DNA from: Pseudomonas putida
Lineage (GTDB): Bacteria; Pseudomonadota; Gammaproteobacteria; Pseudomonadales; Pseudomonadaceae
Reading direction: 5' to 3'
Length of the DNA stretch: 64,000 bases
Assembly (NCBI GenBank): GCA_041071465.1
Contig: CP163498.1
Coordinates: 2,136,001 to 2,200,000 of the forward strand
Part shown: one piece after another, positions 1 to 64,000 of the stretch
Position numbering within the stretch: the stretch's first letter is position 1
Layout: each line of letters starts with the position of its first letter
The notes under the pieces: generated by a model
The model's database searches: none
The model's input: only the letters and a program-made list of their open reading frames with translations
Told to the model about the DNA's origin: nothing
Translations under genes and position numbers: made by a program

Positions 1-17
1 ATCCTGGAGTTGAACCC

Positions 18-1418
<1,401 letters not shown>

Positions 1419-1619
1419 CCGCAGCTGTTCGCAGCAGTGGCCATTCAAGATCAGGATGCAAGCGGCCAGGTTAACGTAGCCATTGATTGTGAATGACGAT
1501 CCTGATCGTATGCCTGGGTGCGCTGTTTCCTCGAAAAGGTCGCGGAAAGCTATGCAGCTATGGTCTAGCTGGCCTGCTCTATTCGGTGTTTGCGACATCT
1601 CTTTTCGTACAGAGCCTAG

Positions 1620-1750
1620 CCCCTGTCTGAAAAGCCTTGATTCTCGGTGATGCTCCTTTGAAAACCGCCCAGGAATGCTCATTTACTCCAGTAAACTGCG
1701 CTTCCTCGGCGGTTTCGCCTTGCCTGACCATCTTCTCAGACTCTTCAAAA
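1620..1750. repeat. MITE-like palindromic insertion with 9-bp flanking direct repeats
   Basis: AGAGCCTAG occurs at 1611-1619 and again at 1751-1759, bracketing 131 bp. The core, 1661-1715, is a long imperfect inverted repeat: AAACCGCC...AGGAA..GC..TTTACT on one side, with its complement AGTAAA..GC..TTCCT.GGCGGTTT on the other. The outer parts (CTGTCTGAAAAG near 1623, CTCAGACTCTTCAAAA near 1735) are also partly complementary. There is no coding capacity. Most likely a non-autonomous mobile element; a complex bidirectional terminator is the alternative. Confidence 0.5.
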
Positions 1751-1801
1751 AGAGCCTAGAACCCTCATTACTCACAAAAATCTGCTTTGTTTTTTTTCGC
1801 C

Positions 1802-3025
1802 TCAATTGCACATTCTCTTGTCTAATTTCCCCTGTTTTCTGTTGAAAGTAGTAAATAGCACAATGACAGATACTATTGCTAAAGTTCCCCAACCATAAGC
1901 ATAGGTACCAAGGCTATCCCGTGATAAGCCAATAATCGGGGGAATCAATACAACGGAGAGCTGATTAGCTGTCATGGCCATTCCCAGCGCAAAACCCTTG
2001 CGATCAGCAGGAGCAGTTTCTGCAATGTAAGCTACCCATGGACCGTACCATCCGTATGCAAAAAAACCAGTGAACGCCATAAAAACACTTAGCATTAACA
2101 AATTTTTTGTATTCAAAAAGGGTAACAGCATCAATATGGCCGCTACCGCACCGAGACAAGTCATCACGGGGTAGTACCTTCCTGACTCACAATGATCACT
2201 CCAAGCCGCTAGGACAACCCTTCCGACTATGCCTGCCCCTAGCACCACGAAGAACATCATCGTCGCAGTAGATCTATCAAGCCCAACTGAGGTATAAAGA
2301 TACAAAACTAAGAAGACTGAAATGGCATACTGTGAGGCAGTGAGACTAGCACCGGACACCATGATTTTTCTCATGGCAGGTTCGGTTACCATAGACAGTC
2401 GGGACACAGCCGCCAATTTTAGATTGATTTTTTTTCTTTCGATGCCCTGACTTATCTCAGGTTTTTTATACAGCAAAACAAATAAGATGGCACCAAACAA
2501 CGCTACAAGTCCGCCCACCAAAAAAGCTGTTTGAACAGAGTATTGGCTGGCAAAAAATGGAAGTAGTAACGCGGCCATGGCGCCGCCCAGGGGTAATCCA
2601 GCTTGTCGAATACCCATTGCAAAACCTAGCTGACTACCTTGAAACCAATTAGATACAGACTTGCTTCCTCCGGGCTGAGCCGTGCTGTATCCAAAACCTA
2701 ATAGTACTAGGATCATAAGCAATTCAGTGTAAGAATTTGCCAGCGCCGCGCAGCACAATGAAACGCCAACGATTACTGTTCCTACACCAACAACAAATCG
2801 CTCACTGTACCTATCCAATAGCTCGCCAGCAATCAATAGACCAAAAAGCGGAATCAACTGTGCTGCCGAAACCAATGTGCCGATCTGCCAATTACTGAGG
2901 CCCATCTCGGACTGAACATTTAACGCGATAGCCCCAAAGCCTTGAACGAAAAAACAAGCGCTAGCTTGTGCAAAAGTAGCCACAGCTAAAATTACCCAAC
3001 GATAATTCTTATTTGGAAAATTCAT
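1802..3025 (-). CDS. MFS transporter, oxalate/formate-antiporter-like
   Basis: A 407-residue inner-membrane protein with about 12 hydrophobic segments and a short positively charged loop near the middle (LLYKKPEISQGIERKK). The N-terminus (NYRWVILAVATFAQASACFFVQGFGAIALNVQSEMG) and the PGGSKSVSNWF segment resemble the OFA/monocarboxylate branch of the major facilitator superfamily. The substrate cannot be read from sequence. It is the last gene of an AT-rich minus-strand cluster after a racemase and an amino-acid hydroxylase, so export or import of a small carboxylate or amino acid made by those enzymes is a reasonable inference. Confidence 0.82.
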   Translation of the reverse strand: MNFPNKNYRWVILAVATFAQASACFFVQGFGAIALNVQSEMGLSNWQIGTLVSAAQLIPLFGLLIAGELLDRYSERFVVGVGTVIVGVSLCCAALANSYTELLMILVLLGFGYSTAQPGGSKSVSNWFQGSQLGFAMGIRQAGLPLGGAMAALLLPFFASQYSVQTAFLVGGLVALFGAILFVLLYKKPEISQGIERKKINLKLAAVSRLSMVTEPAMRKIMVSGASLTASQYAISVFLVLYLYTSVGLDRSTATMMFFVVLGAGIVGRVVLAAWSDHCESGRYYPVMTCLGAVAAILMLLPFLNTKNLLMLSVFMAFTGFFAYGWYGPWVAYIAETAPADRKGFALGMAMTANQLSVVLIPPIIGLSRDSLGTYAYGWGTLAIVSVIVLFTTFNRKQGKLDKRMCN

Positions 3026-3151
3026 GCGTCAAATCCCCCACTTCTAAAAACCTGACACTAAGACGTTGCGTTGACATTTGAAGTTCTCTGCCTGCACCAA
3101 TGAAATTTCCAGTTTCTAACAACGTATGTTAGTTGACTGACCAACCAACTA

Positions 3152-3964
3152 TCAAAAATTAGCGGTCAAGGTTTTGATGTCTGTGCAGAAGCCATTTTTC
3201 GAAAACACCTTGCGATAGCCAATAATATCTTGCTTACTTGTAAAGATAACAGCTTTTAAAGGCTGGCTAATGGAAGCGTGCTTTTTTTTCACTGTAGATG
3301 CGACCCGCAGAGCAACTTTTTTTGCAGGGTCGAGCCAATTCTGAACGGATGGGAATATCCCTTCCAAGTCTTTAATTACATGAGGGAAGTGAGTGCAACC
3401 AAGGATAACTGTGTCAATTGAAAATCGCTGTTTTGTAGTGAGATGGTCATCCACAAGCTTAGTGAAACTAGCAAAACTTGCTTCCTGCCCTGCCAATCGG
3501 GCTTCAGACAGTGCTACCAACGGCTGCGCCGCTATTGGCCATATATTGGGCCGATTTCTTGTTATGGCCATCGCGCGGCGAATATACCTACTCTTAACCG
3601 TGCCGGGAGTGGCAAGTAATACGATATTTTTTTGGTCGGAAATTTCAACAGCTTCCTCTAGGGGGGGCGTTATTAAGAAACAGTGCTGAACACATGAGTC
3701 TAGACCATAGTCCTTCATAGCGACGGAAGCGGTATTACACGCTACAACGATAGCTAACGGCCTAATTTGTGTATAGAGCTGATCAATTAAATGCTGTACC
3801 CTTTGAGAAATTTCAGCCCCGGACTTGCTACCGTACGGGAACCATTCATTATCTACCACATAGAGTATACTTGCCTCAGGAAGTAGAAGTTCCAGTTGCC
3901 GGGACAGTGTCAGCCCCCTACGCCAGAATCCAATACTACAATTGGCCGCTTCGCACTCAACCAT
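3152..3964 (-). CDS. Asp/Glu-racemase family protein, N-terminus frameshifted
   Basis: The readable frame gives 270 residues with both catalytic cysteine motifs of glutamate/aspartate racemases (VVACNTASVA and GCTHFPH) and the family segment FPYGSKS. The expected first motif, DSGVGG, is absent from this frame, where FWRRG is read instead. In the next frame the bases just inside the 5' end read IVVLDSGVGG and then hit TGA. Adding one G to the GGGGG run near 3912-3916 restores a continuous LDSGVGGLTLSRQL. The original start was then probably TTG at 3964-3962 or slightly upstream. The gene is either inactive, switched by a G tract, or affected by a sequencing error. Amino-acid racemisation is a family inference; it is probably not the cell's essential MurI, being in an AT-rich accessory cluster. 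Confidence 0.72.
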   Translation of the reverse strand: MVECEAANCSIGFWRRGLTLSRQLELLLPEASILYVVDNEWFPYGSKSGAEISQRVQHLIDQLYTQIRPLAIVVACNTASVAMKDYGLDSCVQHCFLITPPLEEAVEISDQKNIVLLATPGTVKSRYIRRAMAITRNRPNIWPIAAQPLVALSEARLAGQEASFASFTKLVDDHLTTKQRFSIDTVILGCTHFPHVIKDLEGIFPSVQNWLDPAKKVALRVASTVKKKHASISQPLKAVIFTSKQDIIGYRKVFSKNGFCTDIKTLTANF

Positions 3965-4052
3965 TGACTGCTATATAGTTTATTTTCGTCATCCAGCCAA
4001 AAGCTGAAGGCAATCGCCAGTGAACTATTGAGGATATGCATCGGCCTTCACC

Positions 4053-4937
4053 CTATGCATTGATAGCGCGAGTATCTACCGAGTCCCGCATTTCTCGGGA
4101 CTTCCTCAGGCTTGATGCGAATACAACCCGAGATAGCCAACGGGCGCCACCACCGTAATTAGCATTGAACGAATCACGTGCATGTACACACCGGTAGTTA
4201 TCGATGAAGACACAATCCGCTTGCTCAAGTATGAGTGTCACGCGATTTTCTGAAAAGTGATTTAAGAGTTTTTCCAACGCTTGACGTTCGATGCCTTCAT
4301 ATTCCCCGACATCCAAAGTGGCTGCATTAATTTTTACATAGGGTGCGTCTCTATGGCCAAATAGAATTGTCTGGGCGTTTTCTTCGACCACGTCAGATGT
4401 GTTGTGTATTGGGTTGTGAGAAATTCTAAACCTCGACTCAAATAGCACATTTATTTCTTCCTCGCTAAGCTTGATGCCATCAATGCTAGAAAGAACTGTC
4501 GCTGCACGTTCATCATTACGCATGCACACGAGCCCTAAGTACTCTGGTCGAGCAGGGTGAAATGCATCTTCTACATGGAATCCAAAATCGAGAACAGACC
4601 CAGAACTTGAATTGGCAATGCATCCATACCCTTTAAACGGTATAATATTGTTATACAGGCTACCCCCGCGCTGCGAAGTGAATCCGATACCTTCGCCCAG
4701 TAATGACCCGTATAGGCCATGCAAGATTTTTGCGTCACTCAAACAATAGTCTTCTTCTAATTCAATATACCCTTTTGGCGTTGCCCCTGCACCATGTCGA
4801 AGAACGGGATTCCCGGAAACTAGAAGAGCCGCAAATTCTTCTTTTCGTTTGAAGTCGTAGAATACTTTACGAATGCTTCGTGGCAATTCTTGGGCATACA
4901 GAACTGCTTTTTCCATAAAGCTGTACTGATTTGTCAT
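4053..4937 (-). CDS. TauD-superfamily Fe(II)/2-oxoglutarate amino-acid hydroxylase
   Basis: This 294-residue protein resembles the clavaminate-synthase/VioC/AsnO branch, which hydroxylates the beta carbon of free amino acids such as arginine or asparagine. Support: an HxE iron-binding pair in DFGFHVEDAFHPARPEY, in place of the usual HxD, and the C-terminal NYRCVHARDSFNANYGGGARWLSRV block, which supplies the distal His and the Arg that binds 2-oxoglutarate. The exact substrate is not predictable. The ATG overlaps the stop of a 30-codon ORF upstream, so the two are translationally coupled. It is followed by the racemase and MFS genes on the same strand, suggesting a small pathway for a modified amino acid. 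Confidence 0.8.
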   Translation of the reverse strand: MTNQYSFMEKAVLYAQELPRSIRKVFYDFKRKEEFAALLVSGNPVLRHGAGATPKGYIELEEDYCLSDAKILHGLYGSLLGEGIGFTSQRGGSLYNNIIPFKGYGCIANSSSGSVLDFGFHVEDAFHPARPEYLGLVCMRNDERAATVLSSIDGIKLSEEEINVLFESRFRISHNPIHNTSDVVEENAQTILFGHRDAPYVKINAATLDVGEYEGIERQALEKLLNHFSENRVTLILEQADCVFIDNYRCVHARDSFNANYGGGARWLSRVVFASSLRKSREMRDSVDTRAINA

Positions 4938-5026
4938 TCCGGCTCTTTAATAACCTCATCCAACAAACCCCGAACTTGCAGTTTTTCATAATGGGTAAGA
5001 ACAAGCTTCTTTACTTCAGTCACCAC
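4934..5026 (-). CDS. Possible 30-aa leader or partner peptide
   Basis: A short frame starts at tandem GTG codons (5026 or 5023) and ends with TGA inside the ATGA overlap with the hydroxylase gene. The peptide is VVTEVKKLVLTHYEKLQVRG followed by LLDEVIKEPE: charged, helical in character, without cysteine. AAGGGG lies about a dozen bases upstream. The overlap and uninterrupted frame are the only evidence. It may be a coupling ORF, a leader, or the remains of a longer gene. Confidence 0.35.
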   Translation of the reverse strand: MVTEVKKLVLTHYEKLQVRGLLDEVIKEPE

Positions 5027-5324
5027 AATATGTTACCCCTTCGTATCTGTGATCAAACCTGTCGAAACCTATCTTAGGCACTGGTCGAAATTTAAGACTC
5101 CACGTCCTTCGATTGACCGTAGACTTGGAAATTGGCAACCTTTTCTGTCTTATATTTAATGTCGAAAAATATCCAATCACGGTTGTTGTGATGTAAGAAT
5201 TACGATAAGGAAATTTGCTGGGCATGGTCAATATTCAAAGACGTAGGGTATTTCTTATTCTTTTGTGCGAAAAATAAAATCGCGGATTTTGAAAGCATTG
5301 AAAGCTATAATTTTGCGGAACAAA

Positions 5325-5356
5325 AAATGCACCCCATCGAAAGATGCGGTGCATTT
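5325..5356. terminator. Strong hairpin, bidirectional terminator-like
   Basis: AAATGCACC (5325-5333) pairs with GGTGCATTT (5348-5356), with further ATC/GAT pairing and a GAAA loop. There is an A run on the left and a T-rich right side. It lies upstream of the hydroxylase cluster. Confidence 0.55.
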
Positions 5357-5699
5357 AAATGAGAATAGGGGCAAGTAGCTTGGTCCAGAACGTACACGTT
5401 GAAACGTATGACGCTGCGAACTCTACAAAATGCTTCAGCGGGGTAGTAATTGGGTTTCCGGAATTTCGTACAAAACCTAGAATATCTTCAAAACTCTCGC
5501 AGACCTCAGAATATCTAAGTCAGAGTCGTGGAACTGTAAGTAAAGGTTTCGTTCAACATCCGAAAGGGGCATTTCATCAGGTTGGATTCGCAACAGCACG
5601 GGTTGCGGGTCCCTGAAGAGCAGAAAAGGTAAGGGGCGAAGCTTCAGACGAAGGGCCGGAAGCCTCGCAGGAGACGATGAGATGGACCTCACCGGCTCC
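5357..5699. other. Non-coding left flank of the Tn7-like element
   Basis: No frame here resembles a protein. The stretch leads into a 29-bp repeat (5700-5728) that ends exactly at the transposon's target duplication. It should be part of the ancestral region downstream of glmS, or older insertion debris. Confidence 0.4.
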
Positions 5700-5728
5700 T
5701 GCGACAGCTTTAATTCTCTAAACCCAAT
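5700..5728 (+). repeat. 29-bp repeat, outer copy, abutting the transposon
   Basis: This sequence, with core TTTAATTCTCTAAA, matches 16151-16179 inside the transposon at 26 of 29 positions in the same orientation. It ends at the base before the TTTGA target duplication, so it represents chromosomal sequence just beyond attTn7. Confidence 0.6.
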
Positions 5729-5733
5729 TTTGA
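5729..5733. repeat. Target-site duplication TTTGA, left copy
   Basis: TTTGA directly precedes the TGT terminus at 5734. The same five bases follow the ACA terminus at 43963-43967. A 5-bp duplication is the Tn7 hallmark. Confidence 0.9.
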
Positions 5734-5901
5734 TGTTACGGATTAATAAACTTTGTCACAAAAGCTCTTGGATTCCGCGGCCGAGCGGGGGCGCTGATCC
5801 TGGAGAAGAGAGAATAAAGGTTGTCACAAAGCATAATCTTTCAAAAATTCTTGGGCTTTTCCGTTTAATAAAGGTCGTCACAACAGTAAAGGTTGTCACA
5901 G
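5734..5901. repeat. Left end: TGT terminus and four TnsB-type sites
   Basis: Sites match AAAGGTTGTCACAA at 5748-5761 (variant AAACTTTGTCACAA), 5816-5829 (perfect), 5870-5883 (AAAGGTCGTCACAA) and 5888-5901 (AAAGGTTGTCACAG). All point the same way, with the first about 14 bp from the terminus, mirroring the right end. Binding by TnsB is inferred from Tn7. Confidence 0.88.
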
Positions 5902-6203
5902 CAAAGGTTCAGCCAAAGAAAAATCACAAGGATATATCGTGCAAAAACCCCGGAAAAATTATGATGGTATCTTTGTACACAGAGGTAATCGGTACGAGCT
6001 TCTCCTGTTCACAGGTACTAAGTCTGTCTCATGCCCCCTCTTCACTCTGCCAGCACACAGTCCTAGATCGGGCCTTACAGTCCGGTTGGAAGCGATTCTC
6101 GGCTGCGCGGCGAAACAAGCAAAGGGCCAGTACAGCGAGCTCATGACGCAGCCCCACCGATACGTCATCAGAAGAAATTTCCATTGCCCGGCAAGCTGAG
6201 TTC
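5902..6203. other. Non-coding stretch between left end and ChrB-domain gene
   Basis: Nothing convincing is encoded. A minus-strand frame at 6029-6184 could give a 50-residue protein beginning MEISSDDVSVGLRHELAVLA, but it has no recognisable domain and no good ribosome site. Confidence 0.35.
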
Positions 6204-6269
6204 TTACATCTGCGGTGGCCTGGTGTGCGTTTCACCGTGGCAGTCACGGCACCATGCAAAGAGGGCGTC

Positions 6270-6656
6270 TTACAGAATCCGGCCATGTTTGAGCATTTCG
6301 TGGTCATCCGTGTAGCAGCGAAACAGCCCCAAAGAAATGGCGTAAAGCCCCGCCGACTGGGGCGTGAGATCCAGCCTGGACGTGTCCGCGCCACGGACGA
6401 TTTCGGCGAGCTTGGCCAGAGTGGGATCATCGAGCTGGTACTTCTTGAGGAAGGCGTCGAAGCTGCTTAACGGCCCGACATGGCTCAGGTCTACCCCTAG
6501 AATGTCATAGAGCGTGGCACCTTCATCACTTGCCACGCGCAAGACCTCGCTGCTGGGGACGTAGCGGAAAACCGGGACTGTATCGATGAAGCGCTGGATG
6601 AGCCAAGGACAGGCGATCCGATCGATCTTTGGACGTTCACGCGTTACCCATTTCAT
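6270..6656 (-). CDS. Single-domain ChrB C-terminal-like protein with early stop
   Basis: A ChrB C-terminal domain (chromate-resistance exported-protein family) opening MKWVTRERPKIDRIACPWLI and containing the conserved IVRGADTSRLDL and DDHEMLKHG segments. GGTGGGG precedes the ATG at 6656. An upstream ATG at 6689 would add 11 residues. The frame stops with TAA at 6272-6270, where relatives have a tyrosine codon. Without that stop it would continue DALFAWCRDC and end at 6204. Either the last about 22 residues were lost by one substitution, or the base is an error. It lies in the chr block after chrA. Confidence 0.7.
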   Translation of the reverse strand: MKWVTRERPKIDRIACPWLIQRFIDTVPVFRYVPSSEVLRVASDEGATLYDILGVDLSHVGPLSSFDAFLKKYQLDDPTLAKLAEIVRGADTSRLDLTPQSAGLYAISLGLFRCYTDDHEMLKHGRIL

Positions 6657-6725
6657 TGGACACCCCACCGCCGGCAGGCGATGGGTCATGAAACACCGGC
6701 CGATGATGTCGGCCGGCAGTTGGTT

Positions 6726-8095
6726 TCAACCACGCAACATGTGGACTGCCAGGCCTGCCAGGGCGCAAGCGAATAGAACCTGAATGACACCCCGCTTAAA
6801 GCGGAATAGGGCAATTGCTGCAGCAACCGCTATCATCGCTGAAGGCCAGTCAAACGCCCCACTGAAGCCTTTTGGCCAAAGTACGTGGTAGCCGAAGAAC
6901 ATGGCGAGGTTCAGGATCACCCCCACCACAGCCGCGGTGATGCCTGTCAGCGGTGCAGTGAATTTCATCTCGTTGTGAGTCGACTCCACCACTGGGCCAC
7001 CGGCAAGGATGAAGATGAAGGAAGGCAGGAAGGTGAACCAGGTCACGAGGCTCGCCGCGACTGCACCGGCAAGGAACGGGTGCTCCGCACCGAACATCGG
7101 ATGCACGTACCCACCGATGAATCCGACGAAGGCAACCACCATGATCAGTGGCCCTGGCGTGGTTTCCCCAAAGCGAGGCCATCGATCATTTGGGTTGGCG
7201 TCAGCCACCCGTAATGACCGACAGCGCCCTGGTAGACATAAGGCAGCACCGCGTACGCCCCGCCAAACGTCATCAGTGCAGCCTTGGTGAAGAACCAGCC
7301 CATCTGCGTCAGGCTGCCGTCCCAGCCAAACGACAGCGTTAGCAACCCCATGGGCAGCACCCACAGCGCTCCACCGACCAGCAGCAGGTGTACCAGATGT
7401 CCCCAGCTGAAACGGGCATGCTCAGGGGTTGGGGTGTCGTCATCGATCAGCGCCGGACCGAAGCTGTTCTTCGCGGCCCCATGACCGCCGCCGATCACGA
7501 ACTTGCCGGGTGCGAAGCGGCCCCCCACATAGCCGATGATGGCGGCCACCAGCACGATCAGCGGGAACGGCACGTTGAGGGCGAAGATAGCGACGAACGA
7601 GGCGCCGGCCATAGCCCACAGCCAGCCGTTCTTGAGGGCTCGTGAACCAATCCGGTGTGCAGCGTGGACGACAATGGCGGTGACCGCCGGCTTGATGCCA
7701 TAGAAAATGCCCGCGACTACCGGCACCTCGCCAAAGGCGACATAGACCCAGGACAAACCGATCAGGATGAACAGTGAAGGCAGCACGAACAATGCGCCGG
7801 CAATTACCCCACCCCAGCTGCGGTGCATGAGCCAACCGATATACGTTGCGAGCTGCTGAGCCTCGGGGCCGGGCAGCAACATGCAGTAGTTCAGCGCGTG
7901 TAGAAACCGTTTCTCGCTGATCCACCCCCTACGCTCGACCAACTCCTGATGCATGACTGAGATCTGTCCGGCAGGCCCGCCAAAGCTGATGAAGCCTAAC
8001 TTGAGCCAGAACAGGAAGGCTTCATACAGACCGATCGGCTGCTGAGACGCTTGCGATGGCGGCTGTTCACTTACTGCGGAGGTGGTATCAACCAT
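6726..8095 (-). pseudogene. chrA: Chromate transporter ChrA, frameshifted
   Basis: ChrA is an inner-membrane chromate efflux protein of two homologous CHR halves, about 400-450 residues long. Here 8095-7145 encodes the N-terminal 316 residues (FGGPAGQISVMHQELVERRGWI is the family signature). The frame is then lost at MIDGLALGKP, while another frame continues GETTPGPLIMVVAFVGFIGGYVHP to 6726. One extra G in the GGGG run near 7163-7170 would restore the conserved LALGETTPGP. Transcription is from chrB, whose stop overlaps the start. Either a recent pseudogene or a homopolymer sequencing error. Confidence 0.85.
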
Positions 8096-9029
8096 TTTGG
8101 GCTTCCTCGCTTGCGAAAGCCGTCAGCAGGCCATCGAAGATGCCTCCTGCGACCATTGTCAGTTGATCGTCATCGCCAATGCTCTCTCTCAATCCGGCGA
8201 GGACACGCTCGATACCGGGTGCTTCGGAAGGTTGTACGCCTCCCACATCCAGGTAGTGGATGACACCCGCCAGGCGTGCCAGGCCTGGCTGCTGAAAGGC
8301 GAAGCTCTCGATGAGGGTTTCGAAGGAAACCCGCTGGCCAACGTGGCTGAATCGGGCCCCATCAAAATCAAAGCCGAGCGCATCGCTTGGGCAGTCGCTG
8401 GGACTGTCCAACCAAATGAATTGGGCATCGGCATCAACGAAGCGACGGATCAGCCAGGCACAGGCCAACCGGTCTACCCAAGGACGTTTTCGCGTTGCCC
8501 ATCGGCGACCTTGGTATTCGCTGCGCTCCAGCTGGTTGATCGCCTCATCGTGCGCACTCGGCTCATCAGAAGACAGAGCGCGGCTAATCGCGGTCTCAAG
8601 CTCCTGCAGGGCCGCGTCGGCTTGGGTCTTGAGTACACCTGGGAAGAAATCGATCGCTGCCAACTGGCCGAAGGCCTTCCTGAGCTTGCGCACCTGTCGG
8701 GCTGTCAGCAACGCATTATCCGGGGATAGGTCAGCTCGGCAGCCTGCAATTTCTTCCATCAGCTTGGCGTATTCATCGCTTCTGTCGAATAGCCCGCTGA
8801 AGCGCTCCTCGCGTTCTGGCAACGACAGCAGAAATGCCGTGCCGTTGATGGCTAGCACATCTCGCTCCACGGCTTCGAACGTTTCGCGGCCCGCGCTTTG
8901 TTCCGGCAGCAAGTACACACCATCGCGTAGCACGGCGGCGCCAGAGGCCTTCAGCGTTCTCCAGGCGCGCATTCGTTCGGTGGCGTTTGCTGTCGGCAGT
9001 CCCAAAATCAATAGCGACCAGCTAATCAT
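8088..9029 (-). CDS. chrB: ChrB chromate-resistance regulator
   Basis: 313 residues with an N-terminal ChrB domain (SWSLLILGLPTANATERMRAWRTLKASGAAVLRDGVYLLP) and a C-terminal ChrB domain (RRWATRKRPWVDRLACAWLIRRFVD...). ChrB proteins are chromate-responsive regulators of chr operons in other proteobacteria. The stop codon region overlaps the chrA start, so the pair is co-translated. A short AT-rich gap to the divergent nreB probably contains both promoters. Confidence 0.9.
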   Translation of the reverse strand: MISWSLLILGLPTANATERMRAWRTLKASGAAVLRDGVYLLPEQSAGRETFEAVERDVLAINGTAFLLSLPEREERFSGLFDRSDEYAKLMEEIAGCRADLSPDNALLTARQVRKLRKAFGQLAAIDFFPGVLKTQADAALQELETAISRALSSDEPSAHDEAINQLERSEYQGRRWATRKRPWVDRLACAWLIRRFVDADAQFIWLDSPSDCPSDALGFDFDGARFSHVGQRVSFETLIESFAFQQPGLARLAGVIHYLDVGGVQPSEAPGIERVLAGLRESIGDDDQLTMVAGGIFDGLLTAFASEEAQNG

Positions 9030-9136
9030 GTAGAAAACTCAACATAAAATGTATCTTTTCCTACATTAAGCCAGTTTCGTCCAAATGCAACGGGTATTCA
9101 TCGAGCGTGTCGAGCCGTATGGAATCGCGTTGACCA

Positions 9137-9155
9137 TATCCCCCTGGGGGGGATA
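9137..9155. promoter_or_regulatory. CsoR/RcnR-type operator upstream of nreB
   Basis: The palindrome TATCCCCCTGGGGGGGATA resembles RcnR-type operators (G/C tract flanked by TA-rich half sites). It lies about 65 bp before the nreB start and differs by one base from 14248-14266. Confidence 0.7.
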
Positions 9156-9219
9156 CGCTGTTGTCGATCTGATGAAGTTCAGGCGATAGAGATCGCCTCC
9201 AGCCGTGCACGGAGGTGCC

Positions 9220-10524
9220 ATGCTATCTGTCCTGAAAAACCGCACTTACAGGCACCTGTTCATTGCTCAGGTGATTGCCTTGATCGGCACCGGCCTGGCG
9301 ACCGTAGCGCTTGGGCTTCTGGCCTATAATCTAGCCGGCGCGCAGGCCGGCGCCGTCTTGGGCACTGCGCTCGCGATCAAGATGGTGGCCTACATTGGCG
9401 TGGCGCCGATTGCCGGTGCGTTTGCCGAACACCTACCCAGAAAAGCCATGCTGGTCTCCCTCGACCTGGTCAGGGCAGCCGTGGCGCTGTTACTCCCGTT
9501 TGTCACCGAGATCTGGCAGATCTACGTGCTGATTTTCGTGCTGCAGTCTGCATCTGCCGCGTTTACGCCAACGTTCCAGGCCACCATTCCTGACATCCTC
9601 CCTGACGAGCGTGAGTACACCCGGGCGCTATCACTTTCGCGCCTGGCTTATGACCTGGAGAGTGTTATTAGCCCGATGCTCGCGGCAGCCCTGTTGACCG
9701 TGGTCAGCTTCCACAGCCTGTTCGGTGGCACCGTCGTGGGTTTCCTCGTGTCAGCTGCGATGGTGGTTTCAGCGGTATTGCCGGTAGCCGTTCGCGGGCC
9801 CAAGCGGAGCATCTACGAGCGGACGACCAAAGGCCTACGGATCTTCCTGCGTACCCCGCGCCTGCGCGGCCTCCTGGCCTTGAACCTCGCAATTGCTGCA
9901 GCCAGCGCGATGGTTATCGTGAATACGGTCGTGTTGGTTCAGGCGAAGCTTGGGCTGGATCAGAGCGCGATGGCCATGGCGTTGATGGCTTTCGGTGGCG
10001 GTTCGATGGTGGTGGCCATGCTGCTTCCGCGACTTCTTGAGCGTCTGGACGATCGTAAGGCCATGCTTGCCGGCGGAGCGATCCTGGTGGCTGGTTTGCT
10101 GATCGGGGCTTTCGTCTCCAGTTATTCGGCCTTGGTTGTTCTGTGGGTGGTGCTGGGCGCTGGATATTCCCTGGCACAAACGCCGTCGGGGCGGATCTTG
10201 CGTCGATCTTCTTCGGCTCAGGATCGACCAGCGCTGTTCGCGGCGCAGTTCGCCTTGTCTCATGCTTGTTGGCTGATTACCTACCCGCTGGCCGGGTGGC
10301 TGGGAGCCAGCGTCAGCCTCACTGCTGCGTTCGTTGGCCTAGGTCTACTCGCTGGGTTTGCGTGGACACTGAGCAAATGGATCTGGCATCCCGACCATGA
10401 GCACGAGGTTGTGTCGCATCAGCACGACGATCTTTCGGAAGATCATCCTCATGTCGCTGATGGAAAATCTCATGCGCACTCGTTTGTCATTGATGAGCTC
10501 CACCGGAAATGGCCACGGCGATAG
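9220..10524 (+). CDS. nreB: NreB-like nickel exporter (MFS)
   Basis: An inner-membrane major facilitator protein of 434 residues, with about 12 hydrophobic segments and a cytosolic His-rich tail (HPDHEHEVVSHQHDDLSEDH near the C-terminus, then more HxH). This architecture, and the opening LKNRTYRHLFIAQVIALIGTGLATVALGLLAYNLAG, fit the NreB/NrsD nickel-efflux group. GGAGGT at 9211 fits the ATG at 9220; an in-frame GTG at 9205 is less likely. The palindromic operator upstream and the Ni/Co sensors nearby support nickel or cobalt as inducer. The symbol is by similarity. Confidence 0.82.
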   Translation: MLSVLKNRTYRHLFIAQVIALIGTGLATVALGLLAYNLAGAQAGAVLGTALAIKMVAYIGVAPIAGAFAEHLPRKAMLVSLDLVRAAVALLLPFVTEIWQIYVLIFVLQSASAAFTPTFQATIPDILPDEREYTRALSLSRLAYDLESVISPMLAAALLTVVSFHSLFGGTVVGFLVSAAMVVSAVLPVAVRGPKRSIYERTTKGLRIFLRTPRLRGLLALNLAIAAASAMVIVNTVVLVQAKLGLDQSAMAMALMAFGGGSMVVAMLLPRLLERLDDRKAMLAGGAILVAGLLIGAFVSSYSALVVLWVVLGAGYSLAQTPSGRILRRSSSAQDRPALFAAQFALSHACWLITYPLAGWLGASVSLTAAFVGLGLLAGFAWTLSKWIWHPDHEHEVVSHQHDDLSEDHPHVADGKSHAHSFVIDELHRKWPRR

Positions 10525-10564
10525 CGCCCTCCATCCAGGGCGGTGGAGAGTCGCTGGGTCGGTG

Positions 10565-10738
10565 CTATTTCTTGAGCGCCTTCAGCCGCGCACTGGCTTT
10601 CTGTACGGCGGCCATCTTCTCCGGACGTTTCATGCGCTTCCACTTGCGGATTTCATCTTTCGACCGTCCGCAGCTTACACAGAGATCGCCCTTCAACTGA
10701 CAGAGTGAAATACAAGGGTTCTCGATCTGCGAAGCCAT
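10565..10738 (-). CDS. DUF1289 Cys-rich small protein
   Basis: 57 residues: MASQIENPCISLCQLKGDLC, then VSCGRSKDEIRKWKRM. Cysteines at 9, 13, 20 and 23 form the DUF1289 pattern NPCISxCxLxxxLCxxCGRxxDEI. The function is unknown and the cysteines suggest metal or Fe-S binding. It stands alone between nreB (convergent) and dmeF (same strand). Confidence 0.75.
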   Translation of the reverse strand: MASQIENPCISLCQLKGDLCVSCGRSKDEIRKWKRMKRPEKMAAVQKASARLKALKK

Positions 10739-10807
10739 GGATGAGTTACCTGTGGGCAGGATTGTGGCGCGTGAGTGCAGGCCGCCTCAGCGGCCCGCAT
10801 CCACAGA

Positions 10808-11749
10808 TTAGGCTTGGTGAATTTCGACGGTCAGGTGCCGAATTTCATGAACCGGCAACAGCCGCTCACGAATACTTTCAACACTGGTTGCGGCTTTGCC
10901 AACAACGCTGACGATAGCGGCGTGGGCGTCGGGGCCTACGCGCCAAACGTGAAGATCGCAGATGCGGACGTCACCCGGTTGCTCAATGAACTCGCGGATT
11001 TCCTGCGCTACGTGATCATCAGTTTTGTCCAGAAGGACGCCGGCAGTCACTTTCATCAGGTTCCAGGACCAGCGCCCGATAACAACGGCGCCGACGATGC
11101 CCATCACAGGGTCGAGCCAGACCCATCCAAGGTATTTGCCCGCCAGCAGTGCGACGATCGCAAGGACCGAGGTCAGTGCATCGGCCAGGACATGCACATA
11201 GGCCGATTGCAGATTGTTGTCGCCGTGCCCGTGGCCATGATCGTGGTGATGGTGGTGGTCATGCCCGTGATCATGGTTGTGCCCGTGGCCCAGCAGCAAC
11301 GCACTCACGATGTTCACCAGCAAGCCAACTATCGCGATACCAATCGCGATGCTGAATTGCACTTCATTCGGTTGGAACAAACGGACGATCGACTCAGCAC
11401 CCACTGCCAGGGCAACGAGTCCCAGGATCAGCGCCGAAGCAAACCCACCCAGATCGCCGACCTTGCCCGTACCAAAACTGAACCCAGAGTTGGTGGCGTG
11501 TCGCTTGGCATACGCGTATGCAGCGGCCGCGATGCCGAGCGCACCAGCGTGTGTGGCCATGTGGAAGCCGTCGGCGAGTAGGGCCATCGATCCGGTGATG
11601 TAGCCTGCGGCAATCTCACCCACCATCATTACAACGGTCAGCAACACGACCCAGAGCGTGCGCTTCGCATTCTCTTCATGGGAGGCACCGAGAAAAACAT
11701 GGTCATGGGTGGTTGCCGTCGTGCTCATAGCTTGGATGTCCGAAGTCAT
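10808..11749 (-). CDS. dmeF: DmeF-like cation diffusion facilitator
   Basis: 313-residue CDF-family divalent metal/proton antiporter of the inner membrane. Six hydrophobic segments are visible, with the metal-site motif HMATHAG in TM2 (LADGFHMATHAGAL) and HVLADALTSV in TM5. A very His-rich cytoplasmic loop (about 17 His in roughly 27 residues, LGHGHNHDHGHDHHHHHDHG) lies between TM4 and TM5. The C-terminal domain ends with LTVEIHQA. Pairing with a RcnR-type regulator matches dmeRF loci for cobalt/nickel. It overlaps dmeR by ATGA. Confidence 0.88.
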   Translation of the reverse strand: MTSDIQAMSTTATTHDHVFLGASHEENAKRTLWVVLLTVVMMVGEIAAGYITGSMALLADGFHMATHAGALGIAAAAYAYAKRHATNSGFSFGTGKVGDLGGFASALILGLVALAVGAESIVRLFQPNEVQFSIAIGIAIVGLLVNIVSALLLGHGHNHDHGHDHHHHHDHGHGHGDNNLQSAYVHVLADALTSVLAIVALLAGKYLGWVWLDPVMGIVGAVVIGRWSWNLMKVTAGVLLDKTDDHVAQEIREFIEQPGDVRICDLHVWRVGPDAHAAIVSVVGKAATSVESIRERLLPVHEIRHLTVEIHQA

Positions 11750-12021
11750 TTTGAGTACCGCTGAATGGCTTCCAGGAGTTCTTCTACGCCCTTGCTGCGC
11801 TCTTCGTCAGTAAGTGACGGGTGAGCTACGTGCGCCCTGGCGTGATCCTTGATGATTTCGTCCAGCAACCCATTCATCGCTCCACGGGCCGATGCCACCA
11901 GTAGCAGGGTCTTGGCGCAGTCCTCTTCTTCCTGAAGGGCTTTTTCAATTGCCTGCACCTGCCCAGCAATGCGTTTGACGCGCTTGAGCAGCGCCTCTTT
12001 GTTCGATGCGAGATGGCCCAT
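11746..12021 (-). CDS. dmeR: DmeR, RcnR/FrmR-family Ni/Co-sensing repressor
   Basis: 91-residue all-helical CsoR/RcnR-superfamily repressor. It begins MGHLASNKEALLKRVKRIAG, so the N-terminal His3 of RcnR is present. It has a single Cys in EEEDCAKTL (about residue 35) and His in IIKDHARAHVAHP (about 60 and 64), the RcnR nickel/cobalt ligand pattern. Such proteins bind G-tract operators and release DNA with metal. Two G/C-tract palindromes lie immediately upstream of the start, consistent with autoregulation of dmeRF. Confidence 0.88.
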   Translation of the reverse strand: MGHLASNKEALLKRVKRIAGQVQAIEKALQEEEDCAKTLLLVASARGAMNGLLDEIIKDHARAHVAHPSLTDEERSKGVEELLEAIQRYSK

Positions 12022-12024
12022 ACC

Positions 12025-12078
12025 ATACTCCCCCTATGTATATTGGCGCGGAGATTGTCATACCCCACCCCCCTATAC
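12025..12078. promoter_or_regulatory. Two DmeR-type operator candidates
   Basis: ATACTCCCCCTATGTATA at 12025-12042 and ATACCCCACCCCCCTATAC at 12060-12078, both with a TA-flanked C tract, lie 4-57 bp upstream of the dmeR start. Autorepression is inferred. Confidence 0.6.
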
Positions 12079-12191
12079 AAGAGACCAGTAATCAGCAGGC
12101 GATTTTTGAGACGAGCGGGATGACTGGCGAACGTATCAACCGTCATCCTGAGGAGCGGTAGATAGAGCCTTCCTTGGCTCTAACCGGGGTA

Positions 12192-12314
12192 TCAGTCGTG
12201 AGCGTGGCCATGGCCCGCGCTATCGTTCGACACCTCTGGCTCGGCATCGCCGCATGCGACGAGCAGGCCGAGGAGACCGATTACAGCGAGCGAACGTAGC
12301 AGTTTGATGGTCAT
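12192..12314 (-). CDS. Small His-tailed lipoprotein
   Basis: A 40-residue protein with a lipoprotein signal and lipobox LLVAC (Cys21), then a short acidic mature part ending HGHAHD. It is predicted to be membrane-anchored in the periplasm. It lies in the nickel/cobalt block, so weak metal binding is possible. No family is recognised. Confidence 0.6.
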   Translation of the reverse strand: MTIKLLRSLAVIGLLGLLVACGDAEPEVSNDSAGHGHAHD

Positions 12315-12388
12315 GTCGTAGGTTCCACAGTGGTGAGATCAAAAAATTGATAGGTCGAGGCTCACTTCTAGTGAGCCTCGACCACGCG

Positions 12389-13045
12389 TCATTTCTTCAG
12401 GTTGAGATAGTCGCCAGTCGTGTTCAGCACAATGGTGACGTTACCCGTGGTACGGTTGCGCCAGAACCAGCCATGGGTGCCGTCGAAGAGCGCAGTCAGC
12501 TCACCCTTGTCGCTTTGCACCTGACGACCCTTGCTGTAGCTGTGGAAGTCGCCCTGGGCCGCGTCATAGGTTTCACCGTGGGTGTCGTGGTTGACCGGTC
12601 CCGAAGCATTCCACTCATATGCAACGACAGTTCCCTTACGCATTTCGAGCTTGATCTCGCGCCCTTCGCCTGGCTTGAGGGTCAAACTGACCTCGTCGGT
12701 TTTTGCCGCTGGCTGCACTGCTTGCTGGGCAGGCTGCACCGCTGCAACTTGTGGAGCCGGAGCGGGAGCAGCCTCGGGAACCGGTGCCGGTATTGCCGGC
12801 GCAGGTACAGCGGCTTTCGTAGCGGCCTCATCGGCCAAGGCTTCTTGGGCGAGGGAGATCTTGATCTCGCCCATCTGGGTAAGACCCATGGCTCGGCCCA
12901 GACCTGTTGGGTCGACGGCATACTCCGAAGGCATGACCACGGTGACCAGAAGGCCCATCGCGGCAGCGAAGGCGATGGCGGTGGATCGAATGAGCTGACG
13001 GCTGCTCGGCAGTTCGTTTGCCGAAGGAAGTGGGGAGTTGAACAT
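12389..13045 (-). CDS. Membrane-anchored periplasmic protein of unknown function
   Basis: 218 residues from the ATG at 13045, with GAGGA just upstream; a TTG at 13060 would overlap the HupE-like stop. One N-terminal transmembrane segment (IAFAAAMGLLVTVVMP) is followed by a long Ala/Pro/Gln-rich linker (PAPAIPAPVPEAAPAPAPQV) and a compact C-terminal domain (VSLTLKPGEGREIKLEMRKG...YEWNASGPVNHDTHGE...NRTTGNVTIVLNTTGDY). The C-terminal part looks like a beta-sandwich. It follows the HupE-like gene and is probably co-transcribed with it. Function unknown. Confidence 0.72.
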   Translation of the reverse strand: MFNSPLPSANELPSSRQLIRSTAIAFAAAMGLLVTVVMPSEYAVDPTGLGRAMGLTQMGEIKISLAQEALADEAATKAAVPAPAIPAPVPEAAPAPAPQVAAVQPAQQAVQPAAKTDEVSLTLKPGEGREIKLEMRKGTVVAYEWNASGPVNHDTHGETYDAAQGDFHSYSKGRQVQSDKGELTALFDGTHGWFWRNRTTGNVTIVLNTTGDYLNLKK

Positions 13046-13056
13046 GTTCAGAATCC

Positions 13057-13794
13057 TCAAGCGGTAACAATCAGGCCAGTCAGCTGATAACCCATCAGCA
13101 GGAAACCGGCGCTCATCATGGCAACGTTGGCGGTGTAGGCGTGACGCCAGAAACCACCGGTTCTTCTCCAGAAGCCCATCACGATCAGGATGGCGCTCAG
13201 CGCGAGCAACTGACCGATCTCAACCCCGACATTGAAAGCAATGAGGTTGGGGATCAGGCCGTCGGCCGAGATTTCGTACTCCTGGATCTTTGTTGCCAGG
13301 CCAAAGCCATGCAGCAGGCCGAAGACGAGCGTCGCGGCTTTGGTGTTCGGCTGGTAACCGAACCAGCGCTTGAAGGCCCCCAGGTTGTCCATCGCCTTGT
13401 AGACCACCGAGAAACCGATGATCGCGTCGATGATGTAGGAGCTGATGCTGATCTCAGTAAGCACGCCGAACAGCAGCGTGACCGAATGTCCAACGGCGAA
13501 TAGCGTGACGTAGAGGCCCACGTCCTTGAGGCGGTAGAGGAAGAAGATGACGCCGAACAGGAACAGCAGGTGGTCATAGCCCGTCATCATGTGCTTGGCG
13601 CCCATGTAGATGAACGGGATCAGCATGACCCCCGAGCTTTCCTGGATGAATCCCTTGTCGCCTTCCGCTACGGCGTGTGCCAATGCCTCCGGCATGCCGA
13701 TAAGCAATGACGCGACGAACAGGAACAAGAGGCAGATGGGATGGCGTGCACGCACAGCGAGCAAGCTCCCACCCGTTATCGAGTGTAAACGCAT
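13057..13794 (-). CDS. HupE/UreJ-family membrane protein
   Basis: 245 residues with an N-terminal signal (LLFLFVASLLIGMPEALAHA) followed by about six transmembrane segments. The family motifs GYDHLLFLFGVIFFL and FAVGHSVTLL, and the second-half HGFGLA and FNVGVEIGQL, are the HupE/UreJ nickel-permease signatures. Direction of transport is not certain. Its place in a Ni/Co resistance block with sensor genes suggests a role in nickel handling. Confidence 0.8.
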   Translation of the reverse strand: MRLHSITGGSLLAVRARHPICLLFLFVASLLIGMPEALAHAVAEGDKGFIQESSGVMLIPFIYMGAKHMMTGYDHLLFLFGVIFFLYRLKDVGLYVTLFAVGHSVTLLFGVLTEISISSYIIDAIIGFSVVYKAMDNLGAFKRWFGYQPNTKAATLVFGLLHGFGLATKIQEYEISADGLIPNLIAFNVGVEIGQLLALSAILIVMGFWRRTGGFWRHAYTANVAMMSAGFLLMGYQLTGLIVTA

Positions 13795-13840
13795 GGATCA
13801 ATCCTTTTTGCAGTGATCGAGAGCCGCAAAGCGGCCAGGG

Positions 13841-14200
13841 TCAGGAAGCAAAAGCAGGACGAGGTGGGCGTTCGATTCGGAAGATAGGCGGGTGTGGTAC
13901 CGAGTTGCCTGACCAGGCCAATGGCATGGACGGGCCGAAGATAGGTGTCAGTTGCGCAGCAGAAGAGAGCTGAGGGGTCTCGTGCTGGTGGTCGGGCGTG
14001 AGCGGGGCATGATAGTGGTCAGTGCAATGCGCGCAGCTCCATGAGGCCTCGCCATGGTCATGCCCATGCTTCATGTTCCCTGCTTCTTGGGCAGCGACTT
14101 GAGTCGGTACTGCCAACGAATAGGCGTGCCCCGTCCAGGCCAGCATAACGGCCATAGCCAAAGCCACGAGGATGGCTGATGACAGGAAACGACGGGACAT
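13841..14200 (-). CDS. His/Cys-rich exported protein, CzcI-like in character
   Basis: 119 residues with a signal or anchor segment (AILVALAMAVMLAWTGHAYS), then a His-rich stretch (MKHGHDHGEASWSCAHCTDH) containing CAHC, then HAPLTPDHQHE, and a Pro-rich tail. Its organisation resembles small periplasmic metal-resistance accessory proteins (CzcI/DUF2946-type), but assignment is by character only. It is divergent from the CsoR-type gene and shares the intergenic palindrome. Confidence 0.6.
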   Translation of the reverse strand: MSRRFLSSAILVALAMAVMLAWTGHAYSLAVPTQVAAQEAGNMKHGHDHGEASWSCAHCTDHYHAPLTPDHQHETPQLSSAAQLTPIFGPSMPLAWSGNSVPHPPIFRIERPPRPAFAS

Positions 14201-14247
14201 TCAGATGCCTATGACGCTGATTCAACAGCAACGTTGCACGTTTGACC

Positions 14248-14266
14248 TAACCCCCTGGGGGGGATA
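14248..14266. promoter_or_regulatory. CsoR/RcnR-type operator upstream of second sensor
   Basis: TAACCCCCTGGGGGGGATA differs by a single base from the palindrome before nreB. It lies about 40 bp upstream of the plus-strand CsoR/RcnR-type gene and about 48 bp before the divergent His-rich gene. Confidence 0.7.
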
Positions 14267-14306
14267 GCATCGCCAGCGTAATGTATCGCCGACAGAGACT
14301 CAAGAT

Positions 14307-14615
14307 ATGTCCGATGATCACCAGCACGATGATGAACAGGGCCATGCCCATACTCACCAGAGCCATGAGGCGATCATCAAGCGCCTGAAGCGTGCAGACG
14401 GCCATCTGCGCAGCATCATTGCCATGATCGAGGATGGGCGCGAGTGTGTAGACATTGCCCAGCAACTGCATGCGGTTGAAAAGGCCGTCTGCCAGGCCAA
14501 GCGCACGCTCATCCAGGACCATATCGACCACTGTCTTGAGGACTCGGTTGCAGCCTTGAGCAAGGGCGATCGATCGGCCCTGGACGAATTCAAGCAAATT
14601 ACCAAGTACCTGTAG
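14307..14615 (+). CDS. CsoR/RcnR-family nickel sensor (InrS-like)
   Basis: 102-residue metal-sensing repressor. A His-rich N-terminus (DDHQHDDEQGHAHTHQSHEA) precedes the family core IIKRLKRADGHLRSIIAMIEDGREC. The Cys in RECVD and His/Cys in DHIDHC give the x-C-H-C ligand pattern used by copper-sensing CsoR and nickel-sensing InrS. The His-rich arm and context favour nickel. A near-perfect palindrome lies upstream, and an nreB operator with one difference suggests it may control both loci. It is followed after 4 bp by yqaA-like and traX-like genes. Confidence 0.85.
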   Translation: MSDDHQHDDEQGHAHTHQSHEAIIKRLKRADGHLRSIIAMIEDGRECVDIAQQLHAVEKAVCQAKRTLIQDHIDHCLEDSVAALSKGDRSALDEFKQITKYL

Positions 14616-14619
14616 GGCC

Positions 14620-15060
14620 GTGTTCGAGCTCACCAGCTACCTCGGCCTGTTTCTGGCAGCTTTTGCGGCCGCCACGCTGCTACCCATGCAGTCAGAAGCC
14701 GCGCTGGCCGCGATGCTAGTGTCTGAGCTGTACCTGCCCGTGGCGCTTGTCGCGGTGGCTACCGCCGGCAATGTGCTGGGTTCCGTGGTTAACTGGTTTT
14801 TGGGTCGAGGCGTCGAGCACTTCAAGCACAAGCGCTGGTTCCCGATTAGGGAGTCCAAGCTGGAGAAGGCACAAGTCTTCTACCAGCGCTATGGATACTG
14901 GTCACTGCTATTGAGCTGGGTACCCATTATCGGCGATCCAATTACGTTGGTAGCCGGGGTCATGCGCGAGCCACTTTGGCGGTTCACACTGTTGGTGACC
15001 TTGGCCAAGGGTGGGCGGTACTTGCTACTGACTCTTTTGGTACTCGGGAGCATGCCGTGA
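14620..15060 (+). CDS. YqaA-family (DedA-related) inner-membrane protein
   Basis: 146 residues from a GTG start 4 bp after the sensor gene. It contains the SNARE-associated/DedA-type pattern: two re-entrant hydrophobic parts, GNVLGSVVNWFLGRG, and WVPIIGDPITLVAGVMREPLW. The YqaA family's function is not established; DedA relatives affect membrane lipid transport. The stop overlaps the next GTG start (GTGA), so it is tightly coupled with the traX-like gene. Confidence 0.8.
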   Translation: MFELTSYLGLFLAAFAAATLLPMQSEAALAAMLVSELYLPVALVAVATAGNVLGSVVNWFLGRGVEHFKHKRWFPIRESKLEKAQVFYQRYGYWSLLLSWVPIIGDPITLVAGVMREPLWRFTLLVTLAKGGRYLLLTLLVLGSMP

Positions 15061-15788
15061 CGTCAGATCCCATCCGTCACAGAGAGCGGCACACGGGCCA
15101 GGACCTGATCAAGTGGATCGCCTTGATTACGATGGTGCTCGATCACATGCGGTTGGCCTGGCCGGCTACCAGTAACCTGTTTGTCTTAGGCCGACTGTCC
15201 TTTCCTTTGTTCTGTTTGGCGGTGGCCATCAACGTTTCGCGGAACCAGCCTGGTGAGTTGTTTATCCGGAGTAATGGCCGGTATCTCGCCCTTTTGGTGT
15301 TGTTTGCGGCGCTATCAGAAGTGCCATACCGGATGGTCAGCACCTCAGGCACATTCAACGTCCTGGTCACGTTGGCGTTGGGTCTGCTGGTCGCTTGGGG
15401 AGTGCAGCACCGGACGCTCGAAAGCCTGGTACTGGCCGGCGGGGCGATTCTGGCTGCCTATTTGCTGAGCGAGCCGTTGATGTTCGGCTTTTATGGAGTG
15501 TTCGTGCCGGCAGCTCTGGTGCTCGCGATCAAGCGCCCCGAACTTTTCGCGTTACTGCCCGTCGCACTCTGTGCTGCTGCCAACTCTCGAACTGGCCTGT
15601 TCGAGCAAGCAGCGCAACTAGAACCATTCGCCATCCTCGCACTGTCGACCGCCGCTCTTGCACCTCTGCTCGGTTTGGCGCTGTTCTGGGCCCCATTGCC
15701 GTTCAAGGTCGTGCCTGTCAAACAGTGGAGCTATTGGTTCTACCCCGGCCACCTGGTGGCGCTACTGGGTATTCGCAACTTGCTTTAG
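15057..15788 (+). CDS. TraX-family membrane protein
   Basis: 243 residues from the GTG overlapping the yqaA-like stop. The opening RHTGQDLIKWIALITMVLDHMRLAWP is the TraX signature, followed by about eight hydrophobic segments and a C-terminal FYPGHLVALLGIRN. F-plasmid TraX acetylates pilin. Chromosomal TraX homologues are probably membrane acyltransferases with other substrates. No conjugation genes are in the window, so a conjugative role is unlikely. Co-translation with YqaA under a nickel-type sensor is unusual. Confidence 0.78.
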   Translation: MTSDPIRHRERHTGQDLIKWIALITMVLDHMRLAWPATSNLFVLGRLSFPLFCLAVAINVSRNQPGELFIRSNGRYLALLVLFAALSEVPYRMVSTSGTFNVLVTLALGLLVAWGVQHRTLESLVLAGGAILAAYLLSEPLMFGFYGVFVPAALVLAIKRPELFALLPVALCAAANSRTGLFEQAAQLEPFAILALSTAALAPLLGLALFWAPLPFKVVPVKQWSYWFYPGHLVALLGIRNLL

Positions 15789-15860
15789 CTGCTGGCTTTG
15801 CTTCTATGGCTGGCATCCTCAGGGTCAAGAACACCAGCGCTGAAGGACCTGCGGACCGCC

Positions 15861-15992
15861 TTAGTGACAGTGGCGCTCGCCCGTTTTGTGGTTGGTGTGG
15901 CAACCCTTGGAGTCGGTACCGCCGCTATGTGCGAAGGCAGTGACCGAGGAGAACGACAGGACTGCTGCGATCACGAGGTAAACGATTTTCAT
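15861..15992 (-). CDS. YHYH-type small secreted His/Cys peptide
   Basis: 43 residues: a signal peptide (MKIVYLVIAAVLSFSSVTAF) cleaved after AHA-like residues, leaving a 22-residue mature peptide HSGGTDSKGCHTNHKTGERH ending CH. The GCHTNHKTGxxHCH ending is the YHYH-domain pattern seen in excalibur/YHYH proteins, likely a metal site. It is convergent with the traX-like gene. Confidence 0.65.
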   Translation of the reverse strand: MKIVYLVIAAVLSFSSVTAFAHSGGTDSKGCHTNHKTGERHCH

Positions 15993-16150
15993 CAGGCTAC
16001 TCCATGCTTGGTTTTTGTACGTGGCTTCGGCCACCGGCGAAGATTATGGCTAATTGCCTTCATACGGCAAGCGGCTGCGTCCCCGACGAGGTGTGGTCCA
16101 ATGAAAGGGGTAATTACGGGCGTCGGGCTGGAGCCCGTGGAATTAAACGC

Positions 16151-16179
16151 TGCGAGAGTTTTAATTCTCTAAATCCAAT
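16151..16179 (+). repeat. 29-bp repeat, inner copy
   Basis: 26 of 29 bases match 5700-5728 just outside the transposon. Here an upstream GAATTAAA (about 16139-16146) pairs with TTTAATTC, giving a hairpin. The copy is followed by CGTCCCGAGTCCCG rather than TTTGA-TGT, then a hairpin of GGCCTC/GAGGCC near 16206. Confidence 0.55.
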
Positions 16180-16275
16180 CGTCCCGAGTCCCGTATACAC
16201 CTACAGGCCTCCTAATGAGGCCCAAAGAGTGGTGAACTGGCGCTTGCGCTACAGCGCAGAACCCGATACGGGGAG

Positions 16276-17292
16276 CTAGTTGAAAAGCTCCAAGAAACGG
16301 CTGAAATTGACGGCAGCTATGGCAAGGCCACTCAGTACGATAACTGTCGTGTAGATCGGATGGTCTTTGACGATTTCAATCAACACAACAGGGTGCACCC
16401 CGTTCCGCTCGTACCATTTGGATTTCGTCTTCAAGGACTTGTCATGTGTCCGTTCGAAGAAGTTCGCAAACATATCGAGCTTCCTCAAGGTCGATTGATG
16501 CATTTTTATGTACTCAGCGTTCACAAAGGCGGCAGCCTCATCAGCGCCCGGCAGCGCGTCTTGGTCGCTGGCATTGTTGAGTTCAGCTAATGCCATGATC
16601 CTGCCTTTCCTTCCCTTGCTATCGGCATGCGGGGCATAATTTCTTCCATACAACGCAACCAGCTCACGCGCAAGGTCAACCTTCTTGTCATCCGGCAGCT
16701 CTACGGGTTTGCCGCCGAGTACCCGGAAGCGATGCTCAAGCGCAAAGAACCCGAAATTTTCGTCTCGCATATTCCAGTGCAGGAAACGGCAATCCTTGTG
16801 CTTATCAAGCCATTGGAAAAAGCCTTTGAGCATCGACTTTTCGAATTTATTGAGCTCTGCTTGCATGCTGGAGAGCTGTTTGCTGAGCTCTGCTTCTTTA
16901 TGGATGGACCATGATTTGGTCTGGCCGGTTTTTAGGTTTCGTGTGGCGATGGAGGTCACACGTTTCGACTCCCCCGTATCGTTCTGATAAAACGATTCGC
17001 AGGAGTAGTGGATTACGTAAACTCGGTTCGCGTCGAGGTAGAGGTCTTCGATTAACGCTCTGCTCCTTTTGCGATCCTTTACCCGATCTAGCTCTGCTCC
17101 CACCACCTTCCCCTCAACCCAGTGCAATGTAGGCGAAGCTGGTGATTCTGCCCTCAAATGTGAGTACCCGCTAGATTTACCCCTAGCTTTGCCTTTGACT
17201 CTCCCTGAGGGTATACCGCCTGGGGATAACCAGCTTGCTTTGTCTTGGCGGATTGCCCTGCCGATTGACGTGGCCCACATAAGCCGCTTCAA
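16276..17292 (-). CDS. Hypothetical protein with C-terminal membrane anchor
   Basis: The frame gives 338 residues, but the first 60 are basic and low in complexity. A GTG at 17106 or 17103 with GAGGGGAAG upstream is a more likely start (about 276 residues). The body has a hydrophobic strand NRVYVIHYSCESFY, a SIATRNLKTGQTKSWSIHKE beta segment, and FLHWNMRDENFGFFALEHRF, reminiscent of an RNase-H-like fold, then helices. A single transmembrane helix ends it (IYTTVIVLSGLAIAAVNFSR). I do not recognise the family. An enzymatic domain with one membrane anchor is a layout seen in defence effectors, but nothing here proves that. Confidence 0.6.
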   Translation of the reverse strand: MKRLMWATSIGRAIRQDKASWLSPGGIPSGRVKGKARGKSSGYSHLRAESPASPTLHWVEGKVVGAELDRVKDRKRSRALIEDLYLDANRVYVIHYSCESFYQNDTGESKRVTSIATRNLKTGQTKSWSIHKEAELSKQLSSMQAELNKFEKSMLKGFFQWLDKHKDCRFLHWNMRDENFGFFALEHRFRVLGGKPVELPDDKKVDLARELVALYGRNYAPHADSKGRKGRIMALAELNNASDQDALPGADEAAAFVNAEYIKMHQSTLRKLDMFANFFERTHDKSLKTKSKWYERNGVHPVVLIEIVKDHPIYTTVIVLSGLAIAAVNFSRFLELFN

Positions 17293-17419
17293 ATGCCGTC
17301 AGAACGCAGGACCATTCGCTCCCGTCGAGCTGGCTGGTGGGCGTGAGCCAAGAGGCGTATCCTACAAGCGCTTGCTCCGAGACTTGTTGGCCTACAGCCT
17401 CCCCTTGGAGACATCTGAT

Positions 17420-17445
17420 AGCCCGCCGCCGAGGCGGGCTTCTTT
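17420..17445 (+). terminator. Rho-independent terminator
   Basis: AGCCCGCC (17420-17427) pairs with GGCGGGCT (17433-17440), followed by TCTTT. No gene ending just before it on the plus strand is recognised. Confidence 0.55.
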
Positions 17446-17616
17446 GCTACCAGATCTGTACAGCAGCGCCTTTGGTTGGCTAGCTGCCCAAGCTAGGCTC
17501 TGCCAGAACGCATGCCCATAAGCGGTCTACCTGTCTCCCTAGGCACGCCGGTTATCGACGTACCCAAATCTTTTATCAGGCGCATGGAAAGCAGGCGGAG
17601 GTTTGGCGAAATTCGC
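17446..17616. other. No recognisable gene
   Basis: Sequence between the terminator and the copper-gene remnants. No frame looks coding. Confidence 0.3.
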
Positions 17617-17712
17617 TTACGCAGTCATTGCTTCGCAGGAATCTGCGCAGGTCATACAGGCCTGTGCGCATTGCTGACAGTGGTCAGCATCTCGGTGCGA
17701 AGGCCTGCCCGA
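17617..17712 (-). pseudogene. C-terminal remnant of a Csp-like Cys-rich four-helix copper protein
   Basis: Minus-strand codons read HRDADHCQQCAQACMTCADS followed by CEAMTA and a stop. The spacing HCxxCAxACxxCAxxCxxM is that of the last helix of four-helix-bundle copper-storage (Csp/DUF326) proteins. An in-frame stop at 17715-17713 and the lack of the other three helices show it is a fragment. Confidence 0.55.
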
Positions 17713-17730
17713 TCATTTAAGGCTGGAAAA

Positions 17731-17866
17731 TCACTGCTTCTGAATGCTCACGATTTCGCGACGCTTCCCCCATACGGAACCCAAATTTCACCTTGTCTCC
17801 TACGTTCAAGCCCTTCAGCTGTGCAGGCTCAGCTTGGATCCGTCCCTGAAAACGTTATGGAGTCAT
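17731..17866 (-). pseudogene. Degraded CusF-type copper-binding protein
   Basis: Minus-strand frames give QLKGLNVGDKVKFGFRMGEA and then, after a frame change, REIVSIQKQ and a stop. Together they match the end of CusF-domain proteins (LKGLKVGDKVxFxFRM...YxIVSIxK). A TAA three codons after the apparent ATG and the frameshift mark it as decayed. Confidence 0.6.
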
Positions 17867-18453
17867 GAAAATGATTCCTCGACAGATCAGCGCCCAGCCG
17901 CGTGCCATCGCCCCGCTGCTACGCAGAACGATGGTGTGAAATTAAGAGGGAGTCAGACGCGGGGAGGACGCCATGGATGGGGGGGAGAACCTGTCGCTAT
18001 GCCTACAGCATAGGTATCGGCAGGTCGTGGGTAACCGTCTGGCCAACTCCACCCCTCAGCACACAGACCAGCTCGGACAAGAACGGGTGGAAAACAAAGC
18101 CTTGCCCGCAGGTATACCCATTGAATAAGCCTGTATCTGACGTAGGTCATGCAGAGCCTGCCAGCGGGTCGCAATCGACGATGGCTTCATTGTATACTTC
18201 GGCTCCGCATACCCCTTGAGCTACAGGAACATCAGCATGACTGTACTCCAAACGATCTACTGGCAGCCTACGCCGCCTTAGCGCTACGCCCCCTCGCAAC
18301 AACCTGCTTCCGCTAGCCTCGCTCGCGGGTGCTCACTGCTGTACGCCTGGTTTTACACCTTAAGCACACAGCAAAAAATCCTCAAAATTTGAATTTGTAT
18401 CGATTCGCTCGCCACTCCCTTGGCGTGCGCGATGCTTTGCCTTGGATATTTAT
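17867..18453. other. Long leader region upstream of sulP
   Basis: No large gene. A plus-strand mini-ORF from 18237 (MTVLQTIYWQPTPP, stop at 18279-18281) follows a promoter-like TTGTATACTTCGG and AGGAAC. It could be a leader peptide for the SulP gene. A G-rich stretch near 17978 and a TGCCCGC region near 18103 are unexplained. Confidence 0.35.
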
Positions 18454-19941
18454 ATGCTGCAAAAACTTAGACAAACGTGGTTTTCCAACGTCCGTGCCGA
18501 CGTGCTCGCGGGGCTGGTGGTCGCACTCGCGCTGATCCCGGAAGCCATCGCCTTTTCCATCATCGCCGGGGTAGATCCCAAAGTCGGTCTCTACGCCTCC
18601 TTCTGTATCTGTGCTGTCATCGCCTTTGTCGGCGGGCGCCCCGGAATGATCTCGGCGGCGACAGGCGCCATGGCACTGCTGATGGTTACGCTGGTAAAAG
18701 AGCATGGACTCCAGTACCTGCTGGCCGCGACGCTACTATGTGGCGTACTTCAAATCCTTGCCGGCTACCTGAAGCTCGGCTCGTTGATGCGCTTTGTTTC
18801 ACGCTCGGTAGTCACCGGCTTCGTAAACGCATTAGCGATTCTGATTTTTATGGCGCAATTGCCTGAGCTGACCAATGTCACCTGGCATGTCTATGCCATG
18901 ACCGCTGCGGGCCTGGGAATCATCTACCTGTTCCCGTATGTACCGAAAATCGGCAAGGTGATTCCCTCTCCATTGGTGTGCATTCTGACGCTGACTGCCA
19001 TCGCCATTTACCTCGGTTTGGATATCCGCACCGTCGGTGACATGGGCCAACTGCCTGATACGCTCCCGATCTTCCTCTGGCCTGAAGTTCCGCTGAATTT
19101 TGAAACCCTGCGCATCATTTTCCCGTACTCGGCTGCGTTGGCAGTAGTGGGTCTACTCGAATCAATGATGACCGCGACCATCGTCGACGACCTTACCGAC
19201 ACCACCAGCAACAAAAACCGCGAGTGCAAAGGCCAGGGTGTGGCCAACATCGCTGCCGGCATGCTTGGCGGCATGGCAGGTTGCGCCATGATCGGCCAGT
19301 CGATCATCAACGTGAAATCTGGTGGCCGCACCCGTCTCTCGACATTGTGTGCCGGCGTTTTCCTGCTGCTGATGGTGGTATTTCTTGGCGAGTGGCTCTC
19401 CAAAATCCCTATGGCGGCACTCGTGGCTGTGATGATCATGGTGTCCATCGGCACCTTTAGCTGGGATTCCTTGCGTAATCTGAAAGAGCATCCGCTGTCG
19501 ACCAACCTCGTCATGGTGGCGACCGTCGTGGTCGTCGTGGCCACTCACAATCTGGCTTACGGCGTACTGGTAGGTGTGCTGCTGGCCTCCCTGTTCTTCG
19601 CAAACAAGGTCGGGCACTACCTGGATATCAAGAGCACTCTTGAAGAGACGAAATCGCATCGGACTTACCGCGTCGTGGGCCAGGTGTTCTTTAGCTCTGC
19701 GGACAAGTTCACTGAGGTTTTTGACTTCAAGGAGGCGCTCAACAAGGTCACCATCGATCTCACACAGGCGCATTTCTGGGATATCACCGCCGTCGCAGCG
19801 CTGGATAAGGTCGTGATCAAGTTCCGACGCGAAGGCGCTGAGGTTGAAGTGCTCGGTCTCAATGAAGCCAGCGCGACAATCGTTGACCGCTTCGGCGTGC
19901 ATGACAAACCCGGTGCCATCGACAAGCTCATGAGCCACTAA
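18454..19941 (+). CDS. SulP-family anion transporter
   Basis: 495 residues from the ATG at 18454; an upstream in-frame TTG would add four residues. The Sulfate_transp core is visible ([34 protein letters not shown], then [15 protein letters not shown]). About 12 hydrophobic segments are followed by a C-terminal STAS domain (about residues 400-495; [41 protein letters not shown]). Members carry sulfate, bicarbonate or other anions; the substrate is not readable. It is followed 11 bp later by a universal stress protein gene, a common pairing for this subfamily. Confidence 0.9.
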
Positions 19942-19952
19942 GGAGAACGACA

Positions 19953-20804
19953 ATGACCCGCGTAATGGCATGCATTGATAACTCACAATCCTCATTGGCG
20001 GTCTGCGATTACGCAGCATGGGCCTCGCAACGACTCAGCGCTCCCCTGACCTTGCTTCATGTGCTGGATAAGGAGAAATATCCTGCATCCGCTGACCTCA
20101 GCGGCAATATCGGTCTCGGTAGCAGAGAACATCTGCTGGAAGAGTTGGCCATGCTGGATGCGCAGCGGGCAAAACTGGCGTTGGAGCATGGGCAGCACAT
20201 GCTTGAAAAAGCTCGCGAGCGAACAGTTCACTCTGGCGCCATGTCACCTGATATGAAGCAGCGCCATGGCCATCTCGTCGAGAGCCTGAGCGATCTCCAA
20301 GACGATATTCGGTTACTGGTGATTGGAAGAGTCGGTGAGGACAGCACGCGCAGTGCCCAAAGTCTTGGCAGCCAGATTGAAGCGATAGTCCGAACTATCC
20401 ACCGCCCCACCCTGATTACAACCAGCCATTTCAGGAAACCTGAAACGGTCATGGTGGCATTTGACGGCAGCGCAACAGGCCACAAGACCTTACAGATGCT
20501 TGCTTCAAGCCCGCTGTGCGAAGGCCTGCCAATTCATATCGTCATGGTTGGAACGGATTCTGAAGACAACCAGAACGCGCTGGAGAAGGCACGAACCACG
20601 CTTGCGTCTTCCGGCTCGCTGGTGCATTCCGAGATCCGCCCAGGCGAAGTAGAGTCCACACTGCATGCGTATCAGGCAGAGCACGGCATTGACCTCTTGG
20701 TCATGGGGGCGTACGGGCACTCACGCATCAGGCACTTTCTGATAGGCAGCACGACCACGACGATGCTGCGTACATCCACTGTACCCTTATTGCTGCTTCG
20801 CTGA
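19953..20804 (+). CDS. Universal stress protein, tandem UspA domains
   Basis: 283 residues with two Usp domains: MTRVMACIDNSQSSLAVCDY...LLVIGRVGED and ETVMVAFDGSATGHKTLQML...LLVMGAYGHSRIRHFLIGSTTTTMLRTSTVPLLLLR. The C-terminal half retains the ATP-binding GxxGHSxxRxxxxGS type pattern. The N-terminal half is less complete. GGAG lies upstream. It probably acts with the SulP transporter in stress or anion homeostasis. Confidence 0.9.
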   Translation: MTRVMACIDNSQSSLAVCDYAAWASQRLSAPLTLLHVLDKEKYPASADLSGNIGLGSREHLLEELAMLDAQRAKLALEHGQHMLEKARERTVHSGAMSPDMKQRHGHLVESLSDLQDDIRLLVIGRVGEDSTRSAQSLGSQIEAIVRTIHRPTLITTSHFRKPETVMVAFDGSATGHKTLQMLASSPLCEGLPIHIVMVGTDSEDNQNALEKARTTLASSGSLVHSEIRPGEVESTLHAYQAEHGIDLLVMGAYGHSRIRHFLIGSTTTTMLRTSTVPLLLLR

Positions 20805-20815
20805 GCCAGTTCCAC

Positions 20816-20855
20816 TGGCCACAGTATTTCCAGAACTGAGGAAATACCGTGGCCA
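20816..20855. terminator. Long hairpin after the usp gene
   Basis: TGGCCACAGTATTTCC (20816-20831) pairs with GGAAATACCGTGGCCA (20840-20855) with one mismatch and an 8-base loop. There is no T tract, so it may stabilise or attenuate mRNA before the NUDIX gene. Confidence 0.55.
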
Positions 20856-20896
20856 CCCTGGACGATGACTAACTGATCTTGCCGCTACGAGACCAC

Positions 20897-21430
20897 ATGC
20901 AACTCATAACTGAAATTGTTCACCCCGAGCTGAAATCCAAGCAGGGCAGAGTATTCCGTCGACATGCAGCTCGCGGCATCGTGATGCGGGGTGAACAGAT
21001 CCTGTTGCTGTTCACCGAGCGCTATAACGATTTCAGCTTTCCTGGAGGCGGCCTTGATGGTGACGAGGACATTGTCGCAGGCCTGAAGCGTGAGCTTGAG
21101 GAAGAGACTGGTGCTCGTGAAATACAGGTGCTCCAGCACTACGGTTACATCGAGGAGTACCGGCCCTACCAAAAGCCACAGTACGATCTGATGCACATGA
21201 CCTCGCATTTTTATCAATGCGAAGTAGCGCCCCAGCTAGAGCCGGTGAGAATGGAAAGCCACGAAATCGCTAATGGTATGCGGCCTGTCTGGATCAACCT
21301 GCATGAAGCCATCGCACACAATGAAGCCGTCATGCAGCGTCACGAGTCTTCGATGGGGCAGTCAATTCTGCGCGAAACCTACATGCTGAGAAAAGTCGCT
21401 TCCGAATTGTTGATGCCAATCAGCCTTTGA
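20897..21430 (+). CDS. NUDIX hydrolase
   Basis: 177 residues from the ATG at 20897; an in-frame TTG at 20879 is less likely. The NUDIX box GGLDGDEDIVAGLKRELEEE continuing TGA fits Gx5Ex7REUxEExGU. The likely reaction is hydrolysis of a nucleoside diphosphate linked to another moiety; the substrate is unknown. The upstream segment GIVMRGEQILLLFTERYNDFSFPGGG is typical. It ends close to the left side of the IS66-family element. Confidence 0.85.
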   Translation: MQLITEIVHPELKSKQGRVFRRHAARGIVMRGEQILLLFTERYNDFSFPGGGLDGDEDIVAGLKRELEEETGAREIQVLQHYGYIEEYRPYQKPQYDLMHMTSHFYQCEVAPQLEPVRMESHEIANGMRPVWINLHEAIAHNEAVMQRHESSMGQSILRETYMLRKVASELLMPISL

Positions 21431-21463
21431 GCTGACTATTTGGCGAAGTCCACTTAGCCTGCC

Positions 21464-23029
21464 TCAGGCAAGCATCCAATGCTGCGGGAGTAATTGCGTG
21501 ATTTCGCTCGCCCGCTGTGTCGGAAGCCGCATCAGTACATCCTTGAGATAGGCATACGGATCGTGCCCATTCATACGCGCCGACTGGATCAGGCTCATGA
21601 TTGCCGCCGCCCTTTTTCCACTGCGCAGCGACCCGGCAAATAACCAGTTCGAGCGCCCAAGCGCCCACGGCCGGATCAAATTCTCGATCTGGTTATTGTC
21701 GATGGGCACAGCACCATCTTCCAGGTAGCGCGTCAGCGCTACCCAGCGTTTAAGGCTGTAATCCAGGGCCTTGGCCGTGGCCGAACCCTCGGGCACAAGT
21801 TCGCGTTGGGCCAACATCCACTCATGCAGTTTTTCAGCGATGGGCACCGCTGTTTCCTGACGTAATCGCCAGCGGGCTTCGTCGCTCATTTCCTTGGCGT
21901 GTCGCTCGACTTCATACAACCCGCCAATCGAGTGAAGCGCCTGCTCCGCCAACTGGCTTTTATTGGCTGCATGCAGGTCGAAGAATTTGCGGCGTGCATG
22001 GGCCATGCAGCCGATTTCGGTGATGCCCAGCTCGAAGCTGGCCTTGTAGCCGGCGAAGTCATCGCAGACCAGCTTACCGTTCCACGTGCCCAGGAAGTTA
22101 CGCGCATGTTCGCCGGCACGGCTGGGGCTGAAGTCGTAGACCACGGCCTTTAGGGCCGAGAAAGGCGTGGTGCTATAGGCCCACACGTAAGCGCGGTGGG
22201 TTTTCTTTTCGCCTGGTGCGAGCATCTGAACCGGGGTCTCATCGGCGTGGATCACGCCCTGGGCCAACACATGCTCACGCAGCGCATCGACCAGAGGCTG
22301 GAGCTGCACACCGGTCTGTCCGATCCATTGCGCCAGTGTCGAACGGGCGATGGGCAGTCCGGCCCGACCAAAAATCTTCTCCTGCCGGTACAGCGGTAAA
22401 TGGTCGGCGAACTTCGCCACCATCACGTGGGCCAAAAGGCCTGCGGTCGGGATGCCCTTGTCGATCACTTGGGCCGGTACAGGCGCCTGGATCAGTGTTT
22501 CACACTGACGGCACGTCCATTTTCCACGCACATGCCGCTCAACTGTGAACACGCCCGGAGTGTAATCGAGCTTCTCGCTGACGTCTTCGCCGATTCGCTG
22601 AAGCTGGCAGCCGCACACGCACTGAGTATTCTCTGGTTCGTGACGGATCACGGTTCGCGGAAACTGCGGCGGCAGTGGTGCACGCTTGGGCTTATGACGT
22701 GGCTCGGCCGGTGCGGCCGGCGGATTGGCTGCCTTCAGCTCGGCTTCGATAGCTGCGATATCGGTATCGAGCAGATCATCAAGCAGACTGCCTTGGTCGG
22801 GGCTCAGTTGCTCGCTGCGCTTGGCGAACTTGTGTCGCTTGAGGATGGCGATTTCATGAGCCAGTTGCTCGTTGACCGTTTCGAGGCGTTGGATTTTCTG
22901 GCTCATGGAGTCGACCTGGGACAGCAACTGCATAGCCTGTTCGGCCAAGCCGCGCAGCTGTTCCGGTGTCATCTGGTCGAGATTGGGCGAGGAAGTCATG
23001 CCGCTGATTGTGTCAGAGCAGGTCGTCAA
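21464..23029 (-). CDS. tnpC: IS66 transposase TnpC
   Basis: 521-residue DDE transposase. An N-terminal coiled coil (AEQAMQLLSQVDSMSQKIQRLETVNEQLAHEIAILKRHKF) precedes a Cys zinc-binding motif (TQCVCGCQLQRI...WTCRQCETLIQAP) and the catalytic core (HADETPVQML, VCDDFAGYKASFE, and DNNQIENLIRPWALGRSNWLF). The order and length match full-length IS66 transposases, so it appears intact. Confidence 0.95.
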   Translation of the reverse strand: MTTCSDTISGMTSSPNLDQMTPEQLRGLAEQAMQLLSQVDSMSQKIQRLETVNEQLAHEIAILKRHKFAKRSEQLSPDQGSLLDDLLDTDIAAIEAELKAANPPAAPAEPRHKPKRAPLPPQFPRTVIRHEPENTQCVCGCQLQRIGEDVSEKLDYTPGVFTVERHVRGKWTCRQCETLIQAPVPAQVIDKGIPTAGLLAHVMVAKFADHLPLYRQEKIFGRAGLPIARSTLAQWIGQTGVQLQPLVDALREHVLAQGVIHADETPVQMLAPGEKKTHRAYVWAYSTTPFSALKAVVYDFSPSRAGEHARNFLGTWNGKLVCDDFAGYKASFELGITEIGCMAHARRKFFDLHAANKSQLAEQALHSIGGLYEVERHAKEMSDEARWRLRQETAVPIAEKLHEWMLAQRELVPEGSATAKALDYSLKRWVALTRYLEDGAVPIDNNQIENLIRPWALGRSNWLFAGSLRSGKRAAAIMSLIQSARMNGHDPYAYLKDVLMRLPTQRASEITQLLPQHWMLA

Positions 23030-23060
23030 CAGCGATAAACCGATGGGCTAATGGCAGGGG

Positions 23061-23396
23061 CTAAAGCACTGTGATCGCGCTGCCTGCGCCGACCCGCTGC
23101 CACGGCAAACCCAGTACCAAGGCTTGAAGTTGCTCGTTATCGAGTTCGACTTCCGATCCGTGACGGATGCCGGGCCAATGAAACTTGCCTTGGTTCAATC
23201 GTCGCGCTGCCAGCCAAATGCCCACACCGTCATGCACCAAGACTTTCATTCGGTTGGCACGGCGATTAGCGAAGAGGTATGCGCAGTGCGGCTTCGCCAC
23301 ACCGAACACCGCGATCACCCTGGCCAGCGCGGTCTCGGTACCGGCGCGCATGTCCATAGGCTCGGTGGCAAGCCAGATGGCATCGATCCGAATCAT
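23061..23396 (-). CDS. tnpB: IS66 accessory protein TnpB
   Basis: 111 residues with the IS66 Orf2 pattern (WLATEPMDMRAGTETALARVI...AYLFANRRANRMKVLVHDGVGIWLAARRLNQGKFHW). It overlaps tnpA by ATGA, suggesting coupled translation. Confidence 0.93.
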   Translation of the reverse strand: MIRIDAIWLATEPMDMRAGTETALARVIAVFGVAKPHCAYLFANRRANRMKVLVHDGVGIWLAARRLNQGKFHWPGIRHGSEVELDNEQLQALVLGLPWQRVGAGSAITVL

Positions 23397-23725
23397 TCCA
23401 ACAGGTCTCGCAGAAAGGTGGCACAGGCGACAGCGCTTTCGGTCGGCCAGTTCACTTTGACGGTGCCACGCGGGTGCTGGATTTCAATGCAGATACTTGA
23501 TGAAGCTGCCTGCGAATGTCCTCCGGCTAGCGGCAAGGGCACTGGAATGAAAGCAGGTTGCAGCGCCATAGTTTTGTTCGTGAGTACCCTAATCCATTTA
23601 TGTACGAGGTTCGCGTTAAGGCTGTGCTTCTGCGCGACGCTGGCAATCGATGCGCCGGGCTGGGCGCACTCTTGGACAACTTGGGCCTTGAAGGATTTTG
23701 AATAGGAACGGCGTTGTGACTGCAT
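23393..23725 (-). CDS. tnpA: IS66 accessory protein TnpA
   Basis: 110 residues with an N-terminal helix-turn-helix (RRSYSKSFKAQVVQECAQPGASIASVAQKHSLNANLVHKWIR), as in IS66 Orf1 proteins. It is first in the tnpABC operon. Confidence 0.92.
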   Translation of the reverse strand: MQSQRRSYSKSFKAQVVQECAQPGASIASVAQKHSLNANLVHKWIRVLTNKTMALQPAFIPVPLPLAGGHSQAASSSICIEIQHPRGTVKVNWPTESAVACATFLRDLLE

Positions 23726-23799
23726 GGAAAGACCCGCTTAAAAGGCTAGAAATGGTGTCCACTTAAATTAGGTGGACACCATCGCCTTTGGCGTCGGGG

Positions 23800-24090
23800 T
23801 CAGGAAGGTGAGTTGGCCGGACGGTTACGGTCGTGGCTTGGCATAGTCAGTCCAGGCGTTAGGAAGCTGGGCTGCACTGTGCTGGCAGTCCTGCACTCCT
23901 GGCCTACCTTGCAGGATTGGTATGGTCACCAGTCTTTCCCAGGTCTTGGTCCTGGCAGCAGGCATGGTCCATGCCCGCCATCATTTCCATGCCCATGGTC
24001 TGCATTGGGCAAGGTTCAGTCGCCGAATCGATGCCCGCCATCCCGTTAAGCGGAAGCGCCACGATAAGAATCAGGATGGGCGAGTATAGG
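23800..24090 (-). pseudogene. Decayed CopL-like Cys/Met-rich copper protein
   Basis: The minus strand reads ILILIVALPLNGMAGIDSAT, then EPCPMQTMGMEMMAGMDHAC with CQDQD. A change of frame then gives PCKVGQECRTASTVQPSFLT and a stop at about 23800. Signal peptide, CPM..M motif, MDHACC and CKxGQEC match small CopL-type copper-resistance proteins. No start codon is in frame, and the frameshift marks it as degraded. It lies directly after copS. Confidence 0.5.
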
Positions 24091-24110
24091 TTACCGGGAT
24101 GAACTCACCA

Positions 24111-25520
24111 TTAAGGGGTTGGGGCTGCACCAACCAACCGCATGGAGGCTGGGAGACTGATGAAGAAGGTTGTGACACCCTCCGCTGAAGTACACCAAAT
24201 TCGTCCGCTGTGAGCCTCGATGATGGAGCGTGTTATCGACAGGCCTAGGCCTGCATTGCTTGGCCCGCCTTCGCGTCTGGCTGGATCGGCCCGATAGAAC
24301 CGGTGGAAGATCTTGCCAATGTGCTGAGGATCGATGGTTACTCCGCTGTTACGTACGGATAGCGTCACGGTTTCACGTGTTTGCTCGATCTGCACTGATA
24401 TCTCGTTGCCTTCCGGGGTGTAGCGCAACGCGTTCGATAAAATGTTGGAAAGCGCTCGGTCAATCATCAGGCGATCGCCACGAACCTTGCCACGACCTTG
24501 GAGGGTCAGCTGAATGCCCCGGTCCTCAGCCAGGAACTGGTAGTACTCGAACAGCTTGTATACGAGTTCGGAGAGGTCCACATCGATCTGCTCGGGCACG
24601 ATCAGACCGTTGTCCGCCTTGGCGAGGAAAAGCATGTCGTCAATCATGCGCGACATGCGCTTGAGGTCTTCCAGGTTCGAATAGAGGTTTTCCTCATATG
24701 CATCCAGGTCACGCTTCTTGGTGAGCACCACTTCAGTATGGGTCAGTAGGTTGCTGACCGGCGTTCTCAACTCGTGAGCGATATCGGCAGAAAAGTTGGA
24801 CAACCGAACGAATGCATCCTCCAATCGTCCCAGCATCCCGTTGAAAGACAGGATGAGCTCCTGAAGCTCAATCGGTACGGGCTTCAGGGGAATGCGCTCG
24901 CGGAGCGATCTTGCTGACATCGCGGTCGCCACTTTGGTGATTTGCCCGACAGGCCGAAGCCCGCTTTTGGCCACGACCCAGCCCAAGCCTGCACTCACCA
25001 CTGCACTGATCACCAAGCCGATCCCGAACCACCACTGCAAGGTGTGGAAGAAATGGGCATGAGTGGTGACATCGAGCATCAGCACCGCCGTCACAGGTTC
25101 CGGCTCGCCCGCGATGGCCAACTGGGCGGTGATACCGCGGAAGTTCTGCGATTCATCCTGCCACTCCCAGACCGCACCCTGGCGCGCCTGCTCGAACCGC
25201 TGAGGAATTTGGGAGGCTTTGGAGTCTGAAAAAAGGGTCGTTCCGTCAGCCTTGGTGATTTTCGCCGAAAGATCCTGATGTGCGCCGAGCAATGCCCGCA
25301 GCTGCTGCTCCTGATCGCCGAGCTCGCCTCGCGCTGCTGAAATGGACAGAATATGACGCGTTGACTCCAGCTTTTCGGAGAGCGCCTGCTCATCCAGCAT
25401 CCGGAAATGGTGCTGGCTGAGCCCGTAGAAAGCCACGCCGGCAACGACCAAGACAGCAGTCACCGCGAACATGAACATCAGGGTCAGTCGCTTGACGAGC
25501 GATGATTGCGGGCGCATCAC
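24111..25520 (-). CDS. copS: Heavy-metal sensor histidine kinase CopS
   Basis: 469-residue inner-membrane kinase of the CusS/CopS/IrlS type. TM1 near residues 10-32 ([23 protein letters not shown]) precedes a periplasmic sensor domain and TM2 ([22 protein letters not shown]). HAMP follows, then the H box ([21 protein letters not shown]), the N box and a C-terminal ATP site ([16 protein letters not shown]). It overlaps copR by ATGA. It probably senses periplasmic copper and phosphorylates CopR. Confidence 0.93.
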
Positions 25521-26194
25521 TCTGCCACATCCATCATGTAGCCCATGCCTCGGGCGGTATGGATGAGCTTTGGCGCGAAGTCGTCATCAATCTTGGCCCG
25601 CAGTCGGCGAATCGCGACCTCGATCACGTTGGTGTCACTGTCGAAGTTCATGTCCCAGACCTGAGAAGCGATCAGCGACTTGGGGAGCACCTCCCCGCGT
25701 CGGCGCATGAGCAGCTCCAAAAGGGCAAACTCCTTGGCAGTAAGGTCGATCCGCTTGCCGTTTCGCGTAGCCCGGCGCTTGAGCAGGTCAACCTCAAGGT
25801 CCGCCATCTTCATGGTGGTTTGAGCAGAACCACCGTTGCCTCTGCGCAGCAGTGTGCGGACCCGAGCCAACAGCTCAGAGAACGCAAAGGGCTTCACAAG
25901 GTAGTCATCAGCACCCAGCTCCAAGCCTTTAACGCGATCATCTACGCCATCACGGGCCGTGAGAAAGAGGACCGGCACGTCTTTCCCCGCTGCCCGGATC
26001 TTGCGCAGGACCTCCCAGCCATCGAGCCCCGGCATCATTACGTCCAAGATCAGCAAGTCATACGCTTCGCTCTGCGCCTGTTGCAGGGCGTCAGTGCCTG
26101 TCATCACCCGGTCTACAGTGAAGCCAGCCTCTGTTAGGCCTTGCTGGAGGTAGACACCGGTTTTCGGCTCATCTTCGGCTACGAGTAATTTCAT
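25517..26194 (-). CDS. copR: Copper response regulator CopR
   Basis: 225-residue OmpR/PhoB-family regulator. The receiver domain has the acidic pair (AEDEP), the phospho-acceptor Asp in [15 protein letters not shown] (about residue 51), and [12 protein letters not shown]. The C-terminal winged helix reads [25 protein letters not shown]. It is divergent from the copper genes. Three TnACnGAAAnGTAAT-like boxes near copper-linked genes are its probable targets. Confidence 0.93.
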
Positions 26195-26256
26195 CTGCTC
26201 TCATCCACGCGGAGTGCATCTCCAGTTTGCAGGAAAAAAGACGCCCAACCAGAAGC

Positions 26257-26271
26257 TGACGGAAAAGTAAT
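26257..26271. promoter_or_regulatory. CopR-type box, copR/PtrA-like intergenic region
   Basis: TGACGGAAAAGTAAT shares T.AC.GAAA.GTAAT with the box before copA. It lies between the divergent copR and PtrA-like genes and could control both. Confidence 0.6.
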
Positions 26272-26359
26272 GTCGCGATCAGTTTTCTGACAGCACCGCG
26301 AGGCTAATTTGACTCTGTACCTGACGCCATGAGGCGCAGAACCCACTGAGGATCTCCAG

Positions 26360-26566
26360 ATGAACATGGTCAAAGCAATTGTGGTGGTCGTTACCTTCGG
26401 CATGGCAGGCATCGCCCTGGCAGAGGGCGGCGCGGACCGGACCTTTGCGCGGATGGAAGCGGCTCGCCAAAACTCCATGCAGGCCTATCAGGTTGCGCAG
26501 CAGGAGAAAGAGCAGCCGCCGGTCGCCGCACAGTCCAGCAAGCATGTCGGCCACGAGAGCTGCTGA
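26360..26566 (+). CDS. PtrA-like small periplasmic copper-induced protein
   Basis: 68 residues: a signal peptide (MNMVKAIVVVVTFGMAGIAL then AEGG), followed by ADRTFARMEAARQNSMQAYQ and a tail ending HVGHESC. This is the N-terminal domain seen in P. aeruginosa PtrA, a copper-inducible protein. The 31678-32010 gene has the same N-terminal block, EGGxDRxxxxMxxxxxxxMxAY. The mature part may bind copper by Met/His/Cys. Confidence 0.75.
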   Translation: MNMVKAIVVVVTFGMAGIALAEGGADRTFARMEAARQNSMQAYQVAQQEKEQPPVAAQSSKHVGHESC

Positions 26567-26573
26567 TCCGAGC

Positions 26574-26588
26574 TTACAGAAATGTAAT
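26574..26588. promoter_or_regulatory. CopR-type box upstream of copA
   Basis: TTACAGAAATGTAAT is an interrupted palindrome 160 bp before copA, resembling the cop box of Pseudomonas copper operons. Confidence 0.65.
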
Positions 26589-26747
26589 CACTCCGGAATC
26601 TGAACTATGGCAGTTTCAGACTACGGCCTCTCATCAGCCTCGCGCAGTAGCGAAAGTCTACGAGACTGGTGAGAGCTCCAACGAACCCAAGGGCTGCGCC
26701 ATCGAGCAGCCTGGATATCAGCGATCTACCTGACTGGACGCAACGGC

Positions 26748-28565
26748 ATGCAAAGCAAAACCACGAGACGATCATTCGTCAAAGGCCTGGCCGCTACCGG
26801 ACTTCTGGGTGGGCTCGGCATGTGGCGCGCGCCGGTCTGGGCTGTGACCAGCCCTGGCCAACCGAACGTGCTCAGCGGCAATGAATTCGACCTGTATATC
26901 GGTGAACTGCCCGTCAACATTACGGGGGCAGCTCGTACGGCCATGGCCATCAACGGCTCCGTGCCTGGGCCGATCCTGCGATGGCGCGAAGGCGACACCG
27001 TGACGCTGCGTGTACGCAACCGGTTGAAACAGGACACCTCCATTCACTGGCACGGCATAATCCTGCCCGCCAATATGGACGGTGTGCCGGGCTTGAGCTT
27101 TCACGGCATCGCTCCCGATGGCATGTACGAATACAAGTTCAAGGTCCACCAGAACGGCACTTACTGGTATCACAGCCACTCAGGCCTCCAAGAGCAGTCT
27201 GGGGTCTATGGCGCACTGGTGATCGATGCTAAGGATCCCGAGCCGTTTGTATATGACCGCGATTACGTCGTCATGCTCAGCGATTGGACGGATGAGGACC
27301 CGGCGCGGGTGCTCTCCAAACTCAAGAAGCAGTCCGACTATTACAACTTCCACAAGCGCACGGTCAGCGACTTCGTTGACGACGTGAGCGAGAAAGGCTG
27401 GTCGGCCGCTGTAGCGGATCGGAAGATGTGGGCTGAAATGAAGATGAGCCCCACCGACCTCGCAGATGTGAGCGGGTATACCTACACCTACCTCATGAAC
27501 GGCCAAGCTCCGAACGGCAACTGGACGGGTATCTTCAAGCCCGGCGAGAAGATCCGCCTGCGATTCATCAACGGCTCGGCCATGACCTATTTCGATGTCC
27601 GGATTCCTGGGCTCAAGATGACGGTTGTGGCTGCCGACGGCCAGTACGTCAAACCCGTATCGGTCGATGAGTTCCGGATCGCCGTTGCTGAAACCTACGA
27701 TGTCATCGTCGAGCCTGAAAACGAACAGGCCTATACGATTTTCGCGCAATCCATGGACCGTACCGGGTATTCCCGAGGCACCCTGGCAGTTCGCGAAGGC
27801 TTGCAAGCGCCCGTACCGGCGGTAGATCCACGCCCGATCATCGCCATGAGCGATATGGGCATGGACCACGGCAGCATGGGCGGAATGGATCATGGCAGCA
27901 TGGCTGGCATGGACCAGGGCAGCATGGCCGGCATGGATCACAGCAAGATGGCTGGAATGGACCACGGCAGCATGGCCGGTATGGACCACAGCAAGATGAC
28001 TGGGATGGGCAATGAAGGCATGGCCGGCATGAGCGGCGCAATGCAAAGCCATCCGGCTTCCGAGACCAACAACCCACTGGTCGATATGCAGACTATGTCG
28101 CCAACGCCAAAGCTGAACGATCCGGGAATTGGCCTACGCAACAACGGGCGTCGAGTGCTGACGTACGCCGATCTGCGGAGCACCTTCATCGATCCCGATG
28201 GTCGAGAGCCTGGACGGACAATCGAACTGCACCTTACCGGCCACATGGAGAAGTTCGCGTGGTCGTTCGACGGTATCAAATTCTCCGACGCTGAACCGCT
28301 GCGGTTGAAATATGGCGAGCGTCTTCGCATCACCTTGGTCAACGACACCATGATGACTCACCCCATCCACCTCCACGGTATGTGGAGTGATCTGGAGGAC
28401 GAGAACGGCAACTTCATGGTTCGCAAGCACACCATCGACATGCCACCTGGCTCAAAACGAAGCTATCGCGTCACCGCAGATGCCTTGGGACGTTGGGCCT
28501 ATCACTGTCACCTACTGTTCCACATGGAAATGGGCATGTTCCGAGAAGTACGTGTGGACGAATGA
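26748..28565 (+). CDS. copA: Periplasmic multicopper oxidase CopA
   Basis: 605 residues. A twin-arginine signal (TRRSFVKGLAATGLLGGLGM) is followed by three cupredoxin domains. Copper ligands are visible in IHWHGIILP, YWYHSHSG, HPIHLHGMW and YHCHLLFHMEMGMF. Between domains 2 and 3 is a Met-rich repeat block (about residues 365-430) of MDHGSMxGMDHSKM units for binding extra copper. This is the PcoA/CopA type, oxidising Cu(I) and sequestering copper. First gene of a copper operon running to 31246. Confidence 0.96.
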   Translation: MQSKTTRRSFVKGLAATGLLGGLGMWRAPVWAVTSPGQPNVLSGNEFDLYIGELPVNITGAARTAMAINGSVPGPILRWREGDTVTLRVRNRLKQDTSIHWHGIILPANMDGVPGLSFHGIAPDGMYEYKFKVHQNGTYWYHSHSGLQEQSGVYGALVIDAKDPEPFVYDRDYVVMLSDWTDEDPARVLSKLKKQSDYYNFHKRTVSDFVDDVSEKGWSAAVADRKMWAEMKMSPTDLADVSGYTYTYLMNGQAPNGNWTGIFKPGEKIRLRFINGSAMTYFDVRIPGLKMTVVAADGQYVKPVSVDEFRIAVAETYDVIVEPENEQAYTIFAQSMDRTGYSRGTLAVREGLQAPVPAVDPRPIIAMSDMGMDHGSMGGMDHGSMAGMDQGSMAGMDHSKMAGMDHGSMAGMDHSKMTGMGNEGMAGMSGAMQSHPASETNNPLVDMQTMSPTPKLNDPGIGLRNNGRRVLTYADLRSTFIDPDGREPGRTIELHLTGHMEKFAWSFDGIKFSDAEPLRLKYGERLRITLVNDTMMTHPIHLHGMWSDLEDENGNFMVRKHTIDMPPGSKRSYRVTADALGRWAYHCHLLFHMEMGMFREVRVDE

Positions 28566-28579
28566 ACTGGAGATTTGAG

Positions 28580-28903
28580 ATGAGCAAACCAATGAAACGA
28601 AGCGCCTTTTTCCTTTCTGCTGCGATGGTAGGCATTCTGGCTGTTTATGCCCCGTCGTCGTGGTCCAGCGACAATCATGATCAGCATTCCCAGAAAACCA
28701 CAGAGGCCGGCAAAGCCAAAGGCTCGCAGGACAAGCAGGGCCAGGGGATGAACCATGAAGGCATGGACCATGGTTCCATGGAAGGTATGGACCACGGCTC
28801 GATGAAGGGAATGGACCATGGCTCGATGGAAGGCATGGACCACGACAAAATGATGAAATCGCATGGCAGCGACAAAGCTAAGGCAGGGAAAGATGGCCAA
28901 TAG
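28580..28903 (+). CDS. Met/His-rich periplasmic protein
   Basis: 107 residues from the ATG at 28580. A signal peptide ([20 protein letters not shown]) is followed by a charged linker and four repeats of the type [18 protein letters not shown], like those in CopA and CopB. It is probably a periplasmic copper sponge. The end overlaps the copB start by 11 bp, so the genes are co-translated. Confidence 0.75.
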
Positions 28904-30008
28904 CCTCGGGCGGCCTTCGCTGCTGGCTCTGACCGTTTCGATCAGCATGCTGGGCGTAACGCCCAGCTTCGCTGCTGAAGAAATGGATCACTCGGGCATG
29001 GATCATTCGAAAATGGGGCACGGCTCCATGCAAATGGATGCTGCTCCATCCGAATCGATGCCGGCGATGGATCACAGCAAGATGGGGATGGGCAAACAGC
29101 AGAAAAAGCCTGCCCCTGTTGATCACAGCCAGATGGGGCATGCTCAAAGCAAGAGTAAATCCAGCCCGGTGGACCACAACAAGATGGACCACAGCAAAAT
29201 GAACCATGGAAACATGCAGGGCATGGATCACGGCTCTATGAAGGGCATGGACCATTCCCAGATGAACCATAGCTCAGCGACTTCTCCGACCACGACGAGC
29301 CGCACGCCGATTCCAGTGCTCACTGATGCGGATCGCGAGTCGGCCTTTCCGCCCCTGGGTGGCCACCAAGTGCACGACAGCGGAATCAACAGCTTCTTCC
29401 TGTTGGACCAGCTCGAATACCAGGACGCCGATGAGGGCAGCACCCTGGCCTGGGACGCATCAGGCTGGATAGGCGGCGACATTAATCGCCTCTGGGTTCG
29501 TTCGGAAGGCGAGCGCACCAATGGGGTAACCGAAGATGCTGAGCTGCAACTCCTGTACGGGCGCTCGGTCAGCCCTTGGTGGGATGTGGTCGCCGGGGTC
29601 CGCCAGGATTTCAAACCGGAATCCCCACAGACCTGGGCAGCCTTTGGTATTCAGGGCATGGCTCTGTATGACTTCGAGGCCGAAGCCACGGCGTTTATAG
29701 GCGAGAACGGTCAGACTGCTGCGCGTCTTGAGGGCGAATACGACATCCTGCTGACCAATCGCTTGATTTTGCAGCCCACGGCCGAGGTCAATTTCTATGG
29801 CAAGAACGATCCTGAGCGCGGCGTTGGCTCGGGCCTTGCCAATACCGAAGTCGGGCTGCGCCTACGGTATGAAATTGTCCGCCAGTTTGCTCCATACATA
29901 GGCGTTACCTGGAGCCGCTCCTACGGCAACACCGCTGACTTCATCCGAGACGAGGGTGGAGATGTTGATGAGGCACGCTTCGTTGCCGGTATCCGGATGT
30001 GGTTCTGA
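28893..30008 (+). CDS. copB: Copper-resistance outer-membrane protein CopB
   Basis: 371 residues from the ATG at 28893. The signal peptide is followed by a long Met-rich region ([16 protein letters not shown] and similar, residues about 30-125), and a C-terminal CopB beta-barrel domain ([18 protein letters not shown]...[11 protein letters not shown]...[24 protein letters not shown]...FVAGIRMWF) ending in aromatic Phe, as expected for an outer-membrane barrel. It is the CopB/PcoB partner of CopA. Confidence 0.94.
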
Positions 30009-30018
30009 GAATTCCAAC

Positions 30019-30801
30019 ATGAAAAAAACAATTACAACGCTGCTTGGGGCCGGTGCTGTCGGAAGTGCTGCGGTATTGGGCACAGCCTATTTCGGTCTGG
30101 TGAATGTCGGCGCTGATGATCCTCACTTCCCGGCAGTCCATTCCTTTCTCGCCATGGCTCGTGATCGGTCTATTGAGGTTCGAGCGCGAGACATCGAAGT
30201 CCCTGATCTGAAGGAAGCCGCGTTGATCAAAGCGGGGGCGGGCAACTACAACGCCATGTGTATAGGCTGTCACCTTGCCCCTGGCGTTGGGAAGACTGAG
30301 CTAAGCCAAGCGCTATACCCGTCGCCACCCGACCTCACCAAGGTGGGTGTCGGAGGCGATCCAGCCGCCGCATTCTGGACAATCAAGCACGGTATCAAAG
30401 CCACGGGCATGCCCGCCTGGGGCAAGAGCATGGGCGATGAGTACATCTGGGGAATCGTCGCGTTCCTGGATCAACTGCCCCAGATGAATGCCGAGCAGTA
30501 CAAGGCCTTGGTGGCCACGAGCGGCGGCCACCAGCACGGCGGCGGTGAAAGCGATATGCACAACCATGAGGGCCAGCACGGCGGGAGCGGTCGTGCCGAG
30601 CATGGTGATCACGATGAAGCGGCAGACGACGATCATGCCCAGGCAGCTCACGACCATGGAGCTGCACCCGCAGGCTCCGCTCAAGCGGCAGATCATCACG
30701 GTGACCACAATGCGGCCGAGGCCCATTCGGATGCCCACCCGACATCGTCGCCAAAGACGCATGTTCACAAAGACGGTAAGGAGCACACTCATGCCAACTA
30801 A
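30019..30801 (+). CDS. Cytochrome c with long His-rich tail
   Basis: 260 residues from the ATG at 30019. A signal or anchor (ITTLLGAGAVGSAAVLGTAYFGL) precedes a monohaem domain with CIGCH (about residues 80-84) and a candidate axial Met in GMPAWGKSM. The C-terminal about 85 residues are rich in His/Asp/Ala (HQHGGGESDMHNHEGQHGGS and HGDHDEAADDDHAQAAHDHG), likely binding metal. It is in the copper operon and may carry electrons to or from CopA. The tail is unusual for a c-type cytochrome. Confidence 0.85.
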   Translation: MKKTITTLLGAGAVGSAAVLGTAYFGLVNVGADDPHFPAVHSFLAMARDRSIEVRARDIEVPDLKEAALIKAGAGNYNAMCIGCHLAPGVGKTELSQALYPSPPDLTKVGVGGDPAAAFWTIKHGIKATGMPAWGKSMGDEYIWGIVAFLDQLPQMNAEQYKALVATSGGHQHGGGESDMHNHEGQHGGSGRAEHGDHDEAADDDHAQAAHDHGAAPAGSAQAADHHGDHNAAEAHSDAHPTSSPKTHVHKDGKEHTHAN

Positions 30802-31246
30802 CCGGATATTCGTTCGGCTAGCCGCTATCGCTGGGCTTCTGGTGACCTCGGCGGCCTATGCTGCCGAGCCATTGTCCATCGACGTTCACCGAGACGCGAA
30901 CTGCGGTTGCTGCAAGAAGTGGATCGCGCACCTGGAAGCCAATGGTTTCAAAGTGACCGACCATGTTGAGACGGACATGAGCGCAGTGAAACAGAAGCTG
31001 GGCGTATCGCCACGGTTAGCGTCCTGCCACACAGCTGTGATCGACGGAAAGTTTGTTGAAGGTCACGTGCCAGCTGAGCAGATTCGAGAACTCAGGGGGC
31101 GGAACGATCTAGTCGGGATCGCCGTACCAGGAATGCCAGCTGGGTCCCCAGGCATGGAGGTTGATGGCGTAAGCCATGCCTACCAAGTCATTGGTTTAAT
31201 CAAAAGCGGCGAGGACCAAGTAGTCGCCAACTATCCAGCCAAATAA
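30791..31246 (+). CDS. DUF411 metal-binding protein
   Basis: 151 residues with a signal peptide (VRLAAIAGLLVTSAAYAAEP) and the DUF411 core IDVHRDANCGCCKKWIAHLE (CxCC motif), then LASCHTAVIDGKFVEGHVPA and GIAVPGMPAGSPGME. DUF411 proteins accompany copper or silver resistance genes and probably bind metal with the CxCC and distal Cys-His. It overlaps the cytochrome gene by 11 bp. Confidence 0.88.
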   Translation: MPTNRIFVRLAAIAGLLVTSAAYAAEPLSIDVHRDANCGCCKKWIAHLEANGFKVTDHVETDMSAVKQKLGVSPRLASCHTAVIDGKFVEGHVPAEQIRELRGRNDLVGIAVPGMPAGSPGMEVDGVSHAYQVIGLIKSGEDQVVANYPAK

Positions 31247-31260
31247 CGCACCTACCAGGA

Positions 31261-31286
31261 GGACGGCGGTAGGCTGACTGCCGTCC
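31261..31286 (+). terminator. Terminator of the copper operon
   Basis: GGACGGC (31261-31267) pairs with GCCGTCC (31280-31286), followed by CTTATT, 14 bp after the DUF411 stop. Confidence 0.6.
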
Positions 31287-31351
31287 CTTATTCCCCCGCT
31301 AGAAAGCTTCATCAGCTCAACAGGACGACAGAGAGGGGCTACAAAGGGTAG

Positions 31352-31540
31352 CTAGTCAGATTCACGGCGCTCGCGGACTGGCTTGAGTACGATATCGCCG
31401 TTGATGAGCTCGATGGAGAGTCTGTCGCCCGTCGTGACCCCGAGCTCGCGCAAAATGTCATCGGGTAATTCCACAATCACATCGCCGGAGCCGTCGCCGG
31501 GATCTAGGCACTTTACCGTGGTGCGCGCTGATTGAGTCAT
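31352..31540 (-). CDS. SpoVT/AbrB (MazE-type) antitoxin-like protein
   Basis: 62 residues with a swapped-hairpin AbrB pattern (GDVIVELPDDILRELGVTTG then DRLSIELINGDIVLKPVRER). Such proteins are antitoxins or transcription factors. No toxin gene is adjacent, so it is an orphan, possibly autoregulatory. Confidence 0.7.
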   Translation of the reverse strand: MTQSARTTVKCLDPGDGSGDVIVELPDDILRELGVTTGDRLSIELINGDIVLKPVRERRESD

Positions 31541-31677
31541 TGGACTCTCCTGCCTGAGCTACCAGTCCTCATCGTACTCCACCAGTCATGAAAGCCGGTA
31601 ACCAGGCGATCTATTGCCGGAATTGACGCTTCAACCCGGCGTTTTATCAGAGTAAGTCCTGTCCACTCGCTCAGTGC

Positions 31678-32010
31678 TCAGTTCTGGCCCCGGCAACCGA
31701 CTCCAGCGGTCCGGTATTCAAGGATTTTCACGTCTCCGTTGGAATCCTCGTAATTCATCTGTGCCGGCATCACGTCACAGCTCGCCTTGGTCGACGTCAT
31801 GCTGATCACCTTCGCCACGTCGAGCCGCATCCCGTAGCGATAGTGGATCACCTCCGGTGGGTTCTTTCCCTTGGCAGCGGCATAAGCTCGCATAGCTTGC
31901 TCATTGGCCTGAATCATCTTTCCATGCAGACGGTCGGATCCTCCTTCGGCGAGTACGGCTGACGAAGCCACTAGGGCCAGGATAGCGGTGATACTTTTGA
32001 TGACTTTCAT
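31678..32010 (-). CDS. DUF2790 periplasmic protein with PtrA-like N-terminus
   Basis: 110 residues from the ATG at 32010. A signal peptide (MKVIKSITAILALVASSAVL) is followed by EGGSDRLHGKMIQANEQAMR, as in the PtrA-like protein at 26360. A DUF2790 beta domain (VIHYRYGMRLDVAKVISM...CDVMPAQMNYEDSNG) follows with two Cys. A CopR-type box lies 67 bp upstream, implying copper induction. Confidence 0.78.
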   Translation of the reverse strand: MKVIKSITAILALVASSAVLAEGGSDRLHGKMIQANEQAMRAYAAAKGKNPPEVIHYRYGMRLDVAKVISMTSTKASCDVMPAQMNYEDSNGDVKILEYRTAGVGCRGQN

Positions 32011-32076
32011 TTCAATCACTCCAATAAACGTGACTGAAGATTAGGGGTTGATCGCTGTCAATTGAGTGATACGGGA

Positions 32077-32091
32077 ATTACAAGGTTGTAA
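32077..32091. promoter_or_regulatory. CopR-type box upstream of the DUF2790 gene
   Basis: ATTACAAGGTTGTAA, read on the minus strand TTACAACCTTGTAAT, has the same ends as TTACAGAAATGTAAT before copA. Confidence 0.6.
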
Positions 32092-32154
32092 GTCCCGCAT
32101 GTAAAAGAGGTAGCGTTGCCTCCTCGCCGCATACCAACCTCGCCCTCAGGCAAG

Positions 32155-32541
32155 CTACTGGTAGACACCCAAGCGTATACGCTCAAGATAGTCCGCTACG
32201 ACGCTGAACCCGAGCGACGTGTCGAGCATCTCGAAGGGTACAAACCCCAACAAACGGCCGCACGGCCGACAAAGCCACTGCTCCGCGAGCATCTGAGAGC
32301 CAAATACCTTCGATGCAAGCTCCAGTCCTTTCGCATACTGGAACGCCACCGCGCTCTGCTGGGCATCCAGACGATGGGCCTGAGCGGGATGGCTCAGACG
32401 GTGAATGCTTCTGGTCGATCTTCCTGTGATTCGCCCGACGAGGTTACGAGCCTTGAACAGGCTCGATGACTCGACCATGCACTTCACGTCGCTGAAAAAG
32501 AATCCTGTTTGGACTAGACTCAGGAGCTCCAGCTGGCTCAA
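32155..32541 (-). CDS. MbcA/ParS/Xre-type antitoxin-like protein, orphan
   Basis: 128 residues from a TTG overlapping the stop of the upstream small ORF (TTGA). The C-terminal part (ELASKVFGSQMLAEQWLCRP, then CGRLLGFVPFEMLDTSLGFSVVADYLERIRLGVY) is the DUF2384 toxin-binding domain. The N-terminal part (VGRITGRSTRSIHRL) looks like a helix-turn-helix remnant. RES-type toxins usually sit next to such antitoxins, and none is present. Confidence 0.7.
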   Translation of the reverse strand: MSQLELLSLVQTGFFFSDVKCMVESSSLFKARNLVGRITGRSTRSIHRLSHPAQAHRLDAQQSAVAFQYAKGLELASKVFGSQMLAEQWLCRPCGRLLGFVPFEMLDTSLGFSVVADYLERIRLGVYQ

Positions 32542-32711
32542 CCCGTCGGGGTGGTTCCGCCCTGCTCAGATTCTCGCGCGAGATCTGCGTATCCTTCTTC
32601 ACCACTGAGATGGTCGTAGAGTTCTTCCAGGGTTAAAGCCAAACCAACTTTATAACCCGACAGGTCAGCAAGGTATTCGTTAAGGTCGCCAGCTCCGAAG
32701 CTCATATGCAT
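32538..32711 (-). CDS. Small acidic protein upstream of antitoxin-like gene
   Basis: 57 residues, beginning MHMSFGAGDLNEYLADLSGY and acidic throughout. ATG at 32711 or 32705. It overlaps the next gene's TTG start. No family recognised; it may be a coupled upstream ORF. Confidence 0.4.
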   Translation of the reverse strand: MHMSFGAGDLNEYLADLSGYKVGLALTLEELYDHLSGEEGYADLARESEQGGTTPTG

Positions 32712-33004
32712 AAAAGGGTCCTAGGCGTGAAAGTAATGCGACGATAGTATCGGTTTGCTAAACACTCCACAAAAGGGCCCTGTGGACAGCGAAATACAGG
32801 CAGATCCTGTCAGTTGCCCGGACCCACTCACGGCCTGGTTTTGGCTTTTTGGCCGAAAAGGCTGTTGCTTAAATTGCAGAGCGATTATTAGCCTTTTAGA
32901 CGCCAATGGTCCAACCAAAGCACTCTCGGTTGATCGGAAAACCAAGCGTAGAAAACTAGTGCCGCATGCTGCTAGCTGCCTCTCGCCAGCGTCTTCTACC
33001 GGCC
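32712..33004. other. No recognisable gene
   Basis: Frames on both strands here show no domain. It leads into transposase debris. Confidence 0.3.
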
Positions 33005-33330
33005 CAGGCTGTGTAAAACCTTGACCAGTGCTAATGTTATTCTGCCGTCGGCAGTCATAGCGGAGTAGTCCATGAGGCCATTCCTCCAAGGCAAGCATCG
33101 AGATTAATGCACGTTGCGGCCTGAGAGCCTGGATGATTATGTCGCAGATACTAACTAGGTTCGAGTAATCGATGTGCTCGACGATGAGCTTGATCTCACC
33201 CGTTGGGCTTCAGTGGTGTGGTTCTCACCGAAACTGGACGCCCTGCGTACCCTGCTGCACTGCTGAAGATCAACATCTATGGCTATCTCAACCATCTTTC
33301 CGTCAGCATTGGGATGAGCTTGGTTCCGAC
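33005..33330 (+). pseudogene. IS1182-family transposase, 5' remnant
   Basis: GGCTGTGTAAAACC near 33008 looks like an IS terminus. From about 33118 the plus strand reads LRPESLDDYVADTN, a stop, VRVIDVLDDELDL, then after a frame shift LGFSGVVLTETGRPAYPAAL with LKINIYGYLN. These match the conserved N-terminus of IS1182-type transposases. Stops and frameshifts show decay; the rest is missing. Confidence 0.55.
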
Positions 33331-33462
33331 CAGCTCCGGAAAATAGCTTTGGGGACTCCTTGGAAAATGAGGTCATAAATGGCCTGGGCTAGCGAACGGG
33401 AGCTTTGCTTCTCGCAGGTTTGGGGGCATGCTGTGAGCGAAACGTGGCAGGAGGAATGCGCC

Positions 33463-33864
33463 ATGAACCAGGGGACACTCCAGACAGCGGTACTGTCGGC
33501 CGCCGAACTGATCGACTACCTGTGTCCTACGAGCGGGGCGCCTTATTCGGTCGAGCGCTATGCCGAGATCTTTGGCCTCAGCCCTACCGAGTTTGCCGGT
33601 CAGATCGCTGCCTATCGTCACAGCAAACCAGATGCTACCAGCGCATCCGACGCCGAAGCGACGCAACGCTTTATCGCGGATGTCTTGCGGGTGATCTTGG
33701 CCCTAGACGAGAGCGGAGTCGCCGTCGAACGGGCGATCACTTGGTTTCGACTCGAGCCGTTACCGACCTTCGAACAGCAGACCGCGGAGCAACTGGTCAG
33801 TCAGGTTCAAGTTGAACGAGTGCTGCAGTTCCTAGCCTCCTGGCAGGCGGGGAGCCAGGGATGA
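33463..33864 (+). CDS. MbcA/ParS-like antitoxin candidate
   Basis: 133 residues from the ATG at 33463, preceded by AGGAGG. N-terminal helices (AAELIDYLCPTSGAPYSVER...IFGLSPTEFAGQIAAYR) are followed by a DUF2384-like C-terminus (VLRVILALDESGVAVERAIT, then WFRLEPLPTFEQQTAEQLVSQVQVERVLQFLASWQAG). This layout is that of Xre-MbcA-ParS antitoxins. The next gene overlaps by ATGA and could be its toxin, although it does not look like a RES toxin. Confidence 0.65.
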   Translation: MNQGTLQTAVLSAAELIDYLCPTSGAPYSVERYAEIFGLSPTEFAGQIAAYRHSKPDATSASDAEATQRFIADVLRVILALDESGVAVERAITWFRLEPLPTFEQQTAEQLVSQVQVERVLQFLASWQAGSQG

Positions 33865-34190
33865 ATCGGGATACCCAATGGCAGGTCGATCATCAATCGG
33901 CATACCAGTCCTGTTATTGCACTGTCCTGCACACCGTAGATGCGCGTTACGACGTTCGCGGTTCTGTGCTGGCAGAAATGGTGAAGGCCTGTCTGATTCA
34001 CCGCGCCACACTGCCCGCAGCGCAGCGGGCCTATTTCGTACAGCACGCATCAGAGGAAGCGGTGACCTACTTGGAAAAGTTCACAGCCAGGCTGTTTTTT
34101 GGCCCCCAGGGACGCTTTTCGCCGCAAGAGTATCGCTACCGGCCTGCTATAGATTTGCTGGAACCGGCTCCTCATGGTCAGCCTCAATGA
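33861..34190 (+). CDS. Unknown 109-aa partner of the antitoxin candidate
   Basis: No recognised family. It begins MNRDTQWQVDHQSAYQSCYC and contains a Tyr/His-rich N-terminal part, an Ala-rich helix (TLPAAQRAYFVQHASEEAVTYLEKF) and a Pro-rich C-terminus. ATGA overlap with the MbcA/ParS-like gene indicates coupling and a linked function. Toxin activity is inference from position only. Confidence 0.55.
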   Translation: MNRDTQWQVDHQSAYQSCYCTVLHTVDARYDVRGSVLAEMVKACLIHRATLPAAQRAYFVQHASEEAVTYLEKFTARLFFGPQGRFSPQEYRYRPAIDLLEPAPHGQPQ

Positions 34191-34233
34191 GGCTCACTGG
34201 TCAATTGAAGGCAATTTGCCATCTGGAAAAATG

Positions 34234-35145
34234 CTAGAGGTCCCAAGCATTCTCGGCGAGTAAAAAATCTTTGACGTAGTCGCGCTGCTTTGAAAGAGTG
34301 GAGCGGTTTAGAGCCCAGCCGAGATGAGCGCTGACAAACTCGCCCTGAGTCTCGTCGAAGTAATAAGCCGTGCGCGCCTTCGCCAAGGAATACAGATTGA
34401 TCAGCCGAGCACGTACGTGCGGCTTGAGATGATCATAGACGACAACGTTGGGGTTATTGGAGAATACTAAAGCTTTACCTGGCGAGATGGCGATGATGAA
34501 CAACAGGTCCCTCAAATAGTCTCCCCAGCGAGATGCGGGGTAATCAGATGCGAGCAAGCCCGGTTGTTCCCAATTGTACTCCCGCATGGTTGCCTTCAAG
34601 AGTCCATCTGAAAATGCCTCGTCAATAAACGGCGAAATCTCGTTCTGGGCGAATAGGACTAACGACATCGCACCGAGGGACTTGCTTGATTTAAAATAGT
34701 CAACCACTTCATTGATCGAAGTATGTGATGAGATCTGCTCATCCTTCATATTTTGCCTAATAAGATCGAGTTCCGAGCGGATATCCATGGCTTTTAGAAT
34801 GTCGGGATGGCGAGCCTCCAGAAACGTCAGGGTGTTCGCCAGTTGTCGGCGGTCCAGATGGTTCCAACCCTGAACTCTACTGCTACGTGCCTTTTCGATG
34901 ATCTTATGGCCCGCTTCATCAATCATCGGGGTAATATGGCTGGATTCGACCTCAAATCCCCCATCGGGAAAGTCGATACGGTACAAGTCCTCAATCGAAG
35001 CAGTATGTTTTATAGCAACCGGCTTGATTTCCAGCGCACCATTCGAAGGCAGTCGGCGGTAGCGGAAGACTCTCCCAGGAGCGTATTGCCAAGCCTTGAG
35101 AAAGTGTTGTGGAACGAAATGGTGATTGCGAGGGGGATTCGGCAT
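34234..35145 (-). CDS. DUF4238 protein
   Basis: 303 residues beginning MPNPPRNHHFVPQHFLKAWQ, the DUF4238 signature HHFVPQxxLKxW, with a conserved later pair near WNHLDRRQLANTLTFLEARHPD and ISPGKALVFSNNPNVV. The His-rich start suggests a metal-dependent enzyme, but the activity is unknown. DUF4238 genes are frequent on mobile elements. It is divergent from the interrupted tniQ-like gene, sharing a 36-bp gap. Confidence 0.75.
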   Translation of the reverse strand: MPNPPRNHHFVPQHFLKAWQYAPGRVFRYRRLPSNGALEIKPVAIKHTASIEDLYRIDFPDGGFEVESSHITPMIDEAGHKIIEKARSSRVQGWNHLDRRQLANTLTFLEARHPDILKAMDIRSELDLIRQNMKDEQISSHTSINEVVDYFKSSKSLGAMSLVLFAQNEISPFIDEAFSDGLLKATMREYNWEQPGLLASDYPASRWGDYLRDLLFIIAISPGKALVFSNNPNVVVYDHLKPHVRARLINLYSLAKARTAYYFDETQGEFVSAHLGWALNRSTLSKQRDYVKDFLLAENAWDL

Positions 35146-35367
35146 GCAGTGGTTCTCTCCAAAAATGAGGATGCTATAGCAATGAAGATTTTCACACCAT
35201 TACCTGGAGAATATGTGGCGTCGGCACTGCAGCGGGGAAACGAGATGCTCGGTATCCGAACCCTGCCACATGAGGATTTCCGGATAAGACCGATACCAAG
35301 AACAGGTTACGGACGCAAAGGAATTGGGGGAAACGGCGATTTTCAAGGTAGTTGTCGCGTGAGCGTG

Positions 35368-36417
35368 TCACGCTGCCTTTGATGTTTGCTGCAGTACCGC
35401 TTCCCGCTCCGGGTTCAGGCACACGATTGGTGCCAGCACCCAGTTCCTGATGTTGCCGCTCCAGCGCTCCGGGTGCCGTGCACGCGCCGCCTCGTACAGC
35501 TCGATACGCTTGCGCAGCAACTCTTCTGCCTGGCCAGTATGTCGCTGCGCCGGGGTCACGAACTTCAGGGCGCTGTGGCGATGTTCATGGTTGTACCAGG
35601 CCACGAAGCTGTTCACCCAGTTCCTGGCCTGCTCCAGCGTGTCGAAGGGCCGCTCCGGCCACAGCGGGCAGTACTTCGCCGTGCGGAACAAGGCCTCGGC
35701 ATAGGCGTTGTCATTGCTCACCCGCGGGCGGCTGAACGAGGGCATCACACCCAGGTTCTGCATGGCCGCCAGCATGGTCGAGCCCTTCATCGCGCTGCCG
35801 TTGTCCGAGTGCAGTACCAGCGGCTGGCCTGCCCGCTGTTCACGTAGGCAGGCCTGGCGTAGCAGCTGGGCGGCCTGCTCGGCGCTTTCACTTTCATGCA
35901 CCTCGTTGGCCACCAGCTTCCGGCTGTAGACGTCCTTGATCATGTACCAGTAGAAGTAACGGCCCTTGACCGTGGTCGGCAGCCAGGTGATGTCCCAGCA
36001 CCACAGCTGGTTCGGGCCGTCGGCCACATGGGTCGTCAGCGCTCGTTTCACCGGTGGGCGGCTACGGCCGCGCGGATGCTGCTGTTCGGCGTCCTTCAGC
36101 AACCGGTAAAAGGTCGACTCCGAGGCCAGCCAGGTGCCCTGATCGGCCAGCCGCGCCACGATCTGCTGCGGCGGCAGGCTGGCAAACTCGGGCTGGTTGG
36201 CGACCTCCAGCACGCGGCAGCGCTCTTGCGGGGTCAGCTTGTTGGCCGGCTCAGCTCGCTGTGCCGAAGGACGCCGATCCTCCGGGCAGTGCTGCCAGCG
36301 CTGCAGGCTGCGCAGCGACAGGCCCAGTTCGGCGCAGGCCTGCGCCCGCCGCGCTCCCGCCGCCACGGCGCCCTCGATCAACTGCAGCGTTTCACGGCGA
36401 TCCGGGGCGCTGATCAT
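35368..36417 (-). CDS. IS3-family transposase OrfB (rve integrase)
   Basis: 349 residues. An N-terminal helix-turn-helix (GARRAQACAELGLSLRSLQRW) precedes an rve DDE core (WCWDITWLPTTVKGRYFYWYMIKDVYSRKLV; LHSDNGSAMKGSTM; SRPRVSNDNAYAEALFRTAKYCP) and a C-terminal WYNHEHRHSALKFVTPAQRH. It starts in an ATGA overlap with OrfA, so it appears to be made as a separate protein. Confidence 0.92.
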   Translation of the reverse strand: MISAPDRRETLQLIEGAVAAGARRAQACAELGLSLRSLQRWQHCPEDRRPSAQRAEPANKLTPQERCRVLEVANQPEFASLPPQQIVARLADQGTWLASESTFYRLLKDAEQQHPRGRSRPPVKRALTTHVADGPNQLWCWDITWLPTTVKGRYFYWYMIKDVYSRKLVANEVHESESAEQAAQLLRQACLREQRAGQPLVLHSDNGSAMKGSTMLAAMQNLGVMPSFSRPRVSNDNAYAEALFRTAKYCPLWPERPFDTLEQARNWVNSFVAWYNHEHRHSALKFVTPAQRHTGQAEELLRKRIELYEAARARHPERWSGNIRNWVLAPIVCLNPEREAVLQQTSKAA

Positions 36418-36935
36418 TCGTCCTCGTCCTTCCCCCAGAGCGCCTCGGCTTTTTTTCGCAACACCAGCAGAGCTGCGGTTTCTGCCAGCGCCGCATCCTT
36501 GCGCCGCAGTTCACGCTCCAGCTGCTTGATGCGCTTCTTCGCGGCCTTTTCCTCTTCGCGTTCGCGCCGGGTCTTGCTCGGCTGAGCCAGGCTGTTGGCC
36601 TGCTCGCAGGCTTCGCGCCAGGCGTTGATCTGCTCGACATACAGGCCTTTGCGCCGGCAGTACTCCGCCAGCTCAGCCGCATTGAGGCTGGCGCTTTCCA
36701 GCACCACCCGAAACTTGTCCTGGCTCGACCACTGGTCGGCCTGCTGTCCATCTGCCGGCACCACTGCTCCCGCTGCTCTGGCCTGTTTGCGCCAAGCATA
36801 CAGGGTGGCATCAGTAATGCCTGTCGCTTCCACCAGCTCCGGCACCGTCCGGTTCAAGGGCGGCATCATCTGCCGCACCACCCACTCCCGATGCTCTATC
36901 GAATAACGCGCCACACGGCTCTCACTTCCGCCCAC
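36414..36935 (-). CDS. IS3-family transposase OrfA
   Basis: 173 residues with two helix-turn-helix regions (VPELVEATGITDATLYAWRKQAR and NAAELAEYCRRKGLYVEQINAWR) and a C-terminal coiled coil (TRREREEEKAAKKRIKQLERELRRKDAALAETAALLVLRKKAE). It binds the IS ends. Confidence 0.88.
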   Translation of the reverse strand: MGGSESRVARYSIEHREWVVRQMMPPLNRTVPELVEATGITDATLYAWRKQARAAGAVVPADGQQADQWSSQDKFRVVLESASLNAAELAEYCRRKGLYVEQINAWREACEQANSLAQPSKTRREREEEKAAKKRIKQLERELRRKDAALAETAALLVLRKKAEALWGKDEDE

Positions 36936-37717
36936 CGACCAAGACTCATCGAATCAACTCACACGACAACTATCCTGACGCGGCGGGGAAAAGCGGAAAT
37001 TAGGGGGTACGCAATTTTTAAATTTCCCTCCTTATTTACTGAACGAAAAATCACGGAAGAGGTTTTGCACAACCACACCCTGTACCCTCTCACCGCAGCG
37101 CTAGGCCGACCTACAAACCAAACAATAGTAACCCCCGCTTATTGGAAAAAAATTTGCCCCGAATGCGCATTCGAGGACTTTGAGAATCACGGCACAGCGT
37201 ACGTACATCGAAGCCATGTACAGTCTTATGTTAAGGTTTGTAGCATCCATGGTTCTGACCTCATAACTATCTGCCCCGCATGTTCAACCCCCATTAATAA
37301 GCATAAAATAACCCAACTAGGAATATGCAGTCAAAAATACAAAAACCCGACACGTCAATGGAAATCACCGAACCATCTGTATTCAATATTTATCGCAGAA
37401 CTTCTGAACTACAAAGGCCCTCCAGCTAAAACGCACAACGCTGAATGGATAGTGACCAAAAGCTTATACAAAAATTATTTCGATGAAATATACGGCAATT
37501 ATGGATACGTGTCTGAAATTATAGTGCGTGAGCTCGGCACAAAAACTATAAATCCCTATTCAAAGGGGGCGACTGATTACAACTTCGTAATTCAAGCCTT
37601 CCTAGGCTGTCGCACCGCTGCCAGATACCTAGACTTGCTAACAAACAGTGCCGCGTGCACTCAGTTGCAAAACGAAGTTAATGAACTTATTCGGTCTGAC
37701 TTCATCAAACGCAAATA

Positions 37718-39187
37718 TCATACAGTAGATAGAATACCTAGTACCTCCTCATCAGTTACATGAGACAGCCGAATCCCAGCAAGCCGGTACACAACACTTA
37801 TAGCACTTCGCTCAGATAGAAGATAATGTCTCACCGCCCATCTGATTTTACGAACTTGATGGTCATGATCAGATTCGAGAATATCTTTCATCAACAAAGT
37901 ACTTATTGGGAACTTATCAGGTACCCTCAAAAAATCATGGCTACGAGCGACCTTCCTGCTTAACGCGGCGCGGGTCACCTTTTTCGGTTTGCCCTGCGTA
38001 GACAGAATCTGGTCCCTGGCGATTAGCAGATCTTGAGCAAGCGCTGCGTCTCTCGCATGCCAATCGACCAACCCCCTCCTTACCCTTATGAAAGGATGGG
38101 CAGACACATACTGCGCTAACCACTCCTTATCATGGCGGTAAAGCCACTGATAGCCCGGCTTATCATGGCATTTCGCGTTCTTGCTGCTCGAGAAAGCTTC
38201 GCGGCGTGCCTCAATTTCGCCGTCCTCTATGAGGGGCCTAGTATCGTTGCCCCTAGCCGCTTCACCGCTGCGAGCATCAGCTCGCGGGTGAAAGGATTTG
38301 AGGTGCTCAAGGTCTGCCTCAAGGAGCCAGCAAAGAAAGTAGAATTTTAATGGCTGTACGACCGCCCCGCGTGGACGCACGACGCCCAACACCCAGTCCC
38401 AAGAGCAACTGAGCTCCTGGAACTCATTAGCGCGAGGGCTACAGAGAAGACGCGGCGTCAGGAAGCTCCTTAATACCTGTTCCCTCACCCGACCAGCCTT
38501 AAGAAACCCCATCTCATCCAGACGATGCTGAAGGAAGTTTCCGGTCAGCAGATTTTGTACATCCGCTGGGTGCTCAAGTCCCCAAAACTGCATTTCACCT
38601 ATCACAGCAGCTGAAGAGTCAGGAGCCCGCATCACTGGCGACCCCGCTGCCTCCGCCGGAAACAGCATGCAACGCCAGTCAGTTCCATCCGGAAACATCG
38701 TCCCGCAGAGCACCTCTCCATGGAGCGGGCAGATGCAAGTACCCATTGCTTGGTGAATACGATGCCAGTAGGCCGAGCCGCAGTTTTGAATATCTTCTTC
38801 AACACACCTCTCGCAGTACCTGAACGACGCGTGCTTGAGGAAGCCTGAGGCTGTGAGACCCAGGCTCATTTTCAGGCCCGTGCCGTCGGTACCAGTCATG
38901 GCGATACGCGCGGCTTTGCTCTTCGTGTCATTCAAAAAAGGTTCGTACAGAGGCAAAAGGGTAAAGCGATCGATCAAATGCTCTACCGAATAAGCTGATG
39001 CTAACCGTTGCGACAGAGCACCCAAGCAGCACGGCAGGATAGAGCCACAGGTTCTGGAATACGCGCCGAACAACTCCTGGCTTGTCCGGCGATAGCTGTC
39101 GTTCGACGACAGCCTATGATAACGGACCGCCAGGCTGTAGAGAGACTCATCAGGGAACGGCTGAGGAAACCAATGCAAGCGATCCAT
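37718..39187 (-). CDS. tnsD: TnsD (TniQ-family) attTn7 target selector
   Basis: 489 residues. An N-terminal TniQ domain (HWFPQPFPDESLYSLAVRYHRLSSNDSYRRTSQELFG) with zinc ligands (FRYCERCVEEDIQNCGSAYWHRIHQAMGTCICPLHG) is followed by a long DNA-binding C-terminal region with WLYRHDKEWLAQYVSAHPF and WHARDAALAQDLLIA. TnsD binds the 3' end of glmS and recruits TnsC. The insertion point 24 bp past glmS fits. It starts 24 bp after tnsC. Confidence 0.92.
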   Translation of the reverse strand: MDRLHWFPQPFPDESLYSLAVRYHRLSSNDSYRRTSQELFGAYSRTCGSILPCCLGALSQRLASAYSVEHLIDRFTLLPLYEPFLNDTKSKAARIAMTGTDGTGLKMSLGLTASGFLKHASFRYCERCVEEDIQNCGSAYWHRIHQAMGTCICPLHGEVLCGTMFPDGTDWRCMLFPAEAAGSPVMRAPDSSAAVIGEMQFWGLEHPADVQNLLTGNFLQHRLDEMGFLKAGRVREQVLRSFLTPRLLCSPRANEFQELSCSWDWVLGVVRPRGAVVQPLKFYFLCWLLEADLEHLKSFHPRADARSGEAARGNDTRPLIEDGEIEARREAFSSSKNAKCHDKPGYQWLYRHDKEWLAQYVSAHPFIRVRRGLVDWHARDAALAQDLLIARDQILSTQGKPKKVTRAALSRKVARSHDFLRVPDKFPISTLLMKDILESDHDHQVRKIRWAVRHYLLSERSAISVVYRLAGIRLSHVTDEEVLGILSTV

Positions 39188-39211
39188 TGACCTGATCTCC
39201 CGCGGTTCATG

Positions 39212-40660
39212 TCACCAAGCAGAGTCCTTATCTACCCAGCCTCTCTGCTCGAGCTGGGTCTGCACATCATCGCCTTCGGAGAAATGGGCAGTTGGTGCTG
39301 ACTCGTTGGCAACCGGAACCACCGGTTTACTAATAGGCTTTGCGGCTGCCCTTTCACTGTGCTCGACAGGTGTCACTATCGCGGCCTGGGTAATTAAAGA
39401 GAGATTCGCCCTGTCTGCACGCCGCGCCAAATCGTAATTCATCATCTTGGCGACCTGGTCCTTCGTGGGCATCATGTCTTCGAAGTCAGCAATTTGCAGC
39501 GGATCCCCGCTTCGTAGAGCCTCGATGGCCTTATGAAGGAGCCTCATCTGACTGTCGTACACCTGCTGCAGAACCGCCGGTGTAATCGAGTCGATGCCCT
39601 CCCAGATTGCGTGCCGCTGAGCCAGCATTAGAAGTTTGGCCAGGAAATCCGTGTTTCCTTGAGTGAGGTCATATATTTTGGAAAGGATCTCACCCGTCAA
39701 CGGAGTGGGGGTTTTGGTCCAGTCGTATGCCCAGAGCAGTGAAACCAGATGCGCCCAAAACGGATCATCTTCGGTAAACCTGTCAAAAGTGATAGGCCCC
39801 ATTCCTGCCGCACGCCGAGCATTTCGCAAAACACCAGAAAACAGCGGAAGCATGGCATTTGTGCCAACGTAGATCAGCGGGATGCCGGCGTCATTCGACA
39901 GCTGCACAAAAAAGTTGAGAAGCTTTTCGCGGTCTTGCCCGCCTCGGGATGAGCAGAGGTGCTGCATCTCATCAATTATGAGAGCTCCGATGAAATAGGT
40001 TTTGCACAACTGACTGATATTTTGAAGCATCACGCTGATGCTGCGGCCAGTAGCAGCTCTGCCTGAGTACTTTTTTATGCCTAATGCTTCATCCAATGAA
40101 GAGAAGAATGCGGTACAAAAACCTCGCAACGAGCCATCGTGCGGACAATCGATCTTGAGCCAGACCACCTGCGTCTCAATGAAGATCTGCTCTTTATACT
40201 TACTGTGACTGATCACCTGTGGATAAAGCTTGGCAATGGAGTTCAGCGCAGTCGTTTTACCCATGCCGCTCAACCCGATCAGTGTCAACGTTTCAGCGGT
40301 GGACATAAACCCGTGCCCCTTGATCTCCGCAGAAGAGGGCAAGCGATGCCTAACGGATGACGCATGCAATGGATTGCGCCCGGTGTATCCGTACCGAATC
40401 AATTGACTGAACAGGTCCTCAAGCCTGAGGTGGATTTCAAAAGGTACAACGACATCCTTCAGCCTGTTGATGCCATGACCACGTAATTTCGGGTCCAAGG
40501 CCCGCTCCACGTTGTCAGGCCGGGGCGGGGCGCTCCCAATGCGCCTGACTACATCAACATCCGAAAGAATCTTCGGGAGACACTCAATCAGTGGGTTACC
40601 GTCGTATTGAGGCATGCCAGTCGGGTTGTAATCTGCTGGCGCAAAACTGGAATCACTCAT
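39212..40660 (-). CDS. tnsC: TnsC AAA+ ATPase
   Basis: 482 residues. Walker A GLSGMGKTT at 129-137 and Walker B GALIIDEMQHL near residue 232 are visible, followed by a sensor-like LIYVGTNAM. TnsC links TnsD-bound target DNA to the TnsAB transposase and controls immunity. Its start overlaps the tnsB stop (ATG at 40660, stop at 40653). Confidence 0.95.
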   Translation of the reverse strand: MSDSSFAPADYNPTGMPQYDGNPLIECLPKILSDVDVVRRIGSAPPRPDNVERALDPKLRGHGINRLKDVVVPFEIHLRLEDLFSQLIRYGYTGRNPLHASSVRHRLPSSAEIKGHGFMSTAETLTLIGLSGMGKTTALNSIAKLYPQVISHSKYKEQIFIETQVVWLKIDCPHDGSLRGFCTAFFSSLDEALGIKKYSGRAATGRSISVMLQNISQLCKTYFIGALIIDEMQHLCSSRGGQDREKLLNFFVQLSNDAGIPLIYVGTNAMLPLFSGVLRNARRAAGMGPITFDRFTEDDPFWAHLVSLLWAYDWTKTPTPLTGEILSKIYDLTQGNTDFLAKLLMLAQRHAIWEGIDSITPAVLQQVYDSQMRLLHKAIEALRSGDPLQIADFEDMMPTKDQVAKMMNYDLARRADRANLSLITQAAIVTPVEHSERAAAKPISKPVVPVANESAPTAHFSEGDDVQTQLEQRGWVDKDSAW

Positions 40661-42824
40661 GACTAGCCTCGTTACCCGCGTTGATCACCAATTTCAGGAA
40701 GGCGGCGCTCCGACCCGAGACAGGTTTCACGGTTACAGGTGTATAAGTCTCCTCCGCGGCTGGCGAGTTATCCACAAGGCGAAGCTGATTTAGGTCAGCG
40801 GTATGCAAGTCGCGCTCAGTCTGGGTTTCAACGGCACGTTTCGAACGCTTGTCCCGCTTGAACTCAGCGTCAGATTTCGGATCTCCCTGCCCCTGGCGTT
40901 TGGCTTGCGCTCGATGAAGAATCTCCTCCTGGCGGCCTTGAAGAAGCGCTCCAGTATTGGCATCCTCGTACCGGGCATCTGGGGCGACCTGATTCAAAAT
41001 CTTGATAATATCGAGGACCTCCTCCATACGAAGCCCACCGTACTTAACCCGCTGCTGCGGTACAATGGTCAACGGCTCGAAACCCGCCTCAGATTTCATC
41101 CAGCAGTTCTCAATAGAGTTTGGATCGTAGAAAACCCTAACGTACCTCGTTTTAAAGTTGTGAGAGCGCTCCAACCATTCCGAACGAATGGCGGTTTCAC
41201 AGGTGTACTGCACACCTTGGAAATTTATACCTCCTCGACCAATTCGACACACCTGCGAGGGTAACAATGCAATCTTCAGCTCCGCTGGTGATACGAATTT
41301 CGAATTCAGGAGATTGTTTGCCATAGACCACTTCCACATGGCCATAGGCGTGGGCTCCACTTCTGCCGCGATCATCTCACGGTTCAGAAGATGAGGAACT
41401 CGAAGGCTCTTGTTGTGAGCCAAAACACCGAGGATTACCATCTCAGTAAACTCATCGATATCGAAAATTGCGTCGAGCTGGTAGTCACGATCACCACGCT
41501 CCATTTTCCGAGCATCTACGCCGCCAGGGACAAATTTCAAATCCAGCTTTTCGTTGAGCAGTCGGAAACGGCTTTCAATGATACTTTTCCAGTCAGGCCG
41601 AAACGGTGGCAAAATCTTCAAGGCTGTACCAAGAGTCTTTGTCATCGTCTCCCCAGCTTCACTGAGAAGTTCAGCGCGATCTGCGACGATTTCAACCGGT
41701 AGATGAGAACATGGCCAGTCAACCTCATCGATCTCAATATTATAACGCTTGCAAAACTCCTTCTTCGGCGTGCAAGCATTATAAATGGCATGTCGAGCAC
41801 CATTCCAACTGGGCCCTTCAAGCCCGACATGAATACCTACGATCATTCTGGTGAACGTATCAACCAACACATACAGCACTGGCCTGCCGATCAACCATAA
41901 CCGATTGACTCGATGTACCAAATAAACATCAGCAATCGTCGAATCGATTTCGTACCGATGACTTGCACCGACTAACCCTTGAGAGGCAGATCCAACTAGC
42001 GCACGATGGTCTTTATTATAGCGGATTGCGCCGCCGCTCTTCTTCAACCTATAGAGTTCATCAAAGAAAAGTTTTCCATGGTACTCCAGTTGATTGATGG
42101 ACGGGTAGCTACCTCGAACCAGGTTACCTTTTGAACCGTCGGACTTGATCGACCGATAAAACTTATTGAGCATCCAATCATAGGCTTTCTTTAGCTTGCC
42201 ACACCTGCCACTGGCAAAGCGCCCATAGGCCAAGCGAATATGCGAGATGTGCCGTGACTCGAGCAGAATTGCGCCACCGTCATCCACAACTACGCCACGA
42301 TATTTAAGCGGTCGGCCAGGAACAATGCCTGAGGCCCGACTTTTTTTCTTTCCACGGCCTCCACACGTGCTGGTATTCCACAAAAATGCGTTTCGTGTCT
42401 GCCCCATGCTCCAATACCGATAGAGAAGTCGATAAATTTGCTTCCGGTCAACTCCCACTACCATTGCGTGATTAGCAACAAGGGAACCAAAGTTAGACGT
42501 CAAGATATCGAGGGGGCCATGATTCTCCACCAAACCACGTACCAGCTCCCAGTTCCTATCTCGGCTGTCTTTTTCATTCTCACTGATCTCGTCGTCACTT
42601 CGAAGCAAGTGCATAGGTACCATTTCAGGGTTGATCACCGCCGCTCCGTTATTGATCTCTTCGATCAATAGTGAGCTTCCAACCCGCCATGGCTTCGTCG
42701 GACTTGTACCGAGTTCAATGACTAAGACAAACTCATCCTTTATAGCTAAAACTCTGACCGGTTTCTTCAGCAGCTCAGATCCCTCACCCGGAGAAACGAT
42801 GCAGTTAACTCCCAGACTAAGCAT
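40653..42824 (-). CDS. tnsB: TnsB DDE transposase
   Basis: 723 residues from the ATG at 42824; a further ATG at 42881 would sit inside tnsA. The DDE integrase core has YEIDSTIADVYLVHRVNRLW, then PVLYVLVDTFTRMIVGIHVG, EIVADRAELLSE, and RPDWKSIIESRFRLLNEK. N-terminal DNA-binding helices include QIYRLLYRYWSMGQTRNAFL. It binds the 14-bp end repeats and joins 3' ends to the target. The start overlaps the tnsA stop by 8 bp. Confidence 0.95.
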   Translation of the reverse strand: MLSLGVNCIVSPGEGSELLKKPVRVLAIKDEFVLVIELGTSPTKPWRVGSSLLIEEINNGAAVINPEMVPMHLLRSDDEISENEKDSRDRNWELVRGLVENHGPLDILTSNFGSLVANHAMVVGVDRKQIYRLLYRYWSMGQTRNAFLWNTSTCGGRGKKKSRASGIVPGRPLKYRGVVVDDGGAILLESRHISHIRLAYGRFASGRCGKLKKAYDWMLNKFYRSIKSDGSKGNLVRGSYPSINQLEYHGKLFFDELYRLKKSGGAIRYNKDHRALVGSASQGLVGASHRYEIDSTIADVYLVHRVNRLWLIGRPVLYVLVDTFTRMIVGIHVGLEGPSWNGARHAIYNACTPKKEFCKRYNIEIDEVDWPCSHLPVEIVADRAELLSEAGETMTKTLGTALKILPPFRPDWKSIIESRFRLLNEKLDLKFVPGGVDARKMERGDRDYQLDAIFDIDEFTEMVILGVLAHNKSLRVPHLLNREMIAAEVEPTPMAMWKWSMANNLLNSKFVSPAELKIALLPSQVCRIGRGGINFQGVQYTCETAIRSEWLERSHNFKTRYVRVFYDPNSIENCWMKSEAGFEPLTIVPQQRVKYGGLRMEEVLDIIKILNQVAPDARYEDANTGALLQGRQEEILHRAQAKRQGQGDPKSDAEFKRDKRSKRAVETQTERDLHTADLNQLRLVDNSPAAEETYTPVTVKPVSGRSAAFLKLVINAGNEASHE

Positions 42825-43716
42825 GACGAGGCACCTCGATTTCTGATGTGCTGGAAAAGGATGGCTCAGCAATCCAAACATGCAAAGGTTCAGATAAGCT
42901 TATTACCTTAGCGCTTAGACTCGCCCCCAGTCTGCCCGTCCAAAGAAGATGGTGGAAGAGGCGTTTAACACCAATATATTCTATAAAAATTACCCTCGAG
43001 GCTTTTTGCAGCAGTGCCTTTAGTGGCAATTCACTAGTCTTACATCCCGCTATAAATTCGAGCAGATTATTTATATTATTCTCCGTCGGCAACGAAGGAT
43101 GGATGACCGCGTAAGTTCTAAGTATGACAAGATTTGCTATTTTAACTTGCGAGAGATTTTCATGGAGAACCAGTTTCCATTCTACCTTTCTCATAGCCCA
43201 ATATTTAGCTTCGATCTCAAGCTTTTCCGCCATCCGATTCTGCTCCTTGAGGCTGGCATCCTCGAACTCCTTACGGTATTTCACAGAGCGCGCGGCCAAG
43301 GTTGCTTCGCCCTTCGAATCTATGAAAGTTATGAGGAAGTCAGTGGTCATAACCACTGGGACTTGAGTACCTGGATACACAGGATGACGGTAATTCAGGC
43401 TTGACGCGATCGCTTGAGTCTCAGCTTGCGTTAGGAGCGGGAACTGCTCACGAATGTCGATGATGGAAGGATCATGCTCAAGGATCAGGTGATAGTCGCG
43501 CTCAGCGTTGGATAGCAAATGATGACTGCGATGAAATTTCACACCCGGTACAAGATGCGACACCCCGCTCGACTGGATATCCCAAATCTTGATCCAAGGC
43601 TCATAGGACTCTCTAACGCCAGATCCGCGACCCGATTGTATTCTTCTATCAATTTTCCGCTGAGTCATTAGCTTCGAGCTAGCTGGATTCACCGGTTCAG
43701 TGGGTACAGATGTCAT
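42817..43716 (-). CDS. tnsA: TnsA endonuclease
   Basis: 299 residues of the TnsA family, with the restriction-enzyme-like core HHLLSNAERDYHLILEHDPS...TTDFLITFIDSKGEATLAAR...SVKYRKE (candidate E, D and K residues) and a C-terminal helix-turn-helix domain that contacts TnsC. It cleaves the 5' ends, allowing cut-and-paste movement. It is the first gene of the tnsABCD operon, reading away from the glmS-proximal end. Confidence 0.93.
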   Translation of the reverse strand: MTSVPTEPVNPASSKLMTQRKIDRRIQSGRGSGVRESYEPWIKIWDIQSSGVSHLVPGVKFHRSHHLLSNAERDYHLILEHDPSIIDIREQFPLLTQAETQAIASSLNYRHPVYPGTQVPVVMTTDFLITFIDSKGEATLAARSVKYRKEFEDASLKEQNRMAEKLEIEAKYWAMRKVEWKLVLHENLSQVKIANLVILRTYAVIHPSLPTENNINNLLEFIAGCKTSELPLKALLQKASRVIFIEYIGVKRLFHHLLWTGRLGASLSAKVISLSEPLHVWIAEPSFSSTSEIEVPRHA

Positions 43717-43894
43717 TTCACGAGTCGCTCATCGTTGAGTGACCCGCTCGATCGGATCGGAACGACACAGGTCGTGGCGCGGAGAAATTCAAGAGCGGGC
43801 TCAGCCAGGACAGCAGTCACTGTGGTGCAGAAGGGATTGTGATCCTATATCCATGGACAAGGCTCTGCCCCGACAAACGGGCCGTGACAGAGCC

Positions 43895-43962
43895 TTGTGA
43901 CAACCTTTCTTAACTTGTGACAACCTTTATTTTTTTGTGACAACCTTTATTCTTTAAAAACA
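43895..43962. repeat. Right end: three TnsB-type sites and ACA terminus
   Basis: TTGTGACAACCTTT at 43895-43908, 43915-43928 and 43935-43948, exactly 20 bp apart, are the complement of the left-end sites. A weaker site, GTGACAGAGCC, precedes them. The ACA terminus is at 43960-43962. The array lies in the tnsA upstream region and could also autoregulate tns expression. Confidence 0.9.
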
Positions 43963-43967
43963 TTTGA
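43963..43967. repeat. Target-site duplication TTTGA, right copy
   Basis: It matches 5729-5733. It lies 20-24 bp from the glmS stop codon. Confidence 0.9.
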
Positions 43968-43986
43968 AACGATTACTTAGCGTTAT

Positions 43987-45822
43987 TTACTCGACAGTAA
44001 CCGACTTGGCCAGGTTACGCGGCTGGTCAACGTCAGTACCCTTGAGCACGGCTACGTAGTACGACAGCAACTGCAGTGGAATGGTGTACAGGATCGGCGC
44101 CAGCGCGTCAGCGATGTGCGGCACCTTGATCACGTGGGTGCCTTCGCCATTGGTCATGCCCGCCTGCTCGTCGGCGAACACAACCAACTCACCACCGCGA
44201 GCACGCACTTCCTGCAGGTTGGACTTCAGCTTCTCCAGCAGTTCGTTGTTCGGCGCGACGGTAACCACCGGCATGTCATTGTCCACCAGTGCCAATGGGC
44301 CGTGCTTCAACTCACCCGCCGGGTAGGCTTCGGCGTGGATGTAGGAGATTTCCTTGAGCTTGAGCGCACCTTCCATCGCCACCGGGTACTGCGCACCACG
44401 GCCGAGGAACAGGGTGTGGTGCTTGTCGGCGAACAGCTCGGCGATTTTCTCGACGGTGGCATCCATGGCCAGGGCTTCGCCCAGGCGGGTCGGTAAACGA
44501 CGCAGTTCTTCAACCAGCTCGGCTTCAACACCGTCTTCCAGCGTTCCACGCACTTGGCCCAGGGCAAGGGTCAGCAGCATCAGCGAAACCAGCTGAGTGG
44601 TGAAAGCTTTGGTCGACGCCACGCCGATTTCAGGGCCAGCCAAGGTCAGCAGGGTCAGGTCCGACTCACGCACCAACGAGCTGATGCCCACGTTGCAGAT
44701 CGCCAGGCTGCCGAGGAAACCCAGCTCCTTGGCGTTGCGCAGCGCGGCCAGGGTGTCGGCGGTTTCACCGGATTGCGAGATGGAGACGAACAAAGTATCC
44801 GGCTGCACCACCACCTTGCGGTAACGGAATTCGCTGGCCACTTCCACCTGGCACGGGATGCCAGCCAGGCTTTCCAGCCAGTAACGGGCGACCATACCCG
44901 CGTGGTAGCTGGTGCCACAGGCGACGATCTGCACGTTGCGCACTTTGGCGAACAGTTCGGCAGCCTTCGGGCCGAAAGCCTGGACTAGCACGTTGTCCTT
45001 GCCCAGACGGCCTTCCAGGGTGCGCTGAACAACGCTTGGCTGCTCGTGGATTTCCTTGAGCATGAAGTGGCGATAGTTGCCCTTGTCGGCAGCTTCGGCG
45101 CCTTCATGGTACTGCACGGTTTCGCGCTGGACCTTGTTGCCTTGCTGGTCCCAGATGGTGACCTGATCACGGCGGATTTCCGCGATGTCGCCTTCTTCCA
45201 GGTACATGAAGCGGTCGGTGACCTGACGCAGCGCCAACTGGTCGGACGCCAGGAAGTTTTCACCCAGGCCCAGACCGATAACCAGCGGGCTGCCGCTGCG
45301 TGCAGCTACCAGGCGGTCAGGCTGCTTGGCGCTGATCAGCGCCAGGCCATAGGCACCATGCAGGCGCTTCACCGCTGCTTTCAGCGCGTCGGCCAGGTCC
45401 GGAATGCTCTTAAGGGTGTGGTGGATCAGGTGAACGATGACTTCGGTGTCGGTCTGGGACGTGAAGATGTAGCCCAGGCCTTTCAGCTCTTCACGCAGCT
45501 CTTCGTGGTTTTCGATGATGCCATTGTGCACCACAGCCACTTCATCGCCCGAGAAGTGCGGGTGGGCGTTGCCTTCGGTCGGCGCACCATGGGTAGCCCA
45601 ACGGGTGTGGGCGATACCCAGCTGGCCCGCCAGTGGCTCAGCAGCAACCGCAGCTTCCAGCTCGCTGACCTTGCCAATGCGGCGGCGGCGCTGCAATTCA
45701 CCGTTCTGGGTGAGAACCGCCAGGCCGGCGCTGTCGTACCCGCGGTACTCAAGACGCTTGAGGCCTTCGATCAGAATGGCTGTGATATTGCGCTCGGCGA
45801 CGGCACCAACGATTCCACACAT
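43987..45822 (-). CDS. glmS: Glucosamine-6-phosphate synthase (isomerizing)
   Basis: 611 residues. It makes glucosamine-6-phosphate from fructose-6-phosphate and glutamine, the first step to UDP-GlcNAc. An N-terminal class II glutaminase domain starts [12 protein letters not shown], with Cys2 as nucleophile after Met removal. Two SIS domains follow ([43 protein letters not shown]), and the C-terminus is [13 protein letters not shown]. The 3' end is the attTn7 recognition sequence. It begins 3 bp after the regulator gene. Confidence 0.97.
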
Positions 45823-45825
45823 GTT

Positions 45826-46602
45826 TTATTGCTCCTGGCTGATCGCGGCGCAGATCAGGTTGATGCCGCGGGCTTGAATTTGTTCGCGTGCCGCTGCGGG
45901 CAGGCGTTCATCTGTAATAAGGGTATGTACGCTGCCCCAGGGCAGCTCGAGGTTAGGGATCTTGCGCCCCACCTTGTCCGACTCGACCATCACGATCACT
46001 TCACGGGCAACTTCGGCCATGACCCGACTGAGCCCAAGCAGCTCGTTGAAGGTAGTAGTACCCCGGCCGAGGTCGATGCCGTCGGCACCGATGAACAGCT
46101 GGTCGAAATCGTAAGAGCGCAGTACCTGCTCGGCGACTTGGCCCTGGAATGATTCGGAATGCGGGTCCCAGGTGCCACCGGTCATCAGCAGTACCGGCTC
46201 GTGTTCGAGGTCGCAAATGGCACGGGCTACATTCAGCGAATTGGTCATTACTACCAAGCCCGGCTGGCGCCCCAGTTCGGGGATCATGGCTGCCGTGGTG
46301 CTGCCGCTGTCGATGATGATGCGCGCATGTTCGCGGATTCGCCCGACGGCGGCACGCGCAATGGCCTTCTTATAGGAAGACACAGGCTGGGCCGGCTCAC
46401 CGAGCAGTTCTTGCGGCACCGGTACCGCGCCGCCGTAGCGGCGCAGCAACAGGCCGTTGGTTTCGAGGGCGGCGAGGTCTTTGCGAATGGTCACTTCCGA
46501 AGTTTCGAAACGCTTGGCCAAGGCGTCCACGCTCACCTCGCCCTGCTCGCTGAGCAAAGCCAGGATGTTGTGCCGCCGCTGCGGTGTGTTTCGTTTCGAC
46601 AT
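45826..46602 (-). CDS. glmR: DeoR-family regulator upstream of glmS
   Basis: 258 residues. An N-terminal DeoR winged helix (RRHNILALLSEQGEVSVDALAKRFETSEVTIRKDLAALE) is followed by the sugar-phosphate sensor domain (IIDSGSTTAAMIPEL, LFIGADGIDLGRGTTTFNE, VMVESDKVGRKIP). It sits in an operon between glmU and glmS and probably responds to an amino-sugar phosphate. The name is by position and family. Confidence 0.88.
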   Translation of the reverse strand: MSKRNTPQRRHNILALLSEQGEVSVDALAKRFETSEVTIRKDLAALETNGLLLRRYGGAVPVPQELLGEPAQPVSSYKKAIARAAVGRIREHARIIIDSGSTTAAMIPELGRQPGLVVMTNSLNVARAICDLEHEPVLLMTGGTWDPHSESFQGQVAEQVLRSYDFDQLFIGADGIDLGRGTTTFNELLGLSRVMAEVAREVIVMVESDKVGRKIPNLELPWGSVHTLITDERLPAAAREQIQARGINLICAAISQEQ

Positions 46603-46714
46603 GAGCTCTTAAGTTTCGTTTCGAAAGATAATGGTTGCAATCAAAACCTAAGACGCTCGTCTCGTCAAGCAGTAGCTGCCCTGTGGATAATTTCTTCTGC
46701 TTTTGGCAGGGTCC

Positions 46715-46833
46715 CTGTAGGAGCGGCCTTGTGTCGCGATGGGCTGCAAAGCAGCCCCGGCAATTTCAGGTTCACCTCGAAATCCAAGGGGCCGCGTTGC
46801 GGCCCATCGCGACACAAGGCCGCTCCTACAAGG
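46715..46833. repeat. Inverted pair of P. putida-type REP palindromes
   Basis: A unit beginning TGTAGGAGCGGCCTTGTGTC (about 46715-46759) and its inverse (about 46788-46833, ending GGCCGCTCCTACA) form a pair of extragenic palindromes between glmU and glmR. Each contains its own internal hairpin (GGGCTGCAAAGCAGCCC; GGCCGCGTTGCGGCC). These repeats are typical of P. putida intergenic regions. Confidence 0.85.
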
Positions 46834-46854
46834 GATTACCAATAGCCCAATAAA

Positions 46855-46884
46855 AAAGCCGACTTATTCACATAGGTCGGCTTT
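46855..46884 (-). terminator. Terminator after glmU
   Basis: AAAGCCGAC (46855-46863) pairs with GTCGGCTTT (46876-46884), with a T tract on the minus strand. Confidence 0.7.
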
Positions 46885-46907
46885 GGATCGAAACAGCTGT
46901 GAATAAC

Positions 46908-48275
46908 TCAGCTCTTCTTGGTTTTCTCCGGGCGCTTCCAACCCGAGATGTTGCGCTGGCGTGCACGGGCCACCGCCAGGTCGCCAGCTTCAACCGTCTG
47001 GGTAATGGTCGAACCGGCTGCGGTGGTCGCGCCGGCCTTGATTTCCACAGGCGCCACCAGCGAGTTGTTCGAACCGATGAACACGTCCTCGCCCATCAAC
47101 GTCTTGAACTTGTTGGCGCCATCGTAGTTGCAGGTGATGGTGCCGGCGCCGATGTTGGTGCGCGCACCGATTTCAGCATCGCCCAGGTAAGTCAGGTGAC
47201 CGGCCTTGGCGCCTTCACCCAGGTGTGCGTTTTTCAGTTCGACGAAGTTACCCACATGGGCCTTTGCGTCCAGTACGCTGCCCGGGCGCAGGCGGGCGAA
47301 CGGGCCGGCATCGCTGCCCTCGCCCATCACGGCGCCTTCGAGGTGGCTGTTGGCCTTGACCACCGCGCCTTTGCGCAGCGTGGTGTTCTTGATGACGCAG
47401 TTAGGGCCGATCTGAACATCGTCCTCGATGACCACCTTGCCTTCGAGAATCACGTTGATGTCGATGAGCACGTCACGACCAACGGTCACTTCACCCCGTA
47501 CATCGAAGCGCGCCGGGTCGCGCAGGGTCACGCCCTGGGCCATCAGGCGGCGGCCTTCACGCAGTTGGTAGTGACGCTCCAGCTCGGACAGCTGGCGACG
47601 GTCGTTGGCGCCCTGCACTTCCATCGGGTCGTGTGGCTGCTCGGTGGCCACCACCAGGCCGTCAGCCACCGCCATGGCGATGACGTCGGTCAGGTAGTAC
47701 TCGCCCTGGGCGTTGTTGTTCGACAGGCGGCCCATCCAGTCGGCCAGGCGCGCGGCTGGCAGGGCCAGAATACCGGTGTTGCCTTCCTTGATGGCTTTCT
47801 GTGCATCGTTGGCGTCCTTGTGCTCAACGATGGCAGTCACCTGGCCTTGCTCGTCACGCACGATACGACCATAGCCGGTCGGGTCTTCGAGCGTGACCGT
47901 AAGCAGGCCCAGTTGCTGATCATTGGCTTTGGCCAACAAACGCTGCAGGGTCTCCACTTCGATCAACGGCACATCGCCGTACAGCACCAGCACGGTATCG
48001 GCGGTCAGCGCTGGCAAAGCCTGGGCAACAGCATGGCCGGTACCCAGCTGTTTATCCTGCATGACGAAATTCAGGTCGTCAGCGGCCAGGCGCTCGCGAA
48101 CCAGCTCGGCGCCATGGCCAATGACCACGTGAATACCTTGTGGCTGCAGTTGACGTGCGCTGTGGATAACATGGCCGAGCATGGAGTTGCCGGCTACCGG
48201 GTGCAGCACCTTGGGCAGCGCCGAGCGCATGCGGGTACCTTGGCCGGCGGCGAGAATAACGATATCGAGTGACAT
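46908..48275 (-). CDS. glmU: Bifunctional GlmU uridyltransferase/acetyltransferase
   Basis: 455 residues. The N-terminal pyrophosphorylase domain has [17 protein letters not shown]. The C-terminal part is a left-handed beta-helix acetyltransferase with hexapeptide repeats ([20 protein letters not shown]). It acetylates GlcN-1-P and uridylates it to UDP-GlcNAc, two steps after GlmS. It ends in a Lys-rich tail. Confidence 0.97.
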
Positions 48276-48333
48276 TACTGGCTACCAATCCTGGGCGGTC
48301 AGTGAAAGACCGGGGGGAGAAAACAGAAAAAGA

Positions 48334-48359
48334 AAAAGGGTAGCCGAGGCTACCCTTTT
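48334..48359 (-). terminator. Terminator of the atp operon
   Basis: AAAAGGGTAGCC and GGCTACCCTTTT form a perfect stem around GA, followed on the minus strand by a T-rich stretch. It lies 37 bp after atpC. Confidence 0.85.
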
Positions 48360-48395
48360 ACTCAATCGCAATAGAAGTGATCAGCCAAAGGCCAA

Positions 48396-48815
48396 TTACT
48401 TGCCTTTGCGCATTTGCTGAACGGTACGCAGCTGGGCTGCGGCCTCGGCCAGACGTGCGGCGGCGGCACCGTAGTCGAAGTCCGCGCCTTTCAGATTCAG
48501 GGCGTTCTCGGCAGCCTTGAGGGCTTCCTGAGCTTGCGCTTCATCCAGGTCTGCAGCACGTTGCACGGTATCGGCAAGCACCTTGACCATGTTCGGCTGA
48601 ACCTCGAGGAAGCCACCAGAGATGTAGAACACCTCTTGGGTGCCACCCTGCTTGGTCAGCGTGATCGGACCAGGCTTGAGATTGGTGATCAGCGGCGCGT
48701 GGCCCGGAGCGATACCAAGATCACCCAGGTTACCGTGCGCTACTACCATCTCGACCAGGCCGGAGAAAATCTCTCCTTCCGCGCTGACGATATCGCAATG
48801 GACTGTCATAGCCAT
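48396..48815 (-). CDS. atpC: ATP synthase epsilon subunit
   Basis: 139 residues. An N-terminal beta-sandwich ([41 protein letters not shown]) is followed by C-terminal helices. It is the central-stalk subunit that couples F1 to the c-ring and inhibits ATP hydrolysis. Last gene of the atpIBEFHAGDC operon. Confidence 0.97.
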
Positions 48816-48858
48816 CTGCTTGCCTCAACCTGATAGCGCCCCTTGCGGGGCGCAGGAA

Positions 48859-50262
<1,404 letters not shown>

Positions 50263-51123
50263 TTAAACCGCGGCAGCGCCGCCGACGATTTCCGAGATCT
50301 CCTGGGTGATCGCAGCCTGACGCGCCTTGTTGTAGATCAACTGAAGCTCTTTGATCAAATCACCGGCGTTGTCTGTGGCGTTCTTCATGGCGATCATCCG
50401 GGCCGCTTGTTCAGCAGCGTTGTTCTCGACCACCGCCTGGTACACCTGCGACTCCACGTAACGCACCATCAAGCCGTCCAGCAGCTCTTTTGCGTCGGGT
50501 TCGTACAAGTAATCCCAGTGATGCTTGAGATCCTGATCCGGGGTTGCCACCAACGGTACCAATTGCTCGACCGTTGGCTTCTGGGTCATGGTGTTGATGA
50601 ACTTGTTCGAAACCACCGAGAGGCGATCGATACGGCCGTCGAGGTAGGCGTCCAGCATCACTTTGACGGAGCCGATCAAATCGTTGATCGATGGCTCTTC
50701 GCCCAGGTGGCTGATCGCGGCTACGACGTTACCGCCAAAGATGCGGAAGAAAGTCGCACCCTTGCTGCCGATCACGCACAGGTCGATTTCCACGCCCTGT
50801 TCGCGGTTTTCGTTCATGTCCTTGACCAGGGCCTTGAACAGGTTGGTATTCAAGCCACCGCACAGACCACGGTCACTGCTCACCACGATATAACCGGCGC
50901 GCTTTACAGGGCGCTCGATCATGAACGGGTGACGGTATTCCGGGTTGGCGTTGGCCAGATGACCGATCACCTGGCGGATACGCTCCGCGTAAGGACGGCT
51001 AGCAGCCATGCGCAGTTGTGCCCTGCGCATCTTGCTGACCGCCACTTTCTCCATGGCGCTGGTAATTTTTTGCGTGCTTTTGATGCTCGCAATCTTACTG
51101 CGAATCTCTTTTGCGCCTGCCAT
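50263..51123 (-). CDS. atpG: ATP synthase gamma subunit
   Basis: 286 residues. N-terminal helix [35 protein letters not shown] and C-terminal [38 protein letters not shown] are the rotor coiled coil. Confidence 0.98.
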
Positions 51124-51171
51124 GTATCACCTATCAGGTTAGCAAGCGGGGGCCAGAGCCCCCGCTGCGGC

Positions 51172-52716
51172 TTACCAGGTCTGGGTGGCCTTGAACTTCT
51201 CGATACCGGCTTTCAGGCCTGCGTCGATTTCGTCGTTGAAGTCACCCTTCACGTTGATCTTCGCCATCAGTTCAGCGTGATCACGGTTGAAGAAGGCGAT
51301 CAGTGCTTGCTCGAAGCTGCCGATCTTGGAGACTTCTACGTCGGTCAGGAAGCCACGCTCAGCGGCGTACAGCGACAGAGCCATGTCCGCGATGGACATC
51401 GGCGCGTACTGCTTCTGCTTCATCAGCTCGGTTACGCGCTGACCATGCTCCAGCTGCTTGCGGGTCGCTTCGTCCAGATCGGAAGCGAACTGGGCGAATG
51501 CAGCCAGTTCACGGTACTGAGCCAGTGCGGTACGAATACCACCGGACAGCTTCTTGATGATCTTGGTCTGAGCGGCACCACCTACACGGGATACCGAAAC
51601 ACCGGCGTTCACTGCAGGGCGGATGCCCGAGTTGAACATGGCCGATTCCAGGAAGATCTGACCGTCGGTGATGGAAATCACGTTGGTCGGAACGAACGCG
51701 GAAACGTCGCCAGCCTGGGTTTCGATGATCGGCAGAGCGGTCAGGGAACCGGTTTTGCCAGTCACAGCGCCGTTGGTGAACTTCTCGACGTATTCTTCCG
51801 AAACGCGCGATGCACGCTCCAGCAGACGGGAGTGGAGATAGAACACGTCGCCTGGGTACGCTTCACGTCCTGGTGGACGGCGCAGCAGCAGGGAGATCTG
51901 ACGGTAGGCAACGGCCTGCTTGGACAGGTCATCGTAAACGATCAGGGCATCTTCACCGCGGTCACGGAAGAACTCGCCCATGGTGCAACCGGCGTATGGC
52001 GCCAGGAATTGCAGTGCGGCGGATTCCGAAGCACTGGCAACTACCACGATGGTGTTGGCCAGGGCGCCGTTTTCTTCCAGTTTGCGAACGATGTTGGCAA
52101 CGGTGGAACGCTTCTGGCCGACAGCAACATAAACACAGAAAATACCGGAGTCTTTCTGGTTGATGATGGCGTCGATGGCCATGGCGGTCTTGCCGATCTG
52201 ACGGTCGCCAATGATCAGCTCACGCTGGCCACGGCCGACTGGGATCATGGCGTCGACGGATTTGTAGCCAGTCTGTACAGGCTGGTCTACCGACTTACGC
52301 CAGATCACGCCTGGAGCAACTTTTTCGACCGCGTCGGTCTGGGTGTTGCCCAGAGGACCTTTGCCGTCGATCGGGTTGCCCAGTGCGTCGACGACGCGAC
52401 CCAGCAGTTCCTTACCAACCGGAACTTCCAGGATGCGGCCGGTGCACTTGGCGCTCATGCCTTCGGCGAGGGTGTCGTATGCACCCAGGATCACTGCACC
52501 TACGGAGTCTTGCTCCAGGTTCAGGGCCATGCCGTAGACGCCGCCCGGGAACTCGATCATTTCGCCGTACATGACGTCGGCCAGACCGTGGATCCGCACG
52601 ATACCGTCGGAAACCGAAACAACGGTACCTTCGTTACGGGCTTGGGAGCTCACATCGAGGTTGTCGATGCGGCCCTTGATGATTTCACTAATTTCGGAAG
52701 GATTGAGTTGCTGCAT
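51172..52716 (-). CDS. atpA: ATP synthase alpha subunit
   Basis: 514 residues with the P-loop [15 protein letters not shown] near residue 170 and the alpha-subunit signature [17 protein letters not shown]. It binds nucleotides at the non-catalytic sites of the F1 hexamer. Confidence 0.98.
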
Positions 52717-52737
52717 TGCTCTGCTGCCCCTTCAAAC

Positions 52738-53274
52738 TCAAGATTTCAATGCTTCGGCCAGTTTCGCGATCTTGCCGCGAACAGAGCCATCGATTACCAG
52801 GTCACCAGCGCGGATGACGACGCCGCCAATCAGGCTGGCATCCTCCGACGCGTGCAGGCGCACTTCCTGGCCTAACCGTGCACTGAGAACCTTGGCGAGT
52901 TTGTCTTGCTGTTCTTGGTTCAACGCGAAGGCACTGGTGACTTCCACGTCCACGGATTTCTCTTGCTCGGCCTTGTACAGGTCGAACAGAGCGGCAATCT
53001 CCGGCAGAAGCAGGAGACGGTCGTTTTCCGCGGCAACATGAATGAAATTCTGTGCCTGTGCATTGAACTTGTCACCGCACACGTCAATGAACGTGGCGGC
53101 CTTTTCTGCGCTCGTCAGTCGCGGGGCCTTGAGCAGGCGCTGCATGGTGTCGTCTTGCGACACCGCAGCAGCCAGGCCGAGCATGGCTGACCAATTGGCC
53201 AGTTGCTGATGGGCCTGGGCATGCTCAAAGGCAGCCTTAGCGTAAGGTCGGGCCAACGTGGTCAGTTCTGCCAT
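52738..53274 (-). CDS. atpH: ATP synthase delta subunit
   Basis: 178 residues. [25 protein letters not shown] and the C-terminal [28 protein letters not shown] are diagnostic of the stator subunit that links F1 to subunit b. Confidence 0.97.
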
Positions 53275-53286
53275 GATCGCCCTCGC

Positions 53287-53757
53287 TTAAATTTCAGCGG
53301 CCAGTTTGTTAACCAGCTCCGCATGCGCGTTTTGATCGATTGTGGCGCCAAGGATCTTTTCAGCACCACCAACAGCCAGAGCACCCACTTGGGCACGCAG
53401 GGCGTCTTTAGCGCTGTTCAGTTCCTGTTCGATCTCGGCCAGAGCCTGAGCCTTCACACGGTCAGCTTCGACGCGGGCCTGGTCACGGGCTTCCTCGACA
53501 AGCTGAGCAGCGCGCTTCTTGCTTTGCTCAATGATTTCGGCTGCCTGTGCTTTAGCTTCACGCAGTTGCTGACCCGCTTTCTCTTGGGCCAGCTCCAGGT
53601 CGCGAGCTGCGCGGTTGGCAGCGTCCAAGCCGTCGGCAATCTTCTTTTGGCGCTCTTGCAGGGCAGTGATGACCGGAGGCCATACATACTTCATGCAGAA
53701 GAGTACAAAAATCAGAAAAGCAACGGATTGGCCAATCAGGGTTGCATTAATGTTCAC
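53287..53757 (-). CDS. atpF: ATP synthase b subunit
   Basis: 156 residues: one N-terminal transmembrane helix ([29 protein letters not shown]), followed by a long charged coiled coil. It forms the peripheral stalk as a dimer. Confidence 0.97.
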
Positions 53758-53813
53758 GCCAACACCTCGCTCGGTCTTTATTCATACAGCCATCAACTCG
53801 TGGTGACGAGTGA

Positions 53814-54086
<273 letters not shown>

Positions 54087-54215
54087 TTACGTCGTATTGG
54101 TTAGGTTTTTAGTTTGAAGCGGTAAAACAAATCGTTTGGTACAGCATGCCCTTGCGGACTTTTTAAGCCCTCCCCCCAAACAGGCGGGGAAGGCTATCAG
54201 ACACGCCAGGCGGTC

Positions 54216-55509
<1,294 letters not shown>

Positions 55510-55658
55510 CACAACTGCTCCTCGGAAGTCGACCAACAAGTCAGTTATGACTTGGCATAATTTGTGCCGACAAAATGCGCGCAGAGTATAGGGGTGGATT
55601 AACCCCTATTCAACTCTTCGGTAGTGATTTCCGACTGCGCGCTACAACAGCAATTGTT

Positions 55659-56531
55659 TCAGCGGATGTGAGCAAGCACGCCTTGCAACTCGTCAAGCGA
55701 GTTGTAGCGAATAACCAATTGGCCTTTTCCCTTGTTGCCATGACGGATCTGCACGGCGGAGCCCAGGCGCTCTGCGAGCCGCTGTTCAAGGCGTGCGATA
55801 TCCGGATCAGGTTTGCTCTGTTCGACCGGATCAGGTTTGTCGCTGAGCCATTGGCGAACCAATGCCTCGGTTTGGCGCACGGTGAGGCCACGTGCGACAA
55901 CATGACGCGCCCCCTCCTCCTGACGGCTTTCGTCCAGACCGAGCAATGCACGGGCATGGCCCATCTCCAGATCGCCATGGGCGAGCATGGTCTTGATCGC
56001 TTCGGGCAAGGTAATCAGGCGCAGCAAGTTGGCCACGGTTACCCGCGATTTGCCAACGGCGTCAGCTACCTGTTGCTGGGTGAGCTCGAATTCCTGCTGC
56101 AGACGCTGCAGGGCCATGGCCTCTTCCAGCGGGTTGAGGTCTTCGCGCTGGATGTTCTCGATCAGCGCCATGGCGATGGCGGCTTCGTCCGGCACTTCGC
56201 GGACCATGGCCGGGATCGTGTCCAGGCCGGCCTGCTGGGTGGCGCGCCAACGGCGCTCGCCGGCGATGATCTCGTAACGGTTGTCGCCGATCGGGCGGAC
56301 CACGATCGGCTGCATCACGCCATGAGTGCGAATCGAGTGCGCAAGCTCTTCCAGCGCCTCCGGGTCCATGTCCCGGCGTGGCTGGTACTTGCCACGCTGG
56401 ATCAACTCGACCGGCAGGTGTTGCAGTTCTTTCTGGTCGATCTTCACAGCCTGCTCTTCGAGCGCGCTGACGGAAGGACCACTGAGCAGTGCATCCAACC
56501 CACGTCCGAGACCCCGTTTCTTGACGGCCAT
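55659..56531 (-). CDS. parB: Chromosome-partitioning protein ParB
   Basis: 290 residues. The CTPase box reads GKYQPRRDMDPEALEELAHSIRTHGVMQPIVVRP with the GERRWRA arginine patch. The helix-turn-helix is ELTQQQVADAVGKSRVTVANLLRLI, and a C-terminal dimerisation domain follows. It binds parS sites near the origin. It lies 9 bp after parA in the same operon. Confidence 0.97.
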   Translation of the reverse strand: MAVKKRGLGRGLDALLSGPSVSALEEQAVKIDQKELQHLPVELIQRGKYQPRRDMDPEALEELAHSIRTHGVMQPIVVRPIGDNRYEIIAGERRWRATQQAGLDTIPAMVREVPDEAAIAMALIENIQREDLNPLEEAMALQRLQQEFELTQQQVADAVGKSRVTVANLLRLITLPEAIKTMLAHGDLEMGHARALLGLDESRQEEGARHVVARGLTVRQTEALVRQWLSDKPDPVEQSKPDPDIARLEQRLAERLGSAVQIRHGNKGKGQLVIRYNSLDELQGVLAHIR

Positions 56532-56540
56532 ACGGATTCC

Positions 56541-57332
56541 TTAAGTTGTTTGTGCAGTGCGTGATTGACGGCGTTGACGGCGAACCAGTTCCCCAGCAAG
56601 GGCCAGATACGCCAGCGCGCCGCGCGATTGCTTGTCGTAAGCCAGGGCGGGCATGCCGAAGCTGGGGGCCTCGGCCAGGCGAATGTTGCGCGGAATGACC
56701 GTGTCGTACAGCTGCGGGCCAAAATGCTCTTTCAGCTGCGCCGAAACATCGTTGTTCAGGCTAAGGCGCGGATCGTACATGGTCCGCAGCAGGCCCTCGA
56801 TCTTCAGCTCCGGGTTCAACCGGGCGGCGATGCGCTTGATGTTATCCACAAGGTCGCTGAGACCTTCCAGTGCGTAGTACTCGCACTGCATGGGGATAAT
56901 CACGCCATCGGACGCGACCAGGGCGTTGAGCGTGAGCATCGATAGCGACGGCGGGCAGTCGATGAGGATGTAGTCATAGTTCTCACGGATGGGTGCCAGA
57001 GCGTTGCGCAGGCGGCTCTCCTTGACCTGCATTTCCAGCAGCACCACTTCGGCGGCGGTCAGGTCGCGGTTGGCCGGCAGCAGCTGGAAGCCTCCGTGTT
57101 CGGAGTAATGCATGGCCTGGGCCAGGTCGCATTCCCCGATGAGCAGGTCGTAGACCGAGTGCTCGAGCTCGTGCTTGTCCACGCCGCTGCCCATGGTGGC
57201 GTTGCCTTGCGGATCGAGGTCGATCAGCAGCACACGACGCTTGGTCGCGGCCAGCGAGGCGGCGAGATTGATACAGGTGGTGGTCTTGCCTACACCACCT
57301 TTCTGGTTCGCGATTGCGAATACCTTAGCCAT
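56541..57332 (-). CDS. parA: Chromosome-partitioning ATPase ParA (Soj)
   Basis: 263 residues with the deviant Walker A KGGVGKTT at 11-18, LLIDLDPQGNATMG, and YDYILIDCPPSLSMLTLNAL. It moves ParB-parS complexes on the nucleoid. Confidence 0.97.
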   Translation of the reverse strand: MAKVFAIANQKGGVGKTTTCINLAASLAATKRRVLLIDLDPQGNATMGSGVDKHELEHSVYDLLIGECDLAQAMHYSEHGGFQLLPANRDLTAAEVVLLEMQVKESRLRNALAPIRENYDYILIDCPPSLSMLTLNALVASDGVIIPMQCEYYALEGLSDLVDNIKRIAARLNPELKIEGLLRTMYDPRLSLNNDVSAQLKEHFGPQLYDTVIPRNIRLAEAPSFGMPALAYDKQSRGALAYLALAGELVRRQRRQSRTAQTT

Positions 57333-57350
57333 TGATGCGCGTGTTCCCAG

Positions 57351-58001
57351 TCATGCCTTGCGGCGCAGTATCAGCAGATGGCGCTGGCCCTGGCAACCCG
57401 GAACGGTCAGGGCCTGTTCGCTTTCCACTGTGAAGTCTGCGGGCAATGCTACCAGTTCATCGGCAGGATGCAGCCCCTTCATTGCAAGCCATTGCGTCCC
57501 GGTGTCGCCCAAGTGGCGGGTCCAGTTGGTGAAGTTCTCCATGCTGCTGAAGGCGCGGGAGATGATTCCGTCGAACGGTTGTGCCGGCTGGAAGGCTTCC
57601 ACTCGGCTGTGGATAACCGTGAGGTTGTCCAGCTTCAACTCCATTTTCACCTGGGTCAGGAAGCGCGTCTTCTTGCCATTGGCGTCCAGCACGGTCACCC
57701 GCTTGTGCGGATGCAGGATAGCCAACGGGATGCCAGGCATGCCACCGCCACTGCCGACGTCCAGCCAATTGTCACGCTCGTTGTGGATAAACGACATGAC
57801 GCTGAGGCTGTCCAGCAGGTGACGCGACACCATCTCATCCGGGTCGCGCACGGCGGTGAGGTTGTAGGCTTTGTTCCATTTGATCAGCAGGGCCAGGTAG
57901 CCGAGCAGCTTTTCGTGATGCTCTGCGCTCAGCTCGACTCCGAGCTGCCGTGCACCTGTGGACAACTCTTCAGCGTGTTGCGGGGTGACCAGGGAACTCA
58001 A
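57351..58001 (-). CDS. rsmG: 16S rRNA (guanine-527-N7)-methyltransferase
   Basis: 216 residues. The SAM-binding motif reads [18 protein letters not shown] with TVLDANGKK, and [12 protein letters not shown] is typical. It methylates G527 of 16S rRNA. The start overlaps the mnmG stop by 4 bp. Confidence 0.97.
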
Positions 58002-59893
58002 GCGCTTTGCTCCAATTCGCGGCCAGCGCCGCGTTTTTTCAAGTGAATCAGCAACAGGGAAATCGCCGCCGGGGTCACGCCCGGGATGCGCGAAGCCTGG
58101 CCCAGGGTTTCTGGGCGGGTTTGTCCCAGTTTGCCCTGGATCTCCTTGGACAGGCCGGAAATGGTCGAGTAGTCGATATCCACAGGCAGGCGCGTGTCTT
58201 CGCTGGCGCGCAGACGGGCGATCTCATCTTGCTGGCGGTCGATGTAGCCGGCGTACTTGGTACGGATTTCGACCTGCTCGGCGACCTGTGGATCGATTGC
58301 TTCACCGCCAGTCGCCTCGATCAGGCCAGCGTAGTCGATTTCTGGGCGAGCGAGCAGGTTGAGCAGGCTGTATTCGTGGCTGAGCGGGGTACCGAACTTA
58401 TCCACAATGGCCTGGCCTTGCTCGGTGTTCGGGCGTACCCAGGTCGACTTCAGGCGCTGTTCCTCACGCTCGATGCCGTCGCGCTTGGCGCAGAAAGCAG
58501 CCCAACGCTGGTCATCGATCAGGCCCAGCTCGCGACCTTTTTCGGTCAAGCGCAAGTCGGCGTTGTCTTCGCGCAGGATCAGGCGGTACTCGGCACGCGA
58601 GGTGAACATGCGGTACGGCTCCTGGGTACCCAGGGTAATCAGGTCGTCGACCAGTACACCGATGTACGCCTCGTCGCGGCGCGGGCACCAGCTGTCGCGG
58701 CCCTGCGCACGCAGTGCGGCGTTGGTACCGGCCAGCAGGCCTTGGGCACCGGCTTCTTCGTAACCGGTGGTGCCGTTGATCTGCCCGGCGAAGAACAGGC
58801 CGCCGATGACTTTGGTCTCAAGGCTGTACTTCAGGTCACGCGGGTCGAAGTAGTCGTACTCGATGGCATAGCCAGGGCGCACGATGTGGGCGTTTTCCAT
58901 ACCGCGGATCGAACGCACCAGCTCCAGTTGCACGTCGAACGGCAGCGACGTGGAAATACCGTTGGGGTACAGCTCATGGGTGGTCAGGCCTTCCGGCTCG
59001 ATGAACACCTGGTGGCTGTCCTTGTCGGCGAAGCGGTGAATCTTGTCTTCGATCGATGGGCAATAACGCGGGCCGACACCTTCGATCACACCCGAGTACA
59101 TCGGCGAACGGTCGAGGTTCGAGGCGATGATCTCGTGGGTGCGTGCATTGGTGTGGGTAATCCAGCAGCTCACCTGACGGGGATGCATTTCGGCATTGCC
59201 CATGAACGACATCACCGGGATCGGTGTATCGCCTGGCTGCTCGGTCATCACCGAGAAGTCCACCGAGCGGCCGTCTATGCGTGGCGGGGTCCCGGTTTTC
59301 AGGCGGCCTACACGCAGCGGCAGTTCACGCATGCGGTGGGCCAAGGCGATCGAGGGTGGATCGCCGGCACGGCCGCCGGAATGGTTTTGCAGACCAATGT
59401 GGATAAGGCCGCCGAGGAAGGTACCGGTCGTCAATACCACCGATTCGGCGAAGAAACGCAGACCCATCTGGGTCACCACACCTTTGACCTGATCCTGCTC
59501 GACGATCAGGTCGTCGCAGGACTGCTGGAATATCCACAGGTTCGGCTGGTTTTCAAGGATTTCACGCACCACCGCCTTGTAGATGGCGCGGTCGGCCTGT
59601 GCACGGGTGGCGCGTACGGCCGGGCCCTTGCGGTTGTTCAAAACGCGGAACTGGATGCCGCTCTTGTCGGTGGCCAGCGCCATGGCGCCGCCTAGGGCAT
59701 CGATCTCTTTGACCAGATGGCTTTTGCCAATACCGCCGATGGCGGGGTTGCAGCTCATGTGACCGAGGGTTTCCACGTTATGGGTCAACAGCAGGGTTTT
59801 CACACCCATGCGTGCAGACGCAAGCGCAGCCTCGGTACCGGCATGGCCGCCGCCGATGACGATCACTTCAAAACGGGAAGGGAAATCCACCAC
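57998..59893 (-). CDS. mnmG: tRNA uridine-5-carboxymethylaminomethyl enzyme MnmG (GidA)
   Basis: 631 residues. FAD-binding [21 protein letters not shown] near residues 9-29, the conserved [23 protein letters not shown], and [29 protein letters not shown] are visible. With MnmE it modifies the wobble uridine of several tRNAs. The upstream gap is AT-rich with DnaA boxes. Confidence 0.97.
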
Positions 59894-60330
59894 GCACCTC
59901 GTGCCTGTTTTTGCGAATAGAAAAGGTAAGCCGACAAGTATAGGGACTTCACACCCTTTAAAGAAACCGTCTGAGCAAATTTTGACCAGTCTGTGGATGA
60001 GTGGCGCACAACAGAAATCAACAAGAAGAAATTTATAAAAGCTTTGTTTTTATGTTTATTCTTATGCACAAGGATATCTGTGGATAAATCCTCGTAGACT
60101 AGGAATGACGCTGTGTAGAGGAAAATTAAACCCTGTGTCTGGAGTGCCATGAGGGCTTTGGATAACGTCATTTAGCCTGTGGATTAAATGACGTTTTACC
60201 CACAGGCGGTTTTGCCCTCAGAAAAAAAGCCTGCTTATCAACTGAGCTGAAGGCGGGTTTTCCACAGGGCTCCTGAGTACGGTTTTCAGACAGGTCCGCT
60301 TGCACTGGTGCTCGGGACACCGGACTACAG
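59894..60330. other. AT-rich mnmG-mnmE gap with a cluster of DnaA boxes
   Basis: One perfect DnaA box, TGTGGATAA (60079-60087), plus one-mismatch boxes TGTGGATGA (59992-60000), TTTGGATAA (60157-60165), TGTGGATTA (60178-60186), TTACCCACA (60196-60204) and TTTTCCACA (60258-60266). They flank a very AT-rich stretch at about 60004-60075. No protein is encoded. The layout looks origin-like, although the accepted Pseudomonas oriC lies next to dnaA, outside this window. Confidence 0.6.
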
Positions 60331-60352
60331 TCATCTCGTGCAACGAATTTCA

Positions 60353-60383
60353 GGCAAAAAAAAGCCGCTCCCGAAGAAGCGGC
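60353..60383 (-). terminator. Terminator after mnmE
   Basis: GCCGCT pairs with AGCGGC (60364-60383), with an 8-base A run (60356-60363) that is a T tract on the minus strand. Confidence 0.75.
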
Positions 60384-60406
60384 GCTTGGCCTTGCCTGGC
60401 TGTGGA

Positions 60407-61776
60407 TTACTTGCCGATGCAGAAGCTGGAGAAAATCCGCCCAGCAGGTCATCCGAGCTGAATGCCCCGGTAATTTCCCCCAGGGCATGCTGTGCCTGGC
60501 GTAAGTCTTCAGCCAGGAGCTCTCCTGCGCCCGCCAAGGTCAATTGGGCACGGCCGTGCTCCAGATGCTCGCTAGCCTGGCGCAAGGCATCCAGGTGGCG
60601 CCGGCGGGCACTGAAGCCACTCTCTGCAGTCTGTTCGTAACCCATACAGGCCTTGAGATGGTCGCGCAGCAGTTGCAACCCCGTGTCGTCGCCCTTGGCG
60701 CTGAGGGTAATGGTCACATGGCCGTCATCGCACTGCTCCAGCCCTACGTGCTCACCACTCAGATCAGCCTTGTTACGAATCAGCGTGACCTTGGCCGGGT
60801 CTGGCCGCTGGTCGAGAAACTCGGGCCACAGCGCGAATGGGTCGCTTGCTTCGGGCGCGGTGGAGTCGACCACCAGCAGCACACGATCAGCCTCGCCAAT
60901 GGCCTTCAGGGCGCGTTCCACACCGATTTTCTCCACATGGTCATCGGTATCACGCAAACCGGCGGTATCGACCACATGCAGCGGCATACCGTCGATGTGG
61001 ATATGTTCACGCAGGATGTCCCGTGTGGTGCCGGCGATATCGGTGACGATGGCTGCTTCCCGACCGGCCAGCTGGTTCAGCAAGCTTGATTTTCCAGCAT
61101 TGGGCCGGCCGGCGATAACCACAGTCATACCGTCACGCAGCAATGCCCCCTGCCCGGCCTCACGCTGCACGGTGGATAACTCGCCGCGCACAGCATCGAG
61201 CATCGACAGTACGTGGCCATCGGCGAGAAAGTCGATTTCCTCCTCAGGGAAGTCGATCGCCGCCTCGACGTAGATGCGCAGGGCAATCAAGGCCTCGGTC
61301 AGGCTGTGCACACGCTTGGAGAATTCCCCCTGCAGCGAGCGCAGGGCATTGCGCGCCGCCTGGCTGGAACTGGCCTCGATCAGATCGGCGATGGCTTCTG
61401 CCTGAGCCAGGTCGAGCTTGTCGTTGAGGAACGCGCGCTCGCTGAATTCACCCGGCCGGGCGAGCCGGCACCCCACTTGTACACAGCGCTGCAGCAGCAT
61501 GTCGAGGACCACTGGGCCGCCATGGCCCTGCAGTTCGAGCACGTCCTCACCCGTGAACGAATTCGGCCCAGGGAAGAACAGCGCTATCCCTTCGTCCAGC
61601 ACAAGCCCGTCATCGTCGCGGAACGGGCCGTAATGGGCATGCCGCGGGGTCAGCGTGCGACCGGTGATCAACTGGCCTGCCTTGCCAGCCAAGGGGCCGG
61701 ACAGCCTGACAATACCTACACCACCGCGGCCTTGGGCGGTGGCGATGGCGGCGATGGTTTCACGCACAGTGTTCAT
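60407..61776 (-). CDS. mnmE: tRNA-modifying GTPase MnmE (TrmE), apparent 1-base deletion near 3' end
   Basis: The N-terminal domain ([23 protein letters not shown]), the G domain with [22 protein letters not shown] and DTAGLRD, and most of the C-terminal helices are intact. After FSSDDLLGG the frame goes astray ([20 protein letters not shown], running to 60331). One extra base near 60436-60442 would give [14 protein letters not shown] and a stop at 60407-60409, the universal MnmE ending with the catalytic Cys. The span is 1370 bp, one short of 457 codons. Since the Cys is needed for tRNA modification, an assembly error is more likely than a real mutation. Confidence 0.92.
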
Positions 61777-61811
61777 GCTCGAAAGCCTCTACGACAAATA
61801 CGACAGATAGC

Positions 61812-61839
61812 AAAAACGCCCCACTAGGGGGCGTTTTTT
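61812..61839. terminator. Terminator between yidC and mnmE
   Basis: AAAAACGCCCC pairs with GGGGCGTTTTT around ACTAG. It is usable on both strands and lies 26 bp after the yidC stop. Confidence 0.85.
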
Positions 61840-61864
61840 ATTCACAGGCTAGCGTACTAGCCCG

Positions 61865-63547
61865 TCAAGCAGCAGCTTTTTTGGTAGCTGCTTCGATACG
61901 GCGAGTGATGTACCACTGCTGCGAAATCGACAGGCAGTTGTTCACAACCCAGTACAGCACCAGACCGGCCGGGAACCACAGGAAGAAGAAGGTGAAGATG
62001 ATCGGCATCATTTTCATCACCTTGGCCTGCATCGGATCCGGCGGCGTCGGGTTAAGGCGCTGCTGGATGAACATGGTGGCGCCCATGATGATCGGCAGGA
62101 TGAAGAACGGATCCTTGATCGACAGGTCGGTAATCCACAGCATCCACGGAGCCTGGCGCATTTCCACGCTTTCCAGCAGTACCCAGTACAAGGCCAGGAA
62201 GACCGGCATCTGTACCAGGATCGGCAGGCAGCCGCCCAGCGGGTTGATCTTCTCTTTCTTGTACAGCTCCATCATCGCCTGGGACATCTTCTGGCGATCG
62301 TCACCGAAGCGTTCCTTCAGGGCGGCGAGCTTAGGTGCAACGGCACGCATACGGGCCATGGAGCGGTAGCTGGCAGCCGACAGAGGGAAGAACAGGCCTT
62401 TGATCAGCATGGTCAGCACGATGATCGACCAGCCCCAGTTACCCAGGAGGCTGTGGATATGTTGCAGCAGCCAGAAGATCGGTTGGGCGATGAACCACAG
62501 GAAGCCGTAGTCGACGGTCAGTTCCAGGCCTGGGGACAACTCTTTCAGCTTGGACTGAATCTTCGGGCCGGCGTACAGCATGGCGCTGGTTTCGACCTTG
62601 CCACCAGCAGGCACGCTGATTACGGGGCCGGTGTAGCCAATGATGTAGTTACCCTGGCTGTCCTTGCGGGTCTGAACAACGTTGTTGTCCGACTTGGCCG
62701 GAATCCAGGCGGTGACGAAGTAGTGCTGCAGCCAGGCAACCCAGCCGCCGGACACATTTTCTTTCAAACCACCTTTGTCGATGTCCTTCATCGAGACCTT
62801 TTTGTAAGGCTCGGAAGCTGTCCACAGGGCTGCACCCAGGTAGGTCGCAGTACCGGTGGCGGTGCTGGAAGAAGGATCGCCGCTGGCGTCACGCTTGAGC
62901 TGGGCAAACATGTTGCCGCTCCAGGCCTGGCCGCTCTGGTTGTCGATCAGGTAGCTGACATTCAGGTCGTACTCACCGCGCTTGAAGCTGAAGCGCTTGA
63001 TGTAGTTGACACCGTTGTCGCTGAACTTCAGGTCGACCACCAGTTGTTCCTGGCCGTCGGCCAGCTGGTAGCTCTTCTGCTCGGCGGAATACAGCGGGCG
63101 ACCGCTGGCGCGGGCATCCGGGCCGTTGGCGCCGGTCAGGCCGCTTTGTGCCAGGTAAACACGCTCACCACCGTTGTCGAACAACTGGAACGGAATGTCC
63201 GGGTGGTCTTGACGGCGTGGGTACTTCGGCAGGTTCAACTGGACGATGTCACCACCGACCGGATCGATAGCCAGTTCCAGAACGTCGGTCTTGACTCGGA
63301 TCAGGTCCTTGCTGAGTGCGACCGGTGCCAGTTCGGCAGGGCTCGATTCGGCGTTGGCGCTCGGTACATCGGCGCTGGCACCGTTGTTACCGGCCGGCAC
63401 GCCATCGGGCAAGCCCGGAGCAACAGTGCTGGCAGCAGTATTCTGAGTCGGCAGGGCAGCCTGGCCGTAGTCATCGTTCCACTTCAGGACCATGACGTAG
63501 GACACGACTGCCAGCGCGGCGATCAGGATCGTGCGTTTAATATCCAT
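61865..63547 (-). CDS. yidC: Membrane protein insertase YidC
   Basis: 560 residues. An N-terminal transmembrane helix is followed by a large periplasmic beta domain and the conserved core with five helices (WGWSIIVLTMLIKGLFFPLSAASYRSMARMRAVAPKLAALKERFGDD; INPLGGCLPILVQMPVFLALYWVL; FFLWFPAGLVLYWVVNNCLSISQQWYITRRIE). It inserts membrane proteins, including AtpE. It is followed on its upstream side by yidD 2 bp away. Confidence 0.97.
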   Translation of the reverse strand: MDIKRTILIAALAVVSYVMVLKWNDDYGQAALPTQNTAASTVAPGLPDGVPAGNNGASADVPSANAESSPAELAPVALSKDLIRVKTDVLELAIDPVGGDIVQLNLPKYPRRQDHPDIPFQLFDNGGERVYLAQSGLTGANGPDARASGRPLYSAEQKSYQLADGQEQLVVDLKFSDNGVNYIKRFSFKRGEYDLNVSYLIDNQSGQAWSGNMFAQLKRDASGDPSSSTATGTATYLGAALWTASEPYKKVSMKDIDKGGLKENVSGGWVAWLQHYFVTAWIPAKSDNNVVQTRKDSQGNYIIGYTGPVISVPAGGKVETSAMLYAGPKIQSKLKELSPGLELTVDYGFLWFIAQPIFWLLQHIHSLLGNWGWSIIVLTMLIKGLFFPLSAASYRSMARMRAVAPKLAALKERFGDDRQKMSQAMMELYKKEKINPLGGCLPILVQMPVFLALYWVLLESVEMRQAPWMLWITDLSIKDPFFILPIIMGATMFIQQRLNPTPPDPMQAKVMKMMPIIFTFFFLWFPAGLVLYWVVNNCLSISQQWYITRRIEAATKKAAA

Positions 63548-63549
63548 GA

Positions 63550-63795
63550 TTACTCGGCTATCGAAGAAGTTCGGGAGGAAGGAGCGGGTGGAACGGGGTC
63601 GAAACCGCCGTCATTCCACGGATGACAACGCCCCAGGCGACGAACGGCCAGCCACCCACCACGCCAGAGGCCATGGTTTTCAATGGCTTCATATGCGTAA
63701 CAGGAGCAACTGGGGAAAAAACGACAGTGATTGGCCATCAGTGGACTAATGGCGTAACGGTAAAACTGGATCGGAACGAGTGCCAGTTTACGCAT
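63550..63795 (-). CDS. yidD: Membrane protein insertion efficiency factor YidD
   Basis: 81 residues with the family signature [54 protein letters not shown] peripheral membrane protein that aids YidC. Its start overlaps rnpA by 8 bp. Confidence 0.95.
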
Positions 63796-64000
63796 CTTGG
63801 CTGTCTACCCCTGCGGAATTGGCGGTGGCTGCTGGTGCTGGCCGGCTGCGCGCCAGGCGTTTCCAGAGCTTGCCAAAGTGTTGGTGCAATTCCGGGTTTT
63901 CAATCTCACCCAATCCCTTGCGCGCGACGATCACGATGTCCAGGCCGGCAAGCGATTGCTGGTTCAGACGAAAGGAATCGCGCATCAAGCGCTTGAGGCG
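63788..64000 (-). CDS. rnpA: Ribonuclease P protein component, 3' part
   Basis: Partial: the gene runs off the right edge. The visible part reads [20 protein letters not shown], then [20 protein letters not shown] and a basic tail. The RNRxKR-type motif region is at the very edge. Protein subunit of RNase P that processes tRNA 5' ends. Confidence 0.95.

Follow-up and report, generated by a model that had tools for sequence, protein, structure and literature searches.

Among described systems, region 31 of Pseudomonas putida W619 was reported to contain chrFAB, nreB, a CDF gene, ISPpu14, copSR, copABMG, and tnsABCD, with a traX tag in between, and KT2440 was reported to have tnsABCD too (Wu et al. 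2010, PMC3056050). According to the cited sections of other papers, a chromate-bearing Tn7 element lies on plasmid pTTS12 (PMC9537497), and Tn6411, which has TnsE, occurs at glmS and on plasmids (PMC11232968). A copper Tn7-like transposon of P. syringae pv. syringae, named as such in the title of Aprile et al. (2021), likewise joins a Tn7-like element and copper resistance in Pseudomonas. TnsE is the plasmid selector of Tn7, and Tn5053 targets plasmid resolution sites, presumably with TniQ (cited section of PMC11406308). A set of 998 dual TniQ-TnsD loci has been described, in which the smaller protein was suggested to act with a further selector (Faure et al. 2023, PMC10293859, cited section), and a survey of 6,549 Tn7-like elements counted IS3-family insertions in about 30% (PMC8649781, cited section). 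Among open-access papers, judged by title and start of abstract, we found neither a description of the end-repeat lineage reported below nor a test of its second TniQ.

We analyzed a stretch of 64,000 nucleotides of P. putida (here called the window). It almost certainly holds a complete Tn7-like heteromeric transposon of a Pseudomonas-wide lineage, which landed between glmS and an older right end and whose second tniQ gene (tniQ2) is split by an insertion sequence (Table 1). Read directly in the window, the element extends from 5734 to 43962 (38,229 bp), starts with TGTTACGGATTAATAAACTTTGTCACAA, and finishes with TTGTGACAACCTTTATTCTTTAAAAACA, with TTTGA on either side: at the left junction TTTGA (5729 to 5733) is followed by TGTTAC from 5734 on, and at the right junction AAAAACA runs up to 43962 and is followed by TTTGA (43963 to 43967). 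As in other Tn7-like elements, the termini are TGT/ACA, each end carries several TnsB-type repeats spaced differently on the left and on the right, and the target duplication is 5 bp long, as it was in all eight elements read at both ends and in the comparison with empty plasmid sites.

The repeat AAAGGTTGTCACAA occurs on the plus strand of the left end at 5748 (2 mismatches), 5816 (0), 5870 (1), and 5888 (1), at offsets of 14, 82, 136, and 154 that are identical in two other copies (G092 and G045), and on the minus strand of the right end at 43895, 43915, and 43935, all exact. With up to 3 mismatches allowed, we obtained 11 matches in the window, 4 of them outside the ends (3.97 expected by chance). 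With no more than 1 mismatch allowed, the 6,319,294-base genome had matches only at six of the seven end sites, and a reversed control pattern matched nowhere in it. The sequence-only reading of this DNA had proposed a complete Tn7-like element of 38,229 bp with ends exact to the base, tnsABCD, multi-metal cargo, and a right end 24 bp past the glmS stop, and all of this stands: the termini, the duplications, and the distance to glmS were read directly, the ends were set by comparison with the copy of strain 31800, and the genes were found by Pfam or by matches to Tn7 proteins. Its count of four left and three right repeats holds at up to 2 mismatches and drops under stricter matching.

Table 1. 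Features of the element and its flanks, numbered from the first base of the window
Feature	Position	Strand	Basis
Solo right end, outside the element, from an older Tn7-like lineage of another kind (GCGACAGCTTTAATTCTCTAAACCCA)	5701..5726	+	Pattern search
Left target-site duplication TTTGA	5729..5733	.	Read directly
Left end: TGT terminus and four TnsB-type sites	5734..5901	+	Sequence and pattern search
Chromate cluster	6270..9029	-	Pfam
ChrB_C protein	6270..6689	-	Pfam
Chromate_transp ORFs	6726..7364 and 7145..8095	-	Pfam
ChrB-like	8088..9029	-	Pfam
MFS transporter, at the nreB place of the W619 order	9205..10524	+	Pfam MFS_1; PMC3056050 (cited section)
Cation diffusion facilitator (Cation_efflux)	10808..11749	-	Pfam
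HupE/UreJ family protein	13057..13794	-	Pfam
TraX family protein (traX, PputW619_5167, in the W619 paper)	14976..15788	+	Pfam; PMC3056050 (cited section)
Relic inside the element, similar to a right end from another Tn7-like lineage (GCGAGAGTTTTAATTCTCTAAATCCA)	16152..16177	+	Pattern search
Sulfate-permease family	18442..19941	+	Pfam
Universal stress protein	19953..20804	+	Pfam
NUDIX	20879..21430	+	Pfam
IS66-family insertion sequence, three ORFs (ISPpu14 here in the W619 paper)	21464..23725	-	Pfam; PMC3056050 (cited section)
Copper two-component system (copS-like 24111..25520, copR-like 25517..26194)	24111..26194	-	Pfam
copA-like multicopper oxidase	26748..28565	+	Pfam
copB	28863..30008	+	Pfam
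DUF411 protein	30488..31246	+	Pfam
DUF4238 protein; only in closest relatives, not lineage-wide	34234..35145	-	Pfam; relative search
tniQ2 5' piece	35182..35333	+	152/152 nt identical to intact gene of strain 31800
IS3-type insertion within tniQ2 (ORFs 36414..36935 and 35368..36417)	35334..36984	-	Pfam; comparison
tniQ2 3' piece (TniQ domain)	36985..37763	+	756/756 nt compared identical to strain 31800
tnsD (TniQ and TnsD domains), presumed glmS selector	37718..39187	-	Pfam and match to solved Tn7 TnsD
tnsC, AAA ATPase	39212..40660	-	Tn7 TnsC match, E 4.8e-68
tnsB, transposase	40653..42881	-	Tn7 TnsB match, E 3.5e-78
tnsA, endonuclease	42817..43716	-	Tn7 TnsA match, E 3.1e-28
Right end: three exact TnsB-type sites, 20-bp period, ACA terminus	43895..43962	-	Sequence and pattern search
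Right target-site duplication TTTGA	43963..43967	.	Read directly
glmS, 3' end facing the right end of the element	43987..45822	-	Pfam/ORF

The genes tnsA, tnsB, tnsC, and tnsD adjoin the right end, all on the minus strand and all open, and their products (TnsA, TnsB, TnsC, and TniQ/TnsD) were all recognized by matches to solved Tn7 proteins. The window TnsB matched no Pfam family and no NCBIfam family at E ≤ 0.001, despite its strong match to the solved Tn7 TnsB, and the D, D, and E positions that we take to form the catalytic core of Tn7 TnsB line up in the alignment of the two proteins. No Cas family was found among the subset of window ORFs that was run against Pfam.

Several of these traits would equally suit Tn7 proper, or a close tnsABCDE relative with merely diverged ends: the tnsABCD order, the TGT/ACA ends, the 5-bp duplication, the right end toward glmS, the strength of the TnsB and TnsC matches (E values of 3.5e-78 and 4.8e-68), and the motif AATAAAG common to both end repeats. 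Tn7 of R721, our reference, also resembles the window in having tnsA beside a TGT end with repeated sites and the same kind of transposition proteins. However, the rest of the end repeat differs (ACAATAAAGTCTTAAACTGAACAAAAT in R721), as had been claimed for the canonical Tn7 repeat, and the three right-end sites at a 20-bp period contrast with the four partly overlapping sites ascribed to Tn7 in the cited section of PMC11406308. TnsE, present in R721, was not recognized either: TnsE_C, which was detected at 2.1e-56 in Tn7 of R721 and in none of 14 control genomes, matched 0 of 10 carriers of the lineage (8 genomes and 2 plasmids) and 0 of 2 further plasmids, in a search that could miss a TnsE diverged as far as that of Tn6022. 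With neither TnsE nor the Tn7 end repeat found, we consider it extremely improbable that the element is Tn7 or a close tnsABCDE relative. A Salmonella plasmid match (H4) was tried as the Tn7 yardstick and replaced by R721, its right end not being that of Tn7 and TnsE_C being undetected in it.

The cargo of the Tn7-like element comprises chromate, copper, and cation-transport genes and a HupE/UreJ family protein, which we take to be a metal permease. Its order corresponds to that of W619, namely chrFAB, nreB, CDF, traX, ISPpu14, copSR, copABMG, and tnsDCBA (PMC3056050, cited section), and the likeness is one of gene order, as the W619 description, in the section cited, gives no ends, duplication, or glmS (0 occurrences of glmS).

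We then looked for TnsB across the genus, in 398 genomes counting that of the window, and found a match at E ≤ 0.001 in 115 of them and one of at least 60% identity in 21 (own included). The right end lies 22 to 26 bp from the glmS stop in 17 of the 21 loci with TnsB at 60% or more, window included. The glmS arrangement was not seen in the remaining four, where there is no glmS within the stretch (L010), a contig end cuts the locus (L013), the right end is damaged (L022), or other DNA lies beside the end (L023). Three right-end sites with a 20-bp period were found in the loci with a recognized end. Fifteen loci of named relatives include P. putida, P. sichuanensis, P. orientalis, P. juntendi, P. 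soli, P. entomophila, P. amygdali, and P. lundensis; four loci bear two labels (L085/G092, L086/G309, L091/G329, and L095/G045), and the counts of end positions and of tniQ2 overlap. The end sites changed along with TnsB: we found TTGTGACAACCTTTATT and variants at 60 to 100% TnsB identity, TTGTAACCGACTTAATT at 46%, and TTGTGTCAATCTTTATT in a clade at 37%. As far as sequences can tell, this co-variation fits a distinct end specificity of TnsB, as the sequence-only reading had it in proposing a distinct lineage with its own TnsB specificity; the implied novelty does not hold, since the lineage is common and Pseudomonas-wide. The element is thus a correctly delimited, ordinary Tn7-like element and not a new one: a TnsB of at least 60% identity occurs in 21 of 398 genomes, and its cargo order has already been published for W619.

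The 24 bases that separate the right terminus from the glmS stop codon, with the right end toward glmS, agree with the distance of about 25 bp typical of glmS targeting (attTn7). On the other side, the left flank ATTGGGTTTAG is not plain host DNA: it is the terminus of an older Tn7-like end, GCGACAGCTTTAATTCTCTAAACCCA (5701 to 5726), a third kind of end, which also occurs in a genome labelled as the same species (G289). This older end was absent from the sequence-only reading. A pattern built from such older ends gave, at up to 3 mismatches, two matches in the window (5701 to 5726, and 16152 inside the element) versus 0.08 expected. Proteins of the 37% clade, used as queries for tns genes belonging to the older lineage across 20 kb plus the window, hit nothing beyond glmS and the tns region of the present element; that lineage may be more distantly related than the queries. 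TniQ-like frames (tblastn, 30 to 32% identity) lay no more than a few hundred bases from the glmS match in three loci (L040, L042, and L044).

An empty chromosomal site would read CCCAATTTTGAAACG (CTCTAAACCCAATTTTGAAACGATTAC), with a single TTTGA. We searched for it with the joined flanks in 38 relatives and 16 chosen genomes (2 in both), and none matched closely across the junction, so that the predicted site joining CGTTTCAAA to ATTGGGTTTAG did not appear in this set. Three genomes (G007, G002, and G022) matched across the junction at 77 to 78%, because an older Tn7-like end, of another kind than those of the element, directly adjoins their glmS. In G289, the left 5,732 bp of the window (99.6%) and the right 1,860 bp with glmS (98.5%) are present up to the junction, on different contigs, and both flanks stop where another pair of Tn7-like ends begins. 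In that genome, CGTTTCAAA and then TGATCGTAAATATTAAAGTCTGTCTC come after glmS, the far flank starts past CGATCA, and the readable overlap is TTTG, 4 bases rather than a clean 5. Further sites of this end type lie at 11029 and 11049 in L070 and at 6855, 6907, and 6965 in L071. We infer that another Tn7-like element probably occupies this slot in G289, a draft genome that showed no TniQ family match and no match to the window TnsB. Flanks that run on into the interior of the element in a strain without tns genes had been put forward as evidence against the proposed ends, and those of G289 do not. Since the left flank is itself an old Tn7-like end and the G289 slot has other Tn7-like ends, elements stack at this site. 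We read it as a single attachment site that different Tn7-like lineages would have used repeatedly, with the present element nearest glmS.

Because G289 has other DNA at the same place and elements stack there, exchange through glmS is possible, and the block could then be an island swapped between glmS regions through homologous recombination, with ends and duplications that are relics of a dead element. Against this, the copy of P. putida strain 31800 (G092/L085, NZ_JANHLC010000003.1; 39,191 bp) is 99.96 to 100% identical to the window over 27.4, 7.0, and 2.2 kb and matches it up to both termini (200/200 bases inside each end), whereas its flanks are unrelated (17/40 bases identical on the left, 1/24 on the right) and it has its own duplication, CAGAT. 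That copy shares TnsABCD at 100%, the termini, and the position at glmS with the window, and differs in having no IS3-type insertion in tniQ2 and about 2.6 kb extra elsewhere. A near-identical copy with unrelated flanks and its own duplication therefore indicates recent transposition of the unit and, together with the four open tns genes, makes a dead, exchanged island very unlikely.

Both ends were read in eight elements, those of the window, of five genome loci (from the 20 other genomes with TnsB at 60% or more), and of two plasmids. All eight have a perfect 5-bp duplication (TTTGA in the window; CAGAT, CAACG, CCTCC, CCCCT, and GTTTC in the genomes; GTTAG and CGAAC in the plasmids), in a left-end search that used the right-hand 5 bases, TGT, and at least 2 repeats and therefore leaned on the duplication. 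The element of pNY5709-IMP (NZ_MN961670.1) resembles that of the window in TnsB (99.7%), TnsD (97.3%), the DUF4238 protein (99.3%), and the right end, and differs in lying away from glmS, with other cargo, an intact tniQ2, and the duplication GTTAG. Its two flanks, searched separately, each matched eight records, pNY5709-IMP included. In three of the seven others (NZ_CP118678.1, NZ_MK496050.1, and NZ_CP143525.1) the flanks overlap by exactly 5 bases, in NZ_CP097104.1 they abut, the left one without its last 190 bases, and in the remaining three they are far apart. For the P. veronii copy, CP027480.1 holds both flanks complete and overlapping by 5 bases. Reading two of these empty plasmid sites showed a single GTTAG and a single GTTCG (complementary to CGAAC), and by eye we saw no motif common to the two insertion sites. 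The L087 flank yielded no usable empty site, the sole match of the pKF715A flank was its own record, and the outermost right end of pCF39S looks truncated and yielded no duplication. L099 (P. mandelii) was dropped as a further plasmid insertion, since the gene type that matched there, an Xre/MbcA antitoxin, adjoins tniQ2 in L103 and L104 too.

TnsB at 60% or more was found in 4 of 72,556 plasmid records, in a set that may omit records near the window's genome, and no glmS match was obtained in the fetched stretches of the four. As these plasmid records carry the lineage and TnsE_C was undetected, the lineage reaches plasmids without a recognizable TnsE.

The least ordinary part of the element, and the one that merits follow-up, is the smaller of its two tniQ genes, tniQ2, which lies tail to tail with tnsD on the opposite strand. 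The window copy is interrupted near residue 50 by the IS3-type insertion, which is bordered by GGGGAAA (35327 to 35333 and 36985 to 36991) and missing from the strain 31800 copy. The split looks recent, because the two pieces equal the strain 31800 gene at 152/152 and 756/756 bases. This split second tniQ had no place in the first account of the DNA. The gene was found in 13 of the 15 named loci, the other two (L089 and L090) ending before its place, in 8 other loci searched (the window copy split; several are named loci under other labels), and in all four plasmid records with TnsB at 60% or more. It occurs in every locus long enough to tell, and a natural contrast is therefore absent. TniQ binds zinc, and eight Cys/His columns (C106, C109, C134, H137, C145, C148, H155, and C163) are invariant in 11 aligned TniQ2 proteins. 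The dN/dS of tniQ2 was 0.16 to 0.30 in six gene pairs, a seventh being saturated. A structure of TniQ2 predicted from 11 sequences had a mean pLDDT of 49.5, too poor for use. Like the dual TniQ-TnsD loci of PMC10293859, the lineage combines a large TnsD (here 489 aa) with a small TniQ (here 274 to 307 aa), and unlike those loci, as presented in the cited section, its two genes are convergent on opposite strands, with no known partner.

Since TnsE was undetected and the lineage occurs in four plasmid records, tniQ2 may be the plasmid-target selector that replaces TnsE, so that TnsD would lead to glmS and TniQ2, alone or with a partner, to plasmids. Judged from sequence comparison, we hold this proposal to be possible but rather unlikely, and a divergent TnsE or a partner gene might have escaped detection. 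The gene could instead have no targeting role and be a tnsD duplicate carried along, the plasmid copies stemming from rare tniQ2-independent events. This reading, to which we give a little less than an even chance, agrees with the split gene in a window copy that sits at glmS and with the account of dual TniQ-TnsD sets as repeated duplications (PMC10293859, cited section); the presence of tniQ2 in all named loci that extend to its place, its dN/dS in six pairs, and the eight invariant columns argue against it.

The ends, duplications, position, gene content, relatives, and tniQ2 split of the Tn7-like element were observed here, and the roles of its proteins are taken from Tn7. On that model, the AATAAAGGTTGTCACAA-type sites of the two ends would be bound by TnsB, which together with TnsA would excise the element; TnsC would relay the target signal; and TnsD would recognize the 3' end of glmS and set the right end 22 to 26 bp beyond the stop codon, duplicating 5 bp. 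The element would in this way have inserted between glmS and the older Tn7-like right end, bringing chromate, copper, and cation-transport genes. As its tniQ2 is split by the IS3-type insertion, the window copy probably keeps the glmS pathway only.

For a common Tn7-like lineage of Pseudomonas that moves metal resistance between species, the element provides a reference that comparison has made exact to the base. Our results also suggest that at least three kinds of Tn7-like ends have made use of the attTn7 site of one species. If TniQ2 were indeed the plasmid-target selector, the element of the window would amount to a naturally occurring tniQ2 knock-out, stranded at glmS. The intact and the IS-split tniQ2 of near-identical elements form a natural pair for asking what the small TniQ does in dual TniQ-TnsD elements.

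In the genome G289, labelled as the same species, the slot beside glmS that the element occupies in the window is held by Tn7-like ends of another kind, with ATTAAAGTCTGTCTC sites, on the two stretches carrying the window's right (L070) and left (L071) flanks. Searches of this genome returned no match to the TniQ family and none to the window element's TnsB at E <= 0.001. DUF4238 proteins were found in two settings: one adjoins tniQ2 (the second, smaller tniQ gene) in the window, and another lies close to the end that is farther from glmS in the G289 element.

Within the window element lies a relic that resembles a right end from another Tn7-like lineage. Two overlapping ORFs both matched the chromate transporter family (Pfam), and the region from 6726 to 8095 reads as if a single transporter gene had been split between frames.

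The cargo of the copy on plasmid pNY5709-IMP (L100) includes genes for SAVED-domain, nucleotidyltransferase, ThiF, and Mov34/MPN proteins, a set that resembles a CBASS-type defence operon. Since tnsC and tnsD each occur in two overlapping frames in the P. veronii plasmid copy (L048), this copy may be dead or its record may contain errors.

The right ends of L023, a locus whose TnsB is at least 60% identical to that of the window, and of L034 belong to two different Tn7-like lineages and directly abut one common sequence with TTTGACAC repeats, which may itself be an end of a further element.

Positions of the features described
Feature	Stretch	Position	Strand
ATTAAAGTCTGTCTC-type ends, G289	L070	from 11018	
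ATTAAAGTCTGTCTC-type ends, G289	L071	to about 6990	
DUF4238 protein	window	34234-35145	
DUF4238 protein	L071	5573-6601	
Relic resembling a foreign right end	window	16152-16177	
Chromate transporter ORF	window	6726-7364	minus
Chromate transporter ORF	window	7145-8095	minus
SAVED-domain and other cargo genes	L100	4211-8892	
tnsC and tnsD frames	L048	8936-11864
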